Of a DNA stretch of 64,000 bases, positions 1-64,000 are shown in pieces. The notes under the pieces were generated by a model. That model did not search any database and was not told the DNA's origin. It saw nothing but the letters and a program-made list of their open reading frames with translations. Each line of letters opens with the position of its first letter. Positions within the stretch are counted from its first letter, which is position 1. The stretch spans positions 248,001-312,000 of the forward strand of contig CP137324.1 of the NCBI GenBank assembly GCA_033182465.1, in the 5' to 3' direction. The DNA comes from Sanghuangporus weigelae. Its lineage: Eukaryota; Basidiomycota; Agaricomycetes; Hymenochaetales; Hymenochaetaceae. The translations under genes and the position numbers were made by a program.

Positions 1-2604
1 GTCGAATATACGGCAAGGATATTAATTGCAAGCGCACTGCACAGGGACCTAGTGAGTATTCCATTCTATCCTGTCGTCCTGTTGTTATGAAATTCAAACA
101 CAACGCGTCTCTGAACCTACACGTCCTACTCAGAAAATAATACAGGAATCTTCTTTCAACGGTGTCCTTGGGTCCTCTCTCGATTATACTCCATGCTGTC
201 CCAATCTGTGTCGAGAACAGGATTGACTTGTCATATGGTCTGTTATCCATTATCGTGACTCGGCGGCTTCAGCCACAGGGGTGCGGTCAGTAGACCGTCC
301 TCGAGGAACCCGCAGTCATCGGACAGGACAGCCTTGACTCGAAAACTCTGAACGGTCTCCTGACCTGCGGTCACGGAGTACAGAGTAAACAGACGCCCAT
401 CGCACAGACTGTGGTCTCGCGACGTCGACTCGATTCGGGATGCGACGGCTATGGACGGACCCTTCGGCATTCCCTACCCCACTTGGAAGGAACTAAAAGC
501 TAAAATTAGCTTCCTTAAGCAGGGAAGACGCCTTGCCTTTCAGTCTGTATTGGCATTGGCATTTACTTAGTTCGATTCTGCTTTGGTAAAGGACAAACTT
601 ACTTACGACGTGCGAGGTTTGGCGGATCCTATTCAGTCCAACGGGCGTTCTTCTGTGTCGAGGAGGAAGGCGGCTTTGTGTTCGGTTCGTCGTTTGCTTC
701 CGCGTTGCCAGTGCTGTGCTGCAGTGCACTGCACCTTGATCTGCACGCGTCCTAGCTTTAGTCTGCTCTGCTCATGTCCTGCACGAGGGATTGAACTGAT
801 TATAGTTTATTCGCCCGTTAGCAAGACCGGCTTCAGGCGAACACATCCATCCGTGCATCTCGTATACTAAACTAGAATCTCCCTGGATGTACGAGTGTCT
901 TTCTGTGGCAATATAGATGCTCCTTCGGCCTAAATCCCAAATGTCGATATTCGCCCGTTCGGTCGGCCGCACATAACAGGCTCAGACGACCTCGGGGTGA
1001 TTGATGATGATACGGTATGTACGGCGAAGTACGGCTATATGACGTAGGTGGACAAGCAACTTGAATGCGAGCACGGGTCTCCACAGCCAGGTTCGCTGTA
1101 ATCTGGAAGTTTCGCGACGTCTTGGACCAGGTCTAGGTCTGTACAGAATGGTTATCTCGCGAGGTTGATCTGGGTATCCTTTATTCTTCAAATAGGTTGG
1201 ACCTGAAAGATATATTATTGTAAGAGTCAGATGCACGATGATGCAAATACAAACGTGCTTATCATGGAATACGGAATAGTAGTAATAAGGTCGACACCAC
1301 TAGTACTCAAGGATTTGTGGATATCTATGGGGGAAGGCGTCATCGTTGTTTGTCGGCATTAATGACATCATTCTTGATCTCGGACGGACACATGCACAGG
1401 CAGATCACGCATGCGAACAAAGGCGCTCAGACGGCTGGGATACTTCCGCAAGGGTACGGAATCGGAAATGAGATAGTTCCTTGCACGCATGAATGCAGGA
1501 CATGAGGCGAAGATGCGGATATCAAGACAGGAGAACTCTTGAGTGCATGCAGTGGGTCGCTTCGCATTCATTCAATTTGAAGACCTATGCGAAACCATAA
1601 GTCTCCTTTATCGAATTTAGGAGAAATAATAACAAACAACGATATCTTTCAGGGGACGCTCAAATCTCAGATAATATTAACGATCAAGCCGAGCTGTACA
1701 TATGTAGCAATTGCATACTGACTCTTTGGCTCCGTGAACACCCTATCTGGCGTCTTTCTATTATAACCATGCGTCCGGAGAAAGATTAAATAGACCCTAG
1801 ACGGGCGTCTATCACGACTAAAGAGCATGGCCAGGTATCCTCAATATGAGGTAGCGCTTGTCGCGCCCTTGTGGCCGTTCTCGTGACGAAGCCTGAAACA
1901 AGAGCGTCGACCCGCACGAGCACAAAAGGCCAACGCGGGGGTTGATAGGTAGCAACGGAATCAAATCGACCCATTATGTAAGCCTAGTGATCGGGGTCTT
2001 GATCCGCGTATTTTCTTTTTCCTTTATGTGAGTTTGTTCCTGTTTTTCTGCTCCTTTTACGCGTGTCTACTTATCCGTTCTTCCAGCCGAGCAGGACCAT
2101 AAAAGACCATACACGGCCTTTTTACGCGTGCTGCTGGATCTCTTTGAATCTGGCTAAGTCGACTCGGCAGCCCGAATCGATCGCATCAAGCAGAATACCG
2201 AGGTTTCTCAGATGTGTTGTGTTTCATATTTATTTGTTTTCGCCAGGGCATACCGGATGTACCTTTTCCTTTATACACCCGTGGAGACAAACGCGTATCT
2301 AGCGTGCTATGGAATGATCTCGGGAATAAATGCACATGGTAATCGACAAGTAGTCTAGGAGGACATGTGTTTCTTAATTTTTTTCACGAGTCGGCTTGAC
2401 GATGTGGTATCGGTCCGCTCCGGCCAACGACACCCCGACGGATCGTAAAGATTCCGGAACAACAACATACGACCGAGCATGAATGTTCTACAGTACCGAG
2501 TAAGCTGTTGTTATCCGGTCATTTCTCGTACTTTCCTTCTTCTTCCTTTTGCCGTTCATTCGCCTGCCACATGTTGGACAAGTTTCGCGTTTTCCGGTGC
2601 TTTT
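1..2604. other. Stretch without a recognisable gene
   Basis: I see no open frame longer than about 110 codons, no spliced gene with a recognisable domain, and no clear terminal repeats. The minus-strand frame at 243-470 (75 codons) has somewhat gene-like composition, with no stop over its length, but I recognise no family and it may be chance or a fragment. The stretch ends where homology to the second 6-kb repeat block begins. Confidence 0.5.
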
Positions 2605-5600
2605 ACAGTATTCATTTCATTTCGTTTTTAATTGCGACAGCTGCGCGTGCTTTTACTGTAACGGTATCTGAAACGACGGAGATGGCTTGTGACATCGCAC
2701 CGGATGAAGGTAATGGTATTTACGCAAGAAGGGCGATAGTAATACTAATGATATGCAATGTCGTGGGTGCCGTGAACTTCCAACAGATGTTTATTATTCA
2801 TTTCAACGGACATTCTGACATACGTATCTAGGGACCTTATTCGTGCATGTTAAAGACCAGCGGTTTGACTACATCCTGACTTTGTGATTGTTTATGAAAT
2901 GGACACCCCTTCATCCTATGGACTCGGCAGCAACGCTGAATGTAATATTACTTCTCAGAGACTTCGCGTCGTGAGGAGAGTCGACAGACTTTGAAAGGTT
3001 GGTGTTGCTACTCTCTCAGTTGGAACGCAGCTTAAAGACTAATGAGCCATCTCATTGGTTCACGATGTCTTTCATACCGGGTGTGTCGTCCGTCTCCTCC
3101 CATGTGTATCGGGAAGACACAAGAATACACACGCTTGCGCCAATAGAAGATCATAAAGTGCGCGCAATTCGGATGGTAACGGAATTGGATATCAGGTCCT
3201 CATTTTCCTCTATACAAATTTCGGGTCGTTGCATGCTCTCAAGCCTGATGGTGCAATGCACACCATCAACGATTGGGTGTGAGGATTTTTACGTTCTAAG
3301 ATGTAACCTCATGATCGCTGATAATGATATCGACAGCTGGTCCTCTACTTTCCCTTTTCCTCCAGGTTCTGGACGGAGCGTGAGGAATTAGCGGATGTTA
3401 TGACGGATGTGGAAATCGAACCAACTCGATATCGGTACGAACATCCGCTGGGGCCTGCGATTCTGGTCCGGTGGCCGTGGAACGTTTGATTGGCCATCTA
3501 TCTTCTCGCGACCTATTCACTAGGTGCTGTATGCTGTACTGTTCGGCCTTGGTCTGGATGCCCCTCGGACTTACTCTAACCTTGATCCGCAGGGCCGAGA
3601 TTCGGTACTAGTGGTGAGAAGCATTCAATTGCATTGCTAAATTCAAAAGCATTTCCCTGGGGCTCGGTCTTTTAGAAGGAATCTCCTGGATGGTGAGAGA
3701 CTCGTGAAGTGACTACCGATCGGATGGGTCTTGTGGATTTAACAAAGTAGAACAATGCTTTCTCCGCAAAGGAACATGGTAGACTATTTCTGCTAATCAA
3801 GGTAAAGTCCGCTCCAAAGGAATCCTTCCTTTGTCTTCCTGCATTGATAACTGTTCTCTACGGAGGTGTTCTCTGAGTCTGCGGTGTTTAACCATCTCTC
3901 TTATACACCGGCCGTAAGAAGAGCGGGGCATAAGCAGGACACCGCTTAAAAGCCGCTATCATTCTGGACGTAGTCTTTGCATGTCTGTGCTCTCTTTGCT
4001 TCCTGTCGCTAAATACGTATATCGGAAGGTTGTCTATACAACAATAACAATGGGAAGGGGGAAGATAATTGATTTACGAATTCGAAGTTGACGTTCAAAC
4101 GCACGTGTGTTCACTATATTGTCGGACTTCGACTTCATTATGTTCACTAATGCTTCCTTCGAATCGTATTCAAAGGTAGCAGAACTACCACTTTCTAGGA
4201 GAGTTAGATACAAACCGTTCGGTCCAATATCGTTGGATATCGGTCCGAGCAGATAATTACAGAACTCACGGACGTGGCTTCTTTGATTTCGGGCGGCGAC
4301 CCGTTTGTTTACTCTTCAAGAAGCACAACTGAATTGATTCTATTTTGACTATTGTATGTAGCAGAGGCGCGAACGGAGCCGTGGGTCAGGTAAAGGAGGA
4401 CCTGATCCCTTGCATGTGCATTTAGTTTGGTGGTACAAATAGATGCGGAGTTTGTCCGAACCCTCGTATCTCCCACTGGCCAGGTGGCAGCTGTCTACTC
4501 TGGGATTGAACCGATAACGGAGCTGAGATGGCGTCCTTATATTCAACAGGGATGCAGCTGACTAGACATCGAGAAGATGAAGGTAATGTGATACTGTACA
4601 TTTCCCTTGGGTGAGAGGTTGATGTTAGTGATCTTTTCGTTTCAGTGATTCCCAGCGTGTAGCGGTACGCCTTCTATCTTCATTCAAGGGCCAAAAACTC
4701 AAATGCACACCGATAATCTTCAGTACTCCGGCTATCTTGGCCCTGCTGATCTTTCACTAATCAGATGCGGCGCCAGTGCTCCTGTATTATGCTTTGGCGT
4801 TCAATATCTGGATTCTCGATCACGCGACTTCTATTTTAGTGGCAGCGACAAATATAGATCCTGAGCCGGTGGCCTCCGTCCAGAGTCCTATTGTCTGTCC
4901 TCTCGACTGACTCGATTCGACTGGTCAATGATATTATTCTGCTGTACAGAATGCACCAAGGTGCAGTGAACTCGGCTCAACAAAATTTAGAGACCTTCCC
5001 CGCGAACCACTGGCCTATACATCCGTCTTGCGGCCTCTCTACATTGCCTTTACCCACACTAAGTCGTCTTCTCAGATGGTTATCGGCCACAAGGCATCGC
5101 AAAGCTATTTTTAGTCTCAGTCTAACTAGCGAGGCGCGTTCAAATCTCTCATCGAGTTCCGACAAATGTCTTCCCAGCTCACGAACCTCTGTGGCTCGAA
5201 GCTAATATCTCAAGGGCTTTCGCTCCGGAATTCCGCGCCGACTTCAGACTTCCACCGCTTCCGTGCTCGTCTTCTGTTCAGCAGGTCTAGACTAGAAGCC
5301 GTTTATTCGTGGCTAGCTGTAAAGCGTGGGTGGATATACGCAACGTACTGTTTCGCGTGAGATCGAAATCATATCGGCTTGCGACATCGCACCGGATGAA
5401 ATAAGTGGTATTTACGCAAGAAAGGTGGTAGCAATGACAATGCGCTATGTCGTGAGTCGCAAGGGTTCTCGTTCGTTCCAACAGGCATTCTGACATATAT
5501 ATGTATCTAGGGACCTTCTTCGCGACGTATAGACGCAAGCGATTTGACAACATTCTGACTCCATGATTGTTCAAAAAGTGAATACTCCCCTTCATCCTAT

Positions 5601-8600
5601 GGATTCGACAACGACGTAGAACGCAATAATACTCTTCAGAGAATCCACGTTGCGAGGAGAGTCGACAGACTTTGAAGAGTTGGCATTGCTTCTCTATCAT
5701 CTGGTACGAAGCTTAAAGACTAATGAGCCATTTCATTGGTTCACGAAGCCTTTCATATCAGATAAATGGTCCGTCCTTTCCCATGCGTATCGAGAAGACA
5801 TAAACATTCTTACACCTACACGAGCAGAAGATCATCAAACGCTCCGAACTTGGGTGGTAAGGGATTAGATTTCAAGTCCTCATTTTCCTCTAGAAGGTCG
5901 TTTACAGACTTCGGACTGCTGCATGTTCTCAAGCATTCTGATGGAGCAATGCACTCCATCAACGATTGGGTGTGAGGATCTTTACGTTCCAAGACATAAC
6001 CTCATGATCGCTGATAGGAATATGAACAATTGGTCCTCTGCTTTTCTCCTTTCCTCCAGGTCCTGGAGGGAGCGTGAGGAATAAACGGATGTAATGACGG
6101 ATATGGAATCTCACCCAACTCGATATCGGTACGTACATCCGCTTGGTCCTGCGAATCTCGTTCGGTGGCCGCGGAATTGTTGATTGGCCATCTATCGTGT
6201 CCGAACCTATTCACTAGGTACTGTACTGTTCGGCCTTGGTCTGGATGCCCCTCGGGACCTACTCCAACCTTGATCCGCAGGGATGGGATAATATTAACAT
6301 GGTCCTTTCGGTGCTAGTGGTGAGAAACAGTCTATTGCATTGCTTGTCTCAGGAGTGTTTCCTTGCGGCTCGATCCTTTAGAAGGATTGTCCTGGGCAGT
6401 GAGAGACTCGTGGAGAGACTACCGAGCGGATAGGTCTCGTGGACATAACAAGCTGAAACAGAGCTTTTCCTTCAAGGGAAAATGGTGAATCCTGTCCGAT
6501 CTGACTCTTCGCTGTAGGACATGATTTGAAATGCATACTGCACGACGGAAGTATACTCGGCGACGTTTGCGAGGTTTTGGGAGTGAGCATTCCGAAAGCA
6601 CCTTTTAGTCCGACGAAGACTTGCGGAAAAAAAAAAAAAAAAAAAAAAAAAACTGCCAATCATAGCGAAGTCCGCTCCAATCTCATCTCTTCGTTGATTT
6701 TCTGCATTGATGGCTATGCTTTACAGAGGTGTTCTGGGTCTGCGGTGTTTAACTATCTTTATTACGCACGGTCCGCAAGAAAAAGCAAGTAACCGCTTAA
6801 AGCCCGCGTTTGTATTCTGAACATGGACTTTGTGTGTCATACGCGTTCTATTTCCTGCCATTGAATAGGTCTAGTAGGAGACTGCTAACTTAATAGCAAT
6901 GGGAAGATAAACGATTTACGGGCGGAGTTTGGTACGTGGGTATTCAAAAGTACGTGTTTTCACTATATTATCGGACTTTAGAGCTTTATTATGTTCACTA
7001 ACGCTTCCATCGAATCGTATTCAAAGGTCGCAGAACTATCGCTTTCCAGGCGGAGTTCTATTGAGGTACGAACTCTTCGATCCAATATCGTTCGATTTCG
7101 GTCCGAGCAGATAATTACAGAACTCACGGACGTGGCTTCTTTGATTTCGGGCGGCGACCCGTTTACTCTTCGAGAAGCACGACTGAATTGATCCTGAAAT
7201 GACCATTGTATCTAGCAAAGGCTCAAGCGGAGCCGTGGGTCAAGCAAAGGAGGGCTTGTTCCCCTGTATGTGCATTTAGTTCGGTGGTACGAATAGATGC
7301 GGAGTTTGTCCGAATCCTCGTACCTTCAACTGGTCAGCTGCCCGTCGTCTACTCGTCTGAGATCGAATGGATAATGGAATTGAGATAGTGCGCTTACGTT
7401 CCTAGAAAAGGTGCTAGGCCGGACGGTGGTGGAATATAATGTGGTACATCCCTCTTGAATGAGAAGTCAATGCTGGTGGCTCTTCTATCTTCGCATTGAG
7501 GAAGAAAATTCAACCGAATACCGTCAAGCCTGGTCTTCAGTATTTCGGCCACCTTGGTCCTTCTTGACTTTCTTGCATCAATTGCGGCGCTACTTCCGTA
7601 TCTACCATGTGGTTCGTGTTCTACGTCCGATTACAAGGTTCTCGGCCAATCGTCTTCCATTTAAATCGCGGAGACAAATATTGATTCTGAGCCAATACTC
7701 TCATCGCAGTCCTACTACTTGACTATTCTCCCACTCGACTTGAATCGATTCCGCTAGTCAAGCACATTGTTCAGCCGTATGGTAGGCACCAAGGTACTGT
7801 GAATGTGATTCGGCTCAATTTTCAAGAGCTCCTTCGTTTCGGGCTGCCGACATGTTCTGCAATCACGTGTGACGGCCTTGCCCACACTAAAGCATCTTCT
7901 CAGATGGTTACCGTCCACAAAGCATTGCAAGAGCTATACTTGGACTTTGTCAAAATAGCAAGGCACGTTTGTGTCTATTATCGAGTTCTGAGAAGTGTCT
8001 CGCTGCCGTTCGAAGATCTCTGAGTCTCTGCCGAAATTCAAATCCCAAAGGTTCTCGCTGTGGCCTCCCGTGCTGACCATCGGATCTGCATTGCTTCCGT
8101 GCTCGTCTTCTTGCTGTTCTAGACTAGAACTCGTCTACTCGCGGCTTGTTGCATAGTGTGGGTGGACATACAGCGCGCACTTTTCGTGTGGGATCGCAAT
8201 CTTAGCTAAGACTCCGAATTTGTATGATTTTACTTTACCATGAGGCGCATTTGCTTTCTTCCGTGCAGAATCCTCGATGCTGCCAATTACTGTCTGGATG
8301 CACTGTCTCGGCTCCGAGAAAAGGCTTTGAATGCTGAATCCCGGACTACAGGATACGGATCAGGATAATCCCTCTTTGCCTTTGGTTCCTGATCCTTGAC
8401 TATACACCCCGCAATCAACTGCGTTTCGGGTTTGTTTAGTTGTTTTTGCGTCTTTGGCTCGACGTTTCTCTGATTTTGCTCACTGCAATATCGCCATTTC
8501 GTGGATGACCTAGACGCTCGCTCAATGACTTGAACAGTGGCTGTGAGCTGTGAGCACTTTTCTCACTTTCTCAGAGCTTTCTGATCATACAGTAAATCGT

Positions 8601-8770
8601 CTGCCCAAACTGTCCATTTGACAGTGTCATCGAAAACAGAGGCGTCTAACAACGTAGATTCGGTTTGTCCCTCTTGGGTGACCACTGAGGGCAAACGTAA
8701 CTACGCAAAGTTTTTGCAGAAAAAGCGAGGGCTAGTGAGATTTCTTTGAAAATGTGCTAAAATACAGATG
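2605..8770 (+). repeat. Large repeat block, copy A (two tandem ~2.7-kb units plus tail)
   Basis: This block matches 20555-26597 in the same orientation. It has a ~90-bp head, unit 1 (about 2684-5375), unit 2 (about 5376-8190) and a ~570-bp tail found only once per block. The two units share landmarks: the same 20-odd bases around GACATCGCACCGGATGAA begin at about 2690 and 5382, giving a period of about 2.69 kb. Units within a block are clearly diverged from each other, while unit 1 of block A and unit 1 of block B are almost identical over most of their length. No frame exceeds about 140 codons, no known protein domain is visible, and I found no terminal inverted repeats, TG...CA ends or target-site duplication. 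The family is therefore unknown. Unit 2 contains a run of 26 A residues at 6627-6652. The left edge is approximate. Confidence 0.85.
5376..8190 (+). repeat. Unit 2 of repeat block A, reference orientation of the invertible segment
   Basis: Second tandem unit of block A. Within it, 7486-8092 has the same orientation as the corresponding part of unit 1 (about 4673-5260), so this is taken as the ancestral arrangement. In block B the matching 607 bases lie in the opposite orientation. The segment contains a 74-codon open frame (7799-8023) that stays open in both blocks, but it has no recognisable domain. Confidence 0.7.
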
Positions 8771-8906
8771 TTTGCCGTGCAGACGAAAAGAATGTGCGAG
8801 AGGTCTACAGGGACGTCCATGCTAAGGAAATCGGAAGAACAAGTCAGTGCCCCGACAGGAAGTCATCAAAGAATAGGAAACGTACTAATGGTCCAGGAAG
8901 GCAGAG
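8768..8906 (-). pseudogene. Fragment of the Lon protease gene (includes one intron)
   Basis: These 139 bases match 28233-28372 inside the Lon gene with a handful of substitutions and one single-base length difference. The copy covers the 5' part of Lon exon 4, the whole 65-nt intron 3 and the 3' end of exon 3. Because the intron is present, the copy was made from DNA and not through spliced RNA. It starts directly at the right end of repeat block A, with the bases ATG shared by both partners at the junction. It cannot encode a functional domain. In the other block the intact Lon gene lies just beyond the repeat's right end, so this fragment is probably the remnant of a duplicated block that once ran into Lon. 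Confidence 0.9.
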
Positions 8907-9324
8907 AGTCCACGAGCGACTGTTTATATTTATAGAAACCCGATGGGATGCTGTTATCATCCATGCTGAAAGTCGAAGATGCAAGGGGCCTAGCCTGAGG
9001 GCCAAGGCAGAGACGGCGTCGAGCAGAGCTATAAAAAAGCTCGGCTGAAATATACAGCACGCTGAGCGGGCGAACAAGCTGCTCCGTGATCACCGTGATC
9101 AACTGAACTCTGATATCACCCCGTCCCTTCCTTCCTTCCTTCCTTTCTCGAGGAGATGATTAACCGCTCTGTGCGATGCTGCGAAGAAGTGAGCATATGT
9201 ATGTATGGATGCATCCTTCCGGCCCACAAATGGCTTAATTGACTGTATTTCGACTTGAATCAGTATTCTACACTTGATTACTAGAACCATATCATTCTAT
9301 CATGCACATGCATATTAACGCCAT
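8907..9324. other. Non-coding stretch with a CTTC microsatellite
   Basis: No gene is recognisable. The stretch contains a short run of CTTC/TTCC repeats at about 9122-9148 and a TATA-like TATAAAAAA at about 9030-9038 with no convincing gene downstream. It lies between the Lon fragment and the ~40-bp repeat array. Confidence 0.45.
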
Positions 9325-9545
9325 ACAGAGCGGATCCGGACAACTTAAGCGTCAGAGAGGCCTGAGGCCAAAGTCCGGATAGTTTTTTCACGTCGAGAAG
9401 GCCTGAGGCCAAAATCCAGACAAATTTTACCAAAAACGGCGAGGCCTGAGGTTATCCGGATAAAATGAACCCGTCAGGGCCTGAAAACATCCGGATAACG
9501 ACCCTTCATCGCGGCCTCAGGCCTCTATAGGGATATCCGGGGGTT
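9325..9545. repeat. Degenerate tandem array of ~40-bp units with two palindromic boxes
   Basis: TCCGGAT-type boxes recur at about 9333, 9374, 9414, 9454, 9489 and 9533, i.e. every 37-42 bases. Most intervals also carry a GGCCTGAGGCC-type box about 25 bases further on (complete palindromes at about 9358-9368 and 9400-9410, a GGCCTCAGGCC version at 9513-9523, and partial ones between). Between boxes the sequence is A/T-rich and variable. The array ends about 225 bases upstream of the TATA box of the interrupted small gene. It could be a minisatellite or a cluster of protein-binding sites; the sequence alone does not decide between these. Confidence 0.75.
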
Positions 9546-9770
9546 CCTGGGTCATCCCACACGGAGCTCTTTCGCGCCAAACACTGGTATCGAGGTTTCC
9601 TATATTGGTCTCGACTGAAGAGAAGTTCCTGGTCTTTCTTGTCCATGAGACCTCGGTGGAGATTTTGGGTCATGTCTAGACAGAACTTCCTCGTGTTTTC
9701 GTTTGATGTGGCAACAGATACCGATTTCGATTTTGATGGGTTCTGAAGAGAGGACGAGTGCTCACCGAAC

Positions 9771-9777
9771 TATAAAA
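9771..9777 (+). promoter_or_regulatory. TATA box of the interrupted small gene
   Basis: The bases TATAAAA lie 134 bases before the ATG at 9905. A probable 5'-UTR intron follows (GTACGT at about 9841 to CCATACCAG at about 9904), so the start codon is the first triplet after the splice site. Spacing and order fit a fungal core promoter. Confidence 0.6.
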
Positions 9778-10146
9778 TGATCCTCGAGGAGGAGCAGGTT
9801 CAAGCCACCTCGAATCCTTGTTCATTTACTCACTACTACCGTACGTGCACGATTTCGTCCGCATTGGGAGATCATGTTGACTGACGTTTATCCCACCATA
9901 CCAGATGCAAAAACAGTTGGGTACAGCTTTCACCAGTCTTCTTGAGGGTAATGGCTGGCAGAAGCTCTCGAGACCTAGCGTCCCTCGTGGCGCGACTGCA
10001 GTCCCCAGGAGCTCGACTGCCGCCGCGAGGATTGGTCTTCGCCTCGACTACGACAATTACATTGAGAAGGGCGACGACAAGGTCAAATGGCACCAGTTCA
10101 AACTCCAGGTGAACGCAGGCGACACGATCCCCAATGCGTTCAAGAA

Positions 10147-10432
10147 TGTTGTGAGGGAGCGAACACGAATATCCGAGAGGAAAACTCTCTATTGTTTTGT
10201 TATACAGTTTTTACAGCGGTTTTATAATACTGAAGGGATCTGAGACATAAGTCGGGATAGAACGGTAAAGAAATAGAATGGTAATACAATTCAAAAAGCG
10301 AAAGAGAATTGACAAACAAGAATGACAAGCACAAAACCGAAAGAATGCAAATGATTAATAAATACCATATATTCATTCCAAACGGCAAGTGAAACAACTC
10401 GATCGGAACTTCGACAGTTTGATAATCCAACA
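10147..10432 (-). repeat. 3' LTR of the Ty1/copia element
   Basis: This 286-bp direct repeat starts TGTTGTGAGGGAGCG and ends ATAATCCAACA. It is the downstream LTR because the coding parts run on the minus strand. It is flanked outside by AAGAA. Confidence 0.95.
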
Positions 10433-10445
10433 CTCCCCCTCAAAG
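10433..10445 (-). other. Polypurine tract of the Ty1/copia element
   Basis: On the minus strand the bases CTTTGAGGGGGAG directly precede the 3' LTR, the expected place and composition of the plus-strand primer. Confidence 0.75.
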
Positions 10446-11345
10446 TGTGCGAAGTCCGAGTTCCGAAGCAAAATGTTTGACTTTGAAAGATGGCAGAGGT
10501 TTTGTAAATATATCGGCTGTCATGTCCTCGGTAGGACAAAACACGAGTCGAATTTTCTTTTCCTCGATGAGCCATCGAATGAAGTGATATCGAACATCAA
10601 TATGTTTTGTTCGAGCGTTGAACTGACGTTCTTTGGTAATGGAAATCGCGGATTTGTTGTCAGAAAAGATGGTTGTTGGTTGAAGAGACGTCTTGAATAA
10701 TTGATAAACAAGTTGGCGAAGCCAAATTGCCTCTTTGGCTGCATGGGTGGCGGCAATGTATTCGGATTCGGCTGTAGAAAGCGAGACGATTTCTTGTGTT
10801 TTCGAATACCACGATATGGCTCCTCCATTCAGAATAAATACATTACCAGAAATTGCTCGACGTTCTTCCTGCATGCTTCCATCTGCGTCCGTAAAGCCTT
10901 TCAATTCATGTCCTTGAACTCCTCCGTAGGTCAACCAAAGATTTCTGGAACCTTTTAAGTACGCGAATACACGTTTGACGGCCTTCCAATGATCTGGCCC
11001 AGGGTTCACGGAAAACTTGGATAATAGCGTTACAGTAAACGCTATGTCGGGCCGAGTTGCTAAAGCCGCGTACATTAGGGACCCAATCGCCTCTCGATAT
11101 GGTACGTCCCGCATGGTGCCAAGTTCTTCGGCTGAGTGTGGAGAATGCGAAGAGGTTAAACGAACATTTGGGTCCATGGGACTGGACAGCGGTTTTAGCT
11201 CATCAAAGTTAAATCGACGCAAGATAGCATCGATGTAGGCCCGTTGAGAAAGAGAAAGGCTTCGATTTTCGCGATTCCGAATGATTTCAATTCCGAGCAG
11301 CCAGTGAAGTGATCCAAGGTCAGTAATGTCGACATATTCTTGAAA
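10446..11345 (-). pseudogene. Ty1/copia pol, C-terminal part (end of RT and RNase H)
   Basis: This is the downstream part of the pol region. It shows typical copia RT-RNase H text: LGSLHWLLGIEI-like and RRFNFDELKPLSSPMDP segments, then ALATRPDIAF, LKGSRNLWLTYGG, the RNase H core around GFTDADGSMQ, VSLSTAESEYIAA and FSDNKSAISI, and a terminal FTKPLPSFKVKHF. It abuts the nested insertion on its upstream side. It is part of a broken element. Confidence 0.9.
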
Positions 11346-11350
11346 GCGTT

Positions 11351-12931
11351 GTCAGTCGGCGGTGTCGTATCTGAAGGTGCTACAGATGTCCGTCCTACTA
11401 AGGGTGCTGAATGTATGAAGGGACCTCCAAAAATGGGATGCCGACGCTATCAGACTCTCAAAGACCTACTACCCGGCAGGTGCCAGGAACCGTCGGAGAC
11501 GTAATGGATGGGTCTAGGGATGCCGCTGGATAAAGGGAATAGGATAACAGGACCGCCGCTTGAGAGGGGGGATCACAGGGGGCTGCCGACGTGGTATAAA
11601 CTCGGCCACAGGAAGGTATGAAGTGTATAAGATGAATATAAAGGATAAAATGGAGTGAGTGGCTGGAGAAGGCGCCGCTGGGTCGTCTGATAGGATGCCT
11701 GGGTCGTCGGATGGCCGCCGACGTCAAATAGAGGGGCGCCGGATCACTGAACGTCAGAGCGGCAGAGGTGTACCGGAGGCGGCGAAGGCAAGTAGAATGT
11801 GGAGTCAAACAAGAGGAGATGTCAAGGATAGTATATAGTCAAGAGGGAGGCTCAGTACATGAGGGGAGACTCAGAGTGAGGGATATCTCGAACTCTGGTG
11901 CTCGGTCTGGTACATGCTCTTAGAATCCTTGCTAGGCTTGGAATCCTTTCGTCTACAAGCTAGTATAAGCTCTATATATACTCTACTGCTGTCGCCGACA
12001 CATCCTACTGTCTGACAACATCTCCTGAGTCATCTGGGTCGCCAAGGGCCGCTGCCGGAGCGCCCAGGTGAAATCTGAGAGCGGCAACGTGAGGGGGGCA
12101 TCCAATAGCATGGAATATCGAGTATCTGCAATAATACGGGCGCCAGCGGAGTTGGGCTTGGCGGCGCGAGTCGGTGGCTTGGCACGCCGATGTACCACAT
12201 GCCTACCTTCCATACATGGTCTAATGGGGGCCGCCGCGTTGGGGGGAAGTCGGGAAACATCGGAACCGATGATCGGAGGCTGATATCGCGTATATGAGAC
12301 AAAGGGCGCATCAGCCGATGTCCCTGAGATGTCCGATGCATCGGCGGCACTCAATACAGAGTGTGGGCGATCCCTAGTGACTAATATGAGTGGCCGGAGC
12401 GGCAGTGCTGTGGGGGACTGCCGGACTGGTGGCAGATACATCGTAATGAGGCATGTAAGCACATATGACAATATATAGCTCCCTAGACAATGGGGGACTG
12501 CTTGGTAAGCTGTAGGAGGCGTCGGCGAGGGTACCTGAGGATGTCTGAGTGTCCGCCGCATTGATCGGCGCCAAGGAGGGCCGACTCGGAGGCATCCAGA
12601 GTCGCCGCACGGCTGTACGTATGGTAAATCATAAGATCGGCGGCACGTAGTCACTGAGGGATGTGTCCTATAGTGCCTGGTGCTGGGTAGGAGCTGTCGG
12701 CGGACCTGTCTGAGTGTTGGGGAGCCATCGGCGGATCGATTTGGGTCATAGGAGGGCGCCGCAGTACAGTACGTGTGCTGGAATCAATGGATACGTGCTC
12801 AAATGATGTCCTGAGTGCAATAGGAGTGTGCCCTCACACTCTCAGGTGTCGGCAGTGCTGGGATATGGTATCTGCAGTAAGAGGGAGCCATAGTATGAGT
12901 GTACTGGCACAGGAGGAGCCAGTGCGCTACA
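11351..12931. mobile_element. Nested GC-rich insertion inside the copia RT region
   Basis: About 1581 bases interrupt the copia reverse transcriptase and are flanked by a GCGTT duplication (11346-11350 and 12932-12936). With a 4-bp duplication (GCGT) the insert would read TGTCAG...GCTACA, i.e. TG...CA ends, which would fit an LTR-type element such as a solo LTR or a short non-autonomous copy. The interior is markedly richer in G and C than its host and repeats GTCGGCGG/CCGCCGAC-like words many times. An open frame of 223 codons (11983-12654, minus) has low-complexity composition and no recognisable domain. The class is not certain. Confidence 0.75.
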
Positions 12932-12936
12932 GCGTT

Positions 12937-15430
12937 GCTTGAACCAAGCTATCTGTTCGCCACGTGTTCCAGCAATAGTAAAGTCGTTGACATGAATCAC
13001 CACAATAAGAATTTTGTCTTTGTTGTGGAGGAAGAAAGCCCCGAGGTCGGCATCCGAGCAGGTAAATCCCAATTTATTACAAAGGATCCACGTGACTTTT
13101 TGATACCATTTTCGTCCAGACTGCTTAAGGCCATATATGGGTTTCTTCAGCTCGTATACCTCGGTTTTGCTCCTCGCATATCCTGGTGGCGGCCTCATGA
13201 ATATGTCCTCTCCGTCATCAAATTGGCCATTTAGGTAAGCACTTTTAACATCAATTTGTTCCAATTCGAGGTCGTAAAGTGCTGCCATGGCCAGGACGGC
13301 TCGGATAGTAGAAAGTTTCGCGACAGGTGCGTATGTTTCAAAAAAGTCGACTCCTGGGACTTGACTGAAACCCTGTGCCACTAACCTTGCTTTATATCGT
13401 ATAGGCTTCCCAGCAGCGTCCTTCTTCACCTTGAAGACCCACTTGGAACCTACGATGTTGGTTCCTTTAGGTACGTGGTCGCGTTTCTCCCATGTACCAG
13501 CTGATTCTAATGCGTGTATTTCTTCTTTCATAGCTTGCTCCCACAGTCTCCATTCGGGGAGTCTTTTCGCTTCTGATAGGGAGTGTGGTTCAACGACGTC
13601 CACGTCGTCCATAGCGGCCATGAACGCATACTCCTCATCGTAGTCGTCCACCCTCTCATCAATCACATCCGCAGCCGCAGCTACTGCTGCGCGCATGCCC
13701 CGTGGCAGACTCCTATCGGATCCCTCGCCGGCCAATACTCTCCTAACGTATGGAGAGGGTTTCTTAATGCGTTTAGAAGAGTTCTCGTTGTCCTCATCGA
13801 CGATCGTCTTGGATTTGTAAGTCTCTTTTTCTTCGTTTTTGTTTTTCTCGCTAGGGGTCTCCTTTTCTTCCTCCCTCTCAAGACAAATCGATTTGACGTC
13901 GCTCGGCGAAAAGTATACGCTTCGTTCCACGGTGAGTGATTTGTTTTCTGGCCAATATATGCATGATCCGTTCGATGCTGAATCATATCCAACCCATCTG
14001 CCCTCACGGACTCTTTTGTCCAATTTGGATCCACTAGTGTCGTGTACCCAGACTCGAGAGCCCCATTCGGGCAATCCCTTCAAGAAGGGTTTCTTTCCGT
14101 AAAGCGCCTCGTATGGCGTTTTATTTCCTAATGGTCTGGTAACAACACGATTCTTCAACCATGCTGCATGCTTGCAGCATTCGGACCACAAGTTCTTCGG
14201 CAAAACGCTGCTATGCAGCATTGAACGCATTTTCTCGCCAATTGTCCTATTGACTCGTTCAGCAACTCCATTGTGTTCGGGAGTATCATGAACGGTGAGC
14301 TTCTGTTCTGTTCCCTGAGATTTGAGAAACTCAACAAAGTCTTTCCCAGTGAATTCTCCCCCTCGATCGGAATGAAGTCTTTTTATTTTAACGCCATGTT
14401 GCGTTTCGGCCCACTTAGCAAACGTTTTGTACGAGTCGAAAGCGTCTCGTTTCGATCGTATGATTGCCAGGTATGTAAATCTTGTGGCATCATCTGTAAA
14501 TGACACATAGTAACGTTTGCCTCCAATCGATTGGACAGGTGAGGGTCCCCAAAGATCGGTATGAATTTCATCACCGAAATTTTCTGCTAACTTGCTAGAT
14601 CGAGCTTTTGTTATCTGGAATCGAGTAGCACGGCCATATAAACATGAATCACATGTTTTGGGCGCAGGTACTGACTGGTCTAGCTGGATTCCTTCAACAA
14701 GACCCTTCGTTATCAACTGGGTGGCAGATTTGGGCGATATATGGCCCAATCTCGCGTGCAACTGATCGACAGTGAGTTTCTGCCTCTCATCTTCATCATT
14801 GATCAAGTATGTAGCAGAATCGACGTTGAAACGATATAGACCACGTTCAGTACGAGGTATGTCTGCGATTTTCCTTCCTTCTGGATCGATAATGATGCAT
14901 TTTGCGTTTCCAAAAGTCGATTCGTGTCCCATTAAATTGAGACGGCCCACTGAAATTAGGGTAGATGTCACTCGAGGTGAGTACCACGCATCCTTCAATT
15001 GTATCTTTGACGCTGAATCTCCATTCGGTAGTTCTATCTCGATAGTTCCTTCTCCAACAGCGTGGAACGGCTGTCTATTCGCTGCGCGAAGTAACTTCGG
15101 CGGAACGGTATGAAACGAGATAAAATCAGATTTATTTGGAGAAAGGTGACGTGTACTTCCAGAATCAATGATAACTTGACTAATTCTTTCTTCTTCCTCG
15201 GGTGTATCCTCTGTCACTTTGGCTGAGAGCTCGACCATAGGATAGTCGTTTTCGTCTTCATCAAACCAGTCTTCGAAACCAGGTGGGCACTCGACACCTT
15301 CTTTCACATCCTCATCTACTGCAGCACACCAATCCGATTCGTCCTCAGAATCCACAGTTACGTTAGCAGACTCTTTCATGTTTCCATCCTTCGATTTAGG
15401 CTTTTCTGTCTCAGGTGGTGAGTTGTTCAT
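12937..15430 (-). pseudogene. Ty1/copia pol, N-terminal part (protease, integrase, RT start)
   Basis: In order on the minus strand: an aspartic protease segment around VIIDSGSTRHL, a GAG-pre-integrase zinc region with HARLGH and CDSCLYG, the integrase core with TDLWGPSP, DDATRF and GVAERVNRTI, and the first half of reverse transcriptase with WVFKVKKDAAGKP, YKARLVAQGF, FETYAPVAKL and VKSAYLNGQF. This order identifies Ty1/copia. The RT is interrupted by the nested insertion. It is part of a broken element. Confidence 0.93.
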
Positions 15431-16546
15431 TTCGCGTTTTGGTCCACTGTAAGATTGATCTTTTCTTTCTTTGAGCTTCTTACAGTTCTTGACAATGTGC
15501 CCTGGTTTGTGGCAATAATGACACGTCCTCGTTTCCTTTCGAGGTCGTTCCTCAGCAATGAGGGATACTTCCTTGCCTTTGGTATCTCGTTTTTGGTCAG
15601 TTTTTCGTCTTTCACGTTCTTTCGACTCTCGTTCGGATTCGACTGATATGAGATGGATTAGAGCGTCTGGATCGATGGCTCAGATTTTTCGAATGGTTTC
15701 CTGGGAAATTTGGCCACCATAAAACGAAATTGCATGACTTGCTGCTACTTCAGCGGCCGAAACTTGGGTCGAAGCGTACTTGGCCAATCCAGGAGGAATG
15801 GAGTTGATGATAGTCGACCTGTAAGCATCATCGTCGATTGTTACGCCGCATGCTGCTAATGTTTGCTTTTTGAGGCGTAATTCATTCAGGAATTGCTTCA
15901 CATTCGCTCCTTTGGGGCATTTCGACTCCATGAATTCGTTTTTCAACGAGGTTTGTGCAAACATCGATTTGTCGGTATATTCCTGAACTACTAATCTCCA
16001 TTTCTCAGCAACTGTACGACATGTCAAGATTCAGACAATAGTCGTATCAGGGAGCTTCGAGGTAAGCAAATAATTTGCTGTATCTTCGTCTTTGTCCCAT
16101 GCATCCTGACGAATTGACAATGTTAGATCGTCATCGTCATCGTCATCAGCTGGAGGAACCCCCGGGGATGGTGGAAGAGGCGGTAGGCTTTCTATAGGCG
16201 GTTCAGGCTGGGGCGGCGGAGCAGTCGCTGCTCCTCTGCCTCTGCCCCTACCTCGACCAGAACGCGTTTGGATTCCCTCAGGAGCGACAGGAGGCGGTTG
16301 AGGGGCTGGTGCAGAGCCCGTCAAGCCCAAATTCGGCCAACCCAAGGGGCCGAATGACTGAGCTGAAGGCTGGATAGTCGGGGGAACAGCTGCAGCCGCT
16401 TCAGGACGAGTGGACGACCCATCAAAGTGGTCCCAAACTCGTTTGGCACGTACAGCGGCCTCAAGACGTATAGCGAATATCGTCCAATTCTCCCCACTAG
16501 GCTGTAAAGACGGCACGGACTTCAGTTCGTCCAATGACAAGGACAT
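15431..16546 (-). pseudogene. Ty1/copia gag region
   Basis: The region begins MSLSLDELKSVPSLQPSG, typical of the gag start of fungal copia elements (NW.IF..RLEAA). It continues through a proline/glycine-rich stretch, a UBN2-like capsid segment (ECKCPKG-type, FLNELRLKKQTLAACG) and a CCHC knuckle, CHYCHKPGHIVKNC, at about 15485-15530. It is part of a broken element. Confidence 0.85.
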
Positions 16547-16646
16547 ATCGGTGAGTTTCTCCTTTTCTCTGTAGCGGTCTCAGGCGCTAACACTCGGAAT
16601 ATTGCTTTGATTGAAAAATAGCGGACTCTGGCGCACGATCAAGCAA

Positions 16647-16657
16647 GGCTCATAACC
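16647..16657 (-). other. Primer-binding site matching the anticodon arm of initiator tRNA-Met
   Basis: Immediately inside the 5' LTR the minus strand reads GGTTATGAGCC. This is complementary to GGCUCAUAACC, the anticodon-loop region of eukaryotic initiator tRNA-Met. Copia of Drosophila is known to use the 5' half of that tRNA as its primer, and the position here fits the same mechanism. Confidence 0.75.
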
Positions 16658-16943
16658 TGTTGTGAGGGAGCGAACACGAATATCCGAGAGGAAAACTCTC
16701 TATTGTTTTGTTATACAGTTTTAACAGCGGTTTTATAATACTGAAGGGATCTGAGACATAAGTCGGGATAGAACGGTAAAGAAATAGAATGGTAATACAA
16801 TTCAAAAAGCGAAAGAGAATTGACAAACAAGAATGACAAGCACAAAACCGAAAGAATGCAAATGATTAATAAATACCATATATTCATTCCAAACGGCAAG
16901 TGAAACAACTCGATCGGAACTTCAACAGTTTGATAATCCAACA
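16658..16943 (-). repeat. 5' LTR of the Ty1/copia element
   Basis: This is the partner of the 286-bp repeat at 10147-10432, with two substitutions between them. It is the upstream LTR of the minus-strand element and is followed by the AAGAA target duplication. Confidence 0.95.
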
Positions 16944-17139
16944 AAGAATTGGAGGGAGAAGCAGATGAAGGGCACGCATGCTGTGATGGCGAAGGTTGAG
17001 ATTAGGGAAGGCGCCGACAAGGACGAGATCGAAGCGGTGTTGACGGAAGCTACTAAAGATGTCCGAGGTGTCTAAGCCCCATGCCGCGTTGCCGGTCCAA
17101 AGATGTTCCGTCCGTCCCGTTATTCCAATATGATATATA

Positions 17140-17805
17140 CAGGCATTTACTGGTCCTTTAAACAGTACCCTTCCTTTGAACACCCTACATTTACTCACTC
17201 AAACCTCCAATTTGCAACTTGAAATTTTTATCATAGGTGGACAGAATACACATGAGTAATGCTGCGAAATTTCAGCAAATTACTATGACCCGTTAAATAC
17301 AGAGAAATTATTTACTGCTGAATTTCAGTGAAACTCAATGAGAAACAATGAATCAGATGCATTTTGCTATTCATTCATGCCTTGAGCATGGCTCAAAAGC
17401 AGATATATCAGTACTCCACTACTGCAAGTACATGCAGCCTAGTTTTTGTGGCGAAAGAGCTATCCAATGAATTAATAGAAGGCATACAATAAAGGTGACT
17501 TGAAAAGCGTGACAGGCAGACTTATCAACATTATTATGTAATCGGGCGGTTCTCATCTCGCGAATATGCACTAGCATGACACTTATGTCACAAGGTGTTC
17601 AAAGGAGTTAATTTCGTGACATTTACCCTACTTTTTTCACACGCACAATTTGATTTTTCCTGCACATTTTACAGCTCAAAAAAATTTCAGCATATAGCCT
17701 CCATAGCAGACTACTCAGATATGTAATTAGATTTTTTTTAAAATGTTTGTGGTGTTGTGTACGAGTGGATCTGTATTGGGTGTTCAAAGGACCGGTAAAT
17801 GCCTG
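17140..17805. mobile_element. 666-bp MITE with TA target duplication (Tc1/mariner/pogo-like)
   Basis: The ends are inverted repeats: CAGGCATTTACTGGTCCTTT at the left and the complement of AAAGGACCGGTAAATGCCTG at the right. A further inverted GGGTGTTCAAAGG motif lies next to each. TA flanks both ends (17138-17139, 17806-17807), the signature of Tc1/mariner-superfamily insertion. The interior is A/T-rich with no open frame of note, so it is non-autonomous. The left inverted repeat carries an extra ~15 bases. It lies between the interrupted small gene and the Aim9-like gene. Confidence 0.85.
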
Positions 17806-17901
17806 TATGTAGTTGTAAGCTTATCTCGATCGTTTGAAAGAAGCTCCGAATGTTATCTTATCTCCAGGTCTGAGTGAAGCGTCGGTTAGTTTCGCTCTGC
17901 C

Positions 17902-19874
17902 ATGTTCCGCCTTTGGTGTTCCTCCCTACGACTCCTTGCAGCTGGAGTCTCCTCCTCTCTGCGTCGTCCTTGCTGCCCACTCTCTTCTCTCAACCCCTCT
18001 TTCACGAGGAACCCCATCACCACCGCGACCAGTCGACTACCTTCTCGTCGACTCTCCAAAATGTTGGACCCGAAGTCTCTCATGGAGGATCTGGAGAGCG
18101 AACTCTTCAACTACACTACTGGGCGTTTCCTGTAAGTCTCCTCCATCTTGTCTCGTCTTTGTCTAACTCGTAATGTGACGTTGCTCAGTGCCAACGAAGC
18201 CCTTCGCCTCCGAGATCGCAGGCGCGTCTTCGACATCCCCGGACTCTTTAGAATCATCGCTAAGGTACTGTCCTGCAAGACTGAAGAGATCGTCGGCTTT
18301 AGAAAGCTTGGAGAGGGTGGCTTCAACCGTACCTTTCTCGTCACCTTAGACACTGGCTTCCAGCTCGTCGCTCGCATCCCGTATCCCATCCTACTTCCCA
18401 AGGCGTACGCTCTCGCCAGTGAAGTCGCTACCATGGACTTCCTTCGCTCCAAAGGGCTCCTCATTCCCAAGGTCTACGCGTATTCCTTTACGTCAAAGAA
18501 CGAGGCCGAGACGGAATACATTCTAATGGAGTACGCTGAAGGCATCGACTTGAGCCAGATATGGTTCGACCTCAAGGAAGATGAAATCATCTCACTTATG
18601 GACCAGCTTGTGAAGGTTGAGTCTACTATGATGTCCATCTCTTTCCCCGCTGGCGGGAGCATTTACTACACCAGAGACCTGAAGGAGCTGTCTGGGAACG
18701 AGGGCATCCCGCTCGAGGAGGACAATGAAGGCATCCCACTCGACGAGCAGATCGAGAGCATCTCGCTCGAAAAGGAGCGATTCTGTATAGGCCCTGATGT
18801 ATCGGTACCGCTGTGGTATGGACGAAGGGAACAACTGGACGTATTCCGAGGACCATGTACGTCGCACTTCTCCCATCTCTTCGGCCTCTTCTTAATCAAT
18901 CGATGACCATAGATGAAGACGCCAAATCGGTGCTGGTGGCGGGAGCCAAGAAAGAGCTCGCCTACCTTGACCAGTTTGGCTCACTGAGGGCACCTTATCA
19001 ACGCTTCCGAAGGGAGTACTATAACTACGAGAAGCAGTCACCGTCGGATCACGCCAATAACCTTCGTCGCTATCTCTGTCTCGCACCGTCGCTCGTGCCA
19101 GACAACGACTCCCAAAACACTTTCTGCATCCGCCATCCCGACCTCACCGATAGCAATCTCAAGATTTCGATAGATTCCAGCGGCTTGCAGATCCTTAGCG
19201 TGTTGGACTGGCAGTACGCTGTTGTCCTACCCCTCTTCCTCCACGCCGGTATGCCCGACGTCATCCAGAATGAAGAGGATGAGGTCTCTCGAGGGATGGT
19301 CAAGCCTAAGCTACCGGACGACTTCGACAAGCTATCAGAAAAAGAGCAAGAATGGGAGATGGAGCTCCTCCGTCGTCGTCTTGTTCACTATCATTACAAC
19401 CTGAGCACAGCCGCGTACAACAGGATCCACCACAAGGGTCTGGTCTATCCGTTGAATACTTTCCGTCGCCGCATCTACAATCATGCAACTGCTGTGTGGG
19501 AGGGTGAGACAATCAAGTTGCTGTATGCGCTGATGGATATGGTGTGTGGCTGGGCGAGTTTCGCGAAAGACGGCACGCCATGTCCGGTGGTGTTCACAGA
19601 GGACGAGAAAGCTGCAGCGGTTCAGCTGTATCAGGCACTGGCAAACGCAGAAATGGGTGAGAGGATGCTGATGGACAGAGTCGGCTACGCGGAGGAGACC
19701 TGGGTGCCCGTCGCTCACTACGAGAAAGCCAAGGCGTTCGGTCAGCAGATGAAGCAGATGACATTGAAGGCATGTGCGGAGGACGAAGAGGCAACGGAGG
19801 AGACGTACGCTGTGATCGAGACGAACTGGCCCTTGGACGATATGGACGAAGAGGAGTTAGAGGAGTACAAGTAA
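17902..19874 (+). CDS. Aim9-like mitochondrial phosphotransferase (APH/choline-kinase fold)
   Basis: Three exons (17902-18131, 18189-18856, 18913-19874) encode 619 residues, and both introns (57 and 56 nt) keep the frame. The N-terminus (MFRLWCSSLRLLAAGVSSSLRR) is basic and hydrophobic, as in a mitochondrial presequence. The body has the phosphotransferase-family (PF01636) marks: a nucleotide-loop-like GEGGFNRTF at about residue 120, a Brenner-type catalytic motif HPDLTDSNL, and the metal-binding LDW in ILSVLDWQYA. Fungal relatives are named Altered Inheritance of Mitochondria 9; the substrate is unknown. Despite the family name nothing suggests antibiotic resistance. A short internal repeat (GIPLEED/GIPLDEQ/SISLEKE) lies at about residues 265-285. 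The gene looks intact although it sits between mobile sequences. A start at the second ATG (18061) would drop the presequence. Confidence 0.88.
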
Positions 19875-20554
19875 GGAATCGACCTGTACATCCATTCTGC
19901 GATATTATTATCTATCTGCTGTTGAATTCATCATCACTCAGGCTCTTTCGCAAGGACTGTCAACGGAAACTTCTTTTCGACGAAGGACACGTTCGTCGAC
20001 GTTGTTCTTTGGCTTGTTAATATCGCGAATGTTCAAATGAGGCGCACTTGTCCACTTTCCAATGAGCTATACTTGTTAGTTCTCATTCGAAGACGGAGCT
20101 TATATCTCAGTTCCATCCCACCATTCGTGTCAGTGGATAGAGGGTGTATCGTGGTATGGGACTCGACTCCAACTTCAAGGAAACCCAATAGAAAAATCAG
20201 TCGTTCCTCATATGTAATGCTGACATCTAAAAGCTTTACCGTCCTTCGTGCACTGAGCCTTGTACGATTTCAGCAAAGAAATAACACAACGTTCTCTGCT
20301 TCAACAACTATTTTTGAGATTGCTGGTTATGCTTTGCCAGGTCTATCTCTGACCGATATTTGCCTTGGTAGTGCGTCATATCTTGCGTCCCTGCTGTTGT
20401 CCTTACTAAGTCTCATAATTCTTGGTTCTTGTCGTTAGGCCACATCGGGTGGATTGTTTCGACAGTGTTTGTTGGTCCAGTTCACGACCCAGCTACTACC
20501 AAAGTCTCATCACGAACGTACCGAAGGCGATCGCCCTATATTGGATTCGCGCTA
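19875..20554. other. Stretch without a recognisable gene
   Basis: This is the 3' flank of the Aim9-like gene up to repeat block B. A plus-strand frame of 133 codons (20037-20438) has no domain and no gene-like composition. I see no terminal repeats. Confidence 0.5.
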
Positions 20555-23500
20555 TCATTTCCATTTTAATTGCAACAGCTGCGCGTGGTTTTTCTTTCTA
20601 TAACGGTATTTGAAACGACGGAGATGGCTTGCGACATCGCACCGGATGAAGTAAATGGTATTTAAGCTAGAAAGGCGATAGTAATACTAATGGTATGCAA
20701 TGTGGTGAGTGCCTTCCAACAGATCTAGATGTTTATTATTCATTTCAACGGACATTCTGACATATGTATCTAGCAACCTTCATAGACGCCAGCGATTTGA
20801 CAACATTCTGACTCCATGATTGTTTATGAAGTGAATACCACTTCACTATCTGTACTCGGTAGCAACGCTGGATGGAATATTACTTCTCAGAGACTTCGGG
20901 TCGCGAGGAGAGTCGACAGACTTTGAAAAGTTAGTGTTGCTTCTCTGTCAGCTGGAACGAAGCTTAAAGACTAATGAGCCATCTCATTGGTTCACGAAGC
21001 CTTTCATAACAGGTATGTCGTCCGTCTCTTCCATGTGTATCGAGAAGACACAAAAATACACACTCTGCGCCAGTAGAAGAGCATAAACCGCGCTCGATTC
21101 GGATGGTAATGGGTGTGAGGATCTTTACGTTCTAAGATGTAACCTCATGATCGCTGATAATGATATGGACAGCTGGTCCTCTACTTTCCCTTTTTCTCCT
21201 GGTTCTGGACGGAGCGTGAGGAATAAACGGATGTTATGACAGATGTGGAAACGGAACCAACTCGATATCGGTACGTACATCCGTTGGAGCCTGCGAATCT
21301 GGTCCGGTGGCCGTGGAACGTTTGATTGGCCATCTATCTTCTCGCGACCTATTCACTAGGTGCTGTATGCTGTACTGTTCGGCCTTGGTCTGGATGCCCC
21401 TCGGACTTACTCTAACCTTGATCCGCAGGGCCGAGATTCGGTACTAGTGGTGAGAAGCATTCAATTGCATTGCTAAATTCAAAAGCATTTCCCTGGGGCT
21501 CGGTCTTTTAGAAGGAATCTCCTGGATGGCGAGAGACTCGTGAAGTGACTACCGATCGGATGGGTCTTGTGGATTTAACAAAGTAGAACAATGCTTTCTC
21601 CGCAAAGGAACATGGTAGACTATTTCTGCTAATCAAGGTAAAATCCGCTCCAAAGGAATCCCTCCTTTGTCTTCCTGCATTGATAACTGTTCTCTACGGA
21701 GGTGTTCTCTGAGTCTGCGGTGTTTAACCATCTCTCTTATACACCGGCCGTAAGAAGAGCGGGGCATAAGCAGGACACCGCTTAAAAGCCGCTATCATTC
21801 TGGACGTAGTCTTTGCATGTCTGTGCTCTCTTTGCTTCCTGTCGCTAAATACGTATATCGGAAGGTTGTCTATACAACAATAACAATGGGAAGGGGGAAG
21901 ATAATTGATTTACGAATTCGAAGTTGACGTTCAAACGCACGTGTGTTCACTATATTGTCGGACTTCGACTTCATTATGTTCACTAATGCTTCCTTCGAAT
22001 CGTATTCAAAGGTAGCAGAACTACCACTTTCTAGGAGAGTTAGATACAAACCGTTCGGTCCAATATCGTTGGATATCGGTCCGAGCAGATAATTACAGAA
22101 CTCACGGACGTGGCTTCTTTGATTTCGGGCGGCGACCCGTTTGTTTACTCTTCAAGAAGCACAACTGAATTGATTCTATTTTGACTATTGTATGTAGCAG
22201 AGGCGCGAACGGATCCGTGGGTCAGGTAAAGGAGGACCTGATCCCTTGCATGTGCATTTAGTTTGGTGGTACAAATAGATGCGGAGTTTGTCCGAACCCT
22301 CGTATCTCCCACTGGCCAGGTGGCAGCTGTCTACTCTGGGATTGAACCGATAACGGAGCTGAGATGGCGTCCTTATATTCAATAGGGATGCAGCTGATTA
22401 GACGTCGAGAAGAAGGTAATGTGATACTGTACATTTCCCTTGGGTGAGAGGTTAATGCTAGTGATCTTTTCGTTTCAGTGATTCCCAGCGTGTTCTGGTA
22501 CGCCTTCTATCTTCATTCAAGGGCCAAAAACTCAAATGCACACCGATAATCTTCAGTACTCCGGCTATCTTGGCCCTGCTGGTCTTTCACTAATCAGATG
22601 CGGCGCCAGTGCTCCTGTATTATGCTTTGGCGTTCAATATCTGGATTCTCGATCACGCGACTTCTATTTTAGTGGCAGCGACAAATATAGATCCTGAGCC
22701 GGTGGCCTCCGTCCAGAGTCCTATTGTCTGTCCTCTCGACTGACTCGATTCGACTGGTCAATGATATTATTCTGCTGTACAGAATGCACCAAGGTGCAGT
22801 GAACTCGGCTCAACAAAATTTAGAGACCTTCCCCGCGAACCACTGGCCTATACATCCGTCTTGCGGCCTCTCTACATTGCCTTTACCCACACTAAGTCGT
22901 CTTCTCAGATGGTTATCGTCCACAAGGCATCGCAAAGCTATTTTTGGTCTCAGTCTAACTAGCGAGGCGCGTTCAAATCTCTCATCGAGTTCCGACAAAT
23001 GTCTTCCCAGCTCACGAACCTCTGTGGCTCGAAGCTAATATCTCAAGGGCTTTCGCTCCGGAATTCCGCGCCGACTTCAGACTTCCACCACTTCCGTGCT
23101 CGTCTTCTGTTCAGCAGGTCTAGACCAGAAGCCGTTTATTCGTGGCTAGCTGTAAAGCGTGGGTGGATATACGCAACGTACTGTTTCGCGTGAGATCGAA
23201 ATCATATCGGCTTGCGACATCGCACCGGATGAAATAAGTAGTATTTACGCAAGAAAGGTGGTAGCAATGACAATGCGCTATGTCGTGAGTCGCAAGGGTT
23301 CTCGTTCATTCCAACAGACATTCTGACATATATATGTATCTAGGGACCTTCTTCGCGACGTATAGACGCAAGCGATTTGACAACATTCTGACTCCATGAT
23401 TGTTCAAAAAGTGAATACCCCCCTTCATCCTATGGATTCGACAACGACGTAGAACGCAATAATACTCTTCAGAGAATCCACGTTGCGAGGAGAGTCGACA

Positions 23501-26500
23501 GACTTTGAAGAGTTGGCATTGCTTCTCTATCATCTGGTACGAAGCTTAAAGACTAATGAGCCATTTCATTGGTTCACGAAGCCTTTCATACCAGATAAAT
23601 GGTCCGTCCTTTCCCATGCGTATCGAGAAGACATAAACATTCTTACACCTACACGAGCAGAAGATCATCAAACGCTCCGAATTTGGATGGTAAGGGATTA
23701 GATTTCAAGTCCTCATTTTCCTCTAGAAGGCCGTATTATACAGACTTCGGGCCGCTGCATGTTCTCAAGCATCCTGATGAAGCAATGCACTCCATCAACG
23801 ATTGGGTGTGAGGATTTTTACGTTCTAAGAAGTAACCTCATGATCGTTGATAGCGCTATGGACAACTGGTCCTCTGCTTTCCCCTTTTCCTCCAGATTCT
23901 GGACGGAGCGTGAGGAATAAACGGATGTTATGACAGATGTGGAAACGGAACCAACTCGATATCGATACGTACATTCGCTTGGTCCTGCGAATCTCGTTCG
24001 TTGGCCGCGGAATTGTTGATTGGCCATCTATCGTGTCCGAACCTATTCACTAGGTACTGTACTGTTCGGCCTTGGTCTGGATGCCCCTCGGACCTACTCC
24101 AACCTTGATCCGCAGGGATGAGATAATATTAACATGGTCCTTTCGGTGCTAGTGGTGAGAAACAGTCTATTGCATTGCTTGTCTCAGGAGTGTTTCCTTG
24201 CGGCTCGGTCCTTTGTAAGGATTGTCCTGGGCGGTGAGAGACTCGTGGAGAGACTACCGAGCGGATAGGTATCGTGGACATAACAAGCTGAAACAGAGCT
24301 TTTCCTTCAAGGGAAAATGGTGAATCCTGTCCGATCTGACTCTTCGCTGTAGGACATGATTTGAAATGCATACTGCACGACGGAAGTATACTCGGCGACA
24401 TTTGCGAGGTTTTGGGAGTGAGCATTCCGAAAGCACCTTTTAGTCCGACGAAGACTTGCGGAAAAAAAACAAAAACAAAAAAACTGCCAATCATAGCGAA
24501 GTCCGCTCCAATCTCATCTCTTCGTTGATTTTCTGCATTGATGGCTATGCTTTACAGAGGTGTTCTGGGTCTGCGGTGTTTAACTATCTTTATTACGCAC
24601 GGTCCGCAAGAAAAAGCAAGTAACCGCTTAAAGCCCGCGTTTGTATTATGAACATGGACTTTGTGTGTCATACGCGTTCTGCTTCCTGCCATTGAATAGG
24701 TCTATCTGGAGGCTGCTAATTCAATGGTGATGGGAAGATAAATTATTTACGGACGGAGTTTGATACGTGAGTATTCAAAAGTACGTGTTTCCACTATATT
24801 ATCGGACTTTAGAGCTTTATTATGTTCACTAACGCTTCCATCGAATCGTATTCAGAGGTCGCAGAACTATCGCTTTCCAGGCGGAGTTCTATTGAGGTAC
24901 GAACTGTTCGGTCCAATATCGTTCGATATCGGTCCGAGCAGATCATTACAGAACTCACGGACGTGGCTTCCTTGATTTCGGGCGGCGACCCGTTTACTCT
25001 TCGAGAAGCACGACTGAATTGATCCTGAATTGACCATTGCATCTAGCAAAGGCGCAAGTGGAGCCGTGGGTCAGGTAAAGGAGGGCTTGTTCCCCTGTAC
25101 GTGCATTTAGTTCGGTGGTACGAATAGATGCGGAATTTGTCCGAATCCTCGTACCTTCAACTGGTCAGCTGCCCGTCGTCTACTCGTCTGAGATCGAATG
25201 GATAATGGAATTGAGATAGTGCGCTTACGTTCCTAGAAAAGGTGCTAGGCCGGACGGTGGTGGAATATAATGTGGTACATCCCTCTTGAATGAGAAGTCA
25301 ATGCTGGTGGCTCTTCAATGCAGATCCGATGGTCAGCACGGGAGGCCACAGCGAGAACCTTTGGGATTTGAAATTCGGCAGAGACTCAGAGATCTTCGAA
25401 CGGCAGCGAGACACTTCTCAGAACTCGATAATAGACACAAACGTGCCTTGCTATTTTGACAAAGTCCAAGTATAGCTCTTGCAATGCTTTGTGGACGGTA
25501 ACCATCTGAGAAGATGCTTTAGTGTGGGCAAGGCCGTCACACGTGATTGCAGAACATGTCGGCAGCCCGAAACGAAGGGGCTCTTGAAAATTGAGCCGAA
25601 TCACATTCACAGTACCTTGGTGCCTACCATACGGCTGAACAATGTGCTTGACTAGCGGAATCGATTCAAGTCGAGTGGGAGAATAGTCAAGTAGTAGGAC
25701 TGCGATGAGAGTATTGGCTCAGAATCAATATTTGTCTCCGCGATTTAAATGGAAGACGATTGGCCGAGAACCTTGTAATCGGACGTAGAACACGAACCAC
25801 ATGGTAGATACGGAAGTAGCGCCGCAATTGATGCAAGAAAGTCAAGAAGGACCAAGGTAGCCGAAATACTGAAGACCAGGCTTAACGGTATTCGGTTGAA
25901 TTTTCTTCCTCAATGCGAAGATAGCTTCCGTGCTCGTCTTCTTGCTGTTCTAGACTAGAACTCGTCTACTCGCGGCTTGTTGCATAGTGTGGGTGGACAT
26001 ACAGCGCGCACTTTTCGTGTGGGATCGCAATCTTAGCTAAGACTCCGAATTTGTATGATTTTACTTTACCATGAGGCGCATTTGCTTTCTTCCGTGCAGA
26101 ATCCTCGGTGCTGCCAATTACTGTCTGGATGCACTGTCTCGGCTCCGAGAAAAGGCTTTGAATGCTGAATCCCGGACTACAGGATACGGATCAGGATAAT
26201 CGCTCTTTGTCTTTGGTTCTTGATCCTTGACTATACACCCCGCAATCAAATGCGTTTCGGGTTTGTTTAGTTGTTTTTGCGTCTTTGGCTCGACGTTTCT
26301 CTGATTTTGCTCACTGCAATATCGCCATTTCGTGGATGACCTAGACGCTCGCTCAATGACTTGAACAGTGGCTGTGAGCTGTGAGCACTTTTCTTCCTTT
26401 CTCAGAGCTTCTGATCATAAATCGTCTGCCCAAACTGTCCATTTGACAGTGTTATCGAAAACAGAGGCGTCTAACAACGTAGATTCGGTTTGTCCCTCCT

Positions 26501-26597
26501 GGTGACCACTGAGGGCAAACGTAACTACGCAAAGTTTTTGTGCAGAAAAAGCGGGGCTAGTGAGATTTCTTTGAAAATGTGGCTAAAATACAGATGT
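20555..26597 (+). repeat. Large repeat block, copy B
   Basis: This is the second copy of the block at 2605-8770, in direct orientation about 17.9 kb away. Unit 1 begins at about 20626 and unit 2 at about 23209. Compared with block A, unit 1 lacks roughly 100 bases near 21105 (A: about 3180-3285), and 607 bases of unit 2 are inverted (25317-25923). The head and first ~850 bases differ from block A at roughly one base in ten, whereas from about 21301 to 23390 (A: 3471-5560) only scattered differences remain. The poly-A run of block A is broken by C residues here (24463-24484). No coding content is recognisable. The right end lies about 270 bases from the stop codon of Lon. Confidence 0.85.
25317..25923 (-). 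repeat. 607-bp inverted segment in repeat block B
   Basis: These bases are the exact-ended reverse complement of 7486-8092. Left junction: CTCTTC joins AATGCAGATC here and TATCTTCGCA in block A. Right junction: CGAAGATA and CTGCATT respectively join GCTTCCGTGC. Both versions are 607 bases, with no gain or loss at either junction. Unit 1 of both blocks has the block-A orientation, so the inversion happened in block B. I find no inverted repeats at the breakpoints. Confidence 0.9.
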
Positions 26598-26865
26598 CGT
26601 GCACTCCAGCAGTAAGTAGCAACAAACGAAAGGTGAAGACGAGAGAGGGATTACGCTCGATAGCGAACCTAGTTAGAAGAGGAGTCTGAGATCTCAAAGA
26701 AGTCTAACCTGAAATGAAGTTATCGCAAAAGACCCTCAATGACGAGGGAGATGCTAACATATATGCGTACGTACTCTAACTTGAATGTGTGCGAGATGAT
26801 AGCAATTGATATTAAATGGGGTGGGGGGCTGGATAGTCGCATTGATAGAACGGATTCGTGTATGC
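26598..26865. other. Short spacer: 3' flank of Lon
   Basis: Bases between repeat block B and the Lon stop codon, probably including the Lon 3' UTR. Nothing else is recognisable. Confidence 0.5.
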
Positions 26866-29800
26866 TTAAAGCGAAAGCGTGTCTTTCCACCTCTCGGCTA
26901 TAGGTTCTCCGCGGAAGACTTCCTGCAGAACCTCGTTGACGTGCTCGACGTAGACGAATCGGATGCCGGTCTTGACGCTCTCGGGCACGCTCTCCTCGAT
27001 GTCCATTCGGTTGGCCTCCGGTGCGATGATGGTCTTCATGCCTGCCCTGTGAGCGGCGAGGATCTTCTCTTTCAACCCACCGACCGGGAGGACTTGCCCG
27101 ACTAGAGATATCTCGCCGGTCATAGCTAATTGAATAGTTTATCAGACATTAATATCCTGCTTTATCCAGAGGGAGGTGAACTCACCTATATCAGGATTGA
27201 CTCTCGTCTTCGTGAACAACGAAACGAAGGCCGTTAAGAGGGCCGTACCCGCACTCGGCCCCTCCTTGCCAATGCTACCTTCCGGCATGTGCACGTGAAT
27301 GTCGATATCATTCAGGAACTGGTCGGTAGGGTTCGCAGTTATACCGAGCTCGTACGCGTGGGCTTTCACCCAGCTCAGGGCAATTTGTGCACTTTCCCTA
27401 ATCACTTCGCCGAGCTTACCGGTTAGTTGAAGGCCGCCTTTTCCAGGCATACTCTAGAAATATCCGATAGTCTCCAATAAGTATAATCCTGAAATTAAAA
27501 GAGAAGAGAAGAACTGACAGTAGCCTCGATAGGCATTAAAGCTCCAGAACCATTCCCAAGATAACCGAGGCCGCTGCTTACGCCAGGAGGCGGAGCGAAT
27601 CCGTACATCCTATCCTTGAAATACACAGGCGGTCCGACATAATCTTTCAGGTTCTCCGGCGTGATGCGAATGTGCACGGTGTCGGGCACCTTGAGTGGCT
27701 TGCGCTCTTCCGTGGTGACGGCCTTTTCTTTTTCCTCCTTCCCGTCTTCATTGCTCTCTGGATTTGATGTGGACTCGGCTGAAGGAGCGTTACTTGGAGG
27801 TTCTTGGGATGGTACGGTATGGTGTCCGTCCTGCGAGTCGGAGGAGCTGGTAGCGGCAGCGGCAGTCTCAGGATTTTCAGGATCTGGTTCAGGGAAGACG
27901 TCCTCTCCCAAGTCTTGAACGATCTTGAGAGCAGCTTTCCGGTAGATCTAGCCAAGTTCTAATCAACATGCCTACCTCTAACAAGTATCGAACATCGTAC
28001 CTTGTCGATATGCTTCTTGAGGTTACGAACACCGCTCTCCCGGCAGTAATGCTTAATGAGAACATCGACGGCAGTCGGATCCAAAGCTACGTCAGCATCT
28101 TTCAGGCCGGTCCCCTCTTTAGCTTGAGGACCCAGATACTTGTCTGCGATAACCTGCTTTTCTTCGGTCACGTATCCACTGACTTCCATGACCTCCATAC
28201 GGTCCAGTAACGGTGCGGGGATAGTGTCGGTCATGTTTGCCGTGCAGACGAAAAGAACGTGCGAGAGGTCTACAGGGACGTCCATGCTAAGGGAATCGGA
28301 AGAACAAGTCAGATACCGCGGCAGGAAGTCATCAAAGAATAGGAAACATACTAATGGTCCAGGAAGGCGGAGTTCTGCTCCGGATCAAGCATCTCCAGAA
28401 GGGCACTAGCAGGATCACCATTATACCCCTTCCCGATCTTATCAACCTCGTCAATCAGCACCAAGGGGTTCTCCGTCCCAACGCGTTTCAAAGCCTGGAT
28501 GATCTTACTCGGGAGCGCACCGACGTACGTCCTCCGATGGCCCTTGATCTCCGCGATGTCCGTCAGCCCACCGACGGAAAATCGGAAGAATTGGCGGTTT
28601 AGAGCGCGTGCGATGGATTTGCCGATGGAGGTCTTGCCTACGCCTGGGGGGCCGACGAAGCAGAGGATCTTGCCCTCGACGGTCCCGCGGAGCTTGCCGA
28701 CGGCGAGGAACTCGAGTATGCGGTCCTTGACGTCTTTGAGGCCGTAGTGGTCCTCGTCGAGGACTTTAATGGCGTGTGCGATCGAGAAGTTCTCCGGAGA
28801 GTGAACGCCCCAAGGGATCTACGCAGTAATCAGTTTTTGTTCTTTTTTTCTACACCACAATAAGATTTGTGAGGAGACAAACCTGAGTGAGCCAGTCAAG
28901 ATAGTTCCGCGTCACGTTCGCCTCAGACGCAGCCGGTTCAAGGTGCATGAGCTTATTAAGTTCCTCGTCGAACACCTTCCGTACGCCCTCCGGCATCTTC
29001 AACGAGTTTGCTCGTTCCTTGAACTTCTCGATGAGCTTGTCCTTGCCGTCCGATTCCATACCGAGTTCCTTCTTGATACCCTTCAGCTGCTCCATCAGGT
29101 AGTATTCGCGCTGACGCTTTGCGATTTTACTATCCACGTCCCGGGAGAGCTTGCTCTGCAGCTGCGCGTTGATGAGCTCCTTCTTCAGCACGAGTAAGGC
29201 CTTTCGGAGACGATCCTCCACCGATAGGGCCTCAAGCACGTCTTGGAGTTCTTGCACTTCACCGGTTGACACTGCTGCAGCAAAGTCCGCGAGCTTGTCG
29301 GGTTCGTCGAAGACGTTGGTGGCCACTTGGTTAATGGAGAAGGTCGTGATCTGGTCGCGGAATAGGGGGTTCAGCTGCGCGATGTCCTTGAAGACGGAGA
29401 CGATTTCGGACATGAAGGCGCGGATGTACTGGTCGTCCTTGTTGTATGGCTGAGTGTATAGATTCTCGACGTTGACGAGCGAGATGTCGAAGTTCTGTAA
29501 GAAAGCCGTCTGAACAGGGGCTACTTATAACGCGAATAAGTTAGAGTTTTTTTTTTTCTGAGACGGTGATGCGAAACACTTACGAGCTTGTTGTCGAGCG
29601 ACGTCCGTACCAACTTCTTCAGCTTCCTCGGGAGGAGGCGTCGGAGGAGGCGTCGGCAGACCACCCGGGCCCTCTTCCACATCAGCAACAGACGCCATCG
29701 ACGCAGCCGAGTCAATACCAGAGCCACCAGGCACAGGCTTCACAAGACCCGTAATCTTAATCCTGCGATGCGGGTACAAAACAGCCGTCAAGCCCTCCTC

Positions 29801-30694
29801 CTTCTCGTCCTTCCCCTGCGCAGCAAACACACTCGTGATCTGCGCGAAGACGCCGACATGGTGTACGGAGTTGATGTCCGTGATGACGTCGCTGTCGGTG
29901 TTCTCGTCCTTGAGGAGGAAGGCGCCGAGGTAGGGCTGCCCGCGGCGCATCATCTCCTTGATGGCGTTTACGACGCCTGGGTTGCGCACGACAACGGCTT
30001 TGTAGAACCCCGGGAAGAGGGGACGCCGCGCGATGGGGAGGGCGAGGACCTGGGGGTATGATTCGGGTACGGATTGTCTGGAGATCGAGGTGCCGGAACC
30101 GCTGGACGAGCCTGACGAGCTTGGAGGAGCGGGCCCGGATTGGGGATTGGAATTCGGATTTGACCCGTCGTTGTTTGCTGGTGGTTGGCCCGAGGACGAC
30201 GAGGACGACGACGAGCCGTTCCGCCCTCTCCCATCTTCATTGTTCGAGGCTTTCAGCCTCGCACGCGAGTTTTTATCCTCACTCCCATCTCTCTCCAGCG
30301 CAGACGACTCACTGACAGATTCCTCCGCCTCAACGGAAGTAGAAGGCGCATTAGACGAGGAAGGCGACTGCGTCTCCTCACTCTCCTGCGCCTCCTGCGC
30401 CTCCTCCTCCCCCTCCTTCCGCCTCGTATTGATCCACCGCGGATGTCGCACGCACGCACTCGGACGCGGGTACGAGACGATCGATGAGCTGTAAAACGAG
30501 CGTATCCGAATAGACGTGTTCTGCTGCCAAAGCCTGCTCCTCTGCAATCCGCTGCCTACCCCTCCTCTACTCCCAGCGCGGGCATGCAAGAATGATGGAC
30601 CTGGGTCGCGTACTAAAACCCGGCATGCCCTTGTTGCTGCTGCTGCTGCTGCTGGTCTTCGTGCCGCAGTCGATAATAGCGCACTCAAGCTCAT
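26866..30694 (-). CDS. PIM1: Mitochondrial Lon protease (Pim1)
   Basis: Seven exons on the minus strand (30694-29584, 29520-28883, 28818-28352, 28286-28001, 27947-27519, 27453-27186, 27125-26866) give 1152 residues in one frame. This ATP-driven serine protease degrades damaged matrix proteins. The N-terminus is a basic, alanine-rich presequence followed by a long Ser/Glu-rich linker. The LON substrate-binding domain starts near residue 215 ([14 protein letters not shown]). The AAA+ module has Walker A GPPGVGKT (about 639-646) and Walker B LIDEVDK (about 704-710). The protease domain has the catalytic serine in GPSAG (Ser1044) and lysine in GGLKEK (Lys1087), 43 residues apart as in E. coli Lon. 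A poly-acidic/Ser insert of about 80 residues ([17 protein letters not shown] onward) separates AAA+ and protease parts, as in other fungal Pim1. The gene looks intact. A 140-bp piece of it is duplicated at 8768-8906. Start: the first ATG of the long open exon. Confidence 0.95.
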
Positions 30695-30830
30695 GTCGAT
30701 CGAGCCTTCTCATACGCCGGGGTCTTTGCTCGTCGCGAGGAAAAGAGGCTTAGCAAGACGGACGCGCGGCACGTGCAGGTATCTTATCTGATAATTCAGA
30801 CAGAATTACGATACATAATTGAAATTGAAA

Positions 30831-32806
30831 TCAATCTCGCCTCCTGCTCAAAATACACAACTTATCAGAATACACGACTCTCAATCTCGGTATACTCTCC
30901 CATATTCCTCCCCCTTTCATCTCCATCTCCCCTCCGAATCCACTGGCCCCACTAACACCCCGCACCACACGAAACCCATCGAACGCACTCACGCACTTCA
31001 CAACTTCCCAGCTCGCCAATGGGAATGCGTTGGAGTCGAGGTCGGACGCTTCGACGATGGCGTGTGTGAAGTGTCGGGAGGAGGTTATGTCTGAGGGCGT
31101 GAGGTTCTCCGTTTTGTTGTATATCCAGTTGTTTTGCGTAGATTCAAGGGAGGGGAGGAACGATGGGTAGGGAGGGGAGTGCGTTTGGAGGAAGAGCGAT
31201 GCGCCTGTTTGGGCCGCCAGGTTCGATATGTGGACGTGCACTTCGGAAGCGCTCGATTAGACACGTGCTGATATAAGGAGGAAGGGAGAATGCTCACTAT
31301 TCTGCGACGAGCTCGCGAAGATCTCGTTGAATTGCATGAGGGCTACGCCTCCTGGGTAGTTCGCCATGGAAACTTGAGTCATGATCACCGTGACGAGGAC
31401 GTTTGCTGCCAGGCAGCCCAGGACGACGAGCAGACTCAGTCGGCCCAGGATCGAGTGGACGCGTCGGCGAGTCCTATCGAGACCTATGTCAGAAGCAGGG
31501 TTTTTGTCGAATCGTTTCCGACTTACAGCCAGTACGCCCCCCTCGCAGCAGCGACGTTAGCCAGCGGCACGACATACACGACGAACCTCCACTCTTTATG
31601 TCCAAGAAAGCTCATCCCCAGCACGAATAGCAGCGCGTCCACCATCAACCCTCTCACTCGTGGTTCTACGACCGACCCTAATAAGGAGAGCGGGAGGCTC
31701 GAGAGGAGGAGCTTGGGGAGGTGCGTGGAGAAGTAGGCGTGGAAGGGCGCGGTGCCCCATTCGGCTGATTTGTGCTGGTAGACGTTGAAGTAGAGGGAGT
31801 GCAGCTCGGGCCAGAGGGGGTAGTGCGCCCAGAGATAGGAGTCCAGGAGGGTCGTTAGCGCTGTCTCATACGTATGATTAGATTTGATGAATGTGGGTAA
31901 AGATGAATGGGGAACGCACAGACTGAGAACCCCCCGACGACCAAGCCTCGTTTGATCACGGCCTTCAGGCTGACCCAACGCGCGAGGAGGGCGTGTAATG
32001 TTAGCAGAGCGAGGAGCAACGCGACCTCTGCGCGGAAGACGATCGCTGTGAACGTTAGGAGGGATAGGGCGTTTAGCACAGACCGTTCGGAGGGGCGCGT
32101 GCTGTTGGGCTGCCGAGAGAGAATGCACATGTAGGCTATGTCAACTGTGCAGCGTTGGTGTTGACGACGAGATCATCGTCATCATCCAACGTTCATATTA
32201 GCGCACGTCCTAACTATACAAAGAAGCACTGACCGGGCAACAAGGCGAACATGTTGGGGATCGTGCGGCCCATCCAGAACGGGAGGTGGAACTGGCTGCA
32301 CGAGAGGAGCGCGAAGAACGTCCCCGTCGAGTTCCCAAAGCGCTTCGAGACTGCGCGTCGGAGGATACATAGCCCCAGGGCGTTTAGCGTTGCCAGTGCG
32401 AGTCTGACTAGGAGAATGCAACGTGTTAGCTCGAAGCGCTTGGAAGCGGGACGACGCACTGATGATTTGCAAGTCTGCCTTGGAGGCGATGTACGCTGTT
32501 GATTGCAGCAGGCGTATGACCGGCAGCGAACACCACGCTAGGATGATGCTGCCGAGGAAAGAGCGCGGGACTGCGCCAGGGAACACGAAGTGATCATACT
32601 AAAACAGAACAGACTTGTCAGTCCTACCAGCCCAGACGCATCAGAACTTTTGATACTTTTGCGATATTTGGTGCGTCGAGACCATACATGAGTACATCGT
32701 GCGTTGCATGCAGGTTGAAGCTTTCTTCTACTTTGGTGTATGGTGTGAGCACGACGTGAGACCAGGCTGTTAGGAGGATGAGGACGTCGTCGAGCAGACT
32801 GCTCAT
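30831..32806 (-). CDS. ALG12: Dol-P-Man alpha-1,6-mannosyltransferase Alg12
   Basis: Seven exons (32806-32657, 32598-32460, 32407-32234, 32135-31924, 31864-31527, 31473-31298, 31240-30831) encode 532 residues, close to yeast Alg12 (551). The enzyme adds the eighth mannose to the lipid-linked N-glycan precursor in the ER lumen. The start MSSLLDDVLILLTAWSHVVL leads into TKVEESFNLHATHD and, after intron 1, YDHFVFPGAVPRSF, the conserved first luminal loop of GT22 enzymes with its acidic catalytic residues. Several hydrophobic membrane segments follow (VALLLALLTLHALLARW; GLMVDALLFVLGMSFLGHKEWRFVVYVVPL). The C-terminal ~135 residues are a luminal tail. Its stop is only 136 bases before the Lon start, and it shares a divergent promoter with the RhoGAP gene. 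The splice between exons 4 and 5 uses the second of two nearby AGs to stay open. Confidence 0.93.
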
Positions 32807-33075
32807 GGTATGGTAAAGTAAGAGATGGCGGCGCGGCCATGAAAATCACGAAAATCACGAAAATCAAATCATCATGATATGATCTTTGATGCAGAATTTT
32901 ATTTTATTTTTCATCATCATCTCTACCGACGACGACGACGACGAGGAGGAAGCGAGATAAGCACTGAGATAGTTGCGTTGAACGCGTGCCAGCGCAGCGC
33001 GTCGGGTGTCCCGTCTCTATCAGCTCAGCTCAGCGCCTCTCTCTCTCCTTTCATCCTCCATCTTCACGTCTCTCG
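32807..33075. promoter_or_regulatory. Divergent promoter between ALG12 and the BEM2-like gene
   Basis: 269 bases separate the two start codons. A run of CGACGA repeats lies at about 32925-32945, and the BEM2-proximal part is rich in C and T (CTCTCTCTCC), as is common in fungal promoters. No TATA box is evident on either side. Confidence 0.5.
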
Positions 33076-36000
33076 ATGCCTGCAAAACGTATGCAATCGT
33101 CCTCCTCATCGACCTCAACGAACAACCTCGCCGCTCCAGCTCCTATCCCTTCGTTCGGCCTCCCTCATCAACAGCAGCAGCAGCAGCAGCAGCAGCATCA
33201 CCTCCAACCAAGCTTAAGCCCAAGCCCCAAAGTAAAACAATCTCCCTCTTTGCCTTCCTTCACGCGCTCCGCATCTCCCTCCGGTCTCTCGAACTTCTTC
33301 TCCCGCCCGACCAAATGGTTCACCCGCACCTCCAGCGGCTCGCGCGCCAGCCCAGTCGAGCACCCGCGCGTCAGCACGAGCAGCACCTCCAGCTCAAAGC
33401 GCCGGCCCACGATCTCAGGGCCAACGGATCCCAGGCCTATCGACTCGATCGGGAGTCCCGGTGTGGACACGAAGTTGACTGGTACGCCCGGTTTGGTGGG
33501 GCTTAATGATAGAGCGAGCAGGTACGTGGAAACTATCCAACTATGCGCGTCTTTTCGCGTATATTTATTATTTAATTAATGCATTTGTATCTACAGATCT
33601 GTGCTCGACTTATCGTCGCGCGCCAGCACCGACTTGAACGGTGCGATGATGTCGAGCGGGTCGAGCGGGACGGGCGACCTCCGGAGCATCGCGCGCAAAG
33701 GCTGGTCCCGCTCCGTCGACAACCTCCAGATCATCCCTCCCTCAAAACTCACCCCTCTCAATACGAGCTCGAGCGGAAAGCAGCAACAGCAGCAGCAGCT
33801 GATGATGAGCGATATGGAGATGAAGATCGAGCAGTATCGCACGCGCACGCCGACGACACCTGCGTCTCTCGCCTCGGTCAGTGTAAGCAGCACGGTGAAC
33901 CAGAAGATATACCCCTTTCCGACTATGCCTGGCACCCCTGGCACGCCCTCGACTCCACCGAGCGAGGTGCCTTCACTACATCAGCAACAGCAGCAACAGC
34001 AGCAGCATTTCAATCAGCATAATCAGCATCAACTACGACACGCGCATTCGAACTCGGGGAGCAGCTCGTCGCTTATCCCGCCCTCTCCGAGCGCGAGGCT
34101 CGTTCCGCCGATGGCCTCCCCGCAAAAGGCGTCGCGTAAACGGTCCTTTGACTTTGATAGGTCAAAGGGAAAGTCCCTCGATGCTGCTACATCCTTCTCT
34201 TCTTCTCCCTCTGGAGGTGGAGGACGCTCAGGGGGAGGAAGCGTGGGTTTCCCGTTCTACTTTGGTAGCAGCAGCGGAAGCAGCTCTGGCCATCACCACA
34301 ATCACCATCCGGAACGGAAGAACTCTACGCCAGTCACACCGACCCCGCCGACGATAATCGAGCCCAACGCGTCAAATGCGGAAGAGGAGGAGGAGGAAGA
34401 AGAAGAGGGCGACTCGTCGAAACGCGCTTCTCAGATCGTGCATCGCGCGGGGTTCATCATGCGCCTGCAGAATTTCTCGCCGTGCTCCCCTCCGCAGCTC
34501 TCTTCGAACAAGAATTGGAAACCGTTCAAGATGGTGTTGAAGGGCTCGAAGTTGTATTTCCATAAACCGCCTGGGGATAGGGCAGCGGCGATCAAGGAGC
34601 TGTTCCCTTCTGGGTTGGTTGCCGTCGTGGAGGAGGAAGCTGCAAAGGAGGAAGGATCAGGTAGTAGATCGGGTAGGGAGAGAGAAGAGGCGCGCAAGAG
34701 GCGAGCGTTCTGGGGGCGTAGGACTCACCCTGATCTGGTCGTTGAAAGTGGGAAAGTGCAGCGCGGCACACTCGAAGCGCTCGTACATGAATCCGTCTTC
34801 GGAACGGCTTTCTTCTCTTCTCCTTCCCAATCGGCAACCATCATCAGAACGAGTGATGAGGAGAAAGAGGACGACGAAGACTCATGGAAGGACTTCGCGT
34901 CGAGCGTACTCTTCTTCCTCCCCTATCTCGTCGACCGAGCGAATTTCGAACATGAGTTCGTGCGGTGTGCGAGTTACTTCGTCAGCGGTGCAGCAGACGA
35001 GCAGGAGAAGGAGTCTGCGCGGAAGCGCGTTGAGTGGCTTATCAGAAACTATATTGCGTACCACTCGACTCCGGTCGATGAGGAGAGCTGGAGGGCGTTC
35101 TGTCGGGACGTCGTTCCGCTTTCCAATGCTAGCGTATCCATAACAGGTCCTCCAGCGGGCCCTCCCTCGTTGGAATCGTCCCCGAATTTGAACGCGTTCT
35201 CCCCCCGACCAGGCGACTCCGAGAAAATGCCATCGCTCTCTTCAAGTGTCTCCGGACTGCGATTCGGCGTGTCCTCGACCGGTCAGGCTTCCGCACCACC
35301 TTCATCTTCACCCGTCCTAGCCTCCCCGGCACATTCGCTCCAATCCGTCAAGTCGTCCCTGAATAATAATATCGGAAATGGCGTGAATAATGGTAGCGCT
35401 AGCAATGCCCGCATGCGCCTGTGGAGCCTGCTCGACTCGGCGGGCTTCACGCGCGAGGTCCTGTTCAGGCTAGAGCCGGATACGGTCGCGCGGAGCCTGC
35501 TTTTGTATCAGCGTTCCATCCTCGAGACCGTCGCGGCGAGCCCCCACACCAAAAGCACCACAAGCGCGAACGGGAATATGAACGCGCCGCCTGTAGGCGC
35601 TGAGGTGTTACTCGCCGAGTCCCCGCTGAGCCCGCTCGTGGAGTTCTTCGGGTGCGACGACGCGCCGCACTGGCTGACGAGGGTGGTCATCATGCAGATC
35701 CTCGGGCCAGGCCAATATCAGAACAGCAGTAGTAGTAGCAGCGTTGGCGGCGCGGGAAGCGGTAGCAATAGTAACCTTGACTTGGCGAATGACGATCCCT
35801 ATGCGCAGCAGCAGCAGCAGAACATAAACTCGCACACGCACGTCCGGGCGGAGGTGATCGCGCGCTGGGCGCGCGTGGGCGAGATGAGCCGGCTGGCGGG
35901 GGACGAGTGCTCCTGGCGCGCGATCCGGGCTGCTTTGTGCGCTAAGCCGATCGCGAGGCTGGAGAAGGCGTGGAGGAGGGTCGACTTGACCGCTATGAGC

Positions 36001-39000
36001 GTCGTGCGCGGGTGGGTCCACGCGTTTTCTTCTAAAGACAAGGACTCGGCAAGTTTGAAAACCGGTATAGTCGAGCCGAGGATCTCACCCTGGGGCGGGG
36101 ACGGCCGATACCGCGCTCTGAAGCTGCTTGAGAAGCTCCATGAGGGAAAGTCGAACGAATGGACATGCGAGGGGATGTACGAGGCTCGACGGATATTTGA
36201 TTCCTTCTCTGCTTCGCTCGAGATCTGCCTTAGTCGAGGGAGGGGGAACGTACACCAGAGAGAAGCAAGCGAGGACGAGGATGCGCTTCGACTGCTTCAG
36301 CACTGGAAGGAAGTGTCGAAGAGGCCGCCGCCGATGAAGATACATCGGTGCGTTTTCATTCCCTTTATTTCTTTGTCCAATATCACTGAAAGAAAATTAT
36401 TGGGATTCTTGTAGGATTGACCAGTTCATGTCCCTTTCCTTCGCAGCAGAGCCGAAGAAGAAGGGGCTGTATGCACCGTACTATTGGTCTCGGCGGACGT
36501 ACACGGGTCCTCAGGTCCTCATCCCACTCTTAGTCCCTGAGTCGCTTCCAACCGTTACACTCATCGACCGATCCCAGCTCGTACGGACAAAGAAATTGTC
36601 ATATGAAAGCGGTGCAGTCTTGGGTGACTCCCAAACAACTCGTCCGATGGAATTGATGTACAGCGTCGGGCCGGATGGGAACATCCGCGCGGGTGGTCCA
36701 CGGCATAGGGGGAGCAATGCATTCGATTTGGGAGGTATGATCTTACCGGTGTTCGATGGCGAGCTTTTGCTGTGCGTCGTCACGACTCCCCCTCCGGAAA
36801 CGAGCTCGCGGCCTGTGAGTTCGGGAGGAGGTGCGACGGGAGAAGCTGTTGTTGCGGCAGACAGCACCTCCCTGAGCCGCCAGCCGTCCATCCGCGTCAA
36901 GTCGGCTGCAGCAGGTCTGGACAGGAAAAGCAGCCGCGCGCGACGCGCCTCCCTCCCCGCCCTCTCCCGGCGCGAGCGCACCAAGACTCCCGCAGTAGTC
37001 GTCATCGAGCCCTCCACCGCCGAGCCGCCCCTGCACGCCGTCGTCCAGGCCGGCACGCTCGATGCCCTCGTGCACTTTTTGATACACGGGCTGGAAGGCG
37101 TCACTGTGAGCGTTGCAGATGACAATGGCGAGATGGCGTTGAGGGACAAGAAAACTCGCGCTGTGCGAGTCGACCGAGCGGAATTTGCGCGCGTGTGGTG
37201 GCCCTCATTCCGGAGTTTCGTGACTCCTTATGTCTTTTTCCAGGTCAGTCCCGGTTCATTTCACATTTTAGCTTAAACAACATCTGGTTGGGTGGCGGTG
37301 TGCGTGCGTGCGTTAAAATTGCTCATTTTCCATTCATGTGATGCAATCCAATTTGCTTGCTTAAACCCGCGGATGAACGAACAACTGAATTGTCAATGCT
37401 GATTCTCCGCCTCTTTGCCTTTTCTTTTCTTCTTAATTAGCTTTTGCGCAAAGACTTCCTCTCGTCTTCCCTTCCGCGTGGATCGGACTCGGCCGAAGAA
37501 GCAGCGACCCAAACTGTGCAGTCCCGACAGGCTGTCATCAGGCTGATAGCCGACTGGATCCACGTAGGCGGCGGGGCTCAAGATGCGCTCGACGATATCG
37601 AGCTTCACTCGGCAATCCAATCCTTCTTCGTCCAGCATGACGCCGAAAAAGATTTGTCGAAGGTAGTGTCGCGGTCCGAGGAGCTTTCGAGGCTGTATAA
37701 GGAGTACGAGGCAGAGCGCGTGGCGCTGTTTGATGCATTCGCAGCGCAGACTATGCGCCCACAGTTTCGGAGCATTCCCGTACGCGGGCAGACAACAACA
37801 ACAACAACAACGATTTCTGCTGATGATGGTGATACTACCAATTCTGCTACTACTGTTACTACTACTGCTACTGCTGTTGTACATAATTTCGGGATCCGCG
37901 CACCGAAATTGGAGGAAATAACCCCGAGCGAGTTGGTTGATAACCTAGATGCGATGGCTTCTGCTGCCTTCCGGAACGTCAATCAGGAAGTGAGTTATTT
38001 TGATTCAGTTCGTTGCTGGGGTTTCTTCTCCCGCAGTTGTGTTTTCCACCATGGAATGTGTGTGGATCTGCAATTGATCACTAACGGAAATGATGTTTGT
38101 TTTTGTTCTTTCTTCTAGGATTTGTACGTCACTGTGGATCTTCTGGAAGTGCAGACTTCGGACCGTACGGGGTGGTTCTTGCCCCGCGAGCCGAGCTCTG
38201 GTTCAGAGGAAGTTGAGATCCAGTCGCTCTATACGTTTTTGATGGAGGTTGAGCCGTCGTCGCTCATCGGCGAGTACTCTGGCGATACGCTGTATCGGCT
38301 CCTCCCTCCAGGCGTCCGGAGTCTGCTACGCGCATACTGCATATTGCGAAAATGGGCTATATGTTGTCTGGCTGCGCAGCAGCTGGGAGTGAAGATGAGA
38401 CAAGCGCGGATGGAGATGTTCCTCAGGGCGATTGAGGTTTGCCGGATACGCAGCGTTGAATCGCAGGAGAAGGGAGCGTTGACCGACGTAAACCCCGCTC
38501 AACGACCATGCGTACGGTCATTTGTCGAAGCTGTACTTACATCTGCAGTCGTCAGCCCGGAGGGTCGAATATTCAGCCGGGCATGGCAAGGCGTTGCGAA
38601 TGCCCGTGGTACCCAGGTGGAGTCCCTACTTTCCCTTCTGTCTGCGCGAATGGCCGAGCCTCCTGTAAGGAAAGAGAGGCTCACTGTCGATCCTGCGTGG
38701 CTTCTAGAGCGGATGCTTGAAGTCATTACCCTTTCTGATGTGCTCGATTCACCTATAGACATCGAGACGCCTCTCAGCCTAGTCAACTTTGACAAACGAC
38801 GGTACGATTCTTTCTCTTCATCGAATTCGATGCTTCGCGTACTAATTTGAACTGGTTTTCAAACCCAGACAACTTCACAACATCATTGCTAACACGTCGA
38901 ACTACGTAAGCCGCGTAAGTCGGCAGAGGCGCGAGATGGATCGGATGGACTTTGAGCGGCTGAACAGGATTGATCAGGAAGTTTCAGATGTTGTGTTCGA

Positions 39001-40813
39001 CTTGCGAGTCCTGCGGGATGAAGCACAGCGGGAGGCTGCGAGTTTGGGGACGCCGCAGACTGCGAGCAGGAAGAGCGGACCTAGACCCTTCCAGCGGGCG
39101 ATTGCGATGCAGCAGGAAAAGATCAAGCGGGATAGATATATGCGGGAACGGCTGATGAAAGAGAAGAGGCACGAGCAGCAAAGACTGGAGAGGAAAGAGG
39201 ATGACCTGAATCGCGCTATGGATATGCGTGGTGGGAACTCTCAGTCCGGTGCTGGTCAGAAACATCAGCGAGGGAAGCGCAGCATGTCAGCGTTGTTCAG
39301 TCTTATGCGCCCTATCTCAACTGCATTTACCTCTGAGAGTGGTATCGCACCGAAACGTAGTGCGGCGGAGTTGGACTTCACGCCCTCACATAAACCAGCG
39401 CTCCTACTCAGTATGGTCGATGCGCACGTCACTCCTTTTATCAACAACGAACGATCGTTTACATTCCAGATTGATACGGAGGATGGAGGGCACTACCTCC
39501 TGCAAGCTTTATCCAGGAATGATATGAATCAGTGGATGCAGACGATTAGCACGTCGATCAAGGCTCATGCTCAGCGCCGTTTGACATACTTGGGCAACGC
39601 GAGTCCGATTCAGGTTTCAGATCATTTACAGCAGTCGCGTCCTCTTACGGCCTCCCATGATCCAAAAGCTGGTAAGTGTTCAGGAGATATGTATTTCTTG
39701 ATTATTGCAAGGTGACTTACGACTTTACGAATCCTTCAGTCTTTGGAGTTGACCTTACGTTCCTCGTCCGACGTGAGGCAGGTGGTGAAGAAGTTCCGTC
39801 AGACGCGGTACCTAGTGTTCTTGAGCTGTGTCTGAGGGAAATCGAGGAGCGGGGCCTTACGGAACAAGGCATTTGTGAGTTTTCTTCTTTTCCCTGTCTA
39901 ACCTTCAGCAGGCTGAAAATCCTTACAGATCGAGTGGCCGGAGCAACATCTGAGGTCACGGCTTTGCGGGAATCTTTGAACAACGGTTTGTCCCGTCCAT
40001 GGCACTTCTTACAGAGAGATCCTCACCCAGGTTTGATACGTAGGCCAAAGACATATCGACCGATACACCGATATCAATGCTGTATGCGGCGTTGTCAAGT
40101 ACTGGTTCAGAACTTTACCAGAAACGGTGATTCCGGAGACGTATTTCGAAGCTATAATCGAAGCTGCGCGTAAGCTCTCTAATCTCTACATTGCATAGCA
40201 TAGTCTTAGTTCACCTACTTTGAAGGAACGACCGATCTCGACGAACGGCTTGCGAGGATTCGAGAGATCGTCCATACGTTCCCTCGTGCGCATTTCTCCG
40301 TTTTGAAGCGTCTGGCAGAGCACATGGATCGGTACATTTCTGCTTACGGATCGTTAACATAACGAATAGAAACTTATCAACTTTTTTCGCAGTGTCGTGG
40401 ACTACGAAGAGCAAAATCATATGACTCCCGACAACCTAGCCGTTGTCATCTGCCCGAACCTCCTTCGTGCGCCGAGCAATAACTTCGGGTTGATCATGAA
40501 GAACATGGGTCCGATGACAGTTCTTTTCAAGGCTCTGATCACTCATGTGAGTGTTTCTTCCCCTCAATTCCCGCTACTGTTTTACTGATTTAACTCCAAG
40601 ATGCACTTCATATTTGATGAAACCGTTGAGGAAGGAGAGGAAGGCGAAGACGTTGATGAGGAGGAAGAGTTTGTCGGAGAAGAAGACGAAGGTAAAGTTC
40701 CTGCGGACTCCCACTCCCTCTTCGTACCCGAGGTCGACTTCGGACCGCGATTCGTTGCATCTCCCGAGCCTGACGACCTGTTACAAGACACCAGTTCGTC
40801 TCCCGACCGATAG
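33076..40813 (+). CDS. BEM2: Bem2-like Rho GTPase-activating protein
   Basis: Twelve exons (33076-33521, 33597-36347, 36415-37243, 37441-37989, 38119-38801, 38869-39671, 39740-39874, 39929-39985, 40044-40169, 40226-40331, 40393-40546, 40601-40813) give 2283 residues; yeast Bem2 has 2167. Bem2 switches off Rho1/Cdc42-type GTPases in polarity and bud growth. The N-terminal ~430 residues are Ser/Gln-rich with polyQ tracts. A first PH-like domain begins near residue 433 (AGFIMRLQNFSPC, WKPFKMVLKGSKLYFHKP). A RasGEF-like helical region covers roughly 750-1060, a second PH near 1890-1990 (PALLLSMVDAHV, NDMNQWMQTI), and RhoGAP near 2020-2210, with the arginine finger in GIYRVAGA and VVKYWFRTLPE, PNLLRAP. 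An acidic tail ends the protein. This RasGEF-like/PH/RhoGAP order is that of Bem2. An in-frame upstream ATG at 32986 would add 30 residues. Confidence 0.9.
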
Positions 40814-41718
40814 TGCTAATTTTTTTTTCCTTTCATTCTTTCATTTTCTTGGTATTGGTGTTCAAAAGTTCATTGCATGGACGCGTTCACTTTCATTTAT
40901 TCTGAATCATCACTGGCTTCTTCTCTCCTTCTCTCCTTCTGCCTCACTTCTGTTCCACGGACTCTAGCGGACTCGCTGTTTGTACCACATTGCCTTCAGT
41001 ATGCACTCAGTCATCATCCATCTATATATGCTTTATCTAGTCATCTAGCATTGATCCCTCCTTTATATCCTTATAATATACAGGATTCGCGTCATTGTCC
41101 GTAGCGCCGTCCTTTACTTGTCCGTGACAATCGCAAGCTTCCACCCTCAAACAAGCAAAGGATAAAGGAACTGCGTATTGATATTATTCGCAGCTACTAG
41201 TACAGGACAGGAATTCTTCAAGGCATCGCCGGGGATAACGTTACATGATATATCTGACATATAATAACCGCACAGAATGAAGATCGAAAGGCATCAAATA
41301 TCGAATACCAGATGTAAGGGAAATGAGAGGACATATACACCAAATGATGAGAAAAGTACCAAACTGCGACGCTGAATAGAACAAAACAAAACAATTAAAA
41401 ATCCGAAACCGATTGCGAGTGAGTTGAACATTTAACGCTCCAAGAAAATCAGACGATGAGGAGTGCGCGAAGATCGAAAGGTCTAATGGTGATTGAGGAA
41501 AGAATTGACTGAGCTGGGGTGTCACATTCGCAATTAAGAGTCCGAGACGGATGGAGCATGCGAAGAGAGGACGATGATGCGTGAGCATAAGCCTGGAAAG
41601 CAGAGGCATACGAGTGAACCATAACGATAAGAACCGTACGAGTGATGCATAGAAACCGTGAATTGAATGGGAGCCATAGCTGGATGACATAGAAGCGATA
41701 TCTTCGCATGGTATATAC
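40814..41718. other. Convergent 3' flanks of BEM2-like and coiled-coil genes
   Basis: The two genes face each other here. The left part is T/C-rich and likely holds the BEM2 3' UTR; the right part probably holds the 3' UTR of the minus-strand gene. No further gene is recognisable. Confidence 0.5.
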
Positions 41719-44646
41719 TCAAGTCGGCCAGCCCCTCGCCATCCTCGCAGCCTCTCCTCCAATCCGACCTAAAAAGTCCCAGACAGTCGCAGCACCGTCA
41801 GATACAAAGCCCTCTCCAACTGGAGCAAGACTGTTAAATTCCGAGAACGCTGCACGATCGTAGTATGTAGGGCCACCGGGTATATTGTATTGCGGGTGCA
41901 AGTACGGCCCGCTCAACAAACCAGCAGCTACGATACACCCACCAAGCACAACGGCCGCCTGCGTGAGCCCAGCTGCCAACGAGCGATCGTGCTCCCGGTC
42001 TCGCTCAGCGTCTGGTTTGCCGTAGACAAAAGTATTATAGATGTTGTAGAATCGACTGCGCCTGCTGTTGGCGCTGCTTACTTCGGTAGGAGCGGCAGTT
42101 GAAGAGCGTTCGCTCCGAGTACCATCACGAGAGCAACCCGTCTTTAAAGACATCTCAAGCACTTTGTCAATCGCAAGGCAGTCGAAACCGATCTCTTGCT
42201 TGAGCGCGGCCCATTCCTCCAATGCATCGTCTGAGATACCTTTTGGTAAGGGTGAAAGTGGGACATCCAGACCCTTGTGCCATCTAAGGATAGCTTCAGA
42301 GGCTATGCGCATGTCACGCTGCTCCTGGTCCTCGGCACTCTGGCTGCTTTCAGCATACGAAGGTGGCAAGTCACGGTTTGGACGCTTGGATGTGGACGCT
42401 TCGCTATCATCCACGAAAGTGCCAGAGTGCTCCGAATCCAGGGCATCAGTCTGGATCTCTGTCTCCAGTTTCAGGACAGGCTTAGGAACAGGTTCAGGAT
42501 CTGTCTGGATCGAGGACGTGGCCGTCGGTGCCATCTCAGTCTGAATGCTGAGCGTTGCCATCGGTCTCCTCGGCTCCGGATCCGTCTGTGCGCAGTTTGA
42601 CGCAGTAAATTCGGACACCTCGTGCTGCGTATAAGCATCGGAGTAATGCTTCACGTCCTCGTACTGGATGGTCTCTACTCGTTTCATCGCGCGACTGGCG
42701 ACCTTCTACAGTGATATTCCATTATGGATCGTCTTTGATTTCAAGGCAAAAATCAAACATACCTTCTTACGTCGAGTAATAATAGTCTGCACGACATCCT
42801 CGCCTTCCGTTGCGCCACTATCACTCTCATTGTCGCTGACAGCTGTCGTACTTTCTTCTTCATCAGACTCCTCTCCACCGGGCCACTTTCCGTGATTAAG
42901 TCGGGCAAGCTCGACACCAAGACTCTTGCTGAGACTACCCTGTTGGCTCACAGTACCTTTACTCTCCGGAACACTTCCATCTGCCTTGGTGCGTAGTTCA
43001 TCCATGTCGAAGCGCAAACGGTCAATGGTCTCCTTTAGAAGCATATTCTCCTGCTTCTGTTCTTCGAGCTGTGCTTGCGCCTCGCGCGCCATCGCAAGCT
43101 GGCTTTCAAGGGCCTGCAAAGTGTGTTCCATTTGCTCTTGTTGTTGTTGCCACTTGTCAATCTCAAGGTTGTGAAGGGAGATCTTGTCCATAGCGTCGCG
43201 ATATTGCTGATCTCTAGTACGAAGCGCGTTTCGCAAGCTTTCAGACTCGGCTGGAGAGAGTAGGTTTTAGTAATGAACCATATAACCAGGGACAGAGAAT
43301 AGACGTACTGCACTGCTCTTGATACTGTTTCTGCAAGCTCTGATACGAAGCCTTGGCAGTTTCCAGAGCTCTTTGAGATTTTGCGATTTCGCTCTCCAAG
43401 GCCTGGATCTGGTGTATATATTTGATTTCTTTCGCGCGTAATTCCTTCTCTTCTCTCTTGGCCAGACTGAGCTCGCTCTTCGTCTCCTCAAGTGCTATTT
43501 CCATCCTCTCCAGTTCAGCCTCGTGTTCAGAGATTCTATTCTGAAGAATGCGATCCTGCTCGGCAACTTTCCGCTGGAGCTCCTGGTTCGCTCGCTGTAG
43601 CGCCTCTTCGCGTTCCTGGGATTCGAGGGAGGCCATGGAACCGTTGCGTGCAAGGACAAGGCCGAGCGTCGGATCGCCTTCTTCGTCGTCATCCTCGGAA
43701 TCCGAATCGACTCCTCGTGACCGATCAAACGAGTCGTCACGGTCATAGTCAAAGCGAGGCCGACTACCTGGAGACATCATTCCGGATAAGCTGGCACTTA
43801 TGCTGTCACCGTATCGATTGCGCGAGTTTGCGCGCGATCCAGAGCGTACAGGCTGAGAATCCCAGAGTTCGGTATCAGATCCGCGAGGTGAGACGGGATT
43901 TGAGGGTGCGCGCGGTCGCCGAGACATACGAGAGCTTGGTCGAGAAGCGGACTAAAAAGCATCATTGACAAAGTTCATGCATACGGAATAGGACGAACCT
44001 CAGAATCACTGCCACCATGTCCATAATTGCTGGCGTCGCTTCGTCGCCTTGTTGTTGTACTACCTACGCGTTTTGAATTCCAGCTCGATGGAGCTGCATG
44101 TGTAAGAGGAGCTGTGCGCCTACGACGCGCACTTTCAAACGGTGAGTCTGGAAAACGTCCTGAGTTCGGAGTCTTTGGAGCAGGAGCAGAAGGAAGAGAA
44201 GAGGGCCCTCGGCTGGAAGAACGAGAAGACGGACCACTGTTGTCTGCAAAATCATCGTCTCCTCTATCCTCTAACGTTTCAGGCTCTTCTTCTCTACTAG
44301 TCGCGCCTGCTTGTGCTAGAGCGCGTATGAAGCCGAGCAGAATGTTCGGCGTCACTTCCAAACCAGGGTTAGCAGAGACAACATCATTGAGTCTCGCTAG
44401 TTCGTCTTCGGTGAGCAGCTCTATACCGTCATGATGCTCGCCAAAGACGCGTATCACGTCTGGGAGTGCACTGGCAGGTACTGCTGGTTCTCCGTTGGCA
44501 TTCTGGTGGGATGCATGGTGTGTTTCGAGTAAGTCGTATAGTTCTTGTTCGAGATCAGCTACAGAGTCGCGATTTTTGTTGTTCGAGGCCTGCTACGAAG
44601 AATTACTCAGTATCTGTGATGAAAAGGCGCGAAAATACACAAACCA
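41719..44646 (-). CDS. Coiled-coil protein with QTD repeats and a C-terminal membrane anchor
   Basis: Five exons (44646-44644, 44592-43999, 43951-43309, 43250-42763, 42702-41719) give 903 residues. The first coding exon is only the ATG, followed by a 51-nt intron. The N-terminal third is a helical segment (ELYDLLETHHASH, ELLTEDELARLNDVV) and a Ser/Arg-rich linker. Residues ~300-540 form a long Glu/Gln/Leu-rich coiled coil (EALQRANQELQRKVAEQDR). Next come four spaced (A/I)QT(D/E) motifs, two of them QTDPEP, then a PPSY motif at about residue 689 that could bind WW domains of Rsp5-type ubiquitin ligases. A hydrophobic segment at ~819-840 (LTQAAVVLGGCIVAAGLL) should anchor the tail in a membrane. 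This layout resembles tethers or organelle-positioning proteins, but I do not recognise the family, so no function is assigned. Confidence 0.8.
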
Positions 44647-45026
44647 TGGTGGATGGAGGAAAGGAGAGAGGGGTCGCGATAAACTATTTCTGTGCTAGCC
44701 ACAAACCGAACAATGCGTGGTTTGATATCCAAATCTGGTAAGTTAGGGCTGCAACTTCTATTTCTGAACATCATATTTATTACATAACTCTGAACGACCA
44801 AAGCACGAGGCGTCCTCTTGATTTCAACCACACTCACAGAAAATGGAAACAAATTTGCGGCTATCGTCCTGAACGAGTTACTTATAAGCCTTCTGTTCTT
44901 CTCACGTCGCTGCTTCGTCAGTTGCGCTCAGCGGCCTTCATTATTTTTGGACAACGACACGAACCGTCACAGGTGAAGGTGACAAACATTTGTCTATGAC
45001 TCTATTGGAATTCATTTATTCCAAAG
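44647..45026. other. Spacer upstream of the coiled-coil gene
   Basis: This is the probable promoter of the minus-strand coiled-coil gene and the 3' flank of the decayed dehydrogenase. I see no separate gene. Confidence 0.45.
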
Positions 45027-46333
45027 CTATTTTTTTCCATAGAGAAATGGTCCTCTGAAGGTGATCAATTTCAACTCGAACTCAAGGAGGTTTATTGCAT
45101 CTGAATGTCTCGCGCTTTCTTCCTTCGGTAGGGCAAAGTGCGCATATCTTGAAGTCGAACGATCTCCCAGAGACTGAAAGGCCGACACGAAACAACACAC
45201 ATCAAGCAAATTTACGTGTAAGATCCTCAAGATTCTTGGTCGGAATGTCATGATGCAGATATCGATTGATTTCCTACACTGCGAACAAAATTCCACGAGA
45301 AGGTACGAAATCCATTTACTGTGCGGTGTCATAGTCATAAGAACAATGTACAGACCTTCGTCAGTTAGTATTTTCTCCGTCGACGTATATGAACCATGAT
45401 ACTTTTCTTTATCTCTCCTTAGTTCTGGCTGCGCCGCAGCGACGGGTATTGTTGTCGCCGCTTGGCTTATACTGAGGAATCTCTTCCTCATATTCCAATG
45501 AAGCAATATTGAAATTGGCCATGGAGTTCTTCCCATGCTATCAAATGCACTTTCGGTAACGATCAAACCAGAACTCAAACAAACGACGAGAATGTCAGAC
45601 CTGAGGTCCTCACCAGACGCTGTTAGCCAGCGCACAAGCTCATTCGACCACAGCGTGCCCAGCAATTTCGAGAAGCCATATTGTTTTATTCGCTCCCATA
45701 AAACGTTGCTCGTAGCTGGTCCGTTCAAATCAGCCCTGTTCTAGAGAACTAGGCCCTCCCGATGAGTTTGTGGGCATCTGAACCCACGTTCACGGTTCGC
45801 ACATCAGAACCTGGGGTCTGAGCCGTCTTCTTGAACATAGGCAGAAGGAGCTTCGTGAATATGAATGGCGGGATATAGCTAAGAGGGACAGGTCGGAAAC
45901 ATTCTTATCGGAAGAGAAAAGATCCAACTGACCTGATAGTAACGATATCCTGCACGCCGATAAAGCCCATTGCATATCCCTTAGTCAGACTGTCATCTCG
46001 ATAACTAATCTCTCAAATACAGTAACAAGACTGTCAGACATACCGAGCGGCATTGTTGACTGTCGATCAGAATTTTCAGGAAGCGTCCATTTTATACCAA
46101 CTAATCTTCACTCACTTGATATGTCCAGTCCACATTGCTTTTCCATTTCCTGGGCAGAGACCCTCCTTTTCGAGGCGAGAAATTGTCGCCGTGGCGTTAC
46201 TCTCGCCTCTTACAGCAAGATACACGGTCGCGCTTTTTCGAAGCCGCTCTCGAGTGACTGCATAATTCAGGCCAGAACTGGGAGAAAAAAAGTTGGACAT
46301 TTCAAATGAATCCATGTCTACCAGGGACATCAT
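45027..46333 (-). pseudogene. Decayed short-chain dehydrogenase, tandem paralogue
   Basis: The stretch aligns throughout with the intact dehydrogenase at 46934-48124. Kept parts include ATVYLAVRGESNATATISRLE (cofactor region), the micro-exon reading CAACAATGCCGCTCG with its splice site, KQYGFSKLLGTLWSNEL (YxxxK site) and SQAATTIPVAAAQPELRRDKEKYHGSY. Exon 1, with the first half of the glycine motif, is missing. About 71 bases of exon 2 are lost, which shifts the frame, and further stops lie between the remaining frames. It is a tandem duplicate of its neighbour that has lost function, unless a novel product is made from the 233-codon frame at its 3' end. Confidence 0.8.
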
Positions 46334-46933
46334 CCTGGATCAATTCGGTATGGACATCCATTAGAACAACCTGCCTGTATTTCACCTTCTCCGAACGACA
46401 CGGCTTTAGACAACTGGTCATTTTCCGTCACTCCCAGGGACCAATACTATTCTTCCGTTGGGTCCCTCGACCCTTTAGCAACATGGAGACATTGGGACGT
46501 CGATAAAAAGAAAAGTATTTGCAACGTTCTAGAATGCGCACAGTCTGCTTGTGATTGCAGAACGACAACTCAATTTGCTGTCCCAACCAACGCTTCTCCT
46601 TTGTTCATCAAAACCGGCATTCAGCGAAAGTGAAGCAACCTCCTTGTTTATCCTCACTCCAAGACTATGCTCATTGAGAATCACTCGAAAAGATGATTGA
46701 ACGGCCGGAGCATGATCGAAGAATAGCGACTACTTTCGTTTCAACTTTATTCACTCATCCCTGGAGATCGTGTTAGGATTGCGCAAAATTGTCTGTGAGG
46801 AATCACTGCATGTGACTTTATATCCAACTCAGAAATTTTCGTGGTAAGGGTATGACAGACAAAAGCAAGATTCACGACCGGCATGCACGAGAAGAAAAGA
46901 AAAGAGATACAATACCAATCATTGCCATACAAT
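46334..46933. other. Spacer between the two dehydrogenase copies
   Basis: This holds the 3' flank of the intact copy and the former promoter of the decayed one. No gene is recognisable. Confidence 0.45.
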
Positions 46934-48124
46934 CTACAGACCTTCATCGGCTAAGATCTTCCCGGTCAAGATCCAAAGATCCTTCGCCAATCCTTCATCA
47001 GCAGCCACTTTGTTCGTACTCGCCAACTTTCCAAACGGCAAAAGATATGCGCCATGATACTTCACTTTCTCTCTGCACAGATCTGGTTGCGCCGCAGCTA
47101 TGAGTACTGTTGTTGCCGCTTGCGTCGGAGTGAGGAACGTCTTCCTTATATACCATTGAACTAATTTCGAAAGTGGCCAGAATAATCTTCCGGCACCCTC
47201 AAGTGCGCCATCACTAGCAACTGAGCCAGGGTGTACGCAAACGACGAGGACGTCAGAGCCGCCATCATTCGAGGCCGCGAGCTGACGTGCAAGTTCTTTC
47301 GACCACAGAACAACCAACAATTTCGTGAAAGCATATCGTTTCATTTGTGCCCAGTAACTGTTGCTTGTAGTCGGTCCGTTTAAGTCATGCTTGCTCTGGA
47401 ACTGGGATTTCCTAATAAGTTTATGAGCATCCGAACCAACGTTGATGATCCGAACATCAGAGTCCGGACTCTGGGCCGTCTTCTTTAGCAGAGGTAGAAG
47501 GAGCTTCGTGAAGAGGAACGGTGAGACATAACTAAAATGGCCATGTTAGTTAGTAATTGTCAAAACAAGATAGATTATACTGACTTGATAGTTGTGATAT
47601 CTTGCACGCCAATAGGACCCAGTGCATATTCCTTACCCAAGCTATTGTCATGAGCGAGTAGTCTCTCAATTTGAAGGCTTGACATACCAAGCAGCGTTGT
47701 TGACTTCGAAAATAAGGCCGAATCAGAAAACATCACTTTTGTCCGAAACAGTCCTTGCTCACTTAATATGTCCAGTCTCGACTCTCGTGCCAAGAACTCT
47801 TCCGCGGTCCTCTTAACGTCATGGGGATTGTCGAGATCGAGCTTATGCCAAATTGCTTTTCCATTTCCAGGATCAAGACCTTCTGCCTCGATGCGATATA
47901 TAGTCGCTGTGGCTTTACTCTCACTTCTAGCAGCAAGATACACGGTTGCGCCTTTGCGAAGCAGCTCTCTGGCGACTGCGTAGCCTACGCCAGAACTTTA
48001 CCACGCTTCAGTCCAAAGCACTGAAGCGGGACTATCAATGAGAAGCTTACGTCGCGCCGGTTATCAGCACTACCTTCCCTCCCAGATCGCTCAGTTCTTC
48101 ACCAGGGTTGAAGGTGAGGGACAT
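46934..48124 (-). CDS. Short-chain dehydrogenase/reductase (retinol-dehydrogenase-like)
   Basis: Five exons (48124-48051, 47995-47763, 47703-47688, 47641-47585, 47531-46934) give 325 residues, normal for classical SDR enzymes. The NAD(P)-binding glycine motif is TGATSGVGYAVA near residue 23, formed across intron 1. The NNAA motif is encoded by a 16-base exon. The catalytic serine lies in INVGSDAHK and the active-site pair is Tyr/Lys in RYAFTKLL. The C-terminal half has HPGSVASDGA, the usual PG motif after the active site. Related fungal enzymes reduce or oxidise lipophilic alcohols and ketones; the substrate here is not predictable. A decayed duplicate lies directly downstream. The micro-exon and the 46-nt intron beside it are the least certain parts of the model, but the sum of exons keeps the frame. 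Confidence 0.85.
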
Positions 48125-48524
48125 GACAAAGTTCGTTGACTAGCATTATCTGGAATGCCCGAATGCCGATCTTTGTAAATATGATAGGTACGGGATTTTA
48201 CGTACTCCTTATTCATATGACGTTATCTCTTCAAAAAAGTAAATTATTTACCTTCCCTAATGTCTATCTTATGTGCCCGAATCTCAAAAGTGTGGTGGTG
48301 AGTAACTAAGCCGAGCATTTCCTTATGCCCAGCATTCAAAATTACACTGAGTTGTAAGGAAAGCGGCTCCTTTTTTGGGTGTGTTGTCTGCACATGACAC
48401 GATACCGGAAATTCTGCGGAATGGAATTGAGAGATGTACAGAACAATGCCCGGACCAATCGCGACATTGAAAGAATGCAATAATCCCGCGCTACTTCTGC
48501 TCTTTCCCATCGCTAAAGATCTGG
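48125..48524. other. Spacer between dehydrogenase and glycosyltransferase-like gene
   Basis: This is the promoter of the dehydrogenase and the 3' flank of the next gene. An 88-codon minus frame (48244-48510) has no domain and is probably chance. Confidence 0.45.
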
Positions 48525-50618
48525 TCAGAATTGCGCATCAACAGTTCGAGAATCACCGAACCTGGGGTTCTTATTCCCGACAATCACTACGCGATCCGCA
48601 CGTCGTTCAATGATGTCTTCCAGGATAGAAAGTGTGAACTTGTCTTCCGAGATCCCATGCTTTCTGAGGGGGAGGAGTCTTCGTGTCGTCAAACCAGAAA
48701 TGGCGGTAGAGATGTCAACAAGTGAAAAATCATCAAAATCGCTCTCGGAGGAACTATCAAATACCTCCCGCTCTTCGCTGCGTGACGCCGGTCTCGCGAG
48801 CGTGAATGAGTGTTGCCGAGTAAAGTCGCTACCAAACCAGATTGTGCCTGATTTCTCAAGAGAATTTGCAGATTTCAGGATCTCCGTTTCGTTAACAAGG
48901 AACGTATTCGTCACAGTGTCTGTATCAGTCAAAACGTCTACGACATTCTCCTCTTGTATAAGCGTCGCTTCCGCCACGGCTATAGGATACAAATCACGAA
49001 CGATCTCTTGAAGCTGACTTCCAAGACTTGTCATGCCTGATGGATTAGCATGAATATGAGGCGAGTTATTGGAGTAAGCCGGAAAGGTCGACTCAGATCG
49101 CAGAAAAATCAGCGGTCTTTGCATTGCAAATAAAATGCTCGTAGCAAGCGAGTATAGTCGAGGAGAATAGTCGAGCGTCATAGGCGTAGGTCCATCGTGT
49201 TCAGCTGCGCTTGATGGATGAAGCCAAGTAAGGTTTGTTCCAAGGTCCCATTCCATGACCAGCACATCAGGGTTCTCGAGTTCATAGAAGAGACCAGAAA
49301 CCGTAGAACAAACCGCATCATCTGAAGATATTGAATCACCAGTAAGGAAGGAGATAATACTGTTCGAGTATGTCAAACTAGACTCCACCTGCCCACTTTC
49401 AACATGTTGCTCTGTGGTATGCTCGAGTTCTGAGGCACTCTGCATAGAAGTCTGTCGTTCTGGAGTAACGACAAAGGCCGAGTGATTCGCAAATTTCAGC
49501 TTTGAAGCCTTGGACGAGAGACAGTTCTTATGTTTTCCTCGTCCTCTTTCCATCTGCGTATCGATGCGTATCTCTGCACCTCCTATAAGTGAGAACTCCG
49601 CGTATGTCTCATTTGAAGGAGAAGATTCGAGAACAACGACCTGGGCAGACGGGTGAACTGGTCGATATTTTACCCACTCAGAAAATGAATGCATCGGGAC
49701 AGCCAGTTTCGGTGACCGATCATCTCTTCCACCGAAGCGATTTAGCAGCAGCTTCGATATGTCAAAATAACGAGCGACTGGGTTTCGGTGACACGTTCCC
49801 AGACTAAGTGATTCTTCAGTCTCACCATGAGCAGGACCTACATTTGGAAGCACAAGAGTACGACCGAGGCGTTTCGAAACGTCGACTAGCTGTTGCATTT
49901 GAACCAACTGCCGAGCTGGAGAAAGCGGTCGAGTCCAAACAGGAAGGAGGAGCTTGCATGGCGTCGTAGAACAAAGCGCTTCATCAGCAACATCGGACGT
50001 GTATTCTTCGTTGACAAGACCAGAGATGCTGGGTACGTGAGAAATGAGAGGCGGCCAGCGAGAGAGACCATAGGTTTGTCGTAGATCATCTGCCACCTCG
50101 TCCATATCCTCGTTTAGATCTTCGTCACGAAATAATGCTTCAAGCTTCGCCAGACGACCCATTAGCTTCATCTTGTCGATGCGAGGTGGATCAGACAGGC
50201 TTGAGATCTGAAGAGGTCTTCCCTTCGGAGTCGAAGTCTTGTTGGACAGAGCACCCGAAGTGGAAGTAAGTTTCTCCTGACTTCTCCAGCGAATCGGTTC
50301 TCCCGAGGCCATCTTCACTCTTCTTCCGTGCAATAAAGATACAGCTAGGAGGAACAGGAAGACAAACAGCACGGTCTTCGGCACAGATGGGCATTTTGGA
50401 GGAACGTCGACTCTTGGTCGGCTTGAACGATGAAAACTATGGGGAAAAGGTGCGGTTTCGAGGTCATTGACCCCGGAGCAATTGCTTCCCGCTTCAGCAG
50501 AGGACCATCTCGACTTCGACCTTGAGCGATTCATACGTAGCATAATGCCTGGTGTTTGAAGAAGCTTAAGGTTAGATTGAACCTCACACGGCGTCACAAT
50601 CAAATCGGGGCGGGGCAT
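48525..50618 (-). CDS. Type II membrane protein, O-fucosyltransferase-like
   Basis: A single-exon frame of 697 residues. A basic, Ser-rich cytosolic tail of about 80 residues precedes one membrane segment (VLFVFLFLLAVSLLHG, about 82-98), as in Golgi glycosyltransferases of type II topology. The luminal part contains LPVWTRPLSPARQLVQMQQLVDVSKRLGRTLVLPNVG, which resembles the first block of GDP-fucose protein O-fucosyltransferases (recruitment of the N-terminal Rossmann half). Later come PLIFLRSEST and, near the C-terminus, SILEDIIERRADRVVIVGNKNPRFGDS, which has the shape of the second nucleotide-binding block. The family assignment rests on these weak matches, and the enzyme activity is not shown. 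An alternative start at Met27 or Met29 would shorten the cytosolic tail. Confidence 0.6.
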   Translation of the reverse strand: MPRPDLIVTPCEVQSNLKLLQTPGIMLRMNRSRSKSRWSSAEAGSNCSGVNDLETAPFPHSFHRSSRPRVDVPPKCPSVPKTVLFVFLFLLAVSLLHGRRVKMASGEPIRWRSQEKLTSTSGALSNKTSTPKGRPLQISSLSDPPRIDKMKLMGRLAKLEALFRDEDLNEDMDEVADDLRQTYGLSRWPPLISHVPSISGLVNEEYTSDVADEALCSTTPCKLLLPVWTRPLSPARQLVQMQQLVDVSKRLGRTLVLPNVGPAHGETEESLSLGTCHRNPVARYFDISKLLLNRFGGRDDRSPKLAVPMHSFSEWVKYRPVHPSAQVVVLESSPSNETYAEFSLIGGAEIRIDTQMERGRGKHKNCLSSKASKLKFANHSAFVVTPERQTSMQSASELEHTTEQHVESGQVESSLTYSNSIISFLTGDSISSDDAVCSTVSGLFYELENPDVLVMEWDLGTNLTWLHPSSAAEHDGPTPMTLDYSPRLYSLATSILFAMQRPLIFLRSESTFPAYSNNSPHIHANPSGMTSLGSQLQEIVRDLYPIAVAEATLIQEENVVDVLTDTDTVTNTFLVNETEILKSANSLEKSGTIWFGSDFTRQHSFTLARPASRSEEREVFDSSSESDFDDFSLVDISTAISGLTTRRLLPLRKHGISEDKFTLSILEDIIERRADRVVIVGNKNPRFGDSRTVDAQF

Positions 50619-53252
50619 GACGAGCTTGATCAGTTCTCACGAACTCAGATCAAACTTTTTTTTCTCCTCATCATAGTGAATTGTTTGCACTCACTGCAAC
50701 TTTGCAGCAAGCACTTCTCCCTTCATGGTACGAATGTACATGTGTTCCTGCGTTTTTCCTGAGAAGACCCCTTATCTGCTTGCTTCATCGCCTCCTAGCT
50801 CGTCAGGCTCATATTCGACTGCGGTCTCAGTGCGGCTTGTTCAAGGGAGATAAGTTAAGTTGTGGATTACTAGTAGTACGGGCAACCGAAACTTGCTTCT
50901 TACAATCGGTCAGGGCTCGAGAAAACCTCGTTTTTCGCTACAAGCTATCACCACTCATGATCATTCCTTCGGCTTGTTTCAGCTATGCACTTCAGGGCAT
51001 AGACTCTCAGCCCAACTCTCAGCAAGTTCTTGATCGCCAGGTCCGAATCACCATCAGGCTTCGGGAACACCGAGTCTATCTGCTCCTATCAACTGAGACG
51101 CACCCTCTGCCTTCTCATCTCTTTCAACTGGAACTTGAAACCCGGTGGAGTCGGGCGCCGTTCTTTGCTTACTGCCACTCTCAACAGGGTCGTCATTCCT
51201 CCGACTGCAAGTAACTTCTTCGTGGTGCGCTTCTTTGATGAAAGTTAAACAGGAGCAGTTTGGCTTCTTCATGGGCTGTCGTGTTCTCCGATGCTTCTCC
51301 GCTGGGGCCCGCAGATCGTTTGAAGAAGAGTTCTTCGGTAGACTTTCGTCCAGTTACTGATCAAGGTTATACAAAGATCACTTTAGGTTCTCTCCAAGGT
51401 CCAGAAACCGGATGGTACGGATGCGCTGCTCAGCCTCTAGGGTATTTCAGACCGCCGGAAGCAATTCAACTGGCCCAAATCTCTGCACTGTCCTTATACA
51501 TCTACGGTCTACTTCGGCATTCCTTGACGAGGAAGACGAGAAGTTCGTGGTTGCTTTTGTGTGCTATTGTCAGCATGTACCGACTCATTTACAATGGTGA
51601 GACGTGTCTTATCATACCTTCATAAAAGGTAAAGATGACAGCCGTGATCCCTCTAGCAAAAGCTGGCGAATGGTTAATACCTCCAGAACTCCGTCTTCTT
51701 GCCAGGATACCAATAGAGCCATTAAACTTGACGAGATGCTCACTTAGAAGGACATCTGTAAAGTGCGAAAGTAGCCGATCACGTTTTGATTCTCCTCAGG
51801 CAGCTCTTAAGTACAACGAAGTACTCGTCCCTGTTTTCCTCAAATGGTCGGTAGATCAAGGACTAGATTTATCAGCCCATAGTCGGTATAGAGTCATAGG
51901 CCCTATGCATTTGACAATTTGTCTGTAATAGGAAAAGGATTCCAAGAGATCGTCCATGACAATTACGAGGAGGGTTTGCTAGTTCTTCCCTTGTTCCGAT
52001 GCTCTATTTACCACAAGAATCTCATCGGAGTTTCCTGTGCGAGAATCTGCTGGGGGAACTTCTCTACAGTCTGCCAGTCTGCGTGTCCGCGATGATCTCT
52101 GAATACTTTGGTGATGTTGGGATCTACATCATCGTATTCTCTGTGTGAATTGAAAGGACAGCCTTCCAGGAGAAATATTACTAAGTAATCGATCTACACT
52201 ATACAGTCGCATTCCATATCAAGTAAACCATACATGCGAGGGAAGAAGCGCAGCGATGCAAAGGCAATCCCCTGTCCATCTGAGCACCCGGAATCTCACA
52301 GTAAGAATATGAATTATTTCCCAAACAAACAAGAAGCAATTAATCTCATCCTTTTCAATCGATCAGTTATTATGTTTCTTTTGTACAGTGGAAAGTACTG
52401 TAGTTTGGCTCCGTTCCGGCCTGTTTTAAATGAACCACGCCTCCTCGTCTCCTGAAAGGACGGTCCATGTCAGGAATGACGAAGTGAACATTCTTTGTTC
52501 CGGCTTAGTCGGGAATCGGAGTTGAGTCTGTGCCATACATGCATGCATCACAAGTTGACGTTGCCACTTCCAGAACGTCCTTGTTCAAGGCTACTTGTGA
52601 ATGAATACCCGGAGGACCTGGAGTCCAATTGTGGGACGATCGACCTAGACTGGATGGTGAGACGAAACATCTCAATTTAAATACTCACACATGTCGTCGA
52701 ATTACAAACGAAATTTCTGCTGAAAACATCCAACATACTACGTACAAGTTGAAGATCATACGATACCTGAGATAATACATAATGAACATGGCAACAAAGG
52801 AGTAGAAAAGGGCGTGCTTCATGATGGAACGCATGAGTCGGGCGACGGGTAGTTGAAGCAGAGTGATAGGAGACAAGCTGATACGGTAATTACGACGGAG
52901 ATGATGCATGACATGGGGGATGATATGTGCAGCAGGCAAGATGACAGATGATCGATAGCGATGAGACAAAAGATACCAGAAAAGAATAGAGAAGAAAAAC
53001 GATGTTCACCAGGCTATCCACCTGGCGAACTGGAGCGGAAAGGACAGCAGCTTTTCGCAAACTATAGAACACAATATATCGGAGCAAAAAAAGTCCTGAA
53101 TATATACTAACCTGTCTGACCGGAGAATTAAAGTCAAAAAGTACACGCAAGCCCAAGATGATAGCAAGGGCAAGTGAGAAAAAAAAATACAGAACGAGGT
53201 AGCAGAGGCAGGAAGGCAAATGAAATGACAAGTAGAATAGAAAAGCTGTGAA
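50619..53252. other. Gene-poor stretch with weak coding signals
   Basis: No complete gene is recognisable. On the plus strand some frames between about 51030 and 51928 look somewhat protein-like, such as a segment reading FLDEEDEKFVVAFVCYC near 51513-51563 and a 97-codon frame at 51635-51928 (AGEWLIPPELRLLARIPIEP). They might be exons of an unrecognised gene or remains of one. The part after about 52680 is probably the 3' flank of the minus-strand gene that ends at 53253. Confidence 0.4.
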
Positions 53253-54890
53253 TTACCAGCCAGTGACATGGTAATCGTCCGCCCAGCTACGATTTCGCCT
53301 CTCGCGAAGCGTCTTCTCTCTCAACTTTCTCTCCTCTTCAAGGCCTTGACTAGCTTGATCTTTCTGCCGAATGATGTTACCATTACTTTGGCCGCTAAGA
53401 ACGCTAGTCGTGTTCGGTCCGAGTCTTGAAATATTGGCCACAGGAACGGCACTATTCGTGACCGCTCGACGCCCTAAGCCCATCGGACGTTGCTTGCTTA
53501 CTTGGCGTTCCCAGAGCAAGTTGCGCCTGAGGCTCTCGGATAGCTCATGAGTGAGCATGTTCCTACGAATAGTTCTTGGGGTCGATGGTGGCATAGGCGG
53601 AGGAAGATTGTATGGATATCCAAGGGAAATGGGCTCGGTGGCAACACGTACAAGCGATGGACCTGCAGCTGCACCATAGAAACATTCAGGAGCTTGGCCT
53701 CCGGAGAGAGACATATTGGTCTGTTGTCCCTGTTGCGAGGGCCTCGAGGACTCCTGAGGGCGTCCACCTTTCCTGCTTTGGCGATAGAGCATAGCAAGGC
53801 GTTTTTCAGCAACGCTCTCAGAGACATGTACCTTATTGGTCTCGTCATCCTCACCCGACTCGCTCTCTTCCACGTCCTGAGGGCGTCCCTTCAATCGAAG
53901 AGGTGACCGTTGACGAGCATTGCTAAGGTTGGGCGAACCAACTCCTTGCGCAGTCACTGCTGCTGCCACCGGAGCGGCAATGGTACTACTTGTGGGTTGT
54001 AGTGGTGCGGCCTGATAAACAGGTCGTGTCACATGGGCGAGAATGTCTTGAGTTGAGCGACTATGTCGATAAGGATGATCAGGGGGGAACAAAGCAGGGT
54101 CAGGATGAAATATTGCTGATAACAGGCCCGGTTGCGTGCGTACGCGCGCAGGATCCGAGTATGACCGTCGGTCGACCTTTGCAAACAAGTCACGCTGTCG
54201 CTGAGCTTCCACAGCTGCCTCTGCAAGCTTACGATCAGTCACTGCTTGTTCGTTCTCGCCTTTGGTACCTTCTGCCTCTTCAGAAGCGTCTTCTGTATCC
54301 CACTCCGTGTCCGATGAATAGTCAGAGTCGTCGGCAAGTTCAAGGCGTCGCTTCACGGACGCTGAAGACAAACCTTGTCCGTTGATCTTCGCCCCCTTTG
54401 TCGAGCCACTACTTTTCGAACTTCGTCGCGAGGACGCACGACGAGCAGCAGACTCCGGTCGCGAGTTTGATGATGAGTTTCCTGAAGAGGTTTCTGCTCG
54501 GACCAGCTTGGTGACTGGAGCAGGATGTGGTGGCTGCAAAGAGACTTCGCCGTTTGCGGTCGCGCGCATGAATTGTTTGGCAAACTGACTTGGAACTAGC
54601 GTAGAAGGATGGATGGAAGCTGCAGACGTGCGACCACCCAGCTTGCTACGCTGTATGGTACCCGATAAGCCACCTGGACCCGACTGCAAGCGGAGGATCC
54701 GGGCATTCGATTGGGTGCGGTGCATTGATGTAGGCCGTGGCTCCTTCGCCTTGGTCTTGCCCTTAGCGGACGAGCCATTAGATCCCTTTCCAGTCTTCGT
54801 CCGCGAGCCGTTGACTCGCGAGCTAGAACCAGTACTACTATGAGAGCGCCCCGTAAGAGCGCTTGAACGCGACGCGACACTTTCGCCCAT
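53253..54890 (-). CDS. DUF3295-like serine-rich protein
   Basis: A single-exon frame of 545 residues. It is rich in Ser, Arg and Gln and mostly disordered. The C-terminal part has IRRNMLTHELSESLRRNLLWERQ (about 440-462), very like the conserved block of fungal DUF3295 proteins, which often carry an areA-GATA-like DUF1752 segment at the N-terminus. An acidic stretch (DDSDYSSDTEWDTEDASEEAE) lies near residue 190, and a Gln-rich central part follows. Members of this group have been linked to nutrient signalling, but no mechanism can be inferred here. The extreme C-terminus ends RRNRSWADDYHVTGW. Start: the first ATG of the frame, preceded by a purine-rich leader. Confidence 0.65.
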   Translation of the reverse strand: MGESVASRSSALTGRSHSSTGSSSRVNGSRTKTGKGSNGSSAKGKTKAKEPRPTSMHRTQSNARILRLQSGPGGLSGTIQRSKLGGRTSAASIHPSTLVPSQFAKQFMRATANGEVSLQPPHPAPVTKLVRAETSSGNSSSNSRPESAARRASSRRSSKSSGSTKGAKINGQGLSSASVKRRLELADDSDYSSDTEWDTEDASEEAEGTKGENEQAVTDRKLAEAAVEAQRQRDLFAKVDRRSYSDPARVRTQPGLLSAIFHPDPALFPPDHPYRHSRSTQDILAHVTRPVYQAAPLQPTSSTIAAPVAAAVTAQGVGSPNLSNARQRSPLRLKGRPQDVEESESGEDDETNKVHVSESVAEKRLAMLYRQSRKGGRPQESSRPSQQGQQTNMSLSGGQAPECFYGAAAGPSLVRVATEPISLGYPYNLPPPMPPSTPRTIRRNMLTHELSESLRRNLLWERQVSKQRPMGLGRRAVTNSAVPVANISRLGPNTTSVLSGQSNGNIIRQKDQASQGLEEERKLREKTLRERRNRSWADDYHVTGW

Positions 54891-57800
54891 CGGCCTTTAA
54901 GATAGACGAAGAACTAAGGCGGAGGCAGTCAGTAGCAATGTGAATACAGGTTATATGCCAGATAACCAAGCAGCTTTGTGTCCAACCTTAATAACTTCCC
55001 CGCAACTTAAGAGCAAGAGTAAGCAAACCGACCAAAGCGCGAGAAGTGGCGCGTGACGTCGTTGCTGGATGCAGGTGAAACACTCCGGAGTCAACGAAGT
55101 ACGACGCAAGCAAGCGAGTAAACGCGGCGAGCGAGCGAGAGGGAACGTGAAAAGGAAAGGGAGAAGATGGTGGATACGGAGAAAGAGTGAGGGGAATGTG
55201 GGAGACAAGAAATCGCGAGCAAAGCAGGCGCATTTCATTTCAGGTCTGGTCCTGGTCCACGGGCCGGCACGCCGAGCCCTTCCTTCCGTCCGGCTCATAT
55301 CTCAAATCCGGCAATAATCCTGCGGCTAAGACGGTCATGTGTCCCGGCTGCCTGGACAATCTGCTCCCATAGACCTCGGCTATCGGCCCAATGATCGCCT
55401 GACTTCCTCCTTCACTCACGACAAGTCGACTATTCAATCCGCTCATCCTCACACGGCAACTCGTCCATAAACGATAACAAAGCCGCCGTTTTCCCGTCTC
55501 ATCTTCCTCTTTGTCCGCAGTCAGTCATCTTGGCGGCATGGCCGGCTCAGATAGCAAACCATGAACAATATACATGCCTGAGTGCCTATTGAGGACACAT
55601 GAAACCAGATTCCCTCCCCTTTCTTGGTATCAGTGCCGGCAGGAAACGGAAAACACGTGCAACAGTACGGGTATAAACACTTACTTTATTCCTCCAATCA
55701 TCAACTGATCCGGTGCGATCCTACATAATCTCTCTGATCGAGATTTGGTTCTCGAGTTCCCCGCTCTGCAGTCAATGGACTCTTCTAATCCGATCCCGTC
55801 GCCACGTTGAATGCTTTTTTTGATTTTATTCGTGAGTCCCAAACAAAATCAAACGCGAGGTCTCATTTCTTAGTCTAAAACGCGGATTTTGTATTCAAGA
55901 GTGTATCGCCTCCCCCACGCGTTTGAGTTCGCCGCACGTCGATTATCTATTTTTTAGAACGTATGTATCGGTGACGCGAACCTGACACACGCCTGTCGCA
56001 GATGACCACTCTACATCCATTCCCCTGCTTTTCTGGCGACCATATCTTCCGATGACTGACCGTCTTCACCCGTTCTCTCTGTGATCCAATCACAGTACCG
56101 CATATATTCAGTGGTTCTCTGTCTGTGTTCCGAAAGACAGATATTTTTACAAATCAGTTTATTTTGACGAGATTCGCTTGGGAATAACGAGAGCGACCTC
56201 CTTTCTGCCTCCCCCTATTCATATGCACCTGCACATGCTCTCGAGGCACCTGAACTGATAGAATGAGTATCCAGCTCATAACCATCCAATATCTCCCAGC
56301 CATCTCATCTCTGACTCATGCTACGACTCCTGTCTGCTATCATGTGTTGCGTAAGAAAGCTGAAGCTGTGCTCACGATGAGTTTTCGATAGTTCAATACG
56401 TCGCTATCGTCGCGATCATCACTGATATTCGGAAAGACGTTGCTCCGCAGCCGTTCAGCTGAGCTGATTTTATCGACAAGGAAGGGACGGGTCTCCTATG
56501 GCTCAATTTCTTGTCTCTCGAAGGTGGGGTATCAAAGGGTTATTTCTCTCCCTGTGAAAGGAGAAAGAATATTAATCTGTGACAACAAAAATCTCAAGGT
56601 TCGCAGAAAAAAAATGCAACTAGTCAGGTATAGTTAGGTTGTGTTGATATTTGTCTTGTTTTGCGCTTTAGTTTCACAGACAAATTATGGCATGGGCATG
56701 GAATGCAGTGCTCTTATCTTCTAGTAGGCCCAGCGCAGTTGAACCTGTGGTATAATAATAACAGGGGCAACGGGAGAATATCGGAGAGACCGAAGCCGGC
56801 TCCGGGTAGGCTTGCCTAATCTAGATGTATCTGATCCGTTACGGTGATCCCGAGCTGTCGATCCCACTCGATCGCCAATCTAGGTAACGACGACCAGTCA
56901 CCAAGTTTTCGAGCTGACAGCCAAAAAGTCAAAACAAAGCCCCTGAATCGTTGTCAGTCAAACCCCTTGGAGCGGGCAGATGAGCGAAAGGAAATCTTCT
57001 GCTTCAACCAACTACCCGGCACGAACAACAATATGTGTTCTGATTGATTACACGTGAAGCTACTCTCGAATTCGTCGTCCGTCTTTCCTCGTCACGCCGA
57101 AAGGCACAACAGACTAATATTGGGACACTCGGACCTCTCATCTAGCGCTTTGTACTAAATCTTTCTTGGGCTATCGACGAGAAGCACGGAGAATATGCCG
57201 TACCGTTGATTCCATCTCGTCCTCAGGTGCAAAAGTGTTGTCTGGGTCTCTGTTGTTGGCTCCACCCGTTCCGCTTCAAGATCAAGCAAAGCTCGATGTC
57301 ATAACGAAAATGACACGTTTATTTCGAATAAAGCTCAAATGCGGATCCATTCCTCTGGAACTTCGTACTTATCAGACGAAGACGAATTCGAGTCCGACCC
57401 CTCGGCTATGGTGCCTTACGAGAAAGACGCCGTCTCGCAAGCTAGCTTAGCATGAGTAATGGGCGCAAGGAATCATCAACCGTAAGCCGTTATCCACTTT
57501 CTACGTATTCTCTTCTCATCTGTTCCCGTCCGCCGCATGTATAAGCTATTTGCGCCATGATGCGTCACGGCCGCGTGTCCTCCGCGTAACTCCCACACAA
57601 ATCCGAAGGCTTGACAGCAGGCGCAAACTATCCTGCTTATTTCGGTATGTCCATTGGACCTAGCGCCGGCGCTACTGTGCATGTGTGCTCGAGGTATACG
57701 GCATATCGCACTGCCTCTGCGGGGAAAGCGTGCTTTACTAGCAACGTTACGACGTGGGGAAATTGACCATCTGTGCGCGGGATTGATACTCCTAGACAGA

Positions 57801-60800
57801 CTAGTACTTTTTCCGTGGTGAGCGCGATTTGATGCTAACTCAAGCATCGTCTCGTGATGATCCAAGTAAGTATTGTATTGTCATTACATTTGAATGTGGT
57901 ACAATTGTTTAATTGAGTTGCTGTGCTGTATCAGTAAGAAGTCCCTCTTTTCTCCGCGGAGATCTCATGTATGCATTATGCACGATCTGCCGGAAGCTAG
58001 GTGGGAAGCCTATCGTAAGGTAAGTATCTGGCGGGCTTCTCCAGAGGGGAACCAAGTCAGATACGCATTTGGTTTCGCTGGGCTCTTGGTACGGTAGGTT
58101 CAATGGTGCTTGAAGGTCTGAGATGATTGTGATACGCCGCTGCTCTTGAAATTTTCTCTTGATAGTGGCGTTTATGTTTTGCAAGAGACGATTGCATGTG
58201 CTCGGCGTATACGTCTGTTTCTACACGTATACATGTATCACTCAGTATCGCAGACGGGAACGGGTCATTACAAAAATATGAAGCTCATACAGATAGCTTC
58301 CAGGCGTGCATCACCGTGACAATCCAATCGTTCGTTTGTTTGTATTCTGCGTAAACCTAATCAAACCAGACCAAACACGCCCGTTCATTTGCTTATTATA
58401 ATCAACAGTGAACGAGAAATCGGTCTTGCTCAGTCTCGCCGGCTCCTAAACGTCCACTTGAAAGGATTTCCATACACGTGGAGGAGACCAAGGGGCGATT
58501 CGAAAACTCGATCCACCACCGGTTGCTCTCCGACGTCAGGAGGCACGACGCACGGTGCGTGCTTTTCAGTCAGGGACAAAACAAAGTCTCCTTAGCTTTA
58601 GACTATACTATAACCTTCTTCACGTTCAGGTTATTGACAGTGGCTGCGGACCCGAATAGCGCAATTATTGCGATCCCATTTCTCCTTGATCTGCTATGCC
58701 GACTGCCCAGGAAAGTCAACCAATACCCTCTTAAAGATTAAATTTTGAATTCAAGCTAGAATGCTCTGCAGCTCATAAGCTCCCATAACTCATGGATGCT
58801 CGGTGTGCTCGGCCTCGTGCACACAAACATGAAATTGCGGTAATAGCATAGCGATTCATTGGTTCATTGGCGGTGTACAATACAGGCGAAGTGGTTCCAT
58901 TTCCCTCTTCAACTTTTTAGCCAAGGGTCTAATTCTGTCCATTTACATATTCTACTCTTCTTGTTATTAGAGTATTTGAACAAATCACGCGTTTGTAAGG
59001 ATATAGTTCCGCGAGGTGCGAATCACCGTGAGTGCCCGCCCGAGGAACAGTTCGTTCGGAAATAAGGAAATCCCAGTCTGCACTAGTGTATCCATGCGTT
59101 TGCATACACCATATCCACCCAATGTCCTTCTTTCCTGCTTCCTTCCAATACTGGTATGGTCCTACCTTCCTTCGAGTTCTTGACTTTCCGTGAAGTTTTC
59201 TTTCCAACCCTTGTCTTCTTCTCGATTAACTGTGCTGGTTACTATGTCCATGTTGCGTATATTCTCGGAGCTTTTAGCCTCCGATTTGTTCGGTTCTGGT
59301 ACGTGTACAAAAAAAAAGATTGCTTCCGCTAAATACGAGATACCGGAAAGGCAATTTGTATTTTTTGGGGGGTTTTTAGGCTTTAGGATGTAGCCTATGG
59401 TCCTACTTCTGCGGCGCCCAAAAAATGGAACGGTGTTCCAGGTCCTTTGCCTCCTTGCCCCTCAATCGTTTAGTGTTTTCCGTTCACTCGTGTATGTAAA
59501 CTATTCTTACTTACCGCTACTCTCGAATTCCATTCCTTCAGCCCTGATTAATATCTAAAATATTTAATATTCGCTTATTTATCTTCTCTTTTCTCTAGAG
59601 TCCGTTCATACCCTGAGCGGGTTCTCACAGAATCTATGCAGCGGTACCTGAATGCATGAAGTTATCGCAACCAACCATGCGATACAACGGATGTAATGCG
59701 TACGCGCCCGCTACAGTCCCAATACTGTTCCAGCTTCTCTCGGCCTCCGGAGGTTTGCTACAAGTTTCAAGGTACGTCCGGCTGCGAAGGACTCAGTATA
59801 TACTGTACGTTGATACTATCATGCGTCCATGCGTGAGTTTCAAAATTCAGGAGGAACTTGACATGTGCGTGCGTTTGGGTGTTTCCTCTACCCTGTGCGG
59901 GAGGTGAAAGAAGGACTTCGAAAAGAATATCAAATCATGATGAAGATTGAGAAGTGACCGCCCAAGAGGATCCAGTGCGTCTGATTCGTTCCTATTATTG
60001 GTGACCATGGAAATCGGCTTGCTATGAAGACATCGGACTGGAGCAATTGTCAAGCATGCACCTGGAGTATGCTCTCGAAGTTGGGCCGGATCTAGAACGA
60101 AACAGTCCAACAGTTCAACATAGGAGAATAGTCAGAGTCCAGCTTGGCTGTCATTTTTTGCCTGATTCGATCAATTGAGAATGAATGGACAGCAAAAGTA
60201 ACTGGCAAAATCATTCCAAGACTCACGGAATTCACGATGTAAACCGAATCCCAATCCAACCGATTGGAATCCCGGTACAACCTCGTCTGCGTTATCCTCG
60301 CATTGATATTGATGTGATGTACCCGCTCCATGATCGATGGTTCACAGCGCGGTCAGTGGCACTGGCATCTTCACCCCTCTGTCTCAATCTCAGCATCAAC
60401 GAGTGCGACACTCCGATCAACGGATGATGTATTCGTGTACAGCAGATGATGATGCTCAGTTTCTCCATCTCCAAGAAGAGAGGTGGTTCATTCTTGTCGG
60501 GCGGACGAATGAGAGGGGAAAGCAGTGGCAATGGTCAAAGATTGATGTTTGCAGCTCGAGCCGAGCTCGATTCGCGAGAGGCCGTCGCACGTGGCAGATG
60601 GTGGTGTCCTCCAAGATCCCATCCGTAGATCTGATCTCCTTCGCAAAGGCATCCCATCGTCTACTCATTCCTCAAACACATCCCATTGACATTTTCTCAG
60701 CATCAACAAACATCATACATAACACCACTACACTATATACTCCAGGTGTTTCTATACGAACGTATCTTTGCAAGTACTTTTACGAAGATGAGGAAAGAAA

Positions 60801-61583
60801 ATCCGCAGGACACGACAGAAAAGAATAGAGAAAAAGAAAACTAGGAGAAGAATATGTACGATCAACGTAATAAAAACATGATACGGGATTAATATTTGGT
60901 TTGCAGTCGAAGCGAAAGAGAAATTCGAAGTATCGCAGAGAAGAGAAAAACAGCGAGAAAACAATCTCGAATATAAACAAACGAAAAGGGAAAAAAAAGA
61001 ATACCACCCTCTCACCGTCCACAAAAATGAATCAGAATCAAAAGAATGGGGTTAAATTTTTACAACAAAAAATGAAAATGACCGTGAATTCAAGGAAGGC
61101 GGAAGTAAGATACCAGGCAAATTGAAAAGGAAGGAAAATGAAAAGACTTGGAGAGAGACGGAGTTATACTATGTTATATATATATGTAAGTATATATGGA
61201 CTGGTAGATGCGCACGCAGAAATATGACAGATGCATATGAGCATATTGAGTAGGAGAGGATATATAACATATGCAACAGATTGGATGATGAAGCGGAGTG
61301 GGGTTTCGGTTCGAGTTAAAGACGCAGGTCGAGGGAGTGACTCGAAGTCAAAATTTGAGTCTCGCTCGAATGTCGTTGGAAGCCGGTTTAAAAAAACCCA
61401 CGCGGCTTGGCTGTTTTGGAAGAGTATGAGATAGAAGAGGAGGAAGAAAGGTTGGGATATAAGCGAGAACCAAACAGGGTATACACACAGAAAAGAAACG
61501 AAGTAAAAAGTTAATCTGTAACGGAACGAACACCTTGGAGTGACGCCCTTGCAGAATAAAGAACAAGGAATGCAGCGTTAACG
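54891..61583. other. Long gene-poor stretch
   Basis: 6.7 kb without a gene I can model. The left end holds the 5' flank of the DUF3295-like gene, the right end the 3' flank of the SFP1-like gene. Weak signals: a plus frame without a Met start at about 57228-57452 ending in an acidic tail (SDEDEFESDPSAMVPYEKDA) after a plausible 3' splice site, and a hydrophobic plus segment around 59190-59310 (FFPTLVFFSINCAGYYVHVA, then ILGAFSLRFVRFWYVYK) that could be an exon of a membrane protein. A purine-rich, A/T-rich stretch of about 60780-61560 looks like 3' UTR or spacer, with a TATATATATG run near 61175. Confidence 0.4.
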
Positions 61584-63998
61584 TCAACGCCAACGCATCG
61601 TCCGTGCGGGTGCAGCGATGATCGGCACGTCGTTCAAGTTCACATTCCCCACACCAACATTGGAGACGTTCATGTTCATATTCATCACACCGTTCGCAAC
61701 GACATATTGTTCTTGATACTGTTGCTGATGCTGCTGAAGATGGTGATACTCATACATCCCCTGTCCCTGTGCGGCGGGGAACTGATTGTGCATGCGTGGG
61801 GAAGAAGGCAGCGACGTGGGCGTCAACGGCTGGCTCACCGCACACGCATTAACAGCAGCGATAGGTTGCGTCGATGCATTCGCATTAGCATTCGACGCAG
61901 ACGGAACGGCTGATATGGGTGGGATAGAAACGGAAGCGATGGAAGGAATCGCTGGCGTAGTAGGCGTCACCGGTGTGGGCGGCGCAGACGTCCCATCTGC
62001 GAACGTGCACGTTCCCTTCGCACAATGGTACTTGAGGCCGTTCGGGTTCAAGTAGCTCTAGAAAAGTCAAATCAGAGTCCAATTCCAAGAATAAAGGGTA
62101 TATTGGAGAGAAGATTGAAACTCACCTTCGTACACCCAGGCTTGGGACACTTGTACGCCTTCTCACGTGTCCTCTTTCCACTCTTATCAGGCCTCTCCGG
62201 TCTGCCGGTCCTCTCAGCCCGAGGCTTCTCGACTACAGCTCCCTGGGATTTCTCCTCAACATCAGGAGCAGCGCTTTCGCCATTCACAGATGAACCTTCG
62301 TCAGATGACGATGAGATAGACGAGCGCGAGGAAGAACCGAGACCGAGTAAGCTCATAGCACTCGAAGCTGCTTTGCGGGTCTTCTCCCTTCGCACTGCGC
62401 CTCCGCTGCTTGAAGTTGCGCTGGCATCACCAGCGGAACTGGCAGGGCTCTCTGCCCTTCCCTTCCTTTCTCTCTCCCGCTCTTTCCTGTCCTTCTTCTC
62501 CTTCTTTGCCGAGTTATCTTTCTCGACATTCGGCGAAAGTAGCGTCGGCGAAGGAATCGGGGCGCTGAACAACGAAGGCGGAAGACAGACGGGCAGAGCG
62601 TCGGGGTGGCCACCGTTAATCATCAACGCGTGGCCGCGTAAGACTGATGAAGGGCGAATGGGAGCAGCGAGCGGCGATGGAGGGGTACTATCTAAGGGTG
62701 TGTGGACACCGTTTACATTATCAAGTGGGTCGAAGGACATAAGGACGTCCATATCCATATCCATATCCATATCCATATCCATCTCGAGCTCTTCTCCAGA
62801 GCCGGATGAGTGCTCGGATTGCTGCTGCTCGATCGATCCCGAGCTCGCTGGTGATCCCGCAGAAAGCGGGGACGCAGAGTATGGCGAGTGGGTCGTGAAC
62901 GGCGAATGCGGATAAGGCGATGCGGAGTTTGCGCGGGAACCGTTGTTGAACAATTGAGTCTGTACTTGGAGCTGCGGATGTGACTGCCCGTTCATCGGGA
63001 ATCCATATGCAGATACATGCAAGGAAGGCGGAGGCGTCTCAGGCCCGACACTCGAGTTTGGCGAAGGCGCATCGCCGCTCGCCGCCGTGCCTTTAGCTCC
63101 GATATCGGTACCGTTGGTGTTGTTTGTATTCACCTGAAGAAGCGACTTCGGCTGGGGCACAGGTACATCCAAAGCGCCTTGCGGCGAAACGAACGGTGCA
63201 CCCTCCGATGCACCAAAGTGTGTCTCCTCGAAGTGCGTGACGAGCGCATGCATATCGGGGAGCGTAATCCCACAGCATGCAAAGTTGGAGCACTGTATTG
63301 GCGCGAAGGATACGAGATTAGCGTGTGCGTCCCGAGGAGATTGGGAGGGAAAATCAAGACCAAAAATAAGATAAAAAAGAATACATAATTGAATTGGAGG
63401 AGATAGAGTTACGAAATGGCGTAAGAACGCCCTCCGTTCAACCCCCAGCGATTTCCGCTGTGGAAGCAAACGGGCATCATACCAACATCAACGAGAAGAT
63501 TGAACGTCGACACCGTAGCAAATCAGAAGCCGCACTGACTATATGCGCCGCAGTCCCGATATGGAAGTGTTCTATGATCAGCAGCGCGTGGTGCCGATGT
63601 TCCAAACAGAAGACAAAGCAAATTCCGATTTTGACCACTTCCGTTCCCGGCTCCGGTGTTTCTTCGATTCAAACCCCTTCGATCCAACCCTTGTGTGCAG
63701 ATTTCCTTTGCCTCCGGGCCATGGGAACGCCCGCTCAATCTCCTAGCAACTGTCGTGCCTATCCTATCCTGACCGGCCTTCCTTCTCTGGGCAAGGCTAG
63801 GACTGCGAGCTACTGAGTAGGCATAAAGCAATGCCCATAATGCAGAATAGCACAGTACAGAAGAACAAAGAAATGAAGTGAAATGAAGGAATGGAAGGAA
63901 GCACTCACATAGTCACGCTCGAATGAGGAATAGTCTCCCCGCGGAGAACAAGACATGGACAAATGAGTCGCGGTAGAAGGCAAATATGCATTGCCCAT
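61584..63998 (-). CDS. SFP1: Sfp1-like C2H2 zinc-finger transcription factor
   Basis: Exons 63998-63909, 63292-62126 and 62057-61584 give 576 residues if the ATG at 63998 is the start; the gene may extend past the window. Joining exon 1 to exon 2 across a 616-nt intron gives ERDYCSNFACCGITLPDMHALVTHFEETH, the first finger typical of fungal Sfp1 proteins. Across a 68-nt intron the second finger reads YKCPKPGCTKSYLNPNGLKYHCAKGTC, again the Sfp1 form. Sfp1 controls ribosome-biogenesis and cell-size genes downstream of TOR in yeast; that role here is by family only. Between the fingers lies a ~300-residue Ser/Pro-rich linker with a Met-Asp repeat encoded by a hexanucleotide tandem repeat, a basic KKEKKDRKERERERK patch and a Ser/acidic segment. 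The C-terminus is Asn/Gln-rich. Confidence 0.85.
62750..62781 (-). repeat. ATCCAT hexanucleotide tandem repeat in the SFP1-like gene
   Basis: Five to six copies of CATATC/ATCCAT lie in frame and encode an alternating Met-Asp run in the linker between the zinc fingers. Such runs change length easily. Confidence 0.9.
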
Positions 63999-64000
63999 AG

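Follow-up and report, generated by a model that had tools for sequence, protein, structure and literature searches.

Two long blocks of similar DNA lie in direct orientation on contig C7 (CP137324.1) of Sanghuangporus weigelae, and the locus raises the question of whether they are a mobile element, a gene in some state of preservation or duplicated host DNA. Here we analyse a window of 64,000 nucleotides (248001-312000 of the contig) against its own genome, which comprises 33.87 Mb in 13 contigs; positions are those of the window unless a contig is named. Segmental duplications are defined as stretches of at least 1 kb that are at least 90% identical. We consider it probable that the locus is an old local segmental duplication without a recognized gene, which has been fractionated, patchily homogenized and hit by a copia element and a miniature element (MITE). 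The feature looks like a genome rearrangement of a familiar sort rather than a novel mobile element.

Organization of the repeat blocks

Self-BLAST confirmed the predicted layout of two direct blocks of about 6 kb (A and B), in each of which a tail follows two tandem units of about 2.7 kb (Table 1). The high similarity that the original prediction ascribed to the blocks holds for most of their length and fails in the left arm: positions 3274-7488 and 21110-25319 are 97.1% identical over 4218 columns (E = 0), and 8090-8771 and 25921-26597 are 96.9% identical, whereas 2617-3182 and 20555-21112 share only 84.0% (all by self-BLAST). The first of these matches exceeds both limits in the definition of a segmental duplication, and the copies are few, with two blocks and four units at one locus in the genome (counts that are lower bounds). 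The units of a block are about 75% identical to each other overall (about 66-81% across separate self-BLAST pieces), with better-kept patches such as 4204-4302, in which there are 8 differences in 99 positions. At the unit junction, A and B are letter-identical over the 41 bases compared. A run of 26 A residues in A2 (6627-6652) is broken by a C in its B2 counterpart.

Table 1 Coordinates of the features of the locus (window positions unless a contig is given)
Feature	Position	Strand	Remarks
Block A	2617..8771	+	self-BLAST; own-genome searches
Block A left arm	2617..3293	+	about 15% diverged from block B
Unit A1	2684..5375	+	self-BLAST, alignment
Unit A2	5376..8204	+	self-BLAST, alignment
609-bp segment in A2	7485..8093	+	orientation common to A1 and B1
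Block A tail	8205..8771	+	holds solo-LTR-like match at 8648-8697
Lon-like gene fragment	8768..8906	+	copy of 28233-28372, 94.3% (self-BLAST; alignment; tblastn)
Upstream duplicate	8906..9220	+	315 bp, copy of C7:244247-244554, 12.7 kb upstream
Split small gene	9881..10146 and about 16949-17075	+	limits by eye; parted by copia element
Copia element	10147..16943	-	LTRs 10147-10432 and 16658-16943
MITE	about 17137..17808	.	about 670 bp, terminal inverted repeats
APH-like gene	18061..19874	+	PF01636 for 18136-18903, E 3.2e-07; start by eye
Block B	20555..26597	+	self-BLAST
Unit B1	20626..23208	+	lacks about 90 bp present in the other units
Unit B2	23209..26035	+	self-BLAST, alignment
609-bp segment in B2	25316..25924	-	inverted in place, derived state
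Lon-like protease gene	26880..30709	-	right of block B; PF02190 for 28850-29524; approximate limits

The direct orientation that had been described does not extend to the whole of the second block, as one segment stands inverted in it: 7485-8093 matches the reverse complement of 25316-25924 at 605 of 609 positions. Because A1 and B1 share the orientation of A2, the inversion is derived in B2. Its ends are those of a clean cut-and-flip, and no inverted repeat is visible there in the bases inspected. Special conservation of the inverted 609 bp was considered and dropped, as 4 differences (0.7%) are ordinary for tracts of low divergence.

With the inverted piece turned round and the Lon fragment appended, the alignment of the two blocks has 6181 columns, of which 224 show a difference. 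These differences, together with the inversion, a 90-bp indel and the different flanks, speak against an assembly artefact, in which one block would be a mis-joined haplotype or a duplicated piece of a contig; nothing was found in favour of such an artefact, which, judged from the sequence, is unlikely and of negligible probability.

Copy number and relation to transposons

Searches of the genome confined the units to this locus. A query of 2605-3605 gave 5 matches, with units only in blocks A and B; 5376-7480 (E up to 10) gave 7, all in the two blocks; and 3600-8910 gave 13, those outside the blocks being only a Lon match and 5 short matches to 8648-8711 (all counts are lower bounds). A search of the 2.7-kb unit against its own genome had been proposed with the original prediction, and it revealed no unit outside the locus. 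On this ground, and with no dispersed copies that share ends, a dispersed transposon family was rejected; the statement that the units belong to no nameable family is borne out, the unit being absent elsewhere in the genome.

Classic transposon ends, which had been reported as lacking, are indeed lacking from the blocks, but each tail holds a decayed piece that resembles a solo LTR. The family to which it belongs is about 195 bp in length, has copies that mostly begin with TGTTG and finish with CAACA, and occurs at 12 places in the genome, a count that includes incomplete copies and the one that each block tail carries. Copies were examined on C13, C9, C8, C7 and C11; of 5 that were inspected by eye, 2 are flanked by 5-bp target duplications without a mismatch and a third by one that agrees at 4 of 5 bases, and the dispersed stretch has the appearance of a solo LTR. 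The scored match in each tail covers 49-50 bp, although in block A the likeness extends by eye over about 8613-8720. This old LTR-like piece evidently sits inside the duplicated tail and does not define the block. On C9, at a distance of about 6-7 kb from the end of the contig, a diverged tandem repeat (1231-1517 of the extracted stretch) lies beside the solo-LTR-like copy.

The presence of this 12-place family in both tails is what could be cited for the units being a decayed non-autonomous mobile element, such as a large LTR derivative, that survives only at this locus. The family matches each block once only, in the tail, and the units occur nowhere else in the genome, and we regard this origin as very improbable. 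A large LTR-retrotransposon derivative (LARD) or a TRIM was rejected, as such an element has an LTR at both ends and the LTR-like matches here lie only at 8648-8697 and 26473-26521.

Tests for coding capacity and function

The blocks had been described as holding no recognizable gene, and none was recognized here, by coding tests that are negative but weak. Ten open reading frames (ORFs), the 8 longest of the 40 of at least 60 amino acids in block A and 2 of the 39 in block B, gave no Pfam match at E up to 1. The longest ORFs (141 amino acids in A and 140 in B) were reached by 74 of 200 and 86 of 200 dinucleotide shuffles, respectively, and block B has no counterpart of the two longest in A. 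The numbers of ORFs of at least 60 amino acids are mildly in excess of the shuffle means of 30.7 for A and 28.6 for B (reached by 7 and 1 of 200 shuffles, for blocks that are not independent of each other). A plain base shuffle, which is a poorer control than the dinucleotide shuffle, gave a mean longest ORF of 129 amino acids (95th percentile, 169) and a mean of 26 ORFs of at least 60 amino acids. Of the 35 gaps in the alignment of A1 with A2, 25 have a length not divisible by three, as expected by chance, and no clear pattern emerged when the mismatches between the two units were searched for three-base periodicity. In a codon test, certain aligned segments of the units scored z values of up to 2.7 in a frame; the test is weak, as the control pair scored only z 1.8-3.1. 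The control was a tandem pair with a sub-threshold short-chain dehydrogenase match in one member, and all five of its best segments were on one strand. The window contains a tandem pair at 45387-46279 and 47045-47997, 68-77% alike. In one member a short-chain dehydrogenase match stays below threshold (E 0.0033), and the second, which has none at E 0.01, may be decayed.

A protein-coding unit is not supported. Because the ORF count is mildly in excess and the codon test is weak, we retain the possibility that the units are remnants of a multi-exon protein-coding gene, either duplicated and decayed or active but unrecognized. The surplus in both blocks and the segments at z up to 2.7 agree with such a gene; the empty Pfam scan, the gaps that ignore reading frame, the mismatches without a clear three-base pattern and the unmatched longest ORFs of block A do not, and they leave it a very small probability.

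No Rfam match was found in 1-30000 at E up to 1, and no tRNA was found by ARAGORN in the whole window. A scan of 202 windows for RNA structure gave a best z of -4.8 (30 shuffles), with 3.5% of windows below -3. A palindrome recurs at about 3390-3450 in A1 and at its counterparts, with fold z-scores of -3.6 in A1, -3.4 in A2, -1.9 in B1 and -1.0 in B2 (folded lengths of 134 nt in A1 and B1 and 120 nt in A2 and B2), and one stem position is G-C in A1, A-U in B1 and mispaired in A2 and B2 (by eye). Because 202 windows were scanned, we treat this signal as weak. A lineage-specific non-coding RNA or other functional element would fit the good folding in A1 and A2, the exchange of G-C for A-U and the better-kept patches between units (4204-4302); however, many windows were scanned, the palindromes of B1 and B2 fold poorly, those of A2 and B2 mispair, Rfam is empty and old conversion explains the kept patches equally well, so we hold such an element to be extremely improbable.

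It would likewise be a long shot for the units to form a lineage-specific functional locus (an RNA gene, an unrecognized gene or a chromosomal site) that is kept alike by recurrent gene conversion and whose direct repeats switch the deletion or amplification of the phosphotransferase gene. Repeat-induced mutation or CpG decay was rejected: the observed/expected CpG ratio is 1.03-1.11 in the four units and 0.89-1.15 in their surroundings, the MITE excepted. The blocks need no function, and the best account of the units is host DNA that underwent duplication and partial homogenization.

A mosaic of divergence

Divergence between the blocks is strongly uneven. A two-state hidden Markov model (HMM) fitted to the 6181 columns gave divergence rates of 1.07% and 12.7%, with differences at 53 of 4901 columns in the low tracts and 171 of 1280 in the high tracts. 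Its gain over a uniform model (2 x delta log likelihood, 229.9) compares with a permutation maximum of 8.4 (n=20; permutations were fitted with 15 rounds and the real data with 60). High tracts include the left arm at 2605-3293 (88/583), 5890-6146 (31/257) and 6844-6956 (16/113); three high tracts span only 8-23 columns and may be clustered mutations or alignment noise. Over the first four windows compared, A2 and B2 differ at 7 of 562 columns and A1 and B1 at 87 of 563.

Where A1 and B1 show 0 differences in 141 columns, A1 and A2 differ at 56 of 132 (42%). With divergence of as much as 42% between units 1 and 2 in such places, the low tracts are not constrained, and sharply different tracts that are not due to constraint are what marks interlocus gene conversion. 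A and B would accordingly be old copies (84-85% identical, as the left arm and the upstream copy still are) that later exchanged sequence over most of their length. An alternative is a recent duplication of the block in which one left arm was overwritten from a lost third copy, and this also requires conversion. The expectation that the blocks should recombine is upheld as regards the past, in that the patchwork of about 1% and about 13% divergence records exchange.

DNA between the blocks

The interval between the blocks (8772-20554) is 11.8 kb in length. The phosphotransferase gene, split small gene, copia element and MITE that had been listed for it are all present; missed at its start were the Lon fragment (8768-8906) and the 315-bp upstream duplicate.

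In the phosphotransferase (APH-like) gene, the match to the APH family PF01636 is the first ORF, and 5 further places in the genome, all on C8, resemble the gene (44-46% for four of them and 27% for the fifth). The gene also contains, at 18697-18770, 2.7 copies of a 27-bp tandem repeat. The small gene is interrupted by the copia insertion (reading across the insert by eye), and its ORF at 9881-10243 has no Pfam match at E 0.01. The copia element is young, with LTRs that are 99.3% alike (self-BLAST), and is flanked by the 5-bp target duplication AAGAA (by eye); 23 of the 27 matches to its LTR family are near full length, its own two included. A repetitive insert at about 11352-12841 in this element has 85 matches including itself, many of about 1.2 kb at 92-97%. 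The search with the MITE region gave 64 matches, of which 63 fall on the MITE, the query itself excepted, and 26 are near full length; the observed/expected CpG ratio of the MITE is 0.52.

The junction at 8906 and the origin of the locus

The Lon-like gene to the right of block B is the source of the 140-bp fragment, and its PF02190 match lies in an adjacent exon. The 1.6 kb between the block B tail and the start of the Lon copy (26598-28232) has no counterpart in A, and 3-4 bases are shared at 8768-8771, where block A meets the Lon fragment. The Lon copy gives way at 8906 to a copy of C7:244247-244554, which is about 85% identical to its source (85.4% by BLAST); only these two places were found in the genome. 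A segment end here abuts a segment start, the end-to-start junction that marks head-to-tail tandem duplication. A short array of tandem repeats, each roughly 74 bp long, lies 12 kb to the left of the window (C7:235973-236262).

The tandem units, two joins, mosaic, inversion and insertions are present in the sequence; we infer how they arose, the joins by a single tandem duplication and the mosaic by conversion. In the history that we propose, about 2.7 kb would have been tandemly duplicated long ago, giving units that are now about 25% apart. A head-to-tail duplication would then have taken in a larger segment, which began at C7:244247 and ended within the Lon-like gene (C7:276372), with the left copy spanning C7:244247 to 8906 and the right copy running from 8906 into Lon; block A would belong to the left copy and block B to the right, and the junction would survive at 8906. 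The copies may then have lost DNA differently, and gene conversion between A and B could have interspersed tracts of about 1% divergence with others of about 13%. Finally, a 609-bp piece of B2 would have been flipped, and the copia element and MITE inserted between the blocks.

What remains in two copies of the supposed segment of about 32 kb is the blocks, the 140-bp Lon piece and the 315 bp, and nothing more. No similarity was found between -3446 to 2617 and 9220-20555 at E up to 1, with settings that detect A1 against A2; because the remaining flanks share no match, extensive complementary loss must be assumed. Outside the homogenized tracts, the left arm (84.0%) and the upstream copy (85.4%) are of similar apparent age by the same BLAST measure. 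Counting against the duplication, the Lon fragment (94%) is closer than these 84-85%.

Template switching during repair would leave similar joins, and a chain of such switches is the main rival to tandem duplication at 8906. One or a few replication-based repair events would have copied first block B, next a Lon stretch of 140 bp and finally 315 bp that lie 12.7 kb upstream, in keeping with three pieces that abut directly and with the 3-4 shared bases at 8768-8771. However, the pieces differ in apparent age (97%, 94% and 85%, with the left arm at 84%), and the join at 8906 is the product expected of tandem duplication; we consider a patchwork of this kind rather unlikely.

Possible instability and comparison with known systems

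If tandem duplication and conversion shaped the locus, it offers a readable fungal segmental duplication outside known genes, with a tandem junction, the mosaic ascribed to conversion and an inversion of derived state all in a single place. Such a locus could be of use in measuring the frequency with which direct repeats of compact fungal genomes undergo conversion as opposed to crossing over. With long tracts 99% alike, the direct repeats here have the potential to remove or amplify about 17.8 kb. It is plausible that copy number varies today; what the mosaic speaks for is exchange in the past and not variation at present. If it is true that the block pair deletes or multiplies the 12-kb interval, the locus would be a ready marker of structural variation.

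The known systems with which we compared the locus include LARDs and solo LTRs. The decayed LTR-like piece of a 12-place family in each tail recalls them, but the left end has no second LTR match and the remainder has no dispersed copies. From intrachromosomal segmental duplications (low-copy repeats) that undergo interlocus gene conversion (PMC4132178), the blocks here differ in that they hold no recognized gene, contain within them a tandem duplication of greater age, include a small segment inverted in place and have lost much of the flanks that were duplicated with them. They share with that system a small number of long direct copies at one locus, a patchwork of divergence and a possible role as a substrate for unequal recombination.
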